Positions 1-64,000 of a stretch of 64,000 nucleotides of DNA are shown here, in pieces; the stretch's first letter is position 1, and each line of letters starts with the position of its first letter. Position numbers and translations under genes: made by a program. The notes below the pieces were generated by a model. It saw only the letters and a program-made list of their open reading frames with translations, did not search any database and was not told the DNA's origin. Source of the stretch: Omphiscola glabra (lineage: Eukaryota; Mollusca; Gastropoda; Lymnaeidae); the NCBI GenBank assembly GCA_964017045.1, contig OZ024807.1, forward strand, positions 19,389,813-19,453,812, in the 5' to 3' direction.

Positions 1-245
1 TGTAGAATACACACTATACATATATGCACAATACACACTATACACACATGCATAATACACACTATACACACATGCATAATACATACTATACAAAATTGCA
101 AAATACACACGATACAAACATGCAAACTATACACTATACACACATGCAGAGTACACACTATACACACATTGAAAATAAATACACTCTATAAAAATACGAA
201 GAATACACACGATACAAACATGCAGAACACAAACTATGCAAACAA
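1..245. repeat. ~25-bp tandem repeat (ACACACTATACACACATGCA)
   Basis: Degenerate copies of a unit containing ACACACTATACACACATGCA run from the window edge to about 245, with C-to-A and indel variants. The short ORF beginning at 169 is part of this array. Confidence 0.8.
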
Positions 246-3200
246 TCGAAAGCACACGGAGTTTGCCAATAACGTCGACCCCGCGAACAAATGTCACCCC
301 GATCGGGATGCCGCGCCTTTCACCACCATCTTCCTATGCCAGTGGCTGCATCCATATCCACTGACAAGTGGAAACGTTGTGTTGTTTTTTTCATATTGAT
401 TTTTTTTTTTTTTTAAACCACAAAATAAATGAAAGACAACTTACTACTGTGAATAAACACTTTTTTAAAATACTTATCGAACTTCGTTCATTTTTATAAA
501 GCTTAAAATATTCAAACAGTTGTCATATTACATTATAGTTTTATCCAAACTTCTCCATACAGATTGAAACTACAAAACCACACTTTAAAAAACATGAATA
601 ACAAGTGCTTTTTCAAGTGTATTCTTCTATGGTTTTAATTACATATCTTTCCTTTTATCAGCGGAATGCATCTCTAGCTGTAGGCTGCAAAACGGATTTC
701 ACTACGTCAATTGTCTCATTTCCCTTTAAAATTTCATGCCAATACAAAAGCGGATGCTAAGTGCGACCCTTAAGTTACGTTTCAGAAATGGCCAGGCCTT
801 GCTCTAGTACAAGTTTAAGCAAATTTCAGACACACACTACCGTGGTTTCTTCATAAACCATGGACAATTAAAAAAAAAAATAAAAAATTAAACACCAAAG
901 AAAAAGGAACAATAATACTGTTATAGATTTTTATTTCGATATTTATTTATTTACAAATAGATAACAACAAATTTACAGAACAAAAAAGAAATACCAATGA
1001 CAATTTTTTGTTTAAAAAAATGAAACAAATTGTCAATATATAAATAGCATCTTATTTATGTGTATAATTCTATTTTAAATAAGCAGCCTATGAAAAAGAC
1101 TAAACAAATTGTATGTTAATTTTTCTATTCACATATATAAATTCTTTGAAGTGTTTAACTCTCCTATTTCTTTCTATAATTATAAATCAATCATAAAGCA
1201 AACTTGGACTGATTAAAATAAAAAACAATTAAATATTTACCAGACGGTTATTGTTGAGTAGATTGTGCAATCTTGAGATATACCAGTTGTACGTGCGCAA
1301 AAGAGCCAAAGACACAAGAGGCTAACTGGACAGTAAGGGAGTAACACTATCACGGACGAAGGAGATGTACCATTAGAAACCATCAGATGTGGATCGATGA
1401 CGAGAAACCAACCATGGAAATAAAAGAATAACGATACCTTATCGAAAAAAAAACGTGAGCCTGCAAGCAAGAAATCTGCAGCCATTCTATGTCATTATAG
1501 ACCAAACCCTTTTTGTAACCAATAGGGATGAAGGCTAGAAAAAAATGTATTGGACAATTTCCGAGTGATAAGCAAATCCAACTCAGATCAGTTCCCATAT
1601 AACAGTCTGAAATGGGCAATTATTTGTTAACTGCATATTGAATAGAACCACATTTCAAAATATAGTATGATTTTTGTTTAAAGGCATTACGTAAACAATG
1701 TACTCTAAATGCAGACTGCAGCAATAAATAACTTAGGAAAACTTGTGATAGACATTATAGTTTTAAGTAATTTACTCTCGATTTTTTTTTTTTTAGTTTT
1801 GATTGTTTATAAAAATTAGAGTCCCTTTAGTGTTAGTATTTACTTCACTTAAGTCCACTCATGCATTCTATAGAATGGCAATGAAACGTGTATAATGCAT
1901 TTCACACTTTGACTAGAATCGTCAAGCATTCCATAGAATGCCTGGATTACACACTTTAACTTTAATATTTGAATTGTTCATAGATTATGCATGTAGTATG
2001 CACCGGCCGTACTATAAGTAATCTATTTTAAATAGAGTTTCATTGTACGAATGCCAAAGTCAGTATGCCAATAAACATATGCCTATGTCAGTATGCGTTA
2101 TGCATTTGCAATATTAGACATTTACCTTAAAACAATATGTTAGCCGGTAACACTATAAGAAAAAGTAAATAAATATCAACATTTTTCGCAAACCCACTTA
2201 TTGAGATCGAATAAGTTACATTATTAATTGAGTGTTTAAATAAAATGACATTTGATTGCATAATGTATTACGCTAAAAAGGTAGATTACATTTTGCTTAA
2301 ATAAATTAAATTTGTTTTTATAATTACTTTCTCTAAAACTATTAATGTTTCTCTTTTTTTGGCATTGAAAAATTTATAGTAAGGAAAAAAAAAAATTAAA
2401 TAAAAAAAGTAAAGATAACCAAATATTATATTTTATTTAAAATAATGTTTTTGCTTTCCCTTTAAATGTCATAAATAAATACATAAATGTATATTTATAC
2501 ATATACATATATATATTGCATTATTGAAACTTTGAAAGATCACATTGTATTAAAACATTTTTAATACATCGAACCGCACCCAGCATTATCATTTTGTTTG
2601 ATCTTGTGTAACTTAATGTAACTTTTTTTTTTATTAAAGGCCAGAAGGATAAGCTATATATTAATACTCTAGTTATATTTGCAGTCAGATTTTAGAATAC
2701 AAAATAATCTTTTTTATTGTATCTCTATGTTGGCATCCGTCCGTCACAATGTCACGATGGTGTAGAGTTCGCAGGACAAAATGCACAAGGCCTAGGATTT
2801 TTCTTTGTAGGCTTATAAGCTGGCTCACTAGACAGCAAATCGCCTCTCTCCGCTGCATAACCAAATAGAACATCATATGTGGATGACACAGCTTGGCACC
2901 GATGGCGTCGCAGGAGTTGTCAGAATGTTTTCATTATGTCAATATTATCCGCCAACTGGACTCTCACGGTTTTGAATTCAGTGTTTCCTTTTCTTAGATC
3001 CAAGCAACTCCAGACCAATAACTTGAGAGTGACTCAGATAAGACCACCCGGCCACCAAACATCCAATGTTCGTGTAATCAAAAGCTTATAACAGATACGA
3101 TTTTCGTGAAATTTTAAAATTAAAAAAAATTAAAAAACCTGTCTCTCATAGAAATTGAAACAAAACCAACAGCTTTAAAAATAGGAAGCCGTATAATAAC

Positions 3201-6200
3201 AATGGATACAACAATATTAAATGAAGTCTAAAAAAATATCTTCAAACCTGCAGTAATTTTTTTTTTCTTCCAGCAAATGCAATAAAGATCGTAAAAATAC
3301 TTTGTAACGCAAAAAACAAAGATTTTAAATTAAGTCATTTAGTCAGGCCAAGTAAAACGGTTAATATTTGGTCATTTTCATACTACAATAAAGATTAACG
3401 ACATTTTTTTTTGCTTTAACTAAGACTTGTAGTTCGCGCAAGTTGCATTTTTCTCATCTAAGCGCCAAACATTTTACTCATTTCTTTGATGCAGTAAGCT
3501 ATGAGTCTACTTGGAACATATTCTTTTTGTATCACTTTTAGTATTTGAACACTATTTAAAATATTTCTATGATTGAAGCAGTGCTATATCCATGTATAGT
3601 GTCGTCCGCGGGGGACCAGGCTTTTAGCCGCCTCTTTCGACGAACAAATTCAGCAGTTACCCAAAAATGCCTTCATATACTCCTTCCTACGACATTAGAT
3701 TAAAGTAGAGCTAGAATTTGGTTTGATCGATTTACACAGTGTATCCCTTCATTTACCTGCTACTTAGAACATTACAAATGTGACAGTTGATTAACTTGCA
3801 TTAGAACGTGCAAATGTTAGAAAACTTCTAGGAAATTACATAATGCTAAACGAAAATTAGCACCCAATATTTTCGTAGGACATAATGAAATTTAGTCAAT
3901 GAATTTTATTTATTGTTACATAAAGAATACATAATTAGGATACATCGTTAATGAAATATAAATTCATCTTTTCTACAATCATCAGGGATTTTTCATAATG
4001 AATATATATTTGATTTATAAAAATTCCTTTGGACTATATATCCCCAATGCAAAGCACAAATTTGTTTTGAATATAGGCTGTAGTGAAAAGAGGGGAGAGT
4101 TTCATGTAAGCACGGAAACAATAGACTCTAATAGATTGGACGATAAGCTTAGAGGCACACTTCAAATGGTTGATCCGTTGGTTAACTTGGTTTCCAGAAA
4201 TTTGTGTGAAATAAATGTTCGTCAAATTTCTTTTTGAACGCACTATACTAAATGGTAAAACGAAATAATGCGTAAAAAGGAATTTGAAGTAAAAGTGTAA
4301 CGTGTGAACTAAAAAAAGATTCTACCAAATTGTTGTGCGATCAAATTTCCGTCGATCAATTTTTCAGTGGATGAAATTTATTTTGATACAATTTCCGGAT
4401 ACGGATTAACTTATGCATACAATCCTTTAAAAGCTATTTAAATCTTCAAATCCCACAGTTACATCAATTACACAAATTATTATTTAACCAAAAAAAAACC
4501 CATTTAAAAATTACTATTAAATGTAACTCATCAACCAAGCAAAAACCTGAAAAATCATGTTAAAATAGCAAAGTTGTTAAGCCATTCCCTTGTCTGTGAG
4601 TTATATTTCATGTTGCTTTAACCTTTCACATTCCTCGCCAAATCACAATGATAAGACCCTGGCAGGCTTATAAATAAATGAATTGTTAATGTGTTTTTGT
4701 GTTCGTTGGATTGTTTGTTTGTCTTAAAATTAATCCATGATATATTAAAATAAAGTTGTAAATTTTGATAATATGTACTAAAATATTTGTTCTGGATAAA
4801 TTCCTCTTCTGAAAAATAATTTAATATCTAATAATAATGTTGAATCAAGAAACTATTGATTATCAATAGCTTCTTTAAAAGACCAAGAGGAATGGAGAAG
4901 GATAGTTTAATGTCAATGTCCAAGGACTAAGGGACATGATGATGAATGAGTGTAAGACCCAAAGAGATAAGACCTTTAAACATTGGGCAAATCTGACCCT
5001 GTCTTCTATTCCTAAACACATTTCTAGTTAGTCCTGAACATTTTAATAATGCAATTAAAGATAGAACGTGTTACAATTCGTGTTTTTTTATTACATAGAT
5101 AATGAACTCGATCTTTAGACTTTCGTTTCCGAAAGTCCTAATTATGTGGTTATTGATCTTTCGTGATGAATTTGTGCTTGTTTCATGTGTTTCTTATCGG
5201 AAATATTGCTTAGATAATAGTAAAATTTGAATAGCGATTATGACATAAATCCTGTTGTGTTTTCCTGTAGTCAAAAAATGGTAAAAATGGCTTGCTCGTC
5301 AAAACATGTTTCCCTTGTATTCAAAATAATACAGCTGAAAAAATTATATATATATATATATTTTATAACACTAGTTATATTGACAACAATTTATTGTGTG
5401 AACAAACTGTCGTACGCATGATAATTTTAAGATAAAGATACGAATTGCATTCATTTAAAAAATCGCAATACAAGTTTTGTGTGTTATAAATTCAAATTAT
5501 TATATTTTTGTCGTGTAAAATGTGTAGTATGTATAGATATATAGATTAAAAATTATGCCTTGATGACGCAACATGGAAACATAAAGTATTATTTCAGAAT
5601 ATAGATAAGGAAACAAAGTTTGTAAAAGCGTGTCCATCAATTAATAGATTTCAAACAATATAGAAACACTTTAGAAAAAATAAAACATTTTTTTTCTCCA
5701 TTTTTGTAAATAAAAAAACCTCCAATTTTTTTTTAAAACAGAAATAATAGTTATGTTTTTTGAAAGCTCTTACCTTTTTTAAAAATATGTCCTTTGAGAT
5801 TTAAAAAAAAAATGTTAAATGCTATTTGAAGACCTTAGTGCTAAAAGTACTTAAGTCACAAAATACACATTTTGAGATAATCGAGTTCAAATATTCTTGT
5901 CGTCTATAAAATGTGAAAATTTTTATATAATGTCTTCTTTATTTAAGTGACATAGGCTTATTTTAATGAGCTTAGATTTCTGAAGTACACTTGGCTAAAC
6001 CTGATAAGAAAAGTTCACAATTTAGATACATTTTGACAAAAATGTGACTTGAGTACTTTTAAGCACTAGGGTCTTCATTTACAGGATTAAAGTGCTTTTA
6101 AAAAAAAGTAGATCGTTTTTCCACTACCAGACGTTTTGTCATTAAGATACTAAATTTATTTTATATTATCTCAACTTGATCCAAGTTTTAAAAAAAAAAT

Positions 6201-7944
6201 GTTTTTAGGAAAACAACTCATAAAGATAAAGTATCTCCTATAAATCCTTTACAAAATGTCGTGTCAAGAAAATCAGTGTCAGGGTGTTTCCTTATTCTGC
6301 CCTTTGAAAAATAGGAACAGCTAATTTTTGGGGGTTGGGACTGGGGCCTGGGGCTGAAAATGTCAAAGTGCATGTTGTCATTTGCAACGAGATATGTGCC
6401 ACGTTTCAGCTCGATGGGTTGACGTGAAGTAGGTCAATCAGCCGGCAACCACGAAGAAAGCAAGCGAAACTAATAAAAAGGATCTGTTTTAAAAAAATTG
6501 TTAAAGAGTAATTGAATCGATTGTGACTTTTATAAAGTTCGTTTTTAATCATTATTAAACAATGAAGTAATTTAAAAAAAATTAAAATATTATACAAAAA
6601 CATTGAATTGATACATAATTATCAACCATGATGTACTTAAATAATAAATAAATAAAACAACAATAACAAATTATGCTTAGTTTGTAAGCATCCATTCAAA
6701 GAGTGCGTAAATTTACGGGGGAGGAGGGATTTCCAAGAAAATGTGACAGTTTGTTATACATTGTGTGTGTGTGTTTTTTGTTTTTTTTTTGGTTTTTTTG
6801 GGGGGAGTTATATTTTATGATGTATATTTTTTTTTACATTTAAAATACCTGATAATTGCGGTTTTTCGGATCGTTCTGTTTTGCTTGATGCATTACTACA
6901 GAGAAAGTTACATTAATAAATTAAATAGTTAAATAAGGAAATGCAAATAAGATTTAAATTATAATGGTTTGAATTTCTTAAAATTTTCGTTTGGAAGTAT
7001 GGAATACTTTGGTGGATTTGGGTTGGGGGGGGGGGGTCTGAGCTATGTTGCACAACCCTACAGAAAGGATGGATTGGGTAAACATTTAAAAAAATAGTAG
7101 TACCTACATTATGAACATCGCCTAATTTTAAACGATATAAAATACTGTTAACCCATCATGTCTGATATTAGTAAGGTAAATGTGCATGCCCAGATGCTAT
7201 GGAACGATATAAACCTATTTAATTGAATACTTTATTAAAACTGTATCTGTTAAAACACATCCAGATATAATTCAAAAAGTCAATTGTGTTCACTCTATGT
7301 TGTGTACACTGAGCATCTGTTCAAAAATCTTCAGTGACTATTTTGTAATTATCCACCCATCTATGGTTGGTGAAATCAGTTTATTGCAAATGAACTATTT
7401 AGCTTCCTAAAAAAAAATCTTACGATTTTTATGAATATTATGACATACATTCCTTTAATCCTCATAATAAATTGCATTTTAAAAAAATTAATTAAATATT
7501 TACTTTCAAATTAATTTTTGCTTTGAAAAATTGAGATTCAGATTACTTTCATGTTTTTACAAAGTTTTGCATTTTGCACCTTTAAACCTCAATGTTATTT
7601 TGAGTAGTAAATAATGTCTTGTTGTTGTCTTATAATAAATAATGTCCTGATGTACATTCGTCTTTCAAAATAAAAGTTTTTTAAGAACATCTTCGAAATC
7701 CAAAGTTTAATGAGGGGAACGCATTATCAAAGTAAATCAATGCTGATTTACCATTATAAAGTGTAAAGATCATTTTAATTATAAAAATAATATATTAAAT
7801 AAGTGGAACACCGGCCAAAGCATTGAAAACACTCGTTCTTTATGCAACATTATTCTCAGAATAAAAAGTACAAGCAAAAAAAAAAAATTTAGAAAAAATA
7901 AAAAAATAAAATAAAAACCACGTTTATTAATCAGTACTCTCCTG
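246..7944. other. AT-rich intergenic region downstream of R1
   Basis: Long A/T runs, no ORF with coding character on either strand, and no recognisable domain. The only structured item found is the dispersed repeat A copy at 6285-6515. The 3' end of the next gene in the cluster, if any, is outside the window. Confidence 0.5.
6285..6515 (-). repeat. Dispersed repeat A copy
   Basis: On the minus strand it reads CATCGAGCTGAAACGTGGCA, then ATGACAACATGCACTTTGAC and TTTTCAGCCCCAGGCCCC. It matches plus-strand copies at 40801-41010, 47890-48290 and 59382-59805. Interspersed element of unknown class; no RT seen next to it. Confidence 0.6.
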
Positions 7945-8420
7945 AAGTTCTCAGCTTTGGCCAAACTTGTTAAAGTACTTTCCTAAATATTTCAGCTGGG
8001 ACCAAACTTGTTAAAGTACTTTCCTAAAGTTCTCAGATTGGGCAAAACTTGTCAAAGTCATTTCCAAAAGTTTTCAGCGTGGGCAAAGCTTGTCAAAGTA
8101 GTTTCCAAAATGTTTCAGCTTGGGCCAAACTTGGTAAAGCACTTTCCTATACGTTTCAGATTGGGTCCAACTTGTTAAAGTACTTTCTTAAGTTCTCAGC
8201 TTGGGCCAAACTTGTTAAAGTACTTTCCTCAAGTTCTCTGCTTGGTTCAAACTTGTCAAAGTACTTTCCTAAAGTTCTCAGCTTGGGCCAAACTTTTCGA
8301 AGTACTTTCCTAAAGTTCTCAGCTTTGGCCAAACTTTTCGAAGTACTTTCCTAAAGTTCTCAGCTTGGGCCAAACTTGTCAAAGTATTTTACTTAAGTTC
8401 TCATTTTGGGCCTAGCTTGT
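7945..8420. repeat. ~41-bp minisatellite at the 3' end of R1
   Basis: About 12 degenerate copies of a ~41-bp unit (core on plus strand TTCTCAGCTTGGGCCAAACT then TGTCAAAGTACTTTCC). An AATAAA on the minus strand lies beyond it (7928-7923), so the array probably sits in the R1 3'UTR. The gene-proximal copy supplies the last codons and stop of R1. The plus-strand ORF through it is only a repeat translation. Confidence 0.9.
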
Positions 8421-8643
8421 CAACTGAAAATTCCTTACACGGCTTTAAGTTTTTATCAAAACTGGACTTAATGTTGCAGTAAGTACTGGATGAGTCAAGG
8501 TTTAGACTTTTGGAACAGTCGATCTGAACGTACGCGACTTTATCGGCTTTGTTGAAACTACTGTGGTGTGCCGGTTTTCTCCGTGTCTGCGAATGATCAA
8601 TGGTGACGTAGATGAGTCCATTCGAGCTGTACCGCCCAGGGTG
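8401..8643 (-). CDS. R1 exon 14: ITIM-bearing terminal exon
   Basis: 243 nt including TGA, entered in phase 0 after acceptor CTTACTAG. Encodes 80 residues with LIYVTI, VAYVQI and STYCNI; the tyrosines are 26 and 17 residues apart. The last codons (DKLGPK) and the stop lie in a degenerate copy of the adjoining ~41-bp minisatellite. Confidence 0.83.
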   Translation of the reverse strand, partial: HPGRYSSNGLIYVTIDHSQTRRKPAHHSSFNKADKVAYVQIDCSKSLNLDSSSTYCNIKSSFDKNLKPCKEFSVDKLGPK

Positions 8644-11600
8644 CTAGTAAGATTAAAACCAAAAAAAAAAACAACCCATTAATGGTGAATTTTGTTTGAA
8701 AGTTATTAGGCTAATAAACAAACTTGAATATACACAAATTAATATATAATGAAAGTAGAGTCAATAGGGTTGAGACACCCAGGGCGGTCTCTGATTTTGC
8801 TGACGTCAAACAAATACCACCTTAAGAATACACATTACCACAGACGTGTATATTATACATAGTTGTTTTTCGATAAGTGTCACCACAACAAAAGAAAATC
8901 GGACGGTCCAAACCCTATTCTGATCCACTCTCACTTATTTGACTCCCATTGGGTTAAAAGATTTATGACATAGAACATACGAAGTTAAAATTAGTTAAGC
9001 CAGTTACTAAACTGTTTTTAAACAAAGACATTTATGAAGATTGCAGAAGCATCATGTGAAGGAAACACTTTGGCCGGGAACCTCACCTGTTTAAAGTTAA
9101 CTGTATTTAAAAGTTTTTCTGATGCTGGCGAGGCATCTATGACACACTAGGATAAGTTGTTATAAAGGCTGATACAGTCGCATGTGTTGTGATAATGACA
9201 CAGTGGTATATGTTGTTATAAGAACACTCACATTTTTAAAATAATCTGTATTTAAAAGTTTATCTGATACTGGCCTGGCATCTATGACACTGTCAGATAT
9301 GTTGTTATAATGACACGCATCTGATTCGTTCCTCAAGTTGACATAGTCCGTATCTGTAGAATAGAACATTTAACATCAAAACTTCTCTCAGAAATTTCAT
9401 AATCCCCATGGACCTGGGATAGATAAACAAAAATATAAGTTAATGTATTTTTAACAAATACGATGTATACGAATTTTAACTTATGTACAGTTTTATGTAG
9501 ACGACGTGTTTTAACGTCATGTGTCCCCGTGAATTAACTCTAGCTGACCCCATGCTCGGAACCACCTTTAGGGCGTGGCTAACTAAAAATAGTCTCTATT
9601 GACTTTGTTTACAACTAAATAAATTAATAGTCTGTATCGTATTCTTTGTTTTGGTATTTAACATATGGTATCGTCTTTTGACGTGTACCGTTTTAGAACG
9701 AGCCATATACTTATGTAAGAGATTAATTTCTCCATACTCATTATAGTGTAGCAACAGTATAACTTGTAAACATAATTTAGCTTGTTTTTTGGTATTATTT
9801 TATTTTTATTTTTGTTTATTTTAAAAATGTAAGATTTGTAGTTTTGTTATTAAAATACTGTTAAACTGATGCATTTTTTTGTGAAATGAGATAATTAAAT
9901 AAAAATAGATTACAAAAATGATTATTACAAAATTGTTACTGTTTATTTATGTCATAACTGTACCTCCATTTTATTTCGATTTTCCGGATAATGCAATACT
10001 TAATGTGCTAGTGCATTAAACATTGTGTCATTGAATAATTTTTGTAAAATTATGTGCACACCGCTTTAAAATGTACAGTAACGGCTGAAAAATATAGTGT
10101 AAAAAACCATTTGCGAGAACACTTGGAGTTCAAATTTTTAGACTAATGATTCAATTTTAAATATATATGTTTTTTATTAATTGAAAATTGTATGTACCAT
10201 GTTTAACATTGTTTGAAATTTCATCGAACTATATTCGTAATACGATCATTAGTAAAAGGGCACAAAGCTATTATAAATATTTAGTAATAATGCTGCATAA
10301 AAGAAACAAAAATACTCACCGGCGTGACCCTCTTGTCTCACTATATCGGCGCGTGATTTTGGTCTGTAAATTGGAAATTATACATGCGTAAGTGTCTCAC
10401 AACTTAATAGGGCGATATTATGTTAAAAGTTTAACAATAGTGTATAAATTAAAAATATTTCTATGACTGAGTTATATTTTTTGTTCGATTGACAGTGTAT
10501 TTTCAAATTATAAATAACATAAGGTGTCAAAAAGCGCTTGTAATACCTTAGTAAAAGACTTGATATACATTTATTTCTGCTTTTAACTTATTTTTAAATA
10601 ATATATATATATATATATTTAATTTAATAGTATTTAAGTGATTTTTTTTGGGGGGGGGGGGCGTGAGGGAGGGGGAAATCGTATTTTAATTTATTTTAAT
10701 ACTGGCACAATTCTTTAGGAGATTCAAAAGGTCGGGTATATTTGAATTTGCAAAAAAAACATTTTCATTTAAGATATAAATAATCGTTTAGGGTAATTTT
10801 GTGAGAGGGAAGCACAGCCAATGCGTTTATTGTTATTACTTGTTTATAATAAAACCAGTTCATGATAAATGGGAAAAGTCAATAAATTTACAAATATAGA
10901 AAAAAATATATTTGAACTCCACGAAATGATACTCATGGACTTGGCGACTTTACCTGGACGAAACCGGTTTCTTTTTTAAAACAATCCGCTCTGAAAAAAA
11001 AAAATTGGGGGGGGGGGGGGGAAATAATAATAATCTTACAGATGAAACATTTATTTTTGTTGTAATATATTTTTTCACCTTTATGTGGAAAATGTTATAA
11101 ATTGATAAGGCATCAAACAAAATTTCTTTTATTATACATCTTACACCAAAAACGCTTTGAACATATTGACAACTGATCACATATTCAATAGTACGTATAG
11201 AACTTGTTTTTGTTGTTTTATTTGTTGTTTACTCTGATTGTAAAAAAAAATAGATTTAAAGAACATATATCAGTTTGTGAGGCATGAAGATGGATGTTGC
11301 AAGTTTTTTTTTTTTTTTTGCAGTCAGTATCAGGCGTTGTTACCACAAGACGTATCAATGCGAGCTAGGGACTTAGGCTAAGAAGTTGTCTGAGTGTGTT
11401 GGAGACAAACAATGGCCATTTGTATACGTCCAAAAATATTTTTTAAATAGTATTTGAAATTTTCTGATGATATATACCTGGGAGGTAAATATAATTCAAA
11501 TCAGACGTGTACATAAGATGTATCTTTGATCTCGTTTATATAGTAATTGGGGTATAAAAAACTTTGACGATTGAGAGACTAGACGCTTAGGTAAGAAACT

Positions 11601-14600
11601 AGTGACAGACCGACTGATACTGTCTTTTTTAATGATTTGTAAGTCGATGGATGATAACTGGAATAGAGAATCATGTTTGATGCTGATTTGACGTTATCAT
11701 TAAACAGTTATCCCCATAGCAATACATAGTATGTCTGGTGGTGCAGTAGTTTATTGTTAAGCTGCTCTTGAGATAGAACCTTAGAGAGCTCGTATTTTCA
11801 AGTTGTACAAAATGTTGTCTACTAATTTTTTTTGTTTATCTTTAATTCCCCCCCCCCCCTTTTTTTTCCCCTTTTCCAAACATTCTTGTCAAATTTTCAT
11901 AAATTTGATGGTACGGTTGGAATAAATAAAATTGAAAAGAAATAATGTATTAGCAAATTTAATAGCATTTTAAATTAAGTGAACTTTACTGTGAACACTT
12001 AAAAAAAAAATAAAACTAGGATTTAATCATTATAATCTTTGTACCACTTTTAACAAAAGTCCTTTCTACAATTTTTTAGGTAAAAAAAACTGATGGGCAA
12101 CGGAGATAATTATTTAGTATTCATATCGTATACAGTTTAGAAATATTTGATATTAACTTACTGGTTTTCACAAGAAACACGAACAGCGTCGTAACTGCTA
12201 AAAACAATGTTACAAGAGACAAGCTAATTCCAATTGCTAACAAAATAAACTGAGAATCTGCGGTATAAGGTGCATCAGCTGAAGTGTTGAAAAAGAAAAA
12301 AATACAACGATTAAGGAAGTAAACCAATATAACGTTATTTTTTATATCATCATCCTAATAGAAAGTAAAATATATTTTCTTTTAAAAAGTAATAAAACTT
12401 GGCATTCGCTGGCAGTGCATATCTTTATAAACGACCAATAAACCAAATTAAAATATCATAATTAGAAGCGTATATACAATATTATTTAGTATATACTTTG
12501 CTGCAGCACAAATGTTAAATTGAATTTTCAAAACTATTTCTTCTTGCTCTAAGTATTAATAAAGCAACTTTAAAAAAAAAAAAATTAAAAATTAATACAA
12601 TTTTAAAAAAAACGCCATAAAAACAAACACATGTTATTAACTTTATTACACACCTGTTGTATTGGTATACATCATAAGTGGATGGCATTCGAATTCTGTT
12701 TTGCGATCAGCACTTAGAGAAATGTTGATCATGTATTCCGTATTGTAGTTCAAACCGCTAATTGTTCTAACGATATTATGAACGCCATCTTCCTCAGCAG
12801 TGAAGTAAATATCTCCATAAACTGAACTCGAATCATTCACAGGAACGGCTTTAATTATAAACTGTTGATTCTTTAGGTTTGCTCCTAGTGTGATGGATAG
12901 AGTGATGTAATCTGAACCTCTTTGGGTAACGTTGACATCAAGTGTACAGGTCTCTGTTACATAAGTAAAATAATGCAAACTTACTTTGTACGTTTAATAT
13001 GTATGTCATTTGTATTAATTGAACTTAAAACAGTTTTAATCATGTACCTTTAGACGTAATATATTTTTACTTATTAAAAGCAAGAAAATAATGACACTAT
13101 TATATATACTAATGACTGAGATATGTCTCTTAAAAAATACTTGAAAACAATTGTTTGGTAAGTGCAAATTATGAAGTCTGTGTTTTATTTGTTATATGTT
13201 GTTTTTTTCAAAATATCAAGGCTACTAGAGCCAGTGTAAGTTTTATTTATCATAATCAACATATAAATGAGTGAAATATAAATAGCGAAATACCGTAATT
13301 TAAATAGTGGATATTTAATATTAAAATGTGCGAACACATTGATGTACAAAAAAATACGTTTTTGCGTTTGAATATATATTGTCAGAAGATATTGAGTAAT
13401 TCCGTTTCAGCCAAGGTTAAAAAAAAAAAAATTATTAATAAAGTCTGAGAAATACTGGAGAATAAATGGCATAGTATTGCATTAAACATGTGATACCTAT
13501 GTAATTTTATTGTAGAAAATGTGTTTAAAAAGGTAATACATTCAAAAATTGTAGAGGCTATTGAAATATACCTTTCAACCTGATGTCAAGGGTATAATTT
13601 AGGACGGATATGACGTCAGTGTTGTTGTACATCGTGGTGACATACACTGGATATATGTTAAACTGGTCATCTGCGATATTTAAAAGTTTTATGTATATTG
13701 TAGAATTAGAGAAATGGATAGTGTTTGGGGACCAAAGTATGCAGAAGCTGAGCTGACATCCAGTTTGATAAAGAGTTGTTCCATTAAAGTCAACGACAAG
13801 ACGATGTAACACATTGTGCAGTGAGACATGGACACACGTCTCCATTGTTAGATTGTCTCCAATGTTGGCGAAGATAATCTTTCGACTTGTCTCTTTGTCA
13901 CACAGTTGAAGATTATCTGGGGAAAATGAACAATTTCCTTAAAATGTTAAATCGCAAACGCAAATTGTTTATAATTATGTTTGTTTGCTTCTTATAAACT
14001 GGAATTGGAATGTTATAAATTATTCGTTTACTAAATTTAGTCTTTTAATTTGTATTTGTCTATTTCTACTATTTGCTAAAAAAAAGTAGTTTGTTTGTTA
14101 AAACTTGACTAATATTGGTTTTCCTAAAATTTTAAATTTATATTAAAATTATTAATTTCAAATGCAAAACATCCCACCTGGTAATAGCTTTGTATCAAGT
14201 AATAGGTTCAAGGATTTATTGTCTGTAGTGTTCAGTAGCATACTGTAAACTTTTGCATATTTTGGTACAACATTGTGGATTGAGAAATAAATAAAATGAT
14301 ACATTCTAGATCCATTCTTCATATTAGATATCATATAACGTTGATCACTTGTGTCGTTGTAGGTATGTAGGACGTCATTGATCAGTAGATTTGATGCCAG
14401 ATTTGGAGAAATAACACAAAACATGACAATAATGTTGTCACCAATGTTCACTGTTTTAGTCAGGTTTGGAGAAAATCCTTCACACATAACAGGAGGACCT
14501 GATGAATGGATTTTTTTATTAACATATTCACAAATAATAATACATTGTGTATAGCTTCAAAAATATCTTAAAAATAATGTGGGTAACTTGAACATGTCTA

Positions 14601-17600
14601 AAATTTTCTAAAATGCAATATTCAATTTAAGTGTGATATAAACATATTTATTTAATGCTCATTAAATTTAATTTTAAATTTTAAAAATACAAAGAATTAT
14701 TTTTTTACAATAGAACAATACTCTTTTTAACGTTCATATTTTTATTACATCTATTATCACAAAGACCATCAGTTTTAAGTAAGACAATGTAAGATTATTT
14801 ATCTACTGCACATTTCAATGTATCATTAAAAAGAAAATGTAAAGCAAAAAAGTAACTTACACAATTTTAGATCCAAATCAATGGAGGCAAAATTATTATT
14901 CCTGTCACGATTCTTTTGTTCACATATATATGTGCCTATGTCACTACAGGACATTGGTTGTAAAGTGAGCATAGTACCAGCATTTCCACATGCCAGCGTT
15001 GTGTTATTAAATCTCTTTGTTACCTGTAAAGCCTCATTAGGAGAATACGGTAATTCACACTTGAGTGCCTGTTTGTCTCCAGGATACAAAAGTCCTTGTT
15101 TTTCAAGTGTGAAATAAATACCTTAAATGTAACAAAGTAGAAGATTAAAATAGAAAGTAATTAATTTGTTTGAAATACATCAAAAGTGTAATTTTCTTCT
15201 CAAAGATAATAAAACAAACAAAAAAAAACAACCCTTTTTCTTATAAATCCTGTATAAATGTAATATGCGGCATTTGGGGTTGTGGTGGGGGGGGGGGGGC
15301 TAAATGAACACGCATAACTCACTTTTTAAGAATCCTAATTAGCTCTTCCCCCCTCAAGGCTAGCAATCGTACATTTTGTCACGCCCCTGAAATATGTTAA
15401 TAACCATTTCGCTTTTACACCGCAGATTTATGTCACCAACTTGTTCAGAAAACAAAAGAAATACTAGGCATTAAACGCACTGTTTTGTGGTGGTCGGTCT
15501 GAAAATTTGATTATATTTGCTGACATCAGTAATGAGACTATCTGCCAGGTTTCGGCTCGTTAGGTTGAGGGGAAGAGGTTCAGTTAGACATCTGAAAATG
15601 TTGCCAGTTAGCCACCCAGCCAGCCAGTCAGCCAGCCACACAGCCACCCAGCCACACAGCAACCCAGCCACCCAGCCACCCAGCCAGCCAGTCGCGAACA
15701 AAAGCGAAGTTAATTTAATAATTTAAAAAAGAGCGTTATAAGGTTGCTTCAAATGTATTATGAAGGCCGAGTATATTTCCTTCAGAAACATAAAAATCAG
15801 AATATTTAAACACATATAGATAATAGTTTAATATATATGGTATTGTGATTTTAAGCCATGCATTCTTGTAAATTAAGCTAAAACATACGTTGACCCATGA
15901 CATTTTCTTCTACAATTCATAAAACCGTAATGTAGCTGTAATGTTTTAAGCTGGTGATTATTGTTGTGTAAATAGCTAGCTAGCGTGAAATACGATGTGC
16001 TTTCAGAGTTCCTGTATTATCTGAAGCATCATGTTTACATCATGTATAAAGCAATATATATTTTTCATAGTAGCTCTCATTACCATATACCTCTAACAAA
16101 TAATTAATATTACACAACAGGGATGCTGTTTGGAGTCGCATCTCTTTATACTTTTTGTAATACCATGTGTTACAAATACAACTAAACAGACACTTGCATT
16201 TTCTGCGTAATGAATGAAAACATTAATTATAAGTAGAGTGGGCCTTCAACTCATTCGGCTTCAGCGGCCCTAAGTTATTTAAAGGGTCACAAAGATGGGA
16301 TTAAAACACAAATTTAACTATTAGATTTCAATAGAAGGGCAAGTGGCAAAGGGTCTCTAAATTCCATGTGATGGCTCTGCTATAAATATATTTTAAAAAT
16401 ATTCAAAATAGAAATTCCTTTTCAATCATTATATACATTATCATTATATATTCATCTATGAAAATACGACATTAATATCGTATTACTTACACATAATTGT
16501 TTTCATGAAAGATTGGCCCTTAAAGGGATGCTTAGTATAAAGTTTTTAGATCGTAACAGTGTAAACTATGTAAGTCGTTTTTTTTCTCCATTTGTGATTG
16601 GTCAAAAAGTGGTTACGATAATATACAAGTGTATTCTGTAAAAATGTGTGTGAGCTCCAGGCGATAGTTAGTTCTCTTACGTCATTGGTGATATGATGCT
16701 TATAGATTTTGTTAATACAATTTACATTTGAAATTGTTCCGAATATTGATTATACTATCTAAACTGGTGAACGAAATATAGTGTTCACCATTTTGTAAGA
16801 CGGATTCCTTTGAAGCTACTTGAAAAGGTTGCATTCTCTTTTTAAGACCCAAGCTGCCGTCATTGCGGAACGGCGGCGGAGAAAGTGTTGCACTTTCCGA
16901 GTGCCCGATACTAATGGGTGGAGTGGTTTGGAATTCCCAGATATTCAAACAGAAAGCCTCATCTATGGCGATGTCCAGTAGATTCGGCAGGCGTGCAAAG
17001 TGCTTAGCTCAACAATCATAGAACATTAACTGTGCCAGAAAAGAGAATGTACTATTTATTATTAAGAGGTGTCCAGTGTGCGTAACATCGTGTTTAAAAC
17101 ACCATTATCACGATTAATGAATTATAAATGTATATATATATATATATATATAATTGAAGAATAATTGTTGTATTCTATTAAGTGTTTTTAACGTGACGCT
17201 TATTAAGAATAGTGTTGTAGTTGCAATGAGGGAGCCCAAAGACAACGGATCTAGATATCGTAAATTAAAAGGGACAATCTAAGATTCCAAGCAACAGTTA
17301 TCTATCATAATTACATATCAATATACGATATTTTTAAGAAATGAAAAAGTTACTTGCCTTTGGTCTTGATTATGACTTTCAAATGTAATCTGAGTAATGC
17401 CTTGTTGATAACAGTTATTTCAACGCTTCGATTTTTGTTATTGATTTTTTCAATCAAAAGAAACAAGTCAAATTTGTCTTTAAATTCTGCGCTCTTATTT
17501 ATAACTATTCTTAATCCGATTTTTGTTGTTGACATGGCTAGAATTTTATCATTAAGAAAAACATAATCTAACAAATCCGATGTTGACAAAACACAAAATG

Positions 17601-20600
17601 AGACATTAAGTGAAGTTCCTTCATCGGCAAATACGACTTTCTCATTTTTCTCTTCGCTGCATATTGCCAGGTAATCTAGAATTTGGAAAAAAATATGAAG
17701 GGGGAAAAACTTTACAAATACATACTATTTAAAGTGGTAAATATTTACCTTTGATATCCAATAAAATGTATTAAATTATCGACCGTTATCTTTAAAAATC
17801 CTTTGTTATATTGTCTTAATATATCTAGAATAAAATAATCACTTTTACTCTAAACACGTCATTTTATCTCTCTTTCATTATATCTCTCTATTTCCTTTGT
17901 TCTTAGAAATGGTCGTTTTAGATTTATAAAAAAATATATATATTTCTCTCAGACATAATCTGCAAACAAAAAGTATAGTAACCTTGAAGTTTGACTTCTA
18001 GCTGGAGTGTTAAATGTCGATTAGCCGTGTTGTATATATAATATGTATTGTTTATTGGAGATGTCACACTCTTGTAGAAGAATGTCAAATTGTATTGACC
18101 TACTTTTGCTCCATCTCTAATCAAAACCAAAGACGTATTATTTGTGATGTCATATTTATTCAATGCACTTTCTCCTGAATTAGTTGCATGATAAAATTGT
18201 GAAGCAACAATTGATTTGATTGGTGTGTTTGATGCAAGACACTTATATTTTGTAGTACTCTGATTGAAGTTTACTGTAAGGTTCGGAGACTTTTTCTTGC
18301 GATTGCAAATGTCCATGTGTTCTGAAATATGTAAAACATTAGAGAGAGTGTTATATACATTGCTAATTAACATATACTGTAGCGAGGGCTTACTTCAGAC
18401 TCATTGCTATCTTATGGAATTCTAATTCGTATACGCTCAATGTTTTTTTTTTAAAGAATACAAACAGTAACTATTTTTGAAAAACTTTTCAGGGTCCGCA
18501 TATAGTCTAGGATTTATGGCCATGTCAAATTTGGTTTTAATCCATTGCTTGGTTTTCTTGTTATAAAATAGCAAATTAAAACATATACATGCAAACCAGC
18601 AAACATAGTCACACTGAACTTTATATAAAAGACTCGCCAATATACCAGAATGTTTAAGGCTGTATTTAGAAAAAAGAAAACATATTCTAAAGTGTTATTA
18701 GAGTAGATGTAAATTGTTGGCTTAGTGAAAAAACATTTCGCTAATGTACCAGTCAAATTGTATAATGTTCTCATCTAAAACGTCAGATTTTTAGCATTTG
18801 TTGTAAAAATTAAATTCGGGGACATCCCGTTCCAGCGAAAATTCAAAGTGGATACAGCCATACAAAACAACAAAGCAAAGGTATAAAAAAAACACAAACA
18901 ACAACATATGATTCAAAGAAAAATATATCTTTAAAAAAGTTGCCTTTAAAAAAAAAAGATATCCACCAATAACATAGCTACGCCCATTCATCAATGAAAA
19001 TAGAATGCACTTTCTGAAAAGGATTTTAGTTATCTCTAAGATAGGACAATACAAAGATATTTCAGAACAATAAGTAAGTTAGTTTTCAAATTAAATCTAT
19101 TAAAATCTGAAGGGACCAATAGCTCCCATTTTAATATTTACAATACCCCGATGCCAAAATAAATTAATGTTTAATATTTTACAACAGAGAACATTTAAGG
19201 TTGGATGAAGAGCAAAGTTTTTTTTTTTTTTTAATGTTTCATTAAAATCGTTTGAAAAACGAATATACTTATTTTTAAAATTGGGAGCGCACACAAAAAA
19301 AATAGTTCACTTAAATAATTTTGGAAAACCACTGATGTTTTAAAATTAATGATAGAAGGTATGTTTACCAAGTTTTACCTAGATTCAACAATTTACGTAG
19401 AGCTCGCATTGATACTCAAAGCCTTTTTGTATCGCTCTTGTTAATATAGGGAAAATACAGACTAGTACCGTACACACTTATTTATAACGTCCTAGAAACT
19501 TCAAATTATCTTTAAATCTGATGTCAAATCATTTGAGCAAATCAAAGTGACTTTCAAAAATATAAGAAACATTAAAATGACATATCTAGCATATAAAAAT
19601 CCTTAAATAAAAACAAATCGAACATTCTAGAGTAAAGCAGCTGTGCTGCGTAAGCGGCAGCGTTCCCGAGGTGACTTGGGGGCGTCCACATAGGGTTTTG
19701 CCTCTTCGTGGCGTGGCAGACTAGTAGGGGGGACTTGTCCACCCGAAGCTAAAAAACCCCGGCCAAACGCATGACTCCCAACGCAACGGGAGCTGCCACT
19801 AACATGATTACTAGTTGCTGTTAATGGATATGAGGCTTGGGTGGCCACTAAAACCCATTCTTATGATTTTAGCTACGCGGCCGTGAGAAAGCCGCTCCTA
19901 GGCAACCGTTTCGTCCCGCCACTACCAACGTACCGACCGAAAGACTCCCTGGGCGGTTGGGATTGGCAACGCAACACCAACCCCCCGGAGTGGAAGCAAA
20001 GCCGTCCAGACCCACAGAGAGTGGACTGCGGACGCTTTAAACGCAGCGTCCTCGGTCGACCGGGCCTCCCCTAGGTCAAGGGGGAAGTTCCCGCACGGCC
20101 TGGCGTCGGGTTAAGTCCTTCAGTGCGCTGGATTGTGTGGGGGGGGGGGCGCCGGGGGGCATTAAGAGCTCGCGCTCGACGGCCCACCGACTCCATCTCT
20201 TATGCGACATTTTCAGAGTAAAGCAGAGACGTGAACAAAATAACTATAAAAAAAACTTTTACAAATATAGTGGAAATAAACACGAGAATTATAGAAATCA
20301 ATAAAATATCAACCTAGATGTTCACATATTTTTAGATTCGATTGACTTTTTTTATAATCTGTATATGTTTTTATATGATTATTTTGTTATTAACCCAAAA
20401 ATGCCATAACCCCAGAAAATGTCCATTAATGTTATAATGGGGGCCCCGGTAAGGACATTTTCAGTAAGGTTACGTTATATTCACCACTGAGATATGAACC
20501 CTAAATATTTAATAAATAGTCATTTTCAAATTAAAAGTTGTCATGATAAAAAATAAAAGTTTGAAAAATCGTAAGAGACATAGCGCATAAAAGGAACATG

Positions 20601-22342
20601 AAATTGGTGTTCATTGTCTTGAAAGTTGTGAATGTTTTGAGTTCAAAATCCTATACTTTTAGTCAATATTTAAAAAAAAACAACATTTGTAGCAAGTTTG
20701 ATTTCTATTCAAAATTGTAATTTTATATCATCAGCTTAAATAAGACAACATACAATTTAGGCCCCAACATTGCACTTGAAATATATACAAATATATAAAG
20801 ATGCATTATTTGCTCCTGGATAATGAAGTGTTATTACTATGCATACTAAATTTGATCAAGATCCATTCATCAATGTAGAAACATATCTGGTACAAGTAGA
20901 AATATTTTCCCAAGTATATATTAGATACATTTTGTATCAGAAAGATACACGGATGAACATTTAAACTGGTATTAATTAATTTATATATTAATATATAAGA
21001 CACACAACACATTACACATTACCATTCACATACTGAATACCGGTATGGGACTTGATTTAATGTTTGTATCACTGCCTTTCACAGCATTTAACTGTAACAC
21101 TACCATGTCAATAAGTTTAATGAGAAAACAAAATCTAGACAAAAACATGTTGTGGGTGGCATTTAAGAAGCTTATAATGAATAAATACATGTAGATATTT
21201 AGATTTTAAAGGTAAATCTACTATGGCTTAAAATTGTTCCACGTGTAACAAAAAGTAAGTTTCAGTCTGGACATAGCACCATGTTAAATAAGTATCGATG
21301 TGTCCATTGTATGTTTTACTTGTTATAAATTATCAATTGTAAATGCATACATACCAACAAAGGGACATGGTAGAAGTAATACTCATAGTAGTTAACGTGT
21401 TATGATCGAGTATCTTTGTTAAAATAAGAAAAGTAAGTGTTGTGTAACAAACCTTCTTTTTTAATCAATATATTAAATCCAATGGTTTCATTTTCTTCAT
21501 TAGAAACACGAACGCTGTATCTTTTTAAAGATGTTTCATTTACTCTTGAGATGTTGAAATATACGTGATATTGTTGTTCAACATGTCCTTCTGCTATGTC
21601 AAAATCGACGTTGTTATTTTCATTGATTTTATACACAGTGTTGTCCAGGTGCACATCTTTTAGCAAGGGTGATGAAGAGTTAACAGAAAAGTGTTTTGAG
21701 AAAGATCCGTTTAACTCCACGGTAAACTCATAAGTAGATTCATTGTTGCTGGGTATCAAAATACCTGTGAATACCCATAGCAACAAATATAAGCACAAAA
21801 AGAATAATTTATATATTCAATCTTTACGTGGAAGCTTTCAAGTAATACTTCAGCCAGTGGTTCTAGTTAATTGCTATTTAAAAACGGTTCGTTTTCAAAA
21901 AAAAAAAAGATTACAAATTAAGTTTAATTATATATATCCAAATTATTCTCTACCTTCATTTGCTGATGCTTAGGGATAACACTATTGTTCATTTTACACC
22001 TTAAAAAATATATAATTATCATGTGTTGCATGAACATTGTATTGTTTTTTATACTATATATTTGTGAAATCTTTTTTTTTTAAACATAGAATAGTTTGTA
22101 TTTCAAAACTATTCTTAAGAATAACGTATGACCTAAATAAGACAACAATATATAATACATAGAAAGATATTTTTTTTTTAAAATCTAATAAAAGTTTTAT
22201 ATCGGCTCGAGGCATACACGTTTTAAATTCAATGATGATAATTTGATGATAACATATCCATATAAAAACAAAGCAACAACTTACTTTTACAACATTTCAA
22301 AAGCAGCACAGACAGAATAAAACGTATCCAAAAATTTTGCAT
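8401..22342 (-). CDS. R1: Ig/FN3-type single-pass receptor with three ITIMs
   Basis: Predicted type I surface receptor of 958 aa in 14 coding exons (minus strand, 5' to 3'): 22342-22285, 21764-21453, 18321-17983, 17675-17358, 15121-14861, 14498-14178, 13916-13572, 12953-12654, 12278-12162, 10990-10954, 10363-10320, 9353-9232, 9146-9087, 8643-8401. All junctions keep frame (total 2877 nt with stop). All introns are GT-AG except one GC-AG after exon 4. Order: signal peptide 1-19; cysteine-less domain 20-123; two-Cys domains 124-236 and 237-342; Ig 343-429; two-Cys domains 430-536 and 537-651; FN3-like 652-751; transmembrane about 762-787; tail 788-958. The tail holds LIYVTI (Y890), VAYVQI (Y916) and STYCNI (Y933), each fitting the ITIM consensus that binds SHP-type phosphatases when phosphorylated, plus TDYVNL (Y821), a YxN motif. 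Ligand unknown. An immune or self-recognition role is inference. Exon structure is by eye; alternative exons may exist. Confidence 0.85.
9087..9146 (-). CDS. R1 exon 13: duplicated cytoplasmic exon
   Basis: 60 nt, phase 0-0. Acceptor TTATCCTAG, donor CAG|GTGAGG. Encodes 20 residues, VIDASPASEKLLNTVNF within it, clearly a copy of the end of exon 12 that has lost the tyrosine. Being symmetric in phase 0, it could be skipped without a frame change. Confidence 0.75.
9232..9353 (-). CDS. R1 exon 12: cytoplasmic exon with YVNL and YNNI
   Basis: 122 nt, phase 1 in, 0 out. Acceptor ATTCTACAG, donor GTGAGT. Contains TDYVNL and CHYNNI, tyrosines with Asn at +2 (Grb2-SH2-type YxN) and a hydrophobic residue at +3. 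Its 3' half (VIDARPVSDKLLNTDYF) is duplicated in exon 13. Confidence 0.8.
10320..10363 (-). CDS. R1 exon 11: cytoplasmic linker
   Basis: 44 nt, phase 2 in and 1 out. Acceptor AATTTACAG, donor GTGAGT. Encodes RPKSRADIVRQEGHA. Only this phase is open, and it links exons 10 and 12 in frame. Confidence 0.72.
10954..10990 (-). CDS. R1 exon 10: basic juxtamembrane exon
   Basis: 37 nt, enters in phase 1 and leaves in phase 2. Acceptor TTTTTCAG, donor GTAAAG. Encodes KRIVLKKKPVSS, the positive-inside flank of the membrane helix. Found from splice sites and phase. Confidence 0.75.
12162..12278 (-). CDS. R1 exon 9: transmembrane segment
   Basis: 117 nt, phase 1-1, acceptor with a long T-tract ending AACACTTCAG, donor GTAAGT. 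Encodes a short linker, then about 26 uninterrupted hydrophobic residues (FILLAIGISLS ... TTLFVFLV), then a basic stop-transfer. Equivalent to the transmembrane exons of R2 and R3. Confidence 0.88.
12654..12953 (-). CDS. R1 exon 8: FN3-like membrane-proximal domain
   Basis: 300 nt, phase 1-1. Residues 652-751. The pattern ITLSITLG ... ISGLNYNTEYMINISL matches the FN3 E-F region (L-x-x-x-T-x-Y). A cysteine near each end (ETCTLD, FECHPL), as in the FN3 of R3. Same length (100 codons) as R3 exon 6. Confidence 0.82.
13572..13916 (-). CDS. R1 exon 7: two-Cys extracellular domain
   Basis: 345 nt, phase 1-1, acceptor TTTTCCCCAG, donor GTATAT. Residues 537-651, with cysteines in LQLCDK and METCVH and an extra pair (TGCQLSFC). 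Resembles R1 exon 4 and R3 exon 2 (start xxC, then an I/V-x-F/V-A segment, then the second Cys). Confidence 0.82.
14178..14498 (-). CDS. R1 exon 6: PPxxC two-Cys domain
   Basis: 321 nt, phase 1-1. Residues 430-536. Begins with PPVMC after the split codon, second cysteine in VMFCVISPN. Closely patterned on R3 exons 4, 5 and 8, which also begin PPxxC. Confidence 0.85.
14861..15121 (-). CDS. R1 exon 5: immunoglobulin domain
   Basis: 261 nt, phase 1-1. Residues 343-429. B-strand cysteine in ALKCEL and the F-strand signature CSDIGTYICEQ (D-x-G-x-Y-x-C) identify an Ig domain. The end LKLC completes its last codon from the next exon, giving the junction C-PP-x-x-C. Confidence 0.88.
15515..15725 (-). 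repeat. Dispersed repeat A copy with CAGC/CCAC microsatellite
   Basis: Shares the block CTGCCAGGTTTCGGCTCGTT (plus strand) with the copy at 6285-6515. It contains an expanded CAGC/CAGCCAC simple repeat at about 15605-15690. Lies in the intron between R1 exons 4 and 5. The opposed ORFs here are repeat translations. Confidence 0.6.
17358..17675 (-). CDS. R1 exon 4: two-Cys extracellular domain, GC-AG donor
   Basis: 318 nt, phase 1-1, acceptor AATTCTAG. Residues 237-342, with cysteines in DYLAIC and SFCVLS. Frame continuity to exon 5 requires the donor AAAG|GCAAGT, a GC-AG intron with the strong consensus that such introns carry. The nearby GT (GGCAA|GTAACT) would end in phase 2 and break the frame. 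Confidence 0.8.
17983..18321 (-). CDS. R1 exon 3: two-Cys extracellular domain
   Basis: 339 nt, phase 1-1, acceptor TATTTCAG, donor GTTACT. Residues 124-236. Starts EHMDIC and has a second cysteine in YKCLAS about 22 residues on. There is no DxGxYxC motif, so it is not a canonical Ig domain. Several N-glycosylation sequons. Confidence 0.8.
19629..20226. mobile_element. GC-rich insertion with 12-bp target duplication
   Basis: A ~574-bp block of much higher GC than its surroundings sits in R1 intron 2. It is flanked by the direct repeat AGAGTAAAGCAG at 19629-19640 and 20215-20226, which looks like a target-site duplication. I see no poly-A tail, terminal inverted repeats or clear RT. A LINE 5' fragment, SINE-like element or solo terminal repeat are all possible. 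Confidence 0.65.
21453..21764 (-). CDS. R1 exon 2: extracellular domain without cysteines
   Basis: 312 nt, phase 1-1, acceptor TTCACAG, donor GTTTGT. Encodes 104 residues rich in N-glycosylation sequons (NES, NGS, NSS, NIS, NET). Same length and position as the two-Cys domains downstream but with both cysteines missing, so probably a diverged copy of that domain. Confidence 0.75.
22285..22342 (-). CDS. R1 exon 1: signal peptide
   Basis: ATG followed by a short hydrophobic stretch (MQNFWIRF-ILSVLLL-KCCK), a typical signal peptide. The donor GTAAGT follows at 22284-22279 and the exon ends in phase 1. It joins in frame to exon 2. Too short for ordinary ORF calling. Confidence 0.75.
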
Positions 22343-23212
22343 TGTATTTTTAATGCGTTTATTTCGTACGTTTATCCTAAAGGCACATTATAGATCACAT
22401 GAAAAGAATAACGTTTTTCCCTAAATCCATATAATAGATCAAATTAAAGACAAAGTTTTGGAAACTCAGCATATCGCTATGTATTTCACCAAGCTGTTCT
22501 ATATATAACAAACTGTCACAAAAGATGTAGTGTGTACATCATTATAACACGCACTAAAGTCTACACAATCATTTGGACTTTACACATCTTTTTTTTTTAC
22601 ATTGTTATTTATTTCTAAAGAATACACATCAAATCACAACCACCAATCAGGTTCTGATAACACAACTGTACAATGTTAACCGTCAAAACTTTGGTGAACT
22701 TTGACCTACTTTACACCCAGACCTTATGAAATAACAGCACACTCAGCGACACAACAGAAACAAGTGTCTGACACTTGACTGGCAAATCTCGACCCAGAGT
22801 GCAATACTGTCTACAAGGGGGGCTAGGTTAAACTGACATATCTCCATACCCTTCCCGTAGGACACACGTATTTTGACTCGGTGTGGTCGGGATTGTTAAA
22901 ACGTAGTGGATAAGATTGAGTTTGTAACGCTAAAAGGTGGTCCTTGATTATGCCACCATCAATAAACAAAAACGAAAAGAAATACAAAAGAACACAATGC
23001 TTGAAAAATGCACTTAAAGTTAAGATTTAAATTAAGGAAACAAAGTTGAACGGAAATTCGTGAGCGAAATAGTTGCCACCCATGGAGGATCCCCAGCCCT
23101 CCACACGACTTTCTTTTAAACGCCAGAGTAGTTGTATCCCTTATTCGTATTAGGCACACTGAATAGAGACAGACATATACAACAAAGGCAATAATAATAA
23201 AGTAACAGAATA

Positions 23213-23355
23213 AAGTCAAATAGAATAAATTCGATAACAATAAATGTAATAGATTCAATTCAAACAGAATAAAGTCGAATAGAATAAATTCGATAACAAT
23301 AAATGTAATAGATTCAATTCAAATAGAATAAAGACAAATAGAATAAATTCAAAAA
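23213..23355. repeat. 59-bp tandem repeat, about 2.4 copies
   Basis: The unit contains AGAATAAATTCGATAACAAT and AAATGTAATAGATTCAATTC. Two near-identical copies and a partial third. Confidence 0.85.
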
Positions 23356-23373
23356 CAATGCAGGCAATAATAA

Positions 23374-23727
23374 TTAAGGTAAGAGAATAAATACAAACAT
23401 AGTACAGGAAAACTGAATGAAAGACAACGAATTGCTAGAGCTAAAAACAATTAACTTTACTTTAAAATATGTAAATTTACTCGGACACTTCTTTAAGAAA
23501 TAAAATCGATCATTGCATGAAGCTCCAATTATTCGCATTGAACATCTAATAAACAATATGGTACGATAGGACACTGTTTGGTTTAACCGAAAGTTTCTAC
23601 AAGCAAACGGTAAAGGAACAACACAATTAGTCAAAGTAAAAATATTCACGTCTAAAAAAGAAGAAGTTGAATTTACGTTCTGCTTAGTTAAAAAAAACAA
23701 AACACAAATGCCAAACGTTAAGCTCAT
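23374..23727 (-). CDS. Orphan ORF, possible secreted Cys-containing protein
   Basis: Open frame of 117 codons from an internal Met (the frame itself opens at 23781). N-terminal MSLTFGICVLFFLT looks like a signal peptide. It is followed by several cysteines (LTNCVV, FACRNF, FIRCSM, GASCND, KKCPSK) and one NQT sequon. I recognise no family. No introns, neighbours or poly-A support it, and chance open frames this long are possible in AT-rich DNA. Confidence 0.3.
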   Translation of the reverse strand: MSLTFGICVLFFLTKQNVNSTSSFLDVNIFTLTNCVVPLPFACRNFRLNQTVSYRTILFIRCSMRIIGASCNDRFYFLKKCPSKFTYFKVKLIVFSSSNSLSFIQFSCTMFVFILLP

Positions 23728-23917
23728 CTTTAACACACAAAAAATCGAAAACTTCTTACAGACATCAAAGACTTTCAACACTGATTTATGTTATTTTTAA
23801 GATATTAAGATAAACGTGTTTTTTCGCTTGAATCCTTTTCCGCCACTTCTAATTTTTATCAGTAAAGTCTTGTGAATAATGTTCATATAGTGATGCGTCA
23901 CATAATATGTACGAAAC

Positions 23918-24115
23918 CTAGGATTTCATTAACGTTTGAGAGGATGCATTGAACCAGTTGTCATCAACACAGATCGTGCGCCTCTCTTTCCGACATCTGT
24001 CCATGAGAGAAAGTGGGTTGACGAATTTGTGAAAAATATCAGCAGCGAGATTCTGATAATGCAACTGACATGTAGATAAAGAGTTGAATAGTGAAGATAT
24101 CGTTTTGTAATTCAT
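23918..24115 (-). pseudogene. Unidentified coding-like fragment
   Basis: A minus-strand segment with coding-like composition contains FHKFVNPLSLMDRCRKERR and ICVDDNWFNASSQTLMKS, then stops. A plausible acceptor (CATTATCAG) precedes AADIFHKF. I do not recognise the family. It may be a final exon or a relic of a transposon or gene. Confidence 0.3.
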
Positions 24116-24233
24116 TTAATAAATTTAAAACGCTTAAATGTATCTTTCATATAATTCTGTTTATTTTATTTCAATTTTTTTTTTAAAGTAATATTAGGGT
24201 GGGTTTTTTTTTTCAAAGTCTGGATCGAGGGTC

Positions 24234-24419
24234 CTATATCAACACCCTCCGGCCTGCCCTTGGTCCTTTGCCCAGTCCACCTATCTGCTGTACGAGAGCC
24301 AAATTGTAAACGTAGAAAGGGTACCCATTAAAATTAATTTCACCACGCTGCGGTACGAAATAAACTTCGATTTTTAATTTACAGCTCTTCCGGAACCCAT
24401 TTTCTGTAGTCATTGCCAT
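24234..24419 (-). pseudogene. Probable Jockey-like LINE reverse transcriptase relic
   Basis: MTTENGFRKS ... EVYFVPQRGE ... PFYVYNLALVQQ resembles the stretch after the YADD motif in Jockey-type RTs (W-x-x-E-N-G-F-x-x-S, K-T-x-x-x-x-F, then P-x-L-x-L-x-x). No catalytic YADD is present and the frame ends quickly. An exon of an unknown gene is the alternative. Confidence 0.4.
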
Positions 24420-24565
24420 TTTTAATCTGCTGAAACTGGCCGAAATACAGCATTATGACTTCTTGGGAAACGCATTCCAGTCAATCAGCCTTACTAGTTT
24501 ATACCCATATCTCCCGTCTGAGACATATCTTTATCTCGGGAGTCATTCAAGTTAAAATTTCATAC

Positions 24566-24674
24566 TGCATTGGCAGGGCCTGTGCCTGAAAACATGTTTG
24601 CTCCCCAAATAAAACATCTGAAATCTTCATCCAGAATCAGGTTAGCGTATGCACAACTGCATCCTTTCTTACAA
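24566..24674 (-). pseudogene. Possible isolated exon, PAN/apple-like
   Basis: A strong acceptor (CTGTCCCTACTAG) and a donor (GTATGA) bound 109 nt encoding CKKGCSCAYANL and FRCFIWGANMFSGT. The spacing CxxxCSCxYA ... CxIW recalls PAN/apple modules. No partner exon was found, so it may be a relic. Confidence 0.3.
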
Positions 24675-25285
24675 CTAGTAGGGACAGATATAAAGCCGGA
24701 CAATGATCATCTCTTTGGCCACAAGCAATCGAATACTTCACAGTAAAATAATATTATGTTTATGTCGATTATAGTCAATATTCATTTTAAATAGATTAAT
24801 GTTTCACCTTCTTTATACAAGTACACATTAGTTATGTCGGGGGTGCATTGGGATTTCTTTTTTTTTTTTCACTTTGAAACTATATTATGGCCCACAATAG
24901 ATTCTGGGGGACAGTGAAAAGCAAAACGCCCCACCTTGATCATAAAATATCGGTTTACGTGTCTTGATGGCAATGTGAGTATTCTCATGACGCATCGAGC
25001 AGAAGATTTCATATTTTACAATATATTATAATGCTTATTAATAGAATGTTGGTTTTCTATAGTTCTACTTCCTCGTAAAAAAAACAATTTCCGGTATAAA
25101 ACACGAGGTCAATATCTTCTGATTTTCTTTTCTCGGGGAAAAAAAAAAGGTTCGAGTGACAATAAATTAGTCAGGTTCGAAGATGTCATTTACCTTTACG
25201 CCCTTCTCTCTCTCTCTCTCTCTTAAACAAATAAATAGAGGAACCAGACATGTTTAGGATTTAGAAAAGGCAAAACCGTTAAAAT

Positions 25286-25316
25286 GACGTTTCGGCTAAA
25301 TGACGTCTTTAGCAAA
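25286..25316 (-). repeat. Penelope-type 3' tail fragment
   Basis: On the minus strand: AAAGACGTCATTTAGCCGAAACGTC, related to the tail at 57042-57068 (GAAGACTCTAAGCCGAAACGTC, the same GCCGAAACGTC core). Too short to call an element by itself. Confidence 0.4.
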
Positions 25317-26177
25317 CAATTCAAAACAAGACAAACAAGCAATATGAAATTGATGAAATCTTAGTCTTTTCCTCAAATGTCCGGTTCATAAACCAATGCT
25401 ATTTCTTCTATTTTGAAACCATGTTTGTTTCTTTGTTATTTCTTTTCGTCGTAAGCCGTACATGTGTCCTAATATCTCTGTATCCTGTTGTAAGCACACA
25501 CCTGCACAACCGTTGTGACACATATTTATCAATGTTACTCGTGGGAACAGGTTAATCAGGTGAGATCAGTAGTTCCCAAACAGTTCCCGTGGCGAGACAC
25601 ATTTCAGATGCACGTCCTTTCGCGAAGCAGTTACGGGGGTTTAAACATAACGTAGTGGTTTAATCTTAAGAAATCTGAGACAAACATAAAGCTAATTGAA
25701 TAACGCAAAATTTAGGGAGACAGATATAATGTATCGCGAAAATCATTCATTTTTATTTAGTATTCAACTGTGAAACCCCAATAAAAAAGCAAACTAACCC
25801 CCTTCATGCAATATTAATAGATTACAAGCCTTTTTTATTTCGTATTCTTCTTCTTAACTTAGTGTAAAGTATACAACACCGTTTAATAAATTAAATTTGG
25901 CATTAAATCATAGTCTTGTACTTTAACATTAAACCCACAAAATTACACTAAATAATAAATTTGAACTAATTATTAAAAAGAGTATTTTTATGATATTTAA
26001 GATTGTCTCATTTGAACATGGAAATAAGATAAATGTCTCTTGTCATCCCCAAATCCCATTATATGGCCCTACAACAAGTTAACTGGTTTAGTGGCCTGAC
26101 CAGAAAACGTATCAACCAACCGCCACTGCAGTCGTACAATAAAGGCACTACTATAGTTGAGCGAAAAACTGAAGACC

Positions 26178-26265
26178 ACATTGTAAGACCACGCCGTAAG
26201 ACCACGCTGTAAGACCTCGCCTCTAAGATCACGCCGTAAGACCACACGTAAGACCACACCGTGGT
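26178..26265. repeat. Short tandem repeat AAGACCACGCCGT
   Basis: About six degenerate copies of a 13-15-bp unit; the ORFs across it on the minus strand are repeat translations. Confidence 0.8.
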
Positions 26266-26662
26266 TTGACTGTGTTAAGGAAAAAGTGTAAATCATATAA
26301 CACGAATCTCTAGCTGGCGTCAAAATGTGCGCAAATAAGTTAACCATAACCCCGCCCCCCCCCCCACCACGCCATTTCTTTTTTTTTGGCAACGCCGACC
26401 CGTTAGAAGAAGTAGTCGAAGAAAAGGAGCCCTTATTTAGATAAAGCTTGGAAACGTTCATCCTAAGGAACTAGTGGTAGAGGATTACATTTATTTAGTC
26501 CTTATTAAGTTTTCTCCATTGATCTGTAGAAGGTATTTGTCACAACGGCAAGGCCATTTTTTTGACGATAAATATACCTTTCTTTTTTTTTTTTTCTTCT
26601 AAATGTGTGTATGACTGAGCTACATTAAAAAAACACACAAAAAACTCTCTTTTTTGTTGTTG

Positions 26663-26757
26663 CAATCTATAAGCTATTATGGCAATGGAAACATTAAGAC
26701 GAACAAAAGCACTTTTTTTTGCAATCTATAAGCTATTATGGCAATGGAAACATTAAT
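26663..26757. repeat. 36-bp direct repeat, 2 copies
   Basis: GCAATCTATAAGCTATTATG followed by GCAATGGAAACATTAA occurs twice about 58 bp apart with no mismatch. Confidence 0.9.
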
Positions 26758-28159
26758 ACCAGCGTTAAAGATGGAAAATAATTATTAATTCCTGGATGTT
26801 AACATTTTAAATTAAAGCCAAGCCATCAATTTAAAATCATGAGAAATTTTAGATGCTAGAGTATAGAAGCATTGCTGAAAGTGTCAGTTCAAACGATCGA
26901 ATTTCGTATGAACGCAATATTTTGTGCGTGATTTTTTTTTTTTTAAGGGGGTGGGGGGGGGGGATTTGATCAAATAGTAATTTGAATGCTATGACTAGGC
27001 TTCGTACACGAATTGCATCAAATGTTTGAAGGAAAATTGTATCGTGTGAACCGACCCTAAATGTAGTCTTTAAATACATATATATTTTTTTTAATGTGTA
27101 ATAACTTTTTTAAAAGAGGAATTTTAAAATGGTGTGTCTAAATAAGGAAAGATCTCGCATTATGTTAATGTATTCCTTCATTCATTCACCAGTCGGGCTG
27201 TAGGGGGGCGCTCAAGGCAAAGGGGAACAACGCCTTATCTGTTTATCTGCTGCTTTTATGGGAGCTGTCTGCTGTGTTCGTTTTTTATTCCCAAAGTTTC
27301 AGTCGCTATTGCCCCGCGTTAGGTCTATTGTGCTCTTTCAAGGTTTCGTTTCTATTATACCTGTCAATCGAGGGCACACTCAACACTGAGAAGCTTTATA
27401 TTTCTTTTAGATATATAACACCATGTTTTCTCGTTGTGTCTATTCTTCAATTTAAAAGGCCTTGACTTCGTTCACTGCGTCATCTAAAATATTTTGAATT
27501 AAAGACGAATAAATCTTTTTAGAAACAAAAAATATTAGCAGATGTGAATTGAGATGTGAGTCTTATAGTATGAATATATTTGATTCGGAAATAAATAATA
27601 AAAATGATGTTTTTAAATTATGAATGTCGTACAAACGTAAATTACTAAGCCATCGTGGGCGCTGACAAAGCTTTCAATTTAAGCAAAAACCATTGTTATT
27701 TATCTTAATTGTTTTTTTTTCTTCATTACTCTTGCTTTTTCGCTGAAGAAGCCTTGACGCCGGCACTTTCTTTGTTTTGTGGCATACTTTTTTTGAGGTT
27801 TTCTAGTTCTTTGTTTCGCTCATTTTCCTTTATACAATAAGGTGGGCTATGTTGTTTAGAATTTTAACACGACATAAATCTGGCCATTTATATATTTAAA
27901 TATGATATTTATTTTTAAAAAAAACGACAACCTAGGTGTGTCACAGTCGTAACAAGCTGTTGAGATTCTTTGTTTAGATATGAGAATTATTTTTGCTTCT
28001 TTACGATTGTTCGATAATATAGTAGAGGGGGAAGGCAAGCGGTTTTCAATTTAATAAAGATGCCAATATATCCAATTCCGTCAATGTTAAAGATATTTGA
28101 AAGTGTATATACATTATTTAACTTTTTTTTTTAGTTGTTGGATCTGCAATGGGTTGTAG

Positions 28160-28861
28160 GAGGTCAACCTCAATAGCTTCGCGGGACAAAATTCAATCAC
28201 ATTTAAGGTTGCGGGCCGAACAGGATAAACATTCAATAAAAGGGGAAAAAAATAAAATCATATATATAAATAAAAACAGAAAAAAATGTTTTAACAATTA
28301 AAAATCATTGGCATACTCATTTTCTTTCATTTGCCAATTTGTCAGAGCTGGATGCATGGTACATTTTTTTGGCCTCAAAACCAAGTAAGTTCGTTTGTCT
28401 TGGGAGTAACGCTCTGTGTCATTGAGATTCTCATGATGGACTGCAAGTGTAAGTGCTATATATTTGCTACCACAAATGCTCAATGTTCGAGCCATATATA
28501 GTAAAAGCTGGGGCATCTTTTCAGGAAAGAAACTGTGCAGGCCCAACTGTGTCGTACTTTGCCTTTAGTGTTCCATTACACTGCAGCCCTATTAGCTCCA
28601 TATGCAAATTTACAGGTGCAGTTTCCACGTGTATGACAAATAGGGTAAGCAAAAGTTCCGAATACCTTTCTCGGCTTCAACGTAGCCAAAGCGCCCTGTT
28701 AACTCGACGCGAAGTAAGCTACGTTTTTCAGGTAAGTGTGCAGTGGGAAACACCATACGGGTGAGTTAGATATAATTGTACGTCGGTCAAGACCTCGCCG
28801 GCCTGATATACTTGTAGGGCGGGCCGGATATGATCCGCGGGCCTTGAGTTTGAGACATGTC
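28160..28861 (-). mobile_element. Degenerate hAT element with transposase C-terminus relic
   Basis: Diverged inverted termini: GGTCAACCTCAATAGCTTCGCGG at the left, and at the right a reverse complement of GTCTCAAACTCAAGGCCCGCGG type. Between them, 28298-28546 on the minus strand reads MARTLSICGSKYIAL and later TYLVLRPKKC and HPALTNWQMKENEYAN, resembling the C-terminal dimerisation region of GTF2IRD2/ZMYM-like hAT transposases. The conserved E and FS positions are lost, so it is inactive. Confidence 0.5.
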
Positions 28862-30369
28862 ATTTGGAGTATGACAATTTATCAAAACTAAATGATGTTG
28901 AAAATGGATACATTTATATATTGCCGTTTCTTTTAAAATAAGTAAAGTCGTATTAACCATTTTCAAAATATACTTTTAAAAGAACTTGGACTATTTGTTT
29001 CCCTTATTTTTTTTTTTTAATATGGGGGATACAAAACTTCTAAACCAGATTCAATTTTCTATGCAAAAATTTGATTGTTAGAAGTTGATACTTCGCCACA
29101 GCAGGCAGAAAGTATTGCAAAAATGATTTTTCATTAATATCCTTATATCATCGGATCATGTCTTCTGGTAGTTAGTAATATAATATTAGTAGTTTGTGTA
29201 ACTCATCAAACTGTTTGGTGGCATCTCAAACCGGCAATACACAGTTACGGGTCAAATGGTAAACTTAAGCTATTTGATTCATCATCCATTTTGCCAGATG
29301 TGTCACACACAAAAAACCGATATATTTCAAAAACATTTTTAGAAAGAACACAATCACTTTTATTGGAAAAAAACAACAACTTTCTTTCAAAATGCAATTA
29401 GTCATATTTCCATACACTAAATAGTCAACGTACTTAAAACGCTTAAAATGTATCCGTTCATGGCTACTGATATATTCTCATAATAAAAATTCTTCTTAAA
29501 AGACAAGGTTCAAACGAATTGCTCATAAATCTAAGATATCATTGTTGATGCTTAAAAAAATAAATACATACATATATATATATTTTTTTTTTTTATTTAT
29601 GTTGATATACATATATATATACATTTATAATCATGTATATATGACATTTAGTCTAATGGAACCCGGGTGCGAATGGCGGCGCTCCATGTCCGGGTCCATT
29701 TTGACTAATGCTATTCGGATTTCATTTGTGGTAGTTTGTTTTAGTTAAACTGAAGAATTAAGTTTACAGACGCATAGTCCATTCAATTATCTTTCGTTTC
29801 ATATCTCATTTTGTCTTACAAACCCAACAATAATATTTTAAATATCTTTTTAAACCAAACCTCTCCATTCTGGTACCTGGGTACGAATAGCCACTTCGTT
29901 CATATTTATCGCAATATCTATGTTTTCTTTCTAAGGCTTCTTAGCCGAAACCTCCGGTTGTGTGCATAGCCCTTCAAGTTTTCCTTTACTCTGTGAATAT
30001 ATCTAATACCTTTAACCTGAACGGTGACCACCCCGTTTTACTCAGTATTTATAATATGGTTTGTAAAGTTTGAGTTTTTTTTATGAATAAATATCAAATG
30101 TCGTTATGGCTGACACGTATGTTTACCGACGATGTCGTAGAACGGGATTGTGTTATTAAGATTAGATAAGTGCGTCGAAAACTAAATGTTATCGCCTTTT
30201 CGTCAGGTGGAATGTAATGATAATGTATCATGTTAACCACACGAGGTTTAATGTGCTAGAAATCTTACACATTTCACCATACAAAAAGCTGGCTGCATTT
30301 GAACTTCAATTCTGAAATATTTCCAAACATAATTTTATGAAGACGCCATGAAATGTGTATTTATAAAAG

Positions 30370-30535
30370 GTCAGGTAAAATGCCATGTGGTCGTAGCAGT
30401 TGTATGACCTGCTCAGGTAATATGCCATGTGGACGTACTAGTTGTAAAACGTGGGCAGGTAAAATGTCATGTTGTTGTAGCAGCTGTAAGATCTGAGCAG
30501 GCAATGTGCCATTTGGTCGAAGCAGCTATAAAACC
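30370..30535. repeat. 42-bp tandem repeat, 4 degenerate copies
   Basis: The unit contains GGTAAAATGCCATGTGGTCG then TAGCAGTTGTAAGACCTG. Confidence 0.8.
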
Positions 30536-31488
30536 TTCCCTTACACTATTCAAACTCTGCTGATTAATCTATCTTAGGTTTCTTTTCGAACAAAGCATGG
30601 TTTTTTTTTCGCATCACACTTATTTTGATTTTCTTATTGCCCTCTAACATGTGTTTTTGTTCGAAAGTTTTGTTCTAACAGCTGATCAGACTTTAACAGG
30701 AACATTTTGCTCTGCACTTCGTTAACAACAACAAAGACCAAATGTTTTAATTATGTGTTCTTTTTTTAAAAATGTTTTGCCGCCTTCTTACTTTATTTTA
30801 TTGCCCATATTTATTATGTGTACTGTATTTGTTGTAATCATTATTTCTCTTGGTATAGGGAGATTTTAAACAAAAATTCTAATAGGTTTGTCTATTGAAT
30901 AAATTGAGAGTAAATCACGTCTTTTTGACAGTCCACATCTACGTTGTTAACTGCCTTTTTATGTCGACTGATATATCAAAATAACAGGTCATGCATGTAT
31001 TAGGCAATGAATCACTTCTGATTTCCTCTCTCACTAATTTTCTCCACATTCACACCACTAAGTTTGTCACATTTTACAATTTGGATCCCTTTCCACTTTA
31101 TATAACTAGCACAAGTTTTCATTTTTTTTTATTAAGAATTAATTAAAAATTAAAAAAAAAACACCAAAAAAAAAAAAATAATAATGATGACTTAATTGTC
31201 AACACAATTTCCTGATCACGTGATATGTTACACATTACGTCATCTGCTTTTACTAAAGTGTGTTAATTTTCGAGTAATTGGCCACAAAAGATATCTGATC
31301 TCACTTCTTATTCGGTTATAGCTTCGTTGAACGATTGAGAAGCACATTGCTCTATATCCCAACTTTCGTCAATTTCGTGACCAGAAAAATTGGGCTCAGT
31401 TGTATCATTATGTATAGTTTCTTTCATTTGGATAAGATCCGGTTGTAGTTATTCATTTCCTCTATATCCTAAGCAGTCGTGGCTTGAT

Positions 31489-31549
31489 ATAGGAAATTAC
31501 ACTAAAACAAAGTAAGGTTTAACCTTACTTTGATCTACTAATTTCCTAT
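31489..31549. repeat. ~61-bp near-perfect palindrome
   Basis: Arms ATAGGAAATTA ... CAAAGTAAGGTT and AACCTTACTTTG ... TAATTTCCTAT meet at AAGGTTTAACCTT. GGCTTGATAT occurs on both sides (31481 and 31587). Could be a remnant of a foldback element or MITE. Cruciform potential is visible; function unknown. Confidence 0.75.
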
Positions 31550-32040
31550 TGTTATAATCTAATTGGAGTTTCTCCCCTTATTACCCTGGCTTGATATTGC
31601 ATTAAACGTTTATTATTAACATTCATTGCAATGATTAAAAAAAAAAAAAAAACTTCTTTAATATTGAATATTATGCTACATAATTGACAGTTAAATCAGT
31701 CCTCGTCATTTAACTCATGTGTGCAAAACCTACACAAAAATGCTTTGATGGAACTGACTACTTAGTAGTTCCATCGACGAGGTGTTTGGTTTGTTACACG
31801 CATGCGCAATTTTCAGAGAGAAGAGGAGGGCCCACAATAGACAGAGACAATTTCAAACATCTTGTTCGCGTGGAAGGCTGTGTCTTACATGGACACGTGA
31901 CCTCTGTGGTCAAACACAGTTAGAGTATGATGAATGTGATAAAACGTAGATGCTAAACGTAATATTCTATTTAAACACACGTACATACAAATATACATAC
32001 ATGAAAAATATCTTTGCCCAGTCTTTTATCTTATAGTAGT

Positions 32041-32046
32041 TTTATT
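32041..32046 (-). terminator. Polyadenylation signal AATAAA for R2
   Basis: AATAAA on the minus strand about 76 nt after the R2 stop codon. Confidence 0.5.
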
Positions 32047-32121
32047 TCTTTTTGTTCTTTCATTTTACATATATTTAATTAACATATAGTTTAATAATAC
32101 ATGTTTCAGCAAACCCCACAC

Positions 32122-32651
32122 CTAATTTAAGTCACCATCCGCAACGGATCCTAATCGTCTCTCAGCTTCTACTATTTCATCACTTGACTTATGTTTGACA
32201 GTGTCTGTTGTGGTCTCTTCTAAACAGTTTACAGGCATTTGATTTGAATTCGGACAACCCATTGTACCCATGTGTAAAGATTCTTCACAGGGAATCTGAT
32301 CTGCTAAAACGTAGGTTGTATCTTTGCGCTTGGACTCATAATAGAAGTCAATTATTCGAACTCCGTGCTTCTCTCTTAAAACCACCGGGGTCTCGTAGCC
32401 GTTGTCAGCCATTACAGATTCACGATTCATCACCACACACGTAGTTCCGTATATTAGTTCTGAGGCTTCCTCTACTGCCTCCACTCTGTCTGAATCTGAA
32501 GAACGGTTGCTATAGAAACTGTTGTGCAAGGCGACGGCTTCCACAAGGCTCAACTTCTCGGACGAGGTCACCGCCTGCTGATCGTACGGTACAAGCTCGT
32601 CTTGGCAGGCTGACGTATTTATGATTGGCATTTCAATTGCGGTTCTGTTGC
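32122..32651 (-). CDS. R2 exon 7: long cytoplasmic tail
   Basis: 530 nt including TAG, phase 1 in, acceptor CAATTTGCAG. Encodes 175 residues, mostly polar and acidic, with markedly higher GC than the surroundings. Tyrosine motifs are listed under R2. An AATAAA lies 76 nt past the stop. Confidence 0.85.
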
Positions 32652-35600
32652 CTGCAAATTGATACAATATTGAAAACTAATACCTCCACGAGATCAATTT
32701 TAAAAAAAATGTGTGATTTTTTTTTTATTTGTTATGTTAATTTCCTTTTAAGCAATGTATAAATCAATATTTAAACTACTTAAGTTTTTGTTTTAAGTTT
32801 AATAAGAATAAATGAAGGACTGCGTTCTTGCTGTGTGATGGGAAACGTGAAACAAGGTATGCGAAAGCTTGACATATATAGACTGTACAATGAAAGCAGA
32901 ACGTTCCGTTTAAATAGCTAGACTTACCTGAAAAGACCGTGTTTTCTGTCCACCTGTAAAGGAGAAGTATTTTCTTTGATAAAGTAAAAAGGACGACATA
33001 TATACAGGCCTGGTTTAACCATTAGGCAAATAAGGCACGCTCCTTGGGCACCAAGGGTTTGGGGGCACCACAAGTCCTCAAGAGGACAAGTATATAATGA
33101 TGTAGCAGTTCGATTTTCTTGTTTGGTCGATGTATCACTATCACAAACCTCATAGTGTTGTAAAGAACTAATAAATGCTTATCTTAAAGATCTGAACAAT
33201 AATTTATATACTGAACTTCAACAGTTTCATTCATATATTCGCCACAAGTTTCCTGCATCAAAATCGGAAAACAACACGTTCAATCGTGGAGAATTATACA
33301 AAGTAATAGTTAGAGACAACATCTAGTGTGCCTTTCCAAATGTTGAAATCGCCTCGCGCATATTTTTAACATTATTGGTTATTAACTGTTCAACTGAGCG
33401 CTCTTTTTCTCAGTTGAAACGTACAAAAAATCCAAATAGATCAACAATGAAACAAGAAAGGCTCGATTCCTTATCTCTGCTTATGATCGAGGCAGATGTG
33501 TTGCGCAAAATTAACTTTGACGATATACTCAAAAACTTTGCTAGATGTAAATATAGAAAAAAAAACCTTTAAAATATAAATGACAATATATTTTTGATTT
33601 TTTCATCTAATAAAAAATAAAGTGTTTTTGTCTATTATTATTTCAAAATTTATTAACTATTAATTTTAATACAGAAATACAGTACTTTATTTTAGGTTTT
33701 ATATAAGTGATAGTAGTACAAACTACAAACACATAATTTGTTAACAACTGTTTTCTTTGCATAATATTGAACAGATCAGCGGTCACGGTCAGTGAAATAT
33801 CAGGGGCCCCGGGCAGAAGGGGGCACTCATGTGGGTCTGTGCCTTGGGCACTAAAATGGCTTAATCCGGCCCTGTATATATATTATATATATATATCTAT
33901 CTTTTACACGAAAAATGTAAACCAATTGTAAAAAAAAAAAAAAAAAAAGCAGAGTTCTTTATGAAAAATATGTTAATATATACACTTATATGTTTATTCT
34001 ACCACAGAAACATAGTAAAATGACAATACAGTTACATATATATATATATATATTACAAGGAAAATGTAAATAAATTATAAAAATGAATACGTTTCTACTC
34101 ATCTGCTTATTCTAGCACAGCAAAAGAGGGTTTGGGGGGGTGGGGGGAGAGTAATTTGAGAATTGCATTTTGTATCTAATTAAAATGTTGTAATTCGTAA
34201 AAGGTCAAGTTGTAAATCTAATGACGTAAAACACAGACTATTACCTGACATATTCTTCAAATTCTTTGCGCTTTTTTTCTGGAAAAATTCAAAGTTTATT
34301 AATGTGGACGAATATCCCATTCATTTTTCATTTGGATACATCCACGGCATAATGACATAGGCGGATGAATTTAAGTCATTACCTAAGGTGACTGTATTTA
34401 AGTCATTACATAAGATACGGTGGATGTATCTATGTCATATTGATATAAAGTGGATGCATACATGTCATATTGACATAACGTGGATGTATCCATGTCATAA
34501 TAACACAATGTGGATGAGCTGCATTAATAAATACAAAGACAGGAATGTATTAGAAACAGATACAATTACGCTTGAACTATTGTTGTAAATCATGTTATGG
34601 TTAATTTTTTTTTTAGAATTTGTAATTAAATAGTTTAAAACATAAAGTTTTGTAGCCATCAAATTTCTACATAAGATGTTCAAAATTAGCTGCAAGCTTC
34701 TATCTAACGTTGAGTGATAGATGTGTTCATTGCTCTGATGTCGCCGCTCAATTATTTATTAATTACATCTAACACACCGACTGCACACTCATTGCGAGCA
34801 ATAATTATGATGAAGGTTTAAATATGATAGATAATGTTATTGTAGCTGGGCCTATAATATTATCATATGAAAACAAACAAACACAAACACATACGTCTGA
34901 TTCCGAAAAAAAGTAGAACCCCGTTGACACTGAGGACGAACGACACAGACAGCGTGACGAGCACTGCTAACAGATGCTTGCTACTCTCGTCTTTACATTC
35001 TGTGGTTAGGAAACGGAAGATTAGGGTTGATCACTTCTTTTATAAACAGAGTATAATTTCAGAGCTTTACATGGGAGAACATTCAACATGGTGTTAGATT
35101 AAACATTCTCAAAATATGTCAACACATGATTTTTTTTGGTTACTTTTTTTGTATTAAATTATGTATGAAAGTAAAGGATTGATTTAATTTTCATAACTTC
35201 TAAGAACATGATTGCTATTATTATTTATAACGTTAGCTTTTAATGTAATTGTTTCATATCATTTGTATAACTCTAACTGGATTCTTAATTCTGTAAAGAA
35301 TAGCCAGATAGCAACTCTTCAAACTTAATATGGCGCGTGTCACGCACACCTTGCACCAGGTAAAGAAATATTTCTTGCCAAACAGAGTTTCTAAGAAAGT
35401 CATAAAAGCATACAGTAACTAAAACCCGGTTTTTAACTTTAGCGTCCCTTGACGTACTATGGGACAACTATCTACAACAGTTTGTTTTTTATAAGGATAA
35501 GCAAGCGTTCTAACTCCTTCCACCATTAAAAATAAAAGTATGTCCAAAGAAAGTATGAAATACTCATATCCATAATTAAAGTGTATTTACTATTTAATAA

Positions 35601-38600
35601 AACAGGCGAAGTTAAAATAAAATACTTTTTTTTCAATCAACTTCCCTTGTGACTCTGGGGTGTCGCTAAGATTAACAAGTGAATTCTCGTGTGTCGCTAA
35701 TATTAACAAGCGAACTCTGGTGTGTGGTTAAGATAAACAAGCAAGCCCTAGTGTCTCGCTAAGATTAAAGAGCGAACTCTGTTGTGTCGCTAAGATTAAC
35801 AAGTGCACTATGGTGTGTCGCTAAGATTAACAAGTGAATTCTCGTGTGTCGCTAATATTAACAAGCGAACTCTGGTGTGTGGTTAAGATAAACAAGCAAG
35901 CCCTAGTGTCTCGCTAAGATTAAAGAGCGAACTCTGTTGTGTCGCTAAGATTAACAAGCGAACTCTGATATTTTGCTAAGATTAACAAGCGAACATCTGG
36001 AGCAATATCCAATACTAAAATGAGCTCAGTGCAATGTTCCTAGTGCCTAAAAGTTTGTTTGACATGTTGCATATTCTTTTAAAATAGTGTGTCATGCAAC
36101 TAGTGTGTCATGATTGACATGATACATATTCCTATAAAATATTGCGTCATGCAACTAGTGTGTCATGATTGACATGATACATATTCCTATAAAATATTGC
36201 GTCATGCAACTAGTGTGTCATGATTGACATGATACATATTCCTATAAAATATTGCGTCATGCAACTAGTGTGTCATGATTGACATGATACATATTCCTAT
36301 AAAATATTGCGTCATGCAACTAGTGTGTCGTAACATACAATGATCAGCGTTCCCCAAATAGTGGTCCGTGGTCCGCGAGCATTACTTTGTGGGTACACAC
36401 AACAAAAATGTTTAGGATTACATTTTAAAAAAAAGCAACATAAGACAAATATACATCGTGCACCGGTGCATTGTGCTATTTTGTAACTTTACCTACGGCC
36501 GGCCAAACTTAAAACGCTGCTTCACCCTGCTCTATAGTGAAAGCCAAATGCGTAATTTCTCAAACCTCACTAACATATTCTTAGTGCTTAGTTTGTGAGC
36601 TTCGGTTCTGATATGTTCTCACTAGGTCTAATCAATCTTTTTGCTAACTTCGCCTTCTTTCATAACTTATTTTAGCCAATACGTTTATTTGTTGTCTTTG
36701 TTTTTTTGTTGTTTTTTTGTTTTTTGTTAATTGCACAACACTCGTCCATGCATGGAATACTAAACTTGGTTTTTCGTCTTCTTTTACCAGAGCTTTTCTT
36801 CTGGCCTGCATTCATAGCATAGAATGAGTATGCGGTCCGCGCTAGTGATTTTGTCAATTATCCGGCCCACTGTGAGAAAAGTTTGGTGACCAACTGCATT
36901 AGAACTTCTTGTTTTTTTTCATTGAATGAATACTTCAAAATCAGTGATTTAGTGTTATAGGCACCTGGGGCGGATCTAGAATTTTGTACGCCCCCTCACG
37001 GAAAATAGCTATACAGCTTGAGCGAAAATGCATCATATCAATTTAATTTTTTTTGTTGGTAAATGCCACCCCGGATGTGCTAAAATCTCCACCCTAACCA
37101 TCATATGCCAGTAGTCATAATTCATTCCAAAATAAAAAAAAAAAAATTATTGTTTCAAATTATTTATAATTTAAAATAAAAAAAAAAAAAAAACAGTTCG
37201 TTCAAGACAGTGCATAAAGAGACTTAAGATACAGGTGTTGTCGTACTCAACATATCTAGTGGCACTTCAGTTGTTGTGGACACGTTCTGTTGTCCTGTGA
37301 CTGCACACGTGTATGTTCCGGCGTCAAGGCACGTCGCGTCTCTCAAAAGCACTTTCCAATACATATAACTTCTGTGACAGCTTCGAGCGATGTGTTGTGC
37401 CGTTGTGTTGTCACTCAGCTTCGTTATTGTCATTGTTTCTGGACAACCTGTGGAGCAAACCAAATCCAAAGGTCGCATTCATTAGCAGATCATTCAAATC
37501 AGGGGCGAAGGTAGGACACGTTTTATGCCACCCCGAAACCTCCACGGAAAGTACTTTACAGTTTGCCAAAAATGCCACCCAGGCATATTTGCAAATAACA
37601 AAATGGCCCTAACGGTGTTGAACGCACACTACACAAAATCCTTTATACGCCACTAACTTCAGCTCAGAAATAACGACCAGCAAAGTAAACATGGAATATA
37701 TTATTTGTTCATGACAAGTTAAAAAACTTGTCTTAAATTTTAAATCTGTTAGTTGGTAAGAGAAATGTAAAGTGGGTACCATAAATATTGTATTTATAAT
37801 TAACAAGCAAAAAAACATTTTTTTTAATGTGTCTTTTTGATTTATGTGTTTTTAAAAGTTTTAATGAATTTGTAATGTTTTCCGTTTCAGTTTTAGTTGA
37901 GTTGAGAGCGTTTTCCATTGTTAATTGCCCAACACTAATGTAAAACAAAAAAGTTTTCACTGGTAGCACTGATAGAGAATCCTGTTGCCAGACACGTCAA
38001 CGTCACATGTATCTTGGATGAGTTCTCGCGTTTCTGGTAAGTGAAGTTCATAGCCAAAGGGGCATCTTAAACAGAGAGGAGATGAAGCAGAGTTGTAATA
38101 TATATGACATATGGAATTGTAATAAATAAATGAATGTTAACAAGAGTGAATAATTTTGTGTCCCTTATTTTTACACAAATAATATATAAGAAAAAGTATA
38201 CATGACGATAAAGTCAGTGGTTCTCAACCAGTGGGTCGCGATCTTTTTTGGAGTCAAACGATCCTTACACAAGGGTTAACTAATACCATCGCTAGACACA
38301 TATTTATGAAGGAGCAACGAAACTTATTTTATGGTTGGCGGTTCACTAAAACATGAGGGACTGTATTAAAGGGTCGCGGCATTAGGAAGCTTGAGAACCA
38401 CTGGATTAAAGTAATTTACGTTTGATAAAAAAACACGTCTCGTTATAGTAATTGTATCTCCCAAAATTGAAAAAAAAAAAAAGAAAAAAAGAAACTTTCT
38501 TAGGCTTACAAACCTTGACCTGATCTTGTCCCAATCCAACCTATCAAAAAAATAAACACTCGCAACGTGTGCATGTTGTAGATACTGCGATAACAACCTT

Positions 38601-38774
38601 CCTTTCTTGAACTACATGTCTTGAACTAAAAATGTGTAACAATGAAAGAGATATTTTATGTTGTTACACACACACATTTCCAGTGGATGGGTGGGCAACG
38701 AAACGTAACCGATTACACACTACAACAGTTGTAATCAAATATATTTCAACTACACATCAATATTATAATATTTG

Positions 38775-38806
<32 letters not shown>

Positions 38807-38826
38807 CAAATAGTATATATGTATCC

Positions 38827-38860
<34 letters not shown>

Positions 38861-41800
38861 CTGAAAAGTTGACATACTTGTTGATTATCAATTATTGTTT
38901 ATATAGCCCTTAGTAAAACTATTGAAAGTGTATGTCTAATTAAGTCGAATTAAAACATAACTTTACTATTCACTTAAATTATGATAAGGTAAAATCCCAT
39001 TTATTTCAGCTCATAATATTTTATGAAAAAATGAAATGAGTCAACATATTTATGTCTACTTTGAAATCTTATTTCTTCTAGAGTTCTCGAATTAAAGTTT
39101 TGGTTTTGAACTTTGGTCTCAAAATGTTCAATCTTCTTATAGGTTAAAGATTGCTCATTTGTGGAAATTCCCGTTTTAATTTTCTGCCAAGTTTTTTTTT
39201 AATGTCTATTTATAGTAAACGAAACAGAAACACATCCAACTAATAAATGTAAACAGGAAGGTTTTTACAGTGTGCATATAAAAAAGTGGGTAAGGAGAGT
39301 TTGAGTGGTTTAAGGAAGAAAAGCATTAAGGAGTCGGGGTGGATTTTTGTTTAAGTGTACAATAAAAATGTGTACGTTTGATACAATTTTCAAAATATAG
39401 TGTCAATTTTCGAGATATAGAAAAAATTATCGCTGTACACTTAATCAATAACAAATCAATATAAAAATAACATATATTTTCTTTTTTTAAAAATAATAAT
39501 GGACTCATCTTAAAAGTGTAATGAGATATATGGGCGGTGACTACGTGTGAGAATCAGTGCATGCCATTTAAATGTATAATATAAGATGACATGGATGATA
39601 CAATTAGTCATTTAATACGGTGTGTCATATGACAATAACACCATATCAAGGAATAATTCAATTACGAACATACATTATATGACGATTATATGAGGTGGGG
39701 GAGTGTGTGCCGGAGTCATAGTTTCCCCTTTGCATTTATATTCTAATTTGTTCATAATAGATTCACAGCCTCTACACTTGTTTTCGAAGTTTCATATAGT
39801 TTATATAATATTAAATTAAGTCTAAATGCACATACGGAGCTGAATTCATGCTCCGAAATGGTTTGTTATCGTATGAATTCAGTTGAGAACATTCAGTCAT
39901 GCGTTTGGAAACACGTGACATTGCATCCATGAAGTCATTGACTGGACACCTGATTTAACCATCACCAGTTCGCGTGTATGGGCACATCTGGCTGCACAGC
40001 GGACACGTCAGGTAGTGGACATACCGGACAGCAGCGATTCAGTCCTAACTGGTTGCGTAGCCATCCTGTCACGTATGTTGACACCTGCGAATTGTTAAGC
40101 AATGTTCATTCTAAAATCTCTCTCTTTCCTTGTCCTCTTCCCTGTCCCTCTGTTCTCTTACATTCTGTTCCCCACCTTCTTTCCTTCCATCTAACTATCG
40201 CTATTTCTCCAATTCGCCCCTATCTATCTCTTTCTCTCTCTTTCACTTCCTTATCTCACCCTCTCGTTCATTATGTTTCACTCTCTCAGTTTTTCTCCAT
40301 CCCTATCTCTGTCCGTCTCTCTCTCTCTCTCGGTCTTTCTGTATATTAGGACTCAGTCAACTGAAGTAACAATATTGTTCTAGGTTATTAAAACTTGCAT
40401 GTCACCATAAGCCGAGAAATAAAGTTTTAAAACAATATAATAATAGTGTTAGCAGGAAATAACGTTGGAATGTGTATAGTAAATGTATTTGTCAGAATTT
40501 GAACATAATTAAAAAGCTGTGCTTGATTTGTGGCCGCGAGTGCAGGTCTCATGCTGCATTTTGATCTCAATCTAATGTCAGGTGTAAGAAAACAATACGT
40601 AGCCGATGACCTTCATAGGCATCTCCTATAACTTTAATTACATTCATAGACATTTAGATTACTTTCAATTAACTTCACAAACCTTAAGAATACCTCAAAT
40701 TACCAACATAGACACTTAAATTATCTTTAAATACTTTCATATACGTTTCCATTAACTTCAATGGAAGGACTGTCACTTTCTTATAAAATCATTCATATAT
40801 ACTTCGCTTTTGTTTGTGCGTGTTCGTTTGGCTCATTGACTGGGTAGCAAAATTTTGGACGGCTAATGGGCACACTTCCCGATGGCCTATCGAGCTGAAA
40901 CTTAGCTCATAAACTCTAAGCCGATGACAAAAACATTCCTTCACATTTTAGTCCCAACCCCAAATTATCCGTTTTGCCTGCTTTTCAAAGGAAACATAAA
41001 ATTAAGTTCCTAATAACTGCGCTACAGGAGATTCTTTTTTTAAAAAATACACAAACATTGCGTTCAGGGCGTAATGTTGTTTTTATTTTTTGTTGATATT
41101 TCTGATATATTTCATGAAATTATTCCAATGTGTAAAAGCGGGTGGGCCATTACACAATTAATAAAGTTCAGGGCCGTAAAAAATTAATATGCGGTTACAT
41201 AACTGGTGTGGGGGGGGGGGGGGTTCACACATTGGGATTCTTATAAAGTGCATTATTAGAGTGCATGTCTTGTCAAACATTCAGTCCTACATCCCATTGA
41301 TCCATATTACTTACTAAAGGGCATGTCTTGTCAAACTTTCAGCCCTACATCCCATTGCTCCATATTACTTACTTGAGTGCATGTCTTGTCAAACTTTCAG
41401 TCCTACATCCCATTGCTCCATATTACTTATTAGAGTACATGTCTTGTCAAACATTCATCCCTACATCCCAATGATCCATATTACTTACTAAAGGGCATGT
41501 CTTGTCAAACTTTCAGCCCTACATCCCATTGATCCATATTACTTACTAAAGGGCATGTCTTGTCAAACTTTCAGCCCTACATCCCATTGCTCCATATTAC
41601 TTACTTGAGTGCATGTCTTGTCAAACATTCAGTCCTAGATACCAGTTAAGAATTGTTCTTTCAAACTATGTTAAAATATTAGAGAATTGTGAATCACGAC
41701 TTTTCCATCTGTCGACTTAATATCGGCACGATTAAGATTTTCGAAAAAAATTGCCACTGGTTATCTCATTTTACAACACTGCTGTAAAATACACAAATGA

Positions 41801-42288
41801 AACAAAAAACAAAAAACTCATGAAATAAATAAAGGTGTTGGAAAAGTTTCATAATTGTATTTATTGATTTTACTATACATACAAAAACGATAGATAAGAA
41901 CACAGTATTTAAACTTGAGAAGAAAAACACTGTTGTGTCCACACACAAGCGTTATGTTGGGTGTGACAATTACAATTGAATCGTTGAAATCGTGTGTTTA
42001 ATTGTATATATAATGCAATAAAATTGAATCTTTGAAATCCTGTGTTTAATTGTATATATAAAATTGAATCGTTGAAATCGTGTGTTTAATTGTATATATA
42101 ATGCCATAATTTAAGCTGCAGTATACTCAATATTGTACGTAAGCCATTTTTCAATTAAAAAAAAAAAATCTTCAAAATAAACATGACAACATTGAGTATT
42201 TCTTGAATACAAAGAGAATAAGACAAACATTACCCATGAATGCCATTAGGATAACCACAGTCCTAAACACCGTCCTCATCGCGGTCAT
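32122..42288 (-). CDS. R2: single-Ig transmembrane receptor
   Basis: Predicted 351-aa type I membrane protein in 7 coding exons (minus strand): 42288-42234, 38065-37961, 37447-37247, 34999-34895, 34278-34245, 32953-32928, 32651-32122. Lengths sum to 1056 nt in one frame. Order: signal peptide 1-18; one Ig domain 19-120 split over two phase-1 exons; transmembrane about 130-154; a 197-aa tail. The ectodomain is far smaller than in R1 and R3. The tail has tyrosines in LVPYDQQ, LIYGTT, NGYETP, DFYYES and TTYVLA; none meets the strict ITIM consensus, while YETP fits YxxP and YDQQ fits YxxQ. Introns are long and full of repeats, including a hAT element. Orientation and intron phases place it in the same family as R1 and R3. 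Confidence 0.8.
32928..32953 (-). CDS. R2 exon 6: 26-nt cytoplasmic micro-exon
   Basis: Acceptor CTCCTTTACAG, donor GTAAGT, phase 2 in, 1 out. Encodes RWTENTVFS. Its length restores the frame between exons 5 and 7. Confidence 0.7.
33005..33874 (+). mobile_element. Internally deleted hAT transposon in R2 intron
   Basis: 870 bp bounded by inverted termini: CAGGCCTGGTTTAACC at the left and, reverse-complemented, CAGGGCCGGATTAAGCC at the right, both continuing into CTTGGGC-type sequence. The flanks are TA-rich (CATATATA versus TATATATA), compatible with an 8-bp target duplication. Plus-strand residue TERSFSQLKRTKNPNRSTM followed by RLDSLSLL matches the C-terminal hAT dimerisation domain of ZMYM/DUF4371-type transposases. 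Most of the transposase is gone. Confidence 0.8.
33375..33572 (+). pseudogene. hAT transposase C-terminal dimerisation fragment
   Basis: 65 codons: NCSTERSFSQLKRTKN, then RLDSLSLLMIEADVLRKI. The S-x-E-R-S-F-S-x-L-K-x-x-K motif is the signature of hAT dimerisation regions. The catalytic core is absent, and an in-frame stop lies just upstream in the same reading region. Confidence 0.8.
34245..34278 (-). CDS. R2 exon 5: basic juxtamembrane exon
   Basis: 34 nt, phase 1 in, 2 out. Acceptor TTTTTCCAG. Encodes QKKRKEFEEYV. Corresponds in position and charge to R1 exon 10. Confidence 0.72.
34330..34520. repeat. Degenerate ~30-bp repeat in R2 intron
   Basis: Repeated units of the type GTGGATGTATCCATGTCATA followed by TTGACATAA. 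Adjacent to R2 exon 5. The short plus-strand ORF here is repeat-derived. Confidence 0.75.
34895..34999 (-). CDS. R2 exon 4: transmembrane segment
   Basis: 105 nt, phase 1-1, acceptor CTAACCACAG, donor GTATGT. Encodes KCKDESSK followed by about 25 hydrophobic residues (LLAVLVTLSVSF ... GVLLFFGI). Confidence 0.82.
35655..35995. repeat. ~31-bp minisatellite with higher-order repeat
   Basis: The unit resembles GCGAACTCTGGTGTGTCGCT followed by AAGATTAACAA. A block of about five units recurs almost exactly (starting near 35682 and near 35834), a recent segmental duplication inside the array. Lies in R2 intron 3. Confidence 0.88.
36102..36330. repeat. ~55-bp tandem repeat, 4 near-identical copies
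   Basis: The unit contains GTGTGTCATGATTGACATGA, TACATATTCC and TGCGTCATGCAACTA. The copies are essentially identical, so the array is young. Confidence 0.92.
36352..36890. mobile_element. Possible non-autonomous hAT element
   Basis: The left end CAGCGTTCCCCAAATAGTGG with GGTCCGCGAGC, and a right end reading in reverse GCAGTTGGTCACCAAACTTT, resemble Charlie/hAT-type termini (CAG...CCCCAAA). No transposase reading frame. Boundaries are approximate. Confidence 0.4.
37247..37447 (-). CDS. R2 exon 3: second half of Ig domain
   Basis: 201 nt, phase 1-1, acceptor CTCCACAG. Encodes YMYWKVLL and then CLDAGTYTCAV, the F-strand signature D-x-G-x-Y-x-C. The donor TTGA|GTACGA is weak, but it is the only one that keeps frame with the transmembrane exon. 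Confidence 0.78.
37961..38065 (-). CDS. R2 exon 2: first half of Ig domain
   Basis: 105 nt, phase 1-1, acceptor CTGTTTAAG, donor GTGAAA. Encodes the A-B strand side: NFTYQK ... IHVTLTCLATGF, with the B-strand cysteine. Confidence 0.72.
38216..38406. mobile_element. hAT-type MITE (CAGTGGTTCTCAA termini)
   Basis: Starts CAGTGGTTCTCAACCAGTGG and ends in the inverse CTTGAGAACCACTG. GTCGCG is repeated inversely inside. Flanks GATAAAGT and GATTAAAG are a possible degenerate 8-bp target duplication. In R2 intron 1. Confidence 0.7.
38777..38861. repeat. (TA)n microsatellites
   Basis: Two TA tracts separated by a short spacer containing CAAATAGTATATATGTATCC. Confidence 0.9.
40110..40345. repeat. Pyrimidine-rich (CT)n degenerate tract
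   Basis: Long stretch dominated by C and T on the plus strand, ending in CTCTCTCTCTCTCTC near 40317-40331. It produces two overlapping Ser/Leu/Pro-rich open frames that are not genes. Confidence 0.85.
40801..41010 (+). repeat. Dispersed repeat A copy
   Basis: Contains CACTTCCCGATGGCC, TATCGAGCTGAAACTTAGCT, GCCGATGACAA and CCCAACCCC in the same order as the inverted copy at 6285-6515. In R2 intron 1. Confidence 0.6.
41262..41640. repeat. 58-bp minisatellite, about 7 copies
   Basis: The unit contains GGCATGTCTTGTCAAACTTT, CAGCCCTACATCCCATTG and CTCCATATTACTTACT. Starts are spaced 58 bp (41263, 41321, 41379 and so on). In R2 intron 1. Confidence 0.92.
41974..42112. repeat. ~46-bp tandem repeat, 3 copies
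   Basis: The unit contains AATTGAATCGTTGAAATCGT and GTGTTTAATTGTATATATAA. Lies in the first intron of R2, about 120 bp past its signal-peptide exon. Confidence 0.88.
42234..42288 (-). CDS. R2 exon 1: signal peptide
   Basis: 55 nt from ATG, phase 1 out, donor GTAATG. Encodes MTAMRTVFRTVVILMAFM, a basic start then a hydrophobic core. An in-frame Met at codon 4 is an alternative start. The 4.2-kb intron that follows makes this link the least certain in R2. Confidence 0.65.
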
Positions 42289-43390
42289 GATCTTTACTTG
42301 AGCTTTGCCTCTAAGCAGTGTGATAGAAAAAGTCCTAGTGTGATAAGATCAATACAATTTCATTTTTTATGTACATCAGAATAGATTTATGTGATTGGAT
42401 GACATGATCGATGGAGCTACAATGAAGTTAGTGCTTTGCGTTAACTCCTATTCATGTAAATTGTTTTAAGAATGTTCAGACAATTTTTATAGGAAGTAAG
42501 TGACAATAGTACACGTGTTGCATTTGTAGCTTTGTTGAATTTTTTTGAACAAAATAATGACCATGTTATAGAGAACTCCAAAGACGATATCATGTGTCTT
42601 ATCAAACTCGCTACCAGCCAGCAGACTAAAACTGATTATCTTCCAATGTAATGTTCCAATTTCTTGATACATTGTTAGCAGTCATTTCATGTTTTGTCTT
42701 AGATCGTGTCTCCTTAGTTTTCCAGCCACACACTCTTATATCACAGACTTCAAGCGAGTTTGAGCAGACCATAAACTCCATTCTGCTATTGCCAAGATAG
42801 ACTGATCCGAGTTTTTATGATCCAGCTAGAAATAACCATACACAATGTTATTTCTCATTGACGCTCTCAGTTTGCGATCATAACAGTGTGTGTTATTTTT
42901 GTTAAACGTATAATTTCTATTGTTTAAAGCATACACATAGATATTGGTAGCTGCGAGTCATATGTTGGCGTACCCTAAAAAAATTAGTAGCTGCGAGTCA
43001 TATGTTGGCGTACACTTAGAAGTTGTTAGCTGCCAGCCATATGGTGTTACTTTAATTGCTCATGAAACAAAACATTTTTTAACAAAAAAAAAACAACAAC
43101 CCAACAACATACAATAACTCTCTTGCAATTGAGAAGAAATCTAAATTGAAGTGTAGGGAAATGATAAAGATATAATTTTTACAAAGAAATCTCACTGAAT
43201 TATCAATACTCTCTAATATAAAACGTTTATTTTTTTTAAAATATACGTACAAAGCATTAAAAGAATCCGATCCTAATTTATTGTCTCCCATTTATTTTTT
43301 TTCTGGGAATTATCCAAGTTTTTTGTCGCCAGAAATCAGCAAACGCTTTCAAGATGTCACGGTACTTACATGTTGAGAGACATTGATATA

Positions 43391-43586
43391 AAGCAGTGGT
43401 TCTCAATCGTTCTGATGCAGCGACCCTTTAATACAATTCCTCATGTTGTGGTGACCCCCAACCACACAATTATTTTCGTACTTCATACTGCAGATTATAT
43501 GTGTTTCCCGATGGTCTTAGGCGACCCGTATGAAGAGGTCGTTTGACCTCCAAAGGGGTCACGACCCACTTGTTGAGAACCGCTGA
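43391..43586. mobile_element. hAT-type MITE (CAGTGGTTCTCAA termini)
   Basis: Begins CAGTGGTTCTCAATCG and ends TTGAGAACCGCTG, with internal GCGACCC and GGGGTCACGACCC. Related to the element at 38216-38406 (same terminal sequence and size). Confidence 0.75.
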
Positions 43587-46533
43587 CATATAAAGGAACA
43601 TAACATATTATTCACTATTCACTTTTTACGACCGGTGTCTGAAAAGATTCTTAAGCACCTTGCTAAACTGTAATACAACAGAAGGAGCGTCAATGTGCCT
43701 AAATAATTTCCTTAATGTGTATTATTATTTACCTCATTTACCTTAAAGATGCTATTATTTTGTCTATGAAGAAATAATAAGGTAACATTATAAAAGTATA
43801 AACCATATTTATGATTTTAAGTTTTTTTTTTTTTTTGGTACGAACCGTTCAAACATATTGGTTGAATGGTTTACCATATAAAATATTTATACAGATTCAT
43901 ACAATCGTTAGTTTAAAAAAAAACTAACAAAGCTAAAGACCCAGAGTACATGCCAATGAGAACCAATGTTAAAATTCACTTTAGTCAGCGATGATTGGAA
44001 TAGTAAAAATATCTTGGCTTTGAAATAAATTAATTGATATATTTGGATGTGATGATAATTTAGATCAAATGTTAGATATGGTGTATTTAGTTAATAAACA
44101 CCATGACACATTATTTGTGATTTAGAGAGACCTGCTTTAAACATTTTAATGTGGACTGATGCTATATGTGTTTGTCTCTTATGCTACATAGAAACTATAT
44201 TTGTTGAATAGGATAATCTAATGAATAGAACATTTTTTTTTAAATACTTGTATCATAAGACAAATAGTGGTTCTATTTTATTTTGTTATCATGTCTTCAG
44301 CGTTCATACATTTCAAAATTATTCATATTCTATTTTGTCTGACGTAGTTGTTCATGGTACTGTTGCATGTGTCAGCGGTGTGTCTCATCTGTATGTGCCC
44401 TCATTTGGGTCATTCCCCTGATGTATGACGCGTTCTCTCCCCACATTTTGCCATATCGACGTAAACCCAGAAGATTATGTCATGTTGGTGTAGCCGTGGC
44501 AATAAATGCGTCTTGAAAACCTTGGATGAGGATCTGTTGCAACAAATCATTGTCATTAATATGAGTGTCAAAACATATCATTTTAAAACGATAGTTGCTC
44601 AAGGAAAAGAAGATAGATTACATTTCCCAGATATTAAGACGACTTTCCACTCGCCAAAATTGATTTTACAATAAAGGTATATCGTGATTGAAACGTTGTC
44701 AGCCTTGAAACGCTAAAGCAAACACGGATTTTGCAAGGCGTACTCTCTGATAATTATAACATTTCCAACATGGTCTATGAATCTGATACAAACTCACCTT
44801 TCTTCCTACTTCTGTGATGTGTACAAAAAATGTTCACATACGTTGCTTTGTACATATAACTTTCAAACAAGATGAATTGTTATACACGTAATTATCTTGT
44901 GACCTTATGGATATCAACCGAGTTGAATTATCTCAAAGCTAAATACGAAACATATGTTTGAATATTTATTTATTCAATCTTTATCACATGTATTTTCAGT
45001 CCAATTGAGAAATTTCTTCTGTTTTTTTAAATTTTAAAATTTTAAAAACAAAACACCTTCAAATTGTGGCCCCCCAAAAAATATTTGTTTGTTAACTTCT
45101 TAAACTTTGATATATTTCACCTATGGGTACCTATAGTAAAAATAGACTTTTGCTGAAACAAAAACAAGTATAAAAGTATTTGTACAGCATGAGAGAAACG
45201 GTTTTAAAATCATAAAATCAATTTAATAAAATAATTAAACTTTTTACACCAAACAAGAAATCAAAACAAAAAAAACCTTAAAAAACAAGATAGTCGATTA
45301 TAAAGTATAAAGCACGCGAAAGATAAAACTTGTTTTTATTTTTATAAAATATAATGCAGACAATATTTTTACTATGTTTGTAGAAAAACGTAATATTATA
45401 ATACATTATGAAACGTAAAAATATTTTTCTACGAAAAGAAAGGATGTATTTTAACAAAGGTATTACAAAAAAAGTATTTTTTATAATAGTGTTTAAATTT
45501 ACAAGTAATATAAAATGAAAAATCATGGCTAAAATTAAAGCTTGTTATTAAAACTAATGTAAACAAAGTGTGTGTATAGAGAATAAGCAGTTCAATTAGG
45601 AAGGAAATAATTAACTCAACAAGTATTTTTTTTTTTTTTGACAAAAATTTAATAATATTTTATCGAACATATTATTATTATATTTTAGTGTCGTGTGACA
45701 ATTTAAAAAAAACAACAACTTTTCATTGCAGAGTATTAAAAAGTTAAAGTTAAGGCGATTATAATGTTGTATACATTTTGTCTAATTCTTTAAGACTATG
45801 TTGTTAACGCTTTATAATGTTTTTAAATTCTTCATATAACCCAGCCATACTTTAAAATAATAAACACAGTTGTTGCCCGTTCTAATCATCTTTTTATTAC
45901 CCATCATATCATGTAGTCTGTCATCCTACTACATTGTAACAATTAACAGTTTAACATTACCATTCCCATGTACGTTTAAACTATACTGTACTACCCGGGC
46001 TTGGTAATAACATTAGCATTAAACGTGTTGAATGTTTATTCATAGGAAATATGAATCCAAAAGGAAATATCTATCCGAGCACTGAAATTAAAGACACAAA
46101 ACCCACAGACCTCACTTTTTGGAATAAAATATTATTTTATTAGTTTTTGTAGGAAAAATTGCGGTATATCAATTTGATTTGATTTGTCTTGCGTAAAAAT
46201 TATGATTTTTTGTTAACGTATTTTTTTTTCTGATCTTTTATTCACAACTAATTAAAAACACATTTTTTTCCCTTTTATTATATTTTTTTAATGTCTTTGG
46301 TAGAGATTTTTTAGGACGAGTAATAAATCATCATAATTTACACAAAAATTAGTTTTTTGAAATTTCTATTATCTAGACATCATTTGCACAGAACCGAGAT
46401 GAATGGACAATAATTGCCCAAGGCAGTGTATAAGGCATAAGTAAGTATGCATTAATTGTAAATACAAATATATAAATGATTCTTAAATATTTTATATTTC
46501 ATTTCTAGACTTGGATATGTACATCAATTTGTT

Positions 46534-46539
46534 TTTATT
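46534..46539 (-). terminator. Polyadenylation signal AATAAA for R3
   Basis: AATAAA on the minus strand about 93 nt after the R3 stop. Confidence 0.45.
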
Positions 46540-46631
46540 GCAACTATGTTTAAGTCATAAAAAAACGAAATATATATATATATATATGTATATATCTTTG
46601 CATTTATATTTTCTTACGTGTGCCCAAAGAC

Positions 46632-46933
46632 TTATGCCTCTTGCTCTTCCATACTTTTATTAAAAACCGATGAGCCGCACGTTGAGCACATGAGTAATGT
46701 CTCCGAGTCAGCTGTTGTATTGAGGTCAAACTCTTGACATCTCTTCAGATGACGCTCCTTCAAGCTCTTTCGAGACAGACTCCCATGACTCATCACGTCA
46801 GTGAGCGGAAGCCACTTCCCGTTACTCATGACGCAGGAGACGGTGTCCTCGTACTGCGGATTCCATGTGCCGTGCGTCGTAGAGCGTGACGTAATGCTCG
46901 GGGCAGACGCTCCCAGTAGATATGTGGAGTCAG
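46632..46933 (-). CDS. R3 exon 11: terminal cytoplasmic exon
   Basis: 302 nt including TAA, phase 1 in, acceptor ATTCAACAG. Encodes about 99 residues beginning ADSTYLLG and ending MEEQEA. Serine/threonine-rich, no ITIM. An AATAAA lies at 46539-46534 beyond the stop. Confidence 0.82.
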
Positions 46934-49900
46934 CTGTTGAATGGCAAATGAGAAACATTATTTTAAATAACTGATAACTCGATAACAAAACAATATGTTT
47001 ACTGAACCCAAGTTATAACATTAAAAGGTTATTCAAATGGCTTTCCTTTTATCAATGAAGTTGAAGACATTTGAAAGAACTGTCAGTTGAAAGTTAAATA
47101 AATCGTTATTACAAATTATTATGTAACAAACATTAATATAATATTATTTTGCGTTAAGGATTATCCATCAATGTATATTACATAAACAATTATTTTGTGG
47201 ATGTATAATAATTAATTACCTCAACATTACCAATCTTTATAAGGCAATTATGTAGAGAATTATATTTTAACGCTATATGAACTATTTAAAACAATAGTTG
47301 TAATATCCGTAAGATGATCAGCAAAACTCTATGTTAAAATATTTACCCAAACTCCTGCATGATACACAGCGCTCACGGTTACGAACTGTAAATATTTGAA
47401 TTAAAAAGGAAACTAAATGATAAAACAAAGTAAATTAAATCATGTAAACCTTATTCACTTTAATTTAATTGTTATGTAAATATATGTATATATATAATTG
47501 TATGTGCACAGCTTAAGCTATATTTCCTCATCTAAAGTCCTTGGTATACAACATACCTCTAAAGTGATACACCGAAAGGAATAAGACCGTGCTTAAAAGT
47601 GATACTACAAGGAACACTGCCAACAGTGTGGTGTTTTGTCCTGGGCTACCAATGTCCTCAGAGTTGTGTGAGGAACCTGTTAGTAAATAGTCTACGTAAT
47701 GGCATGTGTGAGAAAAACTTACCCAAATTACGATTAATATCACCAGTAAAGTATTCATTTTAGATAAATATCATGTTTTAATAAATATTTAAATGAGAAA
47801 AAAAATTCGTGTTAGAGCTGAGACTATTACATAAATAAGATTATATGATTTAAAAAAAAACAACAACAAAAACATTAGTAATCGTGTGTTTAAGTTACAA
47901 ATGTTCCCAAGCCTAATTAACCCACTTCCCGTCAACATATCAATCTGGACTTTGGCACAAAACTTGTTACCGATGACAACCCATACTATACAATTTTCAG
48001 CCCACACCTTTAAACACAAAGAAACAGTATATCGTGTTACTTTTCAGGGGTGGGGGATGCTGTTAAATGGGTGCTTATTTTTGATGTGTAGATTAATTGA
48101 GCAGTTATTGCTATGTGCTTTGTATTGATCACGTTTCTGGGTATGCAGTAAAAAAAATTTTTAACGTGCTTTTGCTATATTTTTACACATCTACTTAACC
48201 GCTTCCAAATAAATGATAAATTACGTACAACTACATACGCAAACAAAATGCATTTAAAGGATTTATACGGTAAACTTTGTTTTTAGGTGTTTCTTATTTC
48301 TCTCTTTGAATCTTTCAATATGAATACATAAAAAGAACATTTGTTTAAATTACATTCCAAAATTTCTTTGAGGTAAATTTTCACCGACTTTAGATAAGAA
48401 ATTATTAGAATTTACAAACGCGTGATTTAACAAACGAGTGATTTAACAAACGAGTGATGTAACAAACGAGTGATTTAACAATACACATTCATTTGTCTTG
48501 ATGTTCATTTTACCCGCTTTACTTGGTGCAATCAATTCAAATTCGTATGTGGCTTCTTCATGGTTCGTCGCAGTGAATTTGAACTCGAAGCGTGTGTTCC
48601 TCCTCACGGTCGGACCACGGAAAGAGATGTTGACGTAGTGGTATAGCCCCGTCTGGTTCAACAGCATCTCGATGTCGACTGTGTTGTTGAGCGTCGGCAG
48701 GTGTAGCAGGACATTCCTGTTCACCACGACGCTCCTGTCTAGGCCAGGGTAGGCTATGAGGCAGAGGGGAACTTTCGGTGTGTAGCCCTCTCTCACGATG
48801 ATACTTGTTGAAATTATTTGGTTCTCACACGGCACTGGTGGACCTGTGGATGAAATAAAAAGCTAAGCAAAATACATTTACAAACATCAAAGTTTTAATA
48901 TGTATTCATTTTTTTGTGTAGCTGGATTGCTAAATTATTATTTTTTTTTAAAGATATCCATGGATATAACTATGTTTTAGCGTAACATTTTGAAGAGTGT
49001 TCTCCGTTTTTCAACAACTCTTTGTATTTTCTTTTTAATTACTTAATTATAGCAAAAGAGACTATGCATTATTTGCTCTTACATTTGTCAACCTTTAAAT
49101 CCAATGTCTTTGTCATCCGCTCTCCACTGTCACTGACGAAGACGCATGTGTACGCCCCTATAGACTGACAGGTGATGTTAGGTATAACGTATGTGACAAC
49201 CATCGGAGCATTCGGCCTGACAATGTCGGGAATAAAAGATTCCAAAGGGTCAACTAATCGATGTTTGTAAATGTGTATCGATCTTGAAAAGCTTGGGGTG
49301 CTGCATGTAAAACTGATTGACCTCTTATTATCCGCCCATGTCAAGGTGAAGCTCAAGGACTTTGTGAAATCTTTAGAAATGAAGAAACGCTGAAGGTATA
49401 AGTTAATATTTTAAATATCATCTTGTTTAAAAATACAAATATAAGTTAAACTTTAACACATTTTTTGTAAAAGTAAGAATCAAATGATTATTTATTTATA
49501 CATAATACTACTAAACCAAAATAAGTGTGTTTGTCATTGTCCTATAATATGATACCAATATTTTATTAGTATAAAAAAAAGAGAACAACATAAAAAAGAG
49601 AAGCGCATTTGTCAGTGTTATATAATTGCATACCAAAATATATATTTGAAAATGAAACTAAATAATATGTTTAACAGGTATGGCATAAACAATTTCATTT
49701 AATCTTATGGTGATATTGCAGAAACTATCATATGTTTCAATTCCTGTTTATAAATGACATAGAACCTTGTTTCGAACAAACACTTCTTAATGTTTGGTAA
49801 AAGTTATTGCTCCAGAAGCAATGTAGTGTTGTCAAAGAATACAGTAATGTACAGCTTAATCACCATAACTAAATTAAGAATTATGCAAACTGAGATAACA

Positions 49901-52900
49901 TTGTTTCGGCAACATATCAAAATGGTAGAATCCTAAAAAAATTCCGCGTGACCCTTTTATTGTTCAAATGTATTATTTTTAAATCAATTTTATAAAAATA
50001 TAAGTTCTCACAAAATATATTATTCATTTCAATCTTTGTTTATTGTTTTATTAAAAATCATTATTACCATGCGTGATTTTATTATGATTATCATTCGTTT
50101 TCTTTTAAATCTCAGAAACTTAACGTTGGTCCAACTTTAGGGTATTTCGTTATATTGTGTGACGCAGAGCAAATGGCGCTATAACAAACCTGTTTTAAAA
50201 GCACGTGCTGATTTGCAGCCGTCGTTAATCCCAAATTTGTTCACGGGGAAAATGTTAACTTTGTATGACGTGTCATCCTTGAGATCATGCAAGCTTAACC
50301 CACGCGTTCCATTCTGATCGGTTGTGTATTTAGCCTTGTCTATCATACTTATAGGCTCTGTCCCAGCAGTATCTACAGTTATGTTGAAAGTCTGATCTGC
50401 ACCACCATCGTATCCTGGTCGCCAGCTAATGCTCACCAAGTTGTTTCTGTGGTTGATGACATGGACGTCAATGGGACATTGGGGAGGACCTGCGGTTAAT
50501 ACATATATGAGCTCTCATTATTTTCCAGATGACCCATTTTTCATAAAAAAATACATTTCGTAGAAATACATGAAATTGATGTTATTTATTGTAAAACAAT
50601 ATATTTTCTGCCAATTGTAATATTTTGTTTTATTGTTATATTTTCAAATTGCAATATTGATAAAACAAATACACACATTATACTATCACTATTTCTATTT
50701 TTGCAATGTCCGTCTTCAGAAGAATATGATAAGATATGAAATGCATTTGATATATCCTATGTGGAACTAAGAAGCCATTTCTACTAGGTGCACTACTAAA
50801 TAAACAATTTATAATAAATAGTAAAATATACACATTTAAGAAAATGTACATTATGATTTCATAAATATTTCTTTCCGTTCTAAAAAAATCCTAAACAGGT
50901 AGCAAATATTGAAAATGTGTTTGATTTTTACTTTTATATAATTATTAGCGTGTAAACAATAAGCAGTATATTTATTTCATGTTTCATCCCCTGTCAGTAT
51001 TTGTCTACAACTGAGTAACAACTATTGTCAAAAGTCGCAGTTTTTTAAAGAAACAAAATTACATAAAATAAACAGAAGCCACAAAATAATTACATAATAT
51101 AGTTGACCAACAATAAGAACAGAAAAAAAGGTAACACAAAAACCCTCAAAACTGAGCCGTATAATAAAAACACACTGACGCTCACTAACCTATCGGTTTA
51201 ACCAGGACTTGTGTGGTCAGCTCGTTCTTTGACATAACCCAACCGAACTTGACGTTCATCACTCCGTAGTGCTGTAAGGACATGTTCATGATATTCAGCG
51301 TACCGTTATACCCAATTCTGGAAATGTTGGAAAAGTCTACGCAATATCCATCCGAACATCCGCTGTGAAGAAAGACTATACCATTGATAGAAATGTTGAG
51401 ACTTTTGTTACGGACGGACACGGGCTGGACGATGCAGAATGGTATTTGGGCACATTGACCTAGTAGCGCAGATATTGAATTCATTAATGCAGTTGATTTG
51501 CAGAACTCTGGTGGACCTATTTGAAAAATTATAAAATTTGAAACATTGTTGAAATAGAAATTCGAAATTAAAAAATAACTAAAAAAAAAAAACCCACAGA
51601 AATTTAAAAATAAAATTTAAGTTGCCTACACTTTGCTATTGTTATAGCAGTGGTCCTTTCGTAAAAAGAGTATTAACTGTTTAAAAATTTCTTGACAGCT
51701 CTGATGTTTTAACATACACATTTTTAATTTAAAATTACGTTTGAAACTTCTCTGTTAGAAAAATCAATTCTTACCGTCTTTCAAACTAAGAAAAAACCTG
51801 AACACCATTTCAGCATTGTCAGATGTGTACAGCTTGATATGATTTTCCTTCAGAACATCAGTTTCTTGTATCGGGTTAATTGTAACATTGATATAGTTGT
51901 ACAGATCTGTTTGCTGGTGATCAACCCTAAATCTATCTTGCAAGACTCCATTAGCTGTATACTTCCAGCCATTGATAACTACTTGATTGGACAGCCTGGG
52001 GTAAGCAATCACACAGATTGTGAATGCTACAGACTGTCCTAAGGTCGATAAAATGTCGTTAATACTTTGATTTTGATTGCACAACATTGGTGGACCTGAT
52101 ATAGATATCGGTGTAAAATATAAAAAAGACATCGTTAAATTATTATATTTCTATCAATAATTTTATCGTTGAATTATTAGCCCATTGTAAAAGATTTGTA
52201 AAACATTTATTTTTTTAATGAAACAACTCATCCATCAAAGTATATTTTACTTTAATTTCAAAATAAATATATTTAAATAAAAATAATCTTACAGTGCTTT
52301 TGTTAAGCTAATATTTGTCTTCAAAATCATATGCTAATGCCTCAAATACAAATTTACAATGTTAATTCCTTTTATAGTGAACCATTTCCGAAATAAGCTT
52401 GAATTTAACATTTCCTTAAATATCTTTTAATGATTTAATTAATACTAACTCACTATAGCTTAGTACGCATGCATAGAGATTTGTACACATCGATACATGC
52501 AAAGAACTTTGACATCTTGATACCTACATAGAGATTTGTGAACATCGAGGAACTGCTCCTTATCCCCCTTGTTGCTTGATCTGCAGTAGTATCGCCCGAC
52601 ATTGTAACAGGTTACTTTGAATTTATAAATCAACGTCTTTCCCACCACGGTGGACGGTAGCGGAGTCTGGTCCCAATGTTTATGAATGGAAACTTGACCT
52701 GTGCTCGTATTGGTGGACTCGCAGGTCAATGTCACTTCACTGACCGAGAAGACTTTGTGGAAATTTAAACCTGAACGAAATATAATTTTAAAAAGTCATT
52801 ATATTTAAGTTTGTAAACACAGTTGTTACCAAAGTTAGCAGTACTGAATTAGCCGTATCTTGATTGCGTAAGTTCGCTTGTCCAGTCATTATAGGTTCTT

Positions 52901-54776
52901 GAGTTGTCGAGGAAGTTGTGCTGAACATATGTTGGAAATACAATCTATGCGGAGGAAAGGTATTTCATCGTTGAGCACGATTTTTGCTATTTCGAAACTG
53001 ATCAAGAAGGAGGCTGCATTTTTGAATAAAAAAAAAAGATGATCAACATTTCCGTGAGAGATTTATTAAGACGACAACCATTAACACGTTTATGCTTTTT
53101 ATTGTTGAGAATTTCTTTTTCCGGAATTGTATTTATCTAACGGGTGCAGGAAGGACACACCTTGACAAAGCCGTATGTGCGTGTTAGAATGATGTATTCT
53201 GGTTCTGTTTCGGTCATGGGGTCCAAAGATCCATGCTTTTATTTTTAGGAAGGCGTGGTTCTCGGTCGCAATTCACAGTCACTTTGACAGCTACATGTAT
53301 CAGTCGCAAGTCACAGCCACTTTGACAGCTACATGTATCGGACGCAAATCACAGCCACTTTGACAGCTAAATGTATCGGACGCAAGTCACAGTCACTTTG
53401 ACAGCTACATGTATCGGACGCAAGTTACAGTCATTTCGACGGCTACATTTATCGCCATAGTGCAGCTTCTATAAAAAAAAAACAGTTATATTCTACAAAT
53501 CTGTAAATTTCTTTTTATATCTATTACTTATATTACACATTTTTCGCGGCCATAAACTGTAAAAAAATAGCATTGCTTTACCATTTGTTATTGTACCAGG
53601 TTTATTAATACAAAGTAAATACTTACCAAGTTTCTTCACGAAAGCATGGAGCGTAAACTGACTGTCATTTAAGTTATGGATGATGATGTTGTTTCTCGTG
53701 TAATCTACCAGAGAGGTCCGTCTCAGGTGGAAAGTCAGCATGTTCTCTTGCAGGTTGTCGTTACGCCTCAGAGTAAAGTAACTCCTCGCTGTCTCGCTAT
53801 ATCCAATAGGCATCGGGATACCGTTGTAGAATATCAGGTCTCTAAGCGGAGACCCAGACTTAACGCAGAAGGTCAGCTCTGACGGCTGGTCCAGGTGGAC
53901 GTAAACTGATTTTTCATTGGGTTCATTTGTGCAAGTTGTGATGACATCTGTTAATATAGATAAAAAAAGTATGTGAGTTCTCTGTATATTGCACCCACAA
54001 TCAATGTATTAACTGTTGATTTAAACTTAGATTAATGCGAATTGTGATCTTCTTGTGCACTTACGTAGATAAAAGGCTATGCAATTTTAGATGGTGCATA
54101 TAAATTGATTTTTATTTGGGAAAAAAAAAGATGATAAAATTTATTATTAAATCAAGGTGTCAGTGTAAAGTGTTCTCGTTGAACAATATAATATTTACAT
54201 CTAAAGGCTTCTTTTTTTTTTACTACTTCAAGGCGTTAAAGATGAACAAAGATAATGTGAAGTAAAAAAAATCTTACCTTAAACATGACCTATCAGACTT
54301 CTTGTACATGACCTATCATACTTCTATTACATGACCTATCAGACTTCTGAATTTTTCTAATTTAAGAATGACATTACACTTACACGTGCATGAAATTTAA
54401 TCGTGATAATGATTGCGTCAGGTCTACTTATAGCAAAATGCTGTACACACTTTTATGTATACTTCCTATTACGTTTATTTATTCATCAAAACTTTATCTT
54501 TATCTTGACATATTGGCTTTTTATTTATTCTTACATTCGTACATTTTATATAACGTATGTAGAAATCATATTTTTTCATTTATATTTACATATATACATA
54601 ATGTCTTCTTCTTTTAGTTACCTGATGAACATTTAGTCAGTAAAATGACACAATTTTATCAAATTTACTACAAAAATCAATATCTTACCGTCTGTAGCTA
54701 CTCCAAGCACAAAACAAAAAAATACCAACACCAGTTTCTCTGTTATTGAGCCACGTTCTAAGATATGTATGTGCAT
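46632..54776 (-). CDS. R3: Ig/FN3-type single-pass receptor without ITIM
   Basis: Predicted 892-aa type I membrane protein in 11 coding exons (minus strand): 54776-54689, 53947-53627, 52770-52528, 52095-51775, 51516-51190, 50489-50190, 49370-49083, 48843-48514, 47676-47557, 47385-47347, 46933-46632. The sum, 2679 nt, is one open frame and every internal junction is phase 1. Order: signal peptide 1-29; two-Cys domain 30-136; Ig 137-217; PPxxC domains 218-324 and 325-433; FN3 434-533; Ig 534-629; PPxxC domain 630-739; transmembrane about 757-776; juxtamembrane 780-792; tail to 892. The tail has STYLLG and PQYEDT, neither an ITIM, and two CxxC-like pairs (RCVSCR, MCSTCG). It shares domains and exon phases with R1 but in a different order. 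Ligand and function unknown; a receptor role is inferred from architecture. Confidence 0.86.
47347..47385 (-). CDS. R3 exon 10: juxtamembrane exon
   Basis: 39 nt, phase 1-1. Acceptor ATATTTACAG, donor GTAAAT. Encodes VRNRERCVSCRSL, basic with two cysteines near the membrane. R4 has a comparable exon. Confidence 0.72.
47557..47676 (-). CDS. R3 exon 9: transmembrane segment
   Basis: 120 nt, phase 1-1, donor GTATGT. Polar linker, then TTLLAVFLVVSLLSTVLFLS, then HFR as stop-transfer. Confidence 0.88.
47890..48290 (+). repeat. Dispersed repeat A, long copy
   Basis: About 400 bp similar over its whole length to 59382-59805. Shared blocks include CCACTTCCCGTCA, TTTGGCACA, CGATGACAA, ATGTGCTTTGTATT and a 3' end AACTT(T/G)GTTTTTAGG-like. 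In the intron between R3 exons 8 and 9. Confidence 0.7.
48421..48480. repeat. 16-bp tandem repeat next to R3 exon 8
   Basis: Four copies of GTGATTTAACAAACGA, about 35 bp inside the intron from the R3 exon 8 donor. Confidence 0.85.
48514..48843 (-). CDS. R3 exon 8: PPxxC two-Cys domain, membrane-proximal
   Basis: 330 nt, phase 1-1. Residues 630-739: PPVPCENQ, VPLCLIAYPGL, YHYVNISF. LIAYPGL is nearly the VIAYPRL of exon 4, so these two are close paralogues. Confidence 0.87.
49083..49370 (-). CDS. R3 exon 7: immunoglobulin domain
   Basis: 288 nt, phase 1-1. Residues 534-629: ISFTCSTPS and TCQSIGAYTCVFVS. Ends KVDK plus a split Cys codon leading into PPVPC. Confidence 0.88.
50190..50489 (-). 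CDS. R3 exon 6: FN3 domain
   Basis: 300 nt, phase 1-1. Residues 434-533: LVSISWRPGYDGG (B-strand Trp), then LHDLKDDTSYKVNIFPVN (L-x-x-x-T-x-Y). Flanking cysteines in PQCPID and DGCKSA. Confidence 0.9.
51190..51516 (-). CDS. R3 exon 5: PPxxC domain with extra Cys pair
   Basis: 327 nt, phase 1-1. Residues 325-433: PPEFCKST, LLGQCAQIPFCIVQP, then SGCSDGYCVD, which adds a second likely disulfide as in R1 exon 7. Confidence 0.85.
51775..52095 (-). CDS. R3 exon 4: PPxxC two-Cys domain
   Basis: 321 nt, phase 1-1. Residues 218-324: PPMLCNQN, LGQSVAFTICVIAYPRL, YNYINVTI. Exactly the length of R1 exon 6 and R3 exon 2. Confidence 0.86.
52528..52770 (-). CDS. R3 exon 3: immunoglobulin domain
   Basis: 243 nt, phase 1-1. 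Residues 137-217: VTLTCEST, KHWDQTPL and CYNVGRYYCRSS (F-strand). The donor CTAT|GTAGGT gives a split Cys codon completed by PPMLC. Confidence 0.83.
53263..53454. repeat. 38-bp minisatellite, 5 copies
   Basis: The unit contains GACGCAAGTCACAGTCACTT and TGACAGCTACATGTATCG. In R3 intron 2. Confidence 0.92.
53627..53947 (-). CDS. R3 exon 2: two-Cys domain
   Basis: 321 nt, phase 1-1. Residues 30-136: DVITTCTNEP, then ELTFCVKSGSP. Same pattern as R1 exons 4 and 7. The exon extends about 130 nt upstream of the internal ATG of the open frame. Confidence 0.83.
54284..54347. repeat. Short tandem repeat, 3 copies
   Basis: Three copies of ACATGACCTATCAGACTTCT with small changes, in R3 intron 1. Confidence 0.8.
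54689..54776 (-). CDS. R3 exon 1: signal peptide
   Basis: 88 nt from ATG, phase 1 out, donor GTAAGA. N-region MHIHILERGSITEK, core LVLVFFCFVLGVA. The start is the first ATG of the frame. Confidence 0.8.
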
Positions 54777-56399
54777 GTTTAAAATTAGTCTTTTCTATAG
54801 CGGTACTTAAAATTCACTCCGTCTTATTACATGTATTTGGATACATCTTGTAAAGATTTGTAAATGTAAGTATTAGAAGTAGGATGTAAAATATTCTAAA
54901 ACTTATGGTAATATTTATAAGTGACTCTATTTTACCCGAAATCTTTTTTTTTTTTTTAAATCGGACGTGACCACTTGTTGAAAAGTGTGGTGAATCCGTA
55001 TTGTATGTTCATGAGTCCATTCTAAGTTATGATTAATCTTGAGCCGAGCACACACGGATTTTTTCATAGGCCTAATTGTTTGCAATGTTTGACTCATATC
55101 ACTTAATCCATGCAAAACACATTTCAGTATGTTAAGATCAAATAATTTTCACAAACATTAATGTTTTTGCTTTAATAAAATAACTTTGAGAAAGGAAAAA
55201 AAAAAGAAGAAACACTATTCTTTTCAGTTAAATATTATAAAGATGTATATGTAAATGTCACCTTTCAAATATTTATCTATGTTTTACATTGGGTTATAAT
55301 CACTTATAGGTTTTTGGAGCCATAATGATCAATAGATTGAGCGTGTGCACTCAAAATATAGAAGAGAAGACGCCGTGCACTTCAAGTACACTTTCGTTTC
55401 CATTACAGTAACACTTCAGATATTACCATTCAGTAAGTGCAGTTAAATTACTTATCGTCTTTTTTCTGTGTATCAATAGGTTTTGAGTTAAAAAGAACAG
55501 ACATTCCATAAGAGGAGACCAACAAATATATAGTTCGTTTTTATGGAACATGTATATTTTAAATGTATAACACCATTTTTTTCTTCTCTAGATGTGCGTA
55601 CAAGATCAATGTTGAATGCGTTTCCTTGAGAGAGTTAATATGAATCATCTAGACTCAATGGTTTTACTTCCTGTTGAGATGAATGTTGTTAAAAATAATG
55701 TATCATTTTAAACAGAATAAAAAGCGAATCTCTGATTCTTTCATATGTATTCTACAAGAAAAATGTCAATTAATAATGATAATAATATTTATTTTCGCTC
55801 ACTAGTTTTAAGATACAATCTCTTATATAAACAAATATTGCTTTCGGTGTGGCTGCTTTCTTTTTACAAGCGGCCGTCTCTATTCAACATGTTTGATATT
55901 AATAGTACTGAGTGAAACAAAAAAAGCTGTCAATCAGCAAGCGTCATGGGTGACGGTAGAACCCATGTAAAAAGGTTGACTTTTTACGGATGCGACTATT
56001 ATATAATTTAATAAAGAACAATGGGATGATGTAAGACTCTCTGTAGGACTTCTGTAGGACTCTCTATAGGACTGTTTTTAGGCCTATTGTTTAAAGGTTG
56101 ACACTTAGTATATAAAATGAGAATTAACTCTTTTATTTTTTTAACACTTAAACACATGGAGTGTTTTCTAAAAACACCCCAAACCGGTGTAAAAAAAATG
56201 TGTCCGGTTAAACTTTATTAAAAATATATAATAGTATTGTTAAAGGGAAATGATTAGTAAAACAACATAACTAGAAATACATTTAAAATGATCCCCCTTC
56301 TGTAATAAGTGTTCGACGATTTAGATTTTGACTATCACAAATGGTAAATAACTTAGTGACCCTGACACTAACAGGGTATTCTCATCCCCTCCACTGATT

Positions 56400-57075
56400 G
56401 TCTTCAGACGAACAACAAATCTAGGTGACCTTCTGGTTCATATTCTCCCCTTCAAGTTGACCCGTCTTACATTGGGACTAAACCATGCTCAAGAAACCGA
56501 TGTAGGACGTGCCCCTATACACTCCAAACAATAAACAATAGCCTCCCTAAAGATACCTTTACCATCAAACGGAATGTGACATATGCGAGTGTGTGCCGTA
56601 GATGTCATTATAGTTATCTAGGCGAAACAGGGATAACATCTTCGGGATAATGAAATAGGTAAACTTTCCCCAGTCCCTTCACACTTCAAGAGAAGGCGAC
56701 AAAAAGGAGCCGTGGATGTATCCATTACGGCCCTAAGTTCATGCACAAACACACCAGAGAGAGTACAAATAGAAAACGAATTTATTCAGCTTTTTTGGTA
56801 CTATATCTTCACATGGTATGAATTAATTACTCTCTTACTAATGTTTCTCAATTTCCCTGTATTTCTTATTTTTTTCTTATTCTTATATTTTATGTATCCT
56901 AAATATATTTTTGTTCCGTTAAGATTCTCTACATTTTTTTTCACAGCACTAATATTTATAATCTTTCACTTCCTATGAGTCCATTTCCGTCAACAAAAAA
57001 GAGTGGGTTTTTTTTTTTGCTCTGTCTTTTTGTCTTGTTTTCTGATGAAGACTCTAAGCCGAAACGTCAAAATAT
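56400..57075 (+). mobile_element. Penelope-like retroelement 3' relic
   Basis: In plus-strand frames broken by stops and frameshifts: RRTTNLGDLLV, then DTFTIKRNVTYASVCRRCH and SYLGETGIT (the GIY-YIG-like C-R-x-C ... Y-x-G-E-T motif), then SSCTNTPERVQIENEFIQLF. These are in the order expected for the end of a Penelope-like element ORF. Downstream lies CTGATGAAGACTCTAAGCC followed by GAAACGTC. The reverse transcriptase core was not found, so this is a 5'-truncated, dead copy. Confidence 0.6.
57042..57068 (+). ncRNA. Possible degenerate hammerhead ribozyme core
   Basis: CTGATGA, a short stem-like segment (GAC-TCTAA-GCC with one A-C mismatch), then GAAAC and GTC, the order of a hammerhead catalytic core. 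Penelope-like elements are known to carry hammerheads with a minimal stem III. Stem I pairing was not verified and the element is a relic. Confidence 0.35.
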
Positions 57076-58122
57076 TTTGTCCTGTCTATAAATTCAAGTT
57101 TATCATACTTTGTTCTTATATTTCATTTACAAAACTTGACTGCAGTCCATCTTCTATTTTAAATAATTTCAATAATTCTATACTAAATCAAATGCATTTA
57201 GTTTATGGCTTACACATTTTACAATTATACTATCATTAATTATATATTTTTTTAAATTTGTTTTTAATTTTTGAAGATTCATAATGGTAGAACAAGTATA
57301 TTTAACAAAACAATCTTAATAAAAACATTTAAATGCTGTCTTTTTCACTACACAAACACACACAGACGCACTCGCGAGCCCACTCACCGACACTCACGTT
57401 AAAAAATACACGCGCACACTCAGATTGAGTGCTACAACAAAAATAAAATATTGTTAGTAGAATATTGCTAGGTCTGGTCTAAACGACTCAGGCGGCATGT
57501 TTGACTAAAAGAAACTAGAGGATGTATAGTAAAATAATTTTATGTTGAGTGAACTATAAAATTCAAGCTTAAGTTAAAACGTTATGCGGCATTAATTACT
57601 TGTTAACGAAATAGATGAACCAGAAGATGCACATCGCTGTCTCAGATCTTAGAGTAGACCCGATTTCAATATACACTAAATTTCGATCTTTAAAATTCTA
57701 TTGCAGATGAGATATTACACAGTTGTTAATAATAGTTTAATTGAAACTTTTAATTGCATGTTTTTGGAAAAAAAAAATCAATTTAAACTAATAAAAGTTA
57801 ATATCTCTCTTCATATTCATTTATAAATATCCATATATACATTCGTTGCTAAAGCCCATGCAAGCCTTTGCCCTTCCTCACCACTTCCTTCCACTCAGAA
57901 CTAACTGAATCTTTTATTTCCAAGCTTGGGTTTCTAGCCGCTGTAGATAATGTTCTAAAATGATACATTCATCCAAGCTTAGGTCTTCCTTTGAACCGTT
58001 CATCCGGAGTTTTGGTGGTGCACTCTGGTTACTCCTCTGTATTATGCCAATATGTATAATTGTCTTGCCCAGTGCAGCTAGCCCTATTTTATTTCTGCTA
58101 TAAGCGTGAAATCCTATGGTAT

Positions 58123-58161
<39 letters not shown>

Positions 58162-58752
58162 ATGAGGGATGACGTGTTTTCATACACGCTTAGGACGCCT
58201 TCCACGTGCATGACCTCTTTCAAGTCGGTCCCGTGTTGGGGCGGCTAGAAAAAATATCCCTTTGTTGACATTTTTGTTTACTATCATCCGTTTCTGTCGA
58301 ACATGATAGAACGATCTAGAGAATGCGGGAAGCGGTAAGACTGCGTATTCCATTTCCAGAATGATCATCTGAAAATGGGTATAAAAGGGATACGAATAAA
58401 TGACGGGAGATTGTTTCTTTTGATCACGAGATGTGCTATGTCATACTTTGTTGTGTGTAGAGTTTTCTATTTCCTCATATGATTTTGTAATCATTGTATT
58501 TTATACAAACAGTACCGGTACCTGAAAATCTGTAAGTTTATAATTTTAATCATATTTTATTTGCTGTTATTATTTAATTGAAGTACACAAATTAAAAAGT
58601 TATTAATTGTAATTAGCTCTGGCCTTGATTGTCGTTTTATTTGTTATTATTTTTAAACGTTGGTATCGTCCTTTATTATGGACTATTTCTAGAACGAGCC
58701 ATAGTCATAGTCTAAAATTAAGAGATTAAATTCTCAATTTATAACCGTCCGT

Positions 58753-58756
<4 letters not shown>

Positions 58757-58838
<82 letters not shown>
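58757..58838. repeat. (TA)n microsatellite, about 80 bp
   Basis: Nearly pure TA tract with one CA interruption. Other shorter TA tracts lie at 17118-17152, 34037-34054, 46571-46590 and 58127-58157. Confidence 0.95.
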
Positions 58839-59381
58839 TATGTGTTTAATGTAACATTTAAGGCCTGTATAATTTACTGAACCATCCAATATTTAACGTT
58901 ACTTAAAATACAGACTTCTCCCATTTATTAACCAGTACACACCCTATTTGTGACCAATAGTCTGCCTAAGGTCATCCGGATAACCTAACATACGCATTAT
59001 CGACGAACACGAAATACCTAAATTATCACTTATAATAATTTAAGCATATTTTCAAGCGTTTAAATGATTGTTTTGAAACTAAATAATAAATGAGACTTAG
59101 TAAATGAATATAACTTAACAAGAAGCAATCCTATTTAAATTTTAATGTAACATAGAAAACGGTGCTCAGAAACTCTTCTTGAACATCTCACATTATGTTG
59201 TAGAAATCAACGCTTATAAGTAACAGATTTGAAAGAAACTTATCTGTGTATGTTAACTTTGGTTTTTTTGCTACAAAAAAGCCGAAAATTACGTCAATAA
59301 CTCCTTGCAAACCAAGTTGTTTTTAAATATTTTGTTTTAAAATCGATTTCGTTCGTGTGTTTTTCCAAAATTTCAAAAGGC

Positions 59382-59805
59382 TAATAGATCCACTTCCCGT
59401 CATCCTTTTTAGCTGAATTTTGGCACATTGATTCGTGTCCGATGACAATACATTCTATCTACTTTTCAGCATCCTCCACTCCGACCACCTAAAAAACAAC
59501 AATGATGTCTCCTGTTTTTTAAGTGGAAAGAATGTCAATGCCTTGTAAATGGGAGCGTTATCTGGTGTGGTGATTAAATGTGCAGCTTTAGCAATGTGCT
59601 TTGTATTCATGACGTGTTTGCTTATGCTTGAAAAAGTAAATATATTTTTGAAGGGGCAAAATGAAGTGCGTATGAAACGTGTTTTCTCCAGAAGTTTACC
59701 CAATTACATCAACGTTTCATAATAAACAACCAATCACATACAATTACTTCAATGCAGAGAAATGCATATAAAGTATGTGTAAGCAAAACTTGGTTTTTTT
59801 AGGAG
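59382..59805 (+). repeat. Dispersed repeat A, long copy
   Basis: The best match to 47890-48290, over about 400 bp, same orientation. Ends CAAAACTTGGTTTTTTTAGG. Confidence 0.7.
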
Positions 59806-60355
59806 TTCAGAGTTGAACAGTGAGCTTCGCCTGGACTCGAAATAATTTGGTCCAGTTGAGAAAAGTCTGTGTAGTCCCGTTATGGAGAATGCAATCTACA
59901 AAATGCCTGGGACATGCAGCTGCACAGCAAACATTACAAGCGTAATTTCATGTACTAAATATAGATTTTAAAATATGTATTTTAAATTAAAAGAAATGAC
60001 TTTGAATACACACATTTGTTTGTGAAATACATTATTCAAACAATGTCCACATTAAAAAAAAATTATAATAAAAAAATTACAAATATGAATTTCCAATCTG
60101 TAATACCTCAACAAAGACAGACAGCATTACATATAGTTTTAATGGACCTTGAATTTAAGTTATCTGTTGTGGGTTTAGAAAGTTTGATTTGGATTTTATT
60201 TAGTTAAAATATTTTTAGAAAGTTTCATCAAAGCAGGTAAAATTGATGAAACATTTTTATTTGTTTAAGCATTATTACAGTGCTCACAACGTGTTAAAAT
60301 AAGTTGAGTTGATTGAGGATTGTGTGCGATGACTTTGGCACATTCAGGACAACAC

Positions 60356-61458
60356 ACACAGCTGCTGTATAGGTCTTGGCCAATGTAGAACCACTCGATA
60401 TAAGGAGGGGACAAGCAATAATAAGTACCGTAGACAGGTACCGTCGTCCAGACGAAGAGGAACCGTCGTTCAAACTGAAGAATAACTGGGTGACGGGCAG
60501 AAGACTAAAAAAGGTCCTCTTTTATGCACCAGGTCGTAGAGATTGAAAGGACAGTCGATCTACCCCAAAATAGAGAACGGCTGACCCAAAACCCAGTCAA
60601 TTCGCCGTACGCGGAATCCTTACGTCCCTCCATACATTTGGCCTTGACCGATGCGGCAGTGACAAAACGGAGCCCTGAGCATGTTCAGAGAGCGGCTGCC
60701 CTTGAAACCATGGATTTGTACGCCACAGTACCTGTAAAAGTGTTCACGGACGGACGGGCCAACCTGAGAGAAAGCACATTGATGGGTATGGTGCGCTCAT
60801 ACTATTCTCAGCCGGGGGGGGGGGGGGGGGCACAAAGTCGAGAACTCTCTGGACCCTGAGGGACTAGGGCATCAAAATTGATTCGGAGCTTTAGGCTATT
60901 TACAGGGCCCTGGAGAGCGTGTATCCCACACTGAGAGAAAATGAGCTTGCGGGGCTCGATGTGATCGTGTTATCGGACTCAAGATATGCTATCGAGATCT
61001 TGGGAAAGAGACAGGGTACCACTCACTTAGTTGACGTCATCTTTAATGACGTGTGCAAAATCGTCGAATAAGGAGGCAAGGTAACAGTGCAATGGATCCC
61101 AGGCCACGTTGACATCATTGGCAACGTGAAAGTGGACACTCTTGCGAAAACCGGGGCTGCCCATCCTCAGCCAGAAGTACAATTGACTCGTTTGGGAATA
61201 AAAAAAACTGGCTGGCATTGGGCAAACAACCCGACCGCTAGATGCGTCTATTCAAACTTGCAGACTCCTAGCAGACAAGACGCATGGTGGGGTTTAGGTC
61301 ACAAACAGCAAAGCTTAGTTACGCAAATGCGCACCGATCATTGCCCCATAGGCACATACTCATGCCGGCTAGATAGCAACAGGGATCCCACATGCCGGCA
61401 TTGCAGCCTGGACCTGGAGACTCTAGCGCATCTAGGAAGGTTGGTGATCTTTACGTGA
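60356..61458 (+). mobile_element. Non-LTR retrotransposon relic, RNase H end
   Basis: Plus-strand frames interrupted by stops and frameshifts show PVKVFTDGRANLRE (first catalytic Asp region), VIVLSDSRYAIEIL (S-D-S), VQWIPGHVDIIGN and VDTLAKTGAAHP, the RNase H domain of Jockey-like LINEs. Then MRTDHCPIGTY and PTCRHCSLDLETLAHLG form the terminal zinc-finger-like motif. A poly-G run lies at 60817-60830. Several disabling breaks; not functional. Confidence 0.85.
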
Positions 61459-63374
61459 GGAAAATGTTGTATTGCACAGCTCAGCATTTGGAGCTGGTTG
61501 CCAATTTACTAGCCGGGGTCTTAAGAGAGTAATCTCAGAGCATCACCAGAATATGTGCGTTAGTTAGTTCGATGGCTTTGACATAATTTTGTTTAAAATG
61601 TTGACTGTTAAATCCAAATTCATTATGTGAACATATTTTTAAAAACTTCCTGCTTTCAGCTATGTGTAGATATTCTCTAAACTAGGCGTAGTCCCAAAGC
61701 GAGAGGGCCCTTGCTTCTCTATTGGCGTTTGCTAGCTTTAGATGTAAAATTACATTTGTTTTAAAAATAATAATTAAAGTTCAACTTTACAATTGCTTGC
61801 AAAAATATTGTAAAAAAAAGAACTATTTTCTGTTCACTAAAACGCAATAGTTTCATCCAAATTATGTGTACAAATGGGCCTATTTAAAAACATAGGCAAA
61901 AATTAACATAGAAGAAGTGGAGATGATCAAAAAATGGTATCGACCAATTGACATCTGTTAGAGAAATTTGCAATTCTAATCCCAGATGTTGTAAAACTCA
62001 TCTACTCCAAGTATTGATCTCTTCATTGGTCATACATTGTGTGTAGGTTTGAATTCGTGTGTAACAAGATTCCTTTTTGCAAGTGCAATCCGTTTCCTAC
62101 CATGCAATTGATTAGTTTATTTGTTCGCAACAATTTTAGAATCTTGAGCCGCTGATAAAACATGTTGAGTATTTAGTTCAAACAATTTTTGAGTATTGTA
62201 TTTAATCGATTTAGTGTAAATTTCCGCCCACTGAATTTAAGAGGCAAGTAAATAAAATGGCATGTCCCAAAAAGTAATTATACAGTTAAAAAGGTAAAAA
62301 AAAATAGTACACTTTATTTTTTTTAAAATAACTTTCTATCAAAGACTAGACAAAACGCACTAAAAGGTGTACATTGATTCCGAATTTCTTAAAAATGCAT
62401 TTTGTGTTGAAAGAAATGCAGAATTGTAGATGATGACCCAATGAAGCGAAAGGATTCGAATTGAATTGAAACGTACATATATATTTTATTGTCAAAATTA
62501 AGTGGTGGCTTATCGCCAATAGCACCGATGCTACAAATAATTAGCTTTTTTTTTTACTTTTTGTGTCATATTATTTATATATCATCATCATTTTTTTTAT
62601 ATAATTTATATTTTTTCGATTAAAAAAATAAATAAATCTCTTCATTTTTTAAAATAATTTGTATTGTATTCATTTTAATTTAAAAACAATCTTTACTCAA
62701 GTCGCAAGTATAGCGCAAAATATCGTGATGAACAAGAACAAAGCATACTTATTTTCTTTTTTAAAAAACAATTATTAAAAGCCTACAATTAAATGAAAAC
62801 TTGAAGTCAGCCTAGAAACTTGAACATATTGAAACTTATAACATCAAGATCCACAGAAAATTGGAAAATCAAAAAAATCTTGGTGTCCCTGCTAGTAAAA
62901 TGTCTTGATATTTTTTTAAAACCAAAAAGTGGAATTTTATCATGGAAACACCAAAACACAAGATAGGCTGACTTAACCATGACACCTACAATAGATATTT
63001 TTTTTACACATTAAAAAAAAATTCATTGGGGTTCTCAGGATCAGACTGAAAGTAATGGGCTGTGAGAATCGTGTAATGGAGTAATCATTAGGACCACATT
63101 GTTCAGAAGCATGACGTCACTGGCGTTTATTTTCATTCTAAAAATGTGTATATTTGTTTAAAGTTCTTTTTGACAGTATTTTAAAGTGGGTTATTCTTTT
63201 TAAAGGAACTTTTTTTAATAAAAAATCTTAAACCATGCATTACAGTTTTCAACCAACTAAGTGATCTTCAAACACTTAAAGTTTAGTTTTTAACCAATGT
63301 ATCGGTTGGTTATTGTTTTCTATTATCTGCTGCCGAAGGCCTACAGACGAAACATCCACTTAATTGTGTTGTCT

Positions 63375-63380
63375 TTTATT
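63375..63380 (-). terminator. Polyadenylation signal AATAAA for R4
   Basis: AATAAA on the minus strand about 46 nt beyond the R4 stop codon. Confidence 0.45.
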
Positions 63381-63425
63381 TTCAAAGTTTAACATATTTT
63401 GTTTAACTCATTACTTAAACTGATT

Positions 63426-63616
63426 TTATAAGATTTGATTTTTCACAAAGTCTAAATCAGCGTAGTAAGATTCGTCAAACGTTTTGGTTCTCAGGTATTC
63501 ATCCCTTGTGTCGTTGAACAATTTCTCCTCTAGGCATCCAATGACAACACGGTCTTCCTTTAGGTAGAACTTGTTGGCAAAAAGATGCTTGGCCTTTGCT
63601 AATCGACTCAGGTCGC
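63426..63616 (-). CDS. R4 terminal exon with one ITIM
   Basis: Frame GDLSRLAKAK ... VVIGCLEEKLFND ... DESYYADLDFVKNQIL, then TAA. An AATAAA follows about 46 nt past the stop (63380-63375). Confidence 0.65.
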
Positions 63617-64000
63617 CTGTTAATTTTTTTTTTTCGCAGTGCAGATAAGAGAATGGGATATCTTTAAGCATGATCTTTATTGACCGATTAAACAAGCACA
63701 TTTTATGACTAAATACGATGAAACCATGCCCCCGCCCCCAACTTGCACGTTTTTTAAAACAACCCTCATGTTTTACCGCACAGCACTATTGCAATGACAC
63801 CCTTGTTTAAGGGGCTGTCAAGGCTTGACGTTTTTATATTGATAGATACCCAGGATTAGCTTAAGCTTAACTTTACACGTAAACATCTGGCAGCTGTAAA
63901 TCTTATGGAATCAGCTTAATATAGTTACCTGTGCTTTGAATGCAAACTGTTCTTTTAGAACGGCCGGCGCAGACTGTCCTGTTCCCAGACCATATCTTGT
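63426..64000 (-). CDS. R4: partial receptor gene, 3' end only
   Basis: The last two exons of a fourth gene in the same orientation and layout. Terminal exon 63616-63426 (191 nt with TAA) enters in phase 1 after the acceptor TTAACAG. It encodes 62 residues including EYLRTK and ESYYADLDF, where S-Y-Y-A-D-L fits the ITIM consensus. The preceding exon ends at 63929 with donor GTAACT in phase 1 and encodes CAGRSKRTVCIQST, similar in place, size and charge to the juxtamembrane exon of R3. Its start (63973, after GGACAG) is tentative because the upstream sequence has no clear pyrimidine tract. The transmembrane and ectodomain exons lie outside the window. An alternative reading from an ATG at 63701 is possible but lacks splice support. 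Confidence 0.6.
63929..63973 (-). CDS. R4 penultimate exon (tentative start)
   Basis: 45 nt, phase 1-1 if the acceptor is GGACAG. Basic residues and two cysteines as in R3 exon 10. Confidence 0.4.

Follow-up and report, generated by a model that had tools for sequence, protein, structure and literature searches.

A cluster of predicted Ig-fold receptor genes with inhibitory-type and other tails in the snail Omphiscola glabra

Do snails carry clustered receptor genes in which some cytoplasmic tails bear inhibitory motifs (ITIMs) and others do not, as the paired receptors of vertebrates do? The question is raised by a 64,000-nt stretch of the O. glabra genome (contig OZ024807.1, positions 19,389,813 to 19,453,812; here called the window), for which a preliminary description had proposed a tandem minus-strand cluster of Ig/FN3 receptors, R1 to R4.

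Gene models in the window

The window contains three complete receptor gene models on the minus strand, namely, A (11 exons, 892 amino acids [aa], 54776-46632), B (7 exons, 353 aa, 38574-32122), and D (13 exons, 938 aa, 22342-8401), and the proposed tandem cluster was borne out by their exons and splice signals (Table 1). All introns are GT-AG except for one GC-AG intron (D exon 4), and the reading frames are open over 892 (A), 353 (B), and 938 (D) codons. Each model opens with a signal-peptide exon, continues with phase 1-1 ectodomain exons and a single transmembrane exon, and has its tail on exons of its own. The predicted topology, read from the sequence, is that of ITIM-bearing Ig receptors (single-pass type I with an Ig-fold ectodomain). 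As modeled, the commonest ectodomain domain has an Ig fold. The sole Ig domain of B is divided between two exons. At E ≤ 1, Pfam searches gave no match to a fibrinogen/lectin, sushi, or C-type lectin domain in A, B, or D and none to TMEM154 either in these proteins or in their Lymnaea stagnalis counterparts, and no PDB sequence matched the profile of the GPP-type exons at E ≤ 10.

In a protein search, A, B, and D each matched one unnamed L. stagnalis protein. Gene A showed 82% identity over 100% to P0002, B showed 69% over 100% to P0003, and D exons 4 to 12 showed 72% over 65% to P0001 (the search for D scored the best 7995 candidates by shared words). In L. stagnalis, A, B, and D exons 4 to 12 occur as joined proteins. 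P0001 is a partial record that ends inside D exon 12, short of the ITIM exon. The codon score separates the exons of D poorly and is below zero for exons 1, 4, 9, and 10. P0001 runs from exon 4 into exon 5 without a break, which speaks against dividing D into two genes (exons 1 to 4 and exons 5 to 13), and that reading was dropped.

Table 1. Exons of the three receptor gene models, in window coordinates
Feature	Position	Strand	Remark
A exon 1, signal peptide	54689..54776	-	ATG, hydrophobic core, donor phase 1
A exon 2, Ig-fold domain (V/GPP type)	53627..53947	-	profile; 82% to P0002
A exon 3, Ig domain	52528..52770	-
A exon 4, GPP-type Ig-fold domain	51775..52095	-
A exon 5, GPP-type Ig-fold domain	51190..51516	-
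A exon 6, FN3 domain	50190..50489	-	Pfam fn3 25.4 bits, cutoff 25
A exon 7, Ig domain	49083..49370	-
A exon 8, GPP-type Ig-fold domain	48514..48843	-
A exon 9, transmembrane	47557..47676	-	KD 2.73
A exon 10, juxtamembrane	47347..47385	-
A exon 11, tail with NPQY, without ITIM	46632..46933	-	90/100 residues identical in L. stagnalis
B exon 1, signal peptide	38514..38574	-
B exon 2, Ig domain, first part	37961..38065	-
B exon 3, Ig domain, second part	37247..37447	-	Ig profile of A and D, E 1.2e-4
B exon 4, transmembrane	34895..34999	-	KD 2.25
B exon 5, juxtamembrane	34245..34278	-
B exon 6, micro-exon	32928..32953	-	restores frame; also in P0003
B exon 7, tyrosine-bearing tail without ITIM	32122..32651	-
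D exon 1, signal peptide	22285..22342	-	similar exon heads paralog D2, E 0.008
D exon 2, Ig-fold domain without Cys	21453..21764	-	profile E 2.1e-8; present in D2, D3
D exon 3, likely Ig-fold domain, divergent	17983..18321	-	profile E 0.55 only; present in D2, D3
D exon 4, Ig-fold domain, GC donor	17358..17675	-	in P0001
D exon 5, Ig domain	14861..15121	-
D exon 6, GPP-type Ig-fold domain	14178..14498	-
D exon 7, Ig-fold domain	13572..13916	-
D exon 8, FN3-like domain	12654..12953	-	aligns with A exon 6; own model weak, pLDDT 68
D exon 9, transmembrane	12162..12278	-	KD 2.69
D exon 10, basic juxtamembrane	10954..10990	-	in P0001
D exon 11, tail	10320..10363	-	in P0001
D exon 12, ITAM DTDYVNLRNESDACHYNNI	9232..9353	-	conserved in P0001
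D exon 13, dual-ITIM exon	8401..8643	-	LIYVTI, VAYVQI (26 apart), plus STYCNI

The receptor cluster extends past the limits of the window, but four receptors within it, as originally proposed, could not be recovered: a search of 1502 window open reading frames (ORFs) of ≥25 aa with Ig, GPP, and FN3 exon profiles gave nothing further below an E value of 0.04. On inspection by eye, neither the signal-peptide-like exon that lies at 42287 nor the ORF at 39814 could be joined to domains. The span of the cluster had been drawn up to 63973; we take the segment at 63.4 to 63.9 kb instead as the end of a Core-2/I-branching glycosyltransferase gene. An ORF just above the window encodes a Core-2/I-branching enzyme (PF02485, 91.5 bits). 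The segment at 63.4 kb gave no Pfam match; judged by order, strand, and its resemblance to such an enzyme, the two pieces would belong to one glycosyltransferase gene.

Signaling motifs in the tail of gene D

Within the window, tail ITIMs are found in gene D only. Strict ITIMs had been assigned to the tails of R1 and R4 and denied to those of R2 and R3; the assignment stands for the D tail, and the tails of A and B have none. Four ITIM pattern matches in A all lie in the ectodomain. The NPQY motif in the A tail is conserved in L. stagnalis, and a genome search with B exon 7 (E ≤ 0.01) returned only the exon itself.

The D tail carries an ITAM, DTDYVNL-8-YNNI, which is identical in P0001 and fits the pattern [DE]xxYxx[LI]x6-8Yxx[LI] of ITAM receptors, and its last exon, the final 23 bp of which lie inside a minisatellite, fits the cytoplasmic ITIM pattern [SIVL]xYxx[ILV]. 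Strict ITIM matches are common by chance: 579 ORFs of ≥40 aa (33,766 aa from both strands) contain 158 of them, and finding one or two therefore means little; three strict ITIMs occur in a single ORF of the 579, D exon 13. The full ITAM pattern is likewise present in only one of these ORFs, D exon 12, while the loose ITAM core (spacing 6 to 12) occurs 54 times in 23 ORFs. Among 2362 ORFs of 264 kb, the strict ITAM pattern was found once more, in an ORF tied to no exon described here.

D might instead be a purely activating ITAM receptor that itself uses no ITIM, with exon 13 belonging to an alternative isoform or to none. The L. stagnalis record, which stops in exon 12, would fit such an arrangement, as would the fact that exon 12 is open beyond its donor to a stop at 9163. 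However, exon 13 has an acceptor, a matching phase, and a coding-like codon score, and it has ten homologs, 8 of which (one partly) have strict ITIMs at the motif positions; we therefore consider a purely activating D unlikely. The predicted D tail combines an ITAM with a dual-ITIM exon from a recurring family, and for this reason D is, in our estimation, probably an immune receptor that brakes itself, with an SHP-type phosphatase as the expected partner of the paired ITIMs; A and B are further predicted single-pass cell-surface receptors.

A recurring tail exon and block duplication

The D exon 13 family has at least 11 members in the genome, all on the chromosome of the window (contig C15), with seven at 19.19 to 19.40 Mb and four at 17.8 to 22.6 Mb; like the other genome-wide counts, this total is a minimum. 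Of the 11 exons, 8 have both ITIMs in strict form, 1 has one, and 2 have neither, and the spacing of the pair is nearly fixed at 26 to 27 residues. Seven homologous tail exons lie in the 200 kb below the window; both ITIMs are present in five of them, and in the other two the pair has degenerated. The proposal of a compact cluster with inhibitory-type and other tails is thus supported, and more by this region than by the window.

Receptor exons at 19.19 to 19.40 Mb recur in blocks, with tandem copies showing 98.3% identity over 10.5 kb. D and D3 are 96% identical in exon 4 and 71% identical in exon 5, and recombination between copies is likely from such sequences. For three pairs, dN/dS was 1.91, 1.36, and 0.86 in exon 5 and 0.82, 0.69, and 0.83 over six exons; since the six-exon values are below 1 despite values above 1 in single exons, we make no claim of positive selection. 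Near-identical ectodomains with opposite tails, the vertebrate paired type, were not found in the window. Below it, F' and F''' have an identical V exon (109/109) and different tails, but their first Ig exons are 83% identical.

Some copies may be secreted or decaying. The exon filter found no transmembrane exon in F', where three hydrophobic ORF stretches between the V exon and the tail exon were not taken as exons; the filter is not exhaustive, since it also missed the transmembrane exon of F''. The latter has a 1-nt gap and has lost its GT donor relative to F'''. Such copies would be expected if secreted or decoy receptors and decaying copies dominated and the cluster were mostly the graveyard of a once diverse family. 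That is very improbable, given that A, B, and D are open throughout and have counterparts conserved in another species and that D2 and D3 are free of stops in the six exons compared.

The genes could also encode neural or developmental Ig/FN3 adhesion molecules; the tail tyrosines would then act in endocytosis or bind Grb2, and the matches to the ITIM pattern would be incidental. The Ig and FN3 profiles do match domains of titin, sidekick, contactin, and DCC as well, and the A tail has an NPxY endocytosis/PTB motif. Block tandem duplication at the identity given above and a tail-exon family with two ITIMs at near-fixed spacing are, however, unlike conserved neural adhesion genes, as is dN/dS of up to 1.9 in single ectodomain exons, although it is 0.69 to 0.83 over six. 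We consider the adhesion interpretation unlikely and favor that of immune receptors. In its broadest form, the latter would have a dedicated dual-ITIM exon family lying, on one chromosome, inside a block-duplicating Ig/FN3 receptor complex. This complex would be to a mollusc what the leukocyte receptor complex is to vertebrates; its receptors would exchange tails, and one of them would combine an ITAM accelerator with a paired-ITIM brake on a single chain. We give this proposal an even chance.

Proposed function and relation to known systems

If D is a self-braking receptor, ligand binding would lead a Src-family kinase to phosphorylate its tail. The phosphorylated ITAM would then attract a Syk/Shark-type kinase with tandem SH2 domains, and its YxN sites would attract Grb2. 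The two ITIMs would bind an SHP/Corkscrew-type phosphatase, likewise with tandem SH2 domains, and the phosphatase would limit the signal. Neighbors lacking ITIMs, namely, A (with its PTB-type NPxY), B (other tyrosines), and F (pair degenerated), would signal without such a brake, and the output of a cell, probably a hemocyte, would therefore depend on which of these receptors it expresses and in what proportion. A receptor that combines ITAM and ITIMs could have an output opposite to that of one with ITIMs alone. The ITIM pair is retained in seven related tail segments of this chromosome, and on that ground snails likely balance immune-cell signals through on/off receptor clusters, much as vertebrates do.

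The vertebrate paired receptors (LILR, KIR, SIRP, and CEACAM) are encoded by clustered genes with Ig ectodomains and with ITIM and non-ITIM tails, features that the snail genes share. In its strict form, however, the vertebrate layout suggested for the window does not hold: A and D have only a five-domain core in common, at 22% identity, the highest among ectodomains in the window, and B has a single Ig domain. The origin of the snail cluster is likely independent. Vertebrate NK and myeloid receptors work, at their core, by balancing ITIM against ITAM; if our reading is true, a mollusc complex comprising a conserved dual-ITIM exon, degenerate-ITIM copies, a predicted ITAM-plus-ITIM receptor, and non-ITIM neighbors would put that logic into protostome receptor clusters.

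The closest known systems are the FcoR of Botryllus, the allorecognition locus Alr of Hydractinia, with its Alr-type Ig domains, and the transmembrane clusters of Biomphalaria, the last compared by description. The passages on FcoR at the fuhc locus of Botryllus schlosseri describe clustered single-pass Ig-fold receptors that differ in the tail, which may bear ITIMs, hemITAMs, or just a plain tyrosine motif, and not all of which are inhibitory; they also mention an ITIM/ITAM balance in tunicate and cnidarian allorecognition loci (PMC12065747). The O. glabra cluster likewise combines single-pass Ig-fold receptors with ITIM and non-ITIM tails. FcoR, as portrayed there, has a V-Ig, a sushi, and two C2-Ig domains, whereas A, B, and D lack a sushi match; unlike FcoR, one predicted snail chain has both a full ITAM and a dual ITIM.

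In Biomphalaria, the relevant sections describe polymorphic transmembrane gene clusters, PTC1/GRC and PTC2 (PMC7494358, PMC10875847), and, for B. sudanica, CTL/Ig/FN3/TMEM154 receptor clusters on LG16 and LG5 with single-pass genes, some having Ig and FN3 (PMC10875847). Clustered single-pass transmembrane genes are common to both snails; unlike the Biomphalaria clusters, of which some PTC1 genes are described as having TMEM154, A, B, and D match neither C-type lectin nor TMEM154. The word "itim" does not occur in PMC10875847, and these sections describe no signaling mechanism for the snail transmembrane clusters that have been linked to resistance against schistosomes (PMC10875847, PMC7494358). 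If our reading is true, ITIM-type signaling would be a candidate to seek there. Among the matches listed for ITIM-type motifs in molluscs or snails (titles and abstracts, few of them from subscription journals), there was no comparable description. On our analysis, the relation to the Biomphalaria clusters is a likeness of kind.

Draper of Drosophila is an EGF-repeat protein. Its description places ITAM, ITIM, and NPXY motifs in invertebrate phagocyte receptors and has one gene swapping ITAM and ITIM by splicing (PMC4503800), whereas in the snail several Ig-fold genes each carry some of these motifs. Oyster CgIgIT2, like D, is a molluscan Ig-domain transmembrane receptor with an ITAM and is expressed mainly in hemolymph; its entry in the review describes neither an ITIM nor a gene cluster (PMC11999971). 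The secreted FREP/VIgL proteins carry a fibrinogen or lectin domain after their Ig domains, whereas A, B, and D lack such a match and each has a transmembrane exon.

Receptor genes and their Lymnaea stagnalis counterparts

The preliminary description had placed four minus-strand receptor genes in a row in this window, C15:19389813-19453812; a row of such genes is present, but the complete models number three, A, B and D (see the table). Its reading of the ectodomain exons as phase 1-1 holds for every such exon of A and D, each of which encodes one domain. Comparison of the predicted proteins with databases, which that description had proposed, returned at E <= 0.001 one match per query, in each case an unnamed L. 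stagnalis product. A corresponds to P0002 (82% identity, 100% coverage), B to P0003 (69% identity, 100% coverage), and exons 4 to 12 of D to P0001 (72% identity, 65% coverage). The three matches likely lie on one L. stagnalis contig, because a longest contig of 1,412,300 bases is given for all of them. The small tail exons of D and a 26-base micro-exon of B are also found in the L. stagnalis proteins. P0001 lacks D exons 1 to 3, a series that recurs in D-type paralogs just below the window (D2 exons 1 to 8, D3 exons 2 to 8), and it stops within exon 12, ahead of the ITIM-bearing exon 13.

Features of the receptor cluster and its surroundings (window coordinates unless marked C15 or L028)
Feature	Position	Strand	Description
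Receptor A		minus	11 exons, 892 aa; splice signals and reading phases
Receptor B		minus	7 exons, 353 aa; splice signals and reading phases
Receptor D		minus	13 exons, 938 aa; splice signals and reading phases
B exon 2	37961-38065		7 extra residues around exon 2/3 join relative to P0003; donor seems shifted downstream
Minisatellite	7933-8423		41 bp, 12 copies; includes last 23 bp and stop codon of D exon 13
Tandem copy of D exon 12 second half	9090-9165		YNNI half of ITAM; 84% over 76 bp; in-frame stop, read by eye
ORF in D intron 4-5	16715-17008	minus	98 aa; mildly coding-like codon score, 11.4 bits
Long tandem arrays	41253-41644, 36059-36329, 35652-36000		periods 58/174, 55, 31/155; in the A-to-B interval and in a B intron
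Orphan signal-peptide-like exon	42229-42287	minus	MTAMRTVFRTVVILMAFMG; phase-1 donor; domain exons after it absent
ORFs	60509-61458	plus	
Core-2/I-branching glycosyltransferase (PF02485), main exon	L028 2575-3426	minus	
Same gene, probable end	63427-63637	minus	
D-type copy	C15 19.340-19.330 Mb		
D-type copy	C15 19.283-19.273 Mb		
D-type copy, partial	C15 19.221-19.220 Mb		
Segments downstream of exon 8, D2 and D3	C15:19320023-19330521, 19263200-19273653		
Tyrosine-rich exon beside F (L021, L022)	C15:19369982-19370809	minus	about 276 aa; YNPDGT-like repeats, unlike the ITIM exons

Tyrosine motifs and proposed signaling

The tail of A has two tyrosines, a conserved NPQY and no ITIM, and 90 of the 100 residues of its last exon are the same in L. 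stagnalis. The B tail has eight tyrosines and no ITIM; when the genome searched with the cluster exons (744,774,263 bp) was queried with the B tail exon at E <= 0.01, only the self-match was returned. D exon 12 carries an ITAM, DTDYVNLRNESDACHYNNI (DTDYVNLRNDPDAFHYNNI in L. stagnalis), and is predicted to be spliced to exon 13, which has the motifs LIYVTI, VAYVQI and STYCNI. The strict ITIM pattern occurred 158 times in 579 ORFs of at least 40 aa, and single matches therefore carry little weight; three strict ITIMs occurred together in 1 of the 579. Shuffling of the D tail gave at least three ITIMs in 89 of 20,000 sequences and an ITAM in 24 of 20,000.

Exon 13 belongs to a family of at least 11 tail exons, a lower bound from genome searches. 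Below the window, within 200 kb, a profile seeded with four of them (D exon 13, T1, T2 and T3) identified three more, T4 to T6, on the same strand. Four others, at 17.756 (plus strand), 22.395, 22.507 and 22.633 Mb, came from searching the genome with exon 13 and with T2 (2 and 8 matches at E <= 0.01, all on C15). Both ITIMs are strict, with a spacing of 26 to 27, in 8 of the 11 (D, T2, T3, T5, T6, L027, L032 and L036); only the second is strict in L034 (LIYVVM/VQYQEI, spacing 24), and neither is intact in T1 and T4 (V[IV]YVTT/MEFVNL, the second Tyr replaced by Phe). The alignment has few conserved columns besides the ITIMs. ITIM pairs spaced to suit tandem-SH2 phosphatases such as SHP-2 are found in PD-1 and PECAM-1, and the 26-to-27 spacing appears compatible with such phosphatases.

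The genes are best read as encoding receptors of immune type: tails with two ITIMs, those of D-like members among them, would act as brakes, and neighbors without ITIMs would not. Src, ITAM-Syk and ITIM-SHP steps are part of vertebrate signaling. We infer a Src kinase step, with the ITAM leading to Syk/Shark and the ITIMs to SHP/Corkscrew; the scheme is modeled on vertebrates and on Drosophila Draper (PMC4503800).

Parts of this arrangement are already known. Clustered Ig receptor genes with ITIMs are reported in Botryllus (PMC12065747), such motifs also in Hydractinia (review, PMC12065747), and a molluscan ITAM receptor, CgIgIT2, in a review (PMC11999971). Snail transmembrane gene clusters with Ig/FN3 domains are described in Biomphalaria (PMC10875847), where the transmembrane domain is the sole known domain of the PTC2 genes (PMC7494358). 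The word ITIM is absent from PMC10875847 and from the available part of PMC12297450. Among the papers listed by the literature searches, none has a title or displayed abstract that describes snail receptors with ITIMs.

Receptor blocks and possible tail exchange below the window

Receptor exons below the window, where the gene models are partial, repeat in blocks. Between the D-type copies lie exons of the G type, with a single Ig domain, and of the F type, with two Ig domains and one GPP-type domain. Downstream of exon 8, D2 and D3 share a 10.5-kb stretch at 98.3% identity, which points to very recent duplication or conversion. Any working state of the copies is a prediction. In-frame stops in FN3 copies were considered as a sign of decay and dropped; in the copy that could be checked, the stops fall in flanking intron.

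F likely includes a transmembrane exon, followed by a long exon that is rich in tyrosine and carries YNPDGT repeats, and then by the degenerate-ITIM exon. F' looks like a chimera. Its block of ectodomain exons is 94% identical in DNA to F'' and 95% to F'''; the homology ends ahead of the tail, and a 546-bp segment that contains its tail exon matches the F tail segment at 98.4% identity. Since the ectodomain block thus resembles F''/F''' and the tail segment F, exchange of tails through recombination is suggested. Within the block, the V exon shares all 109 residues with F''' and 104 with F'', and the first Ig exon has 99% identity with that of F'' and 83% with that of F'''. No transmembrane exon was found for F' and that of F'' is damaged, so neither of the two qualifies as a functional paired receptor.

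Above the window, the adjoining 10 kb gave no match to receptor exons. The glycosyltransferase gene there probably has its end inside the window, and the piece at 63427-63637 would then belong to this gene at the cluster border. The plus-strand ORFs had no match in a search of phage records; we take them to resemble an RNase H/non-LTR retroelement fragment.
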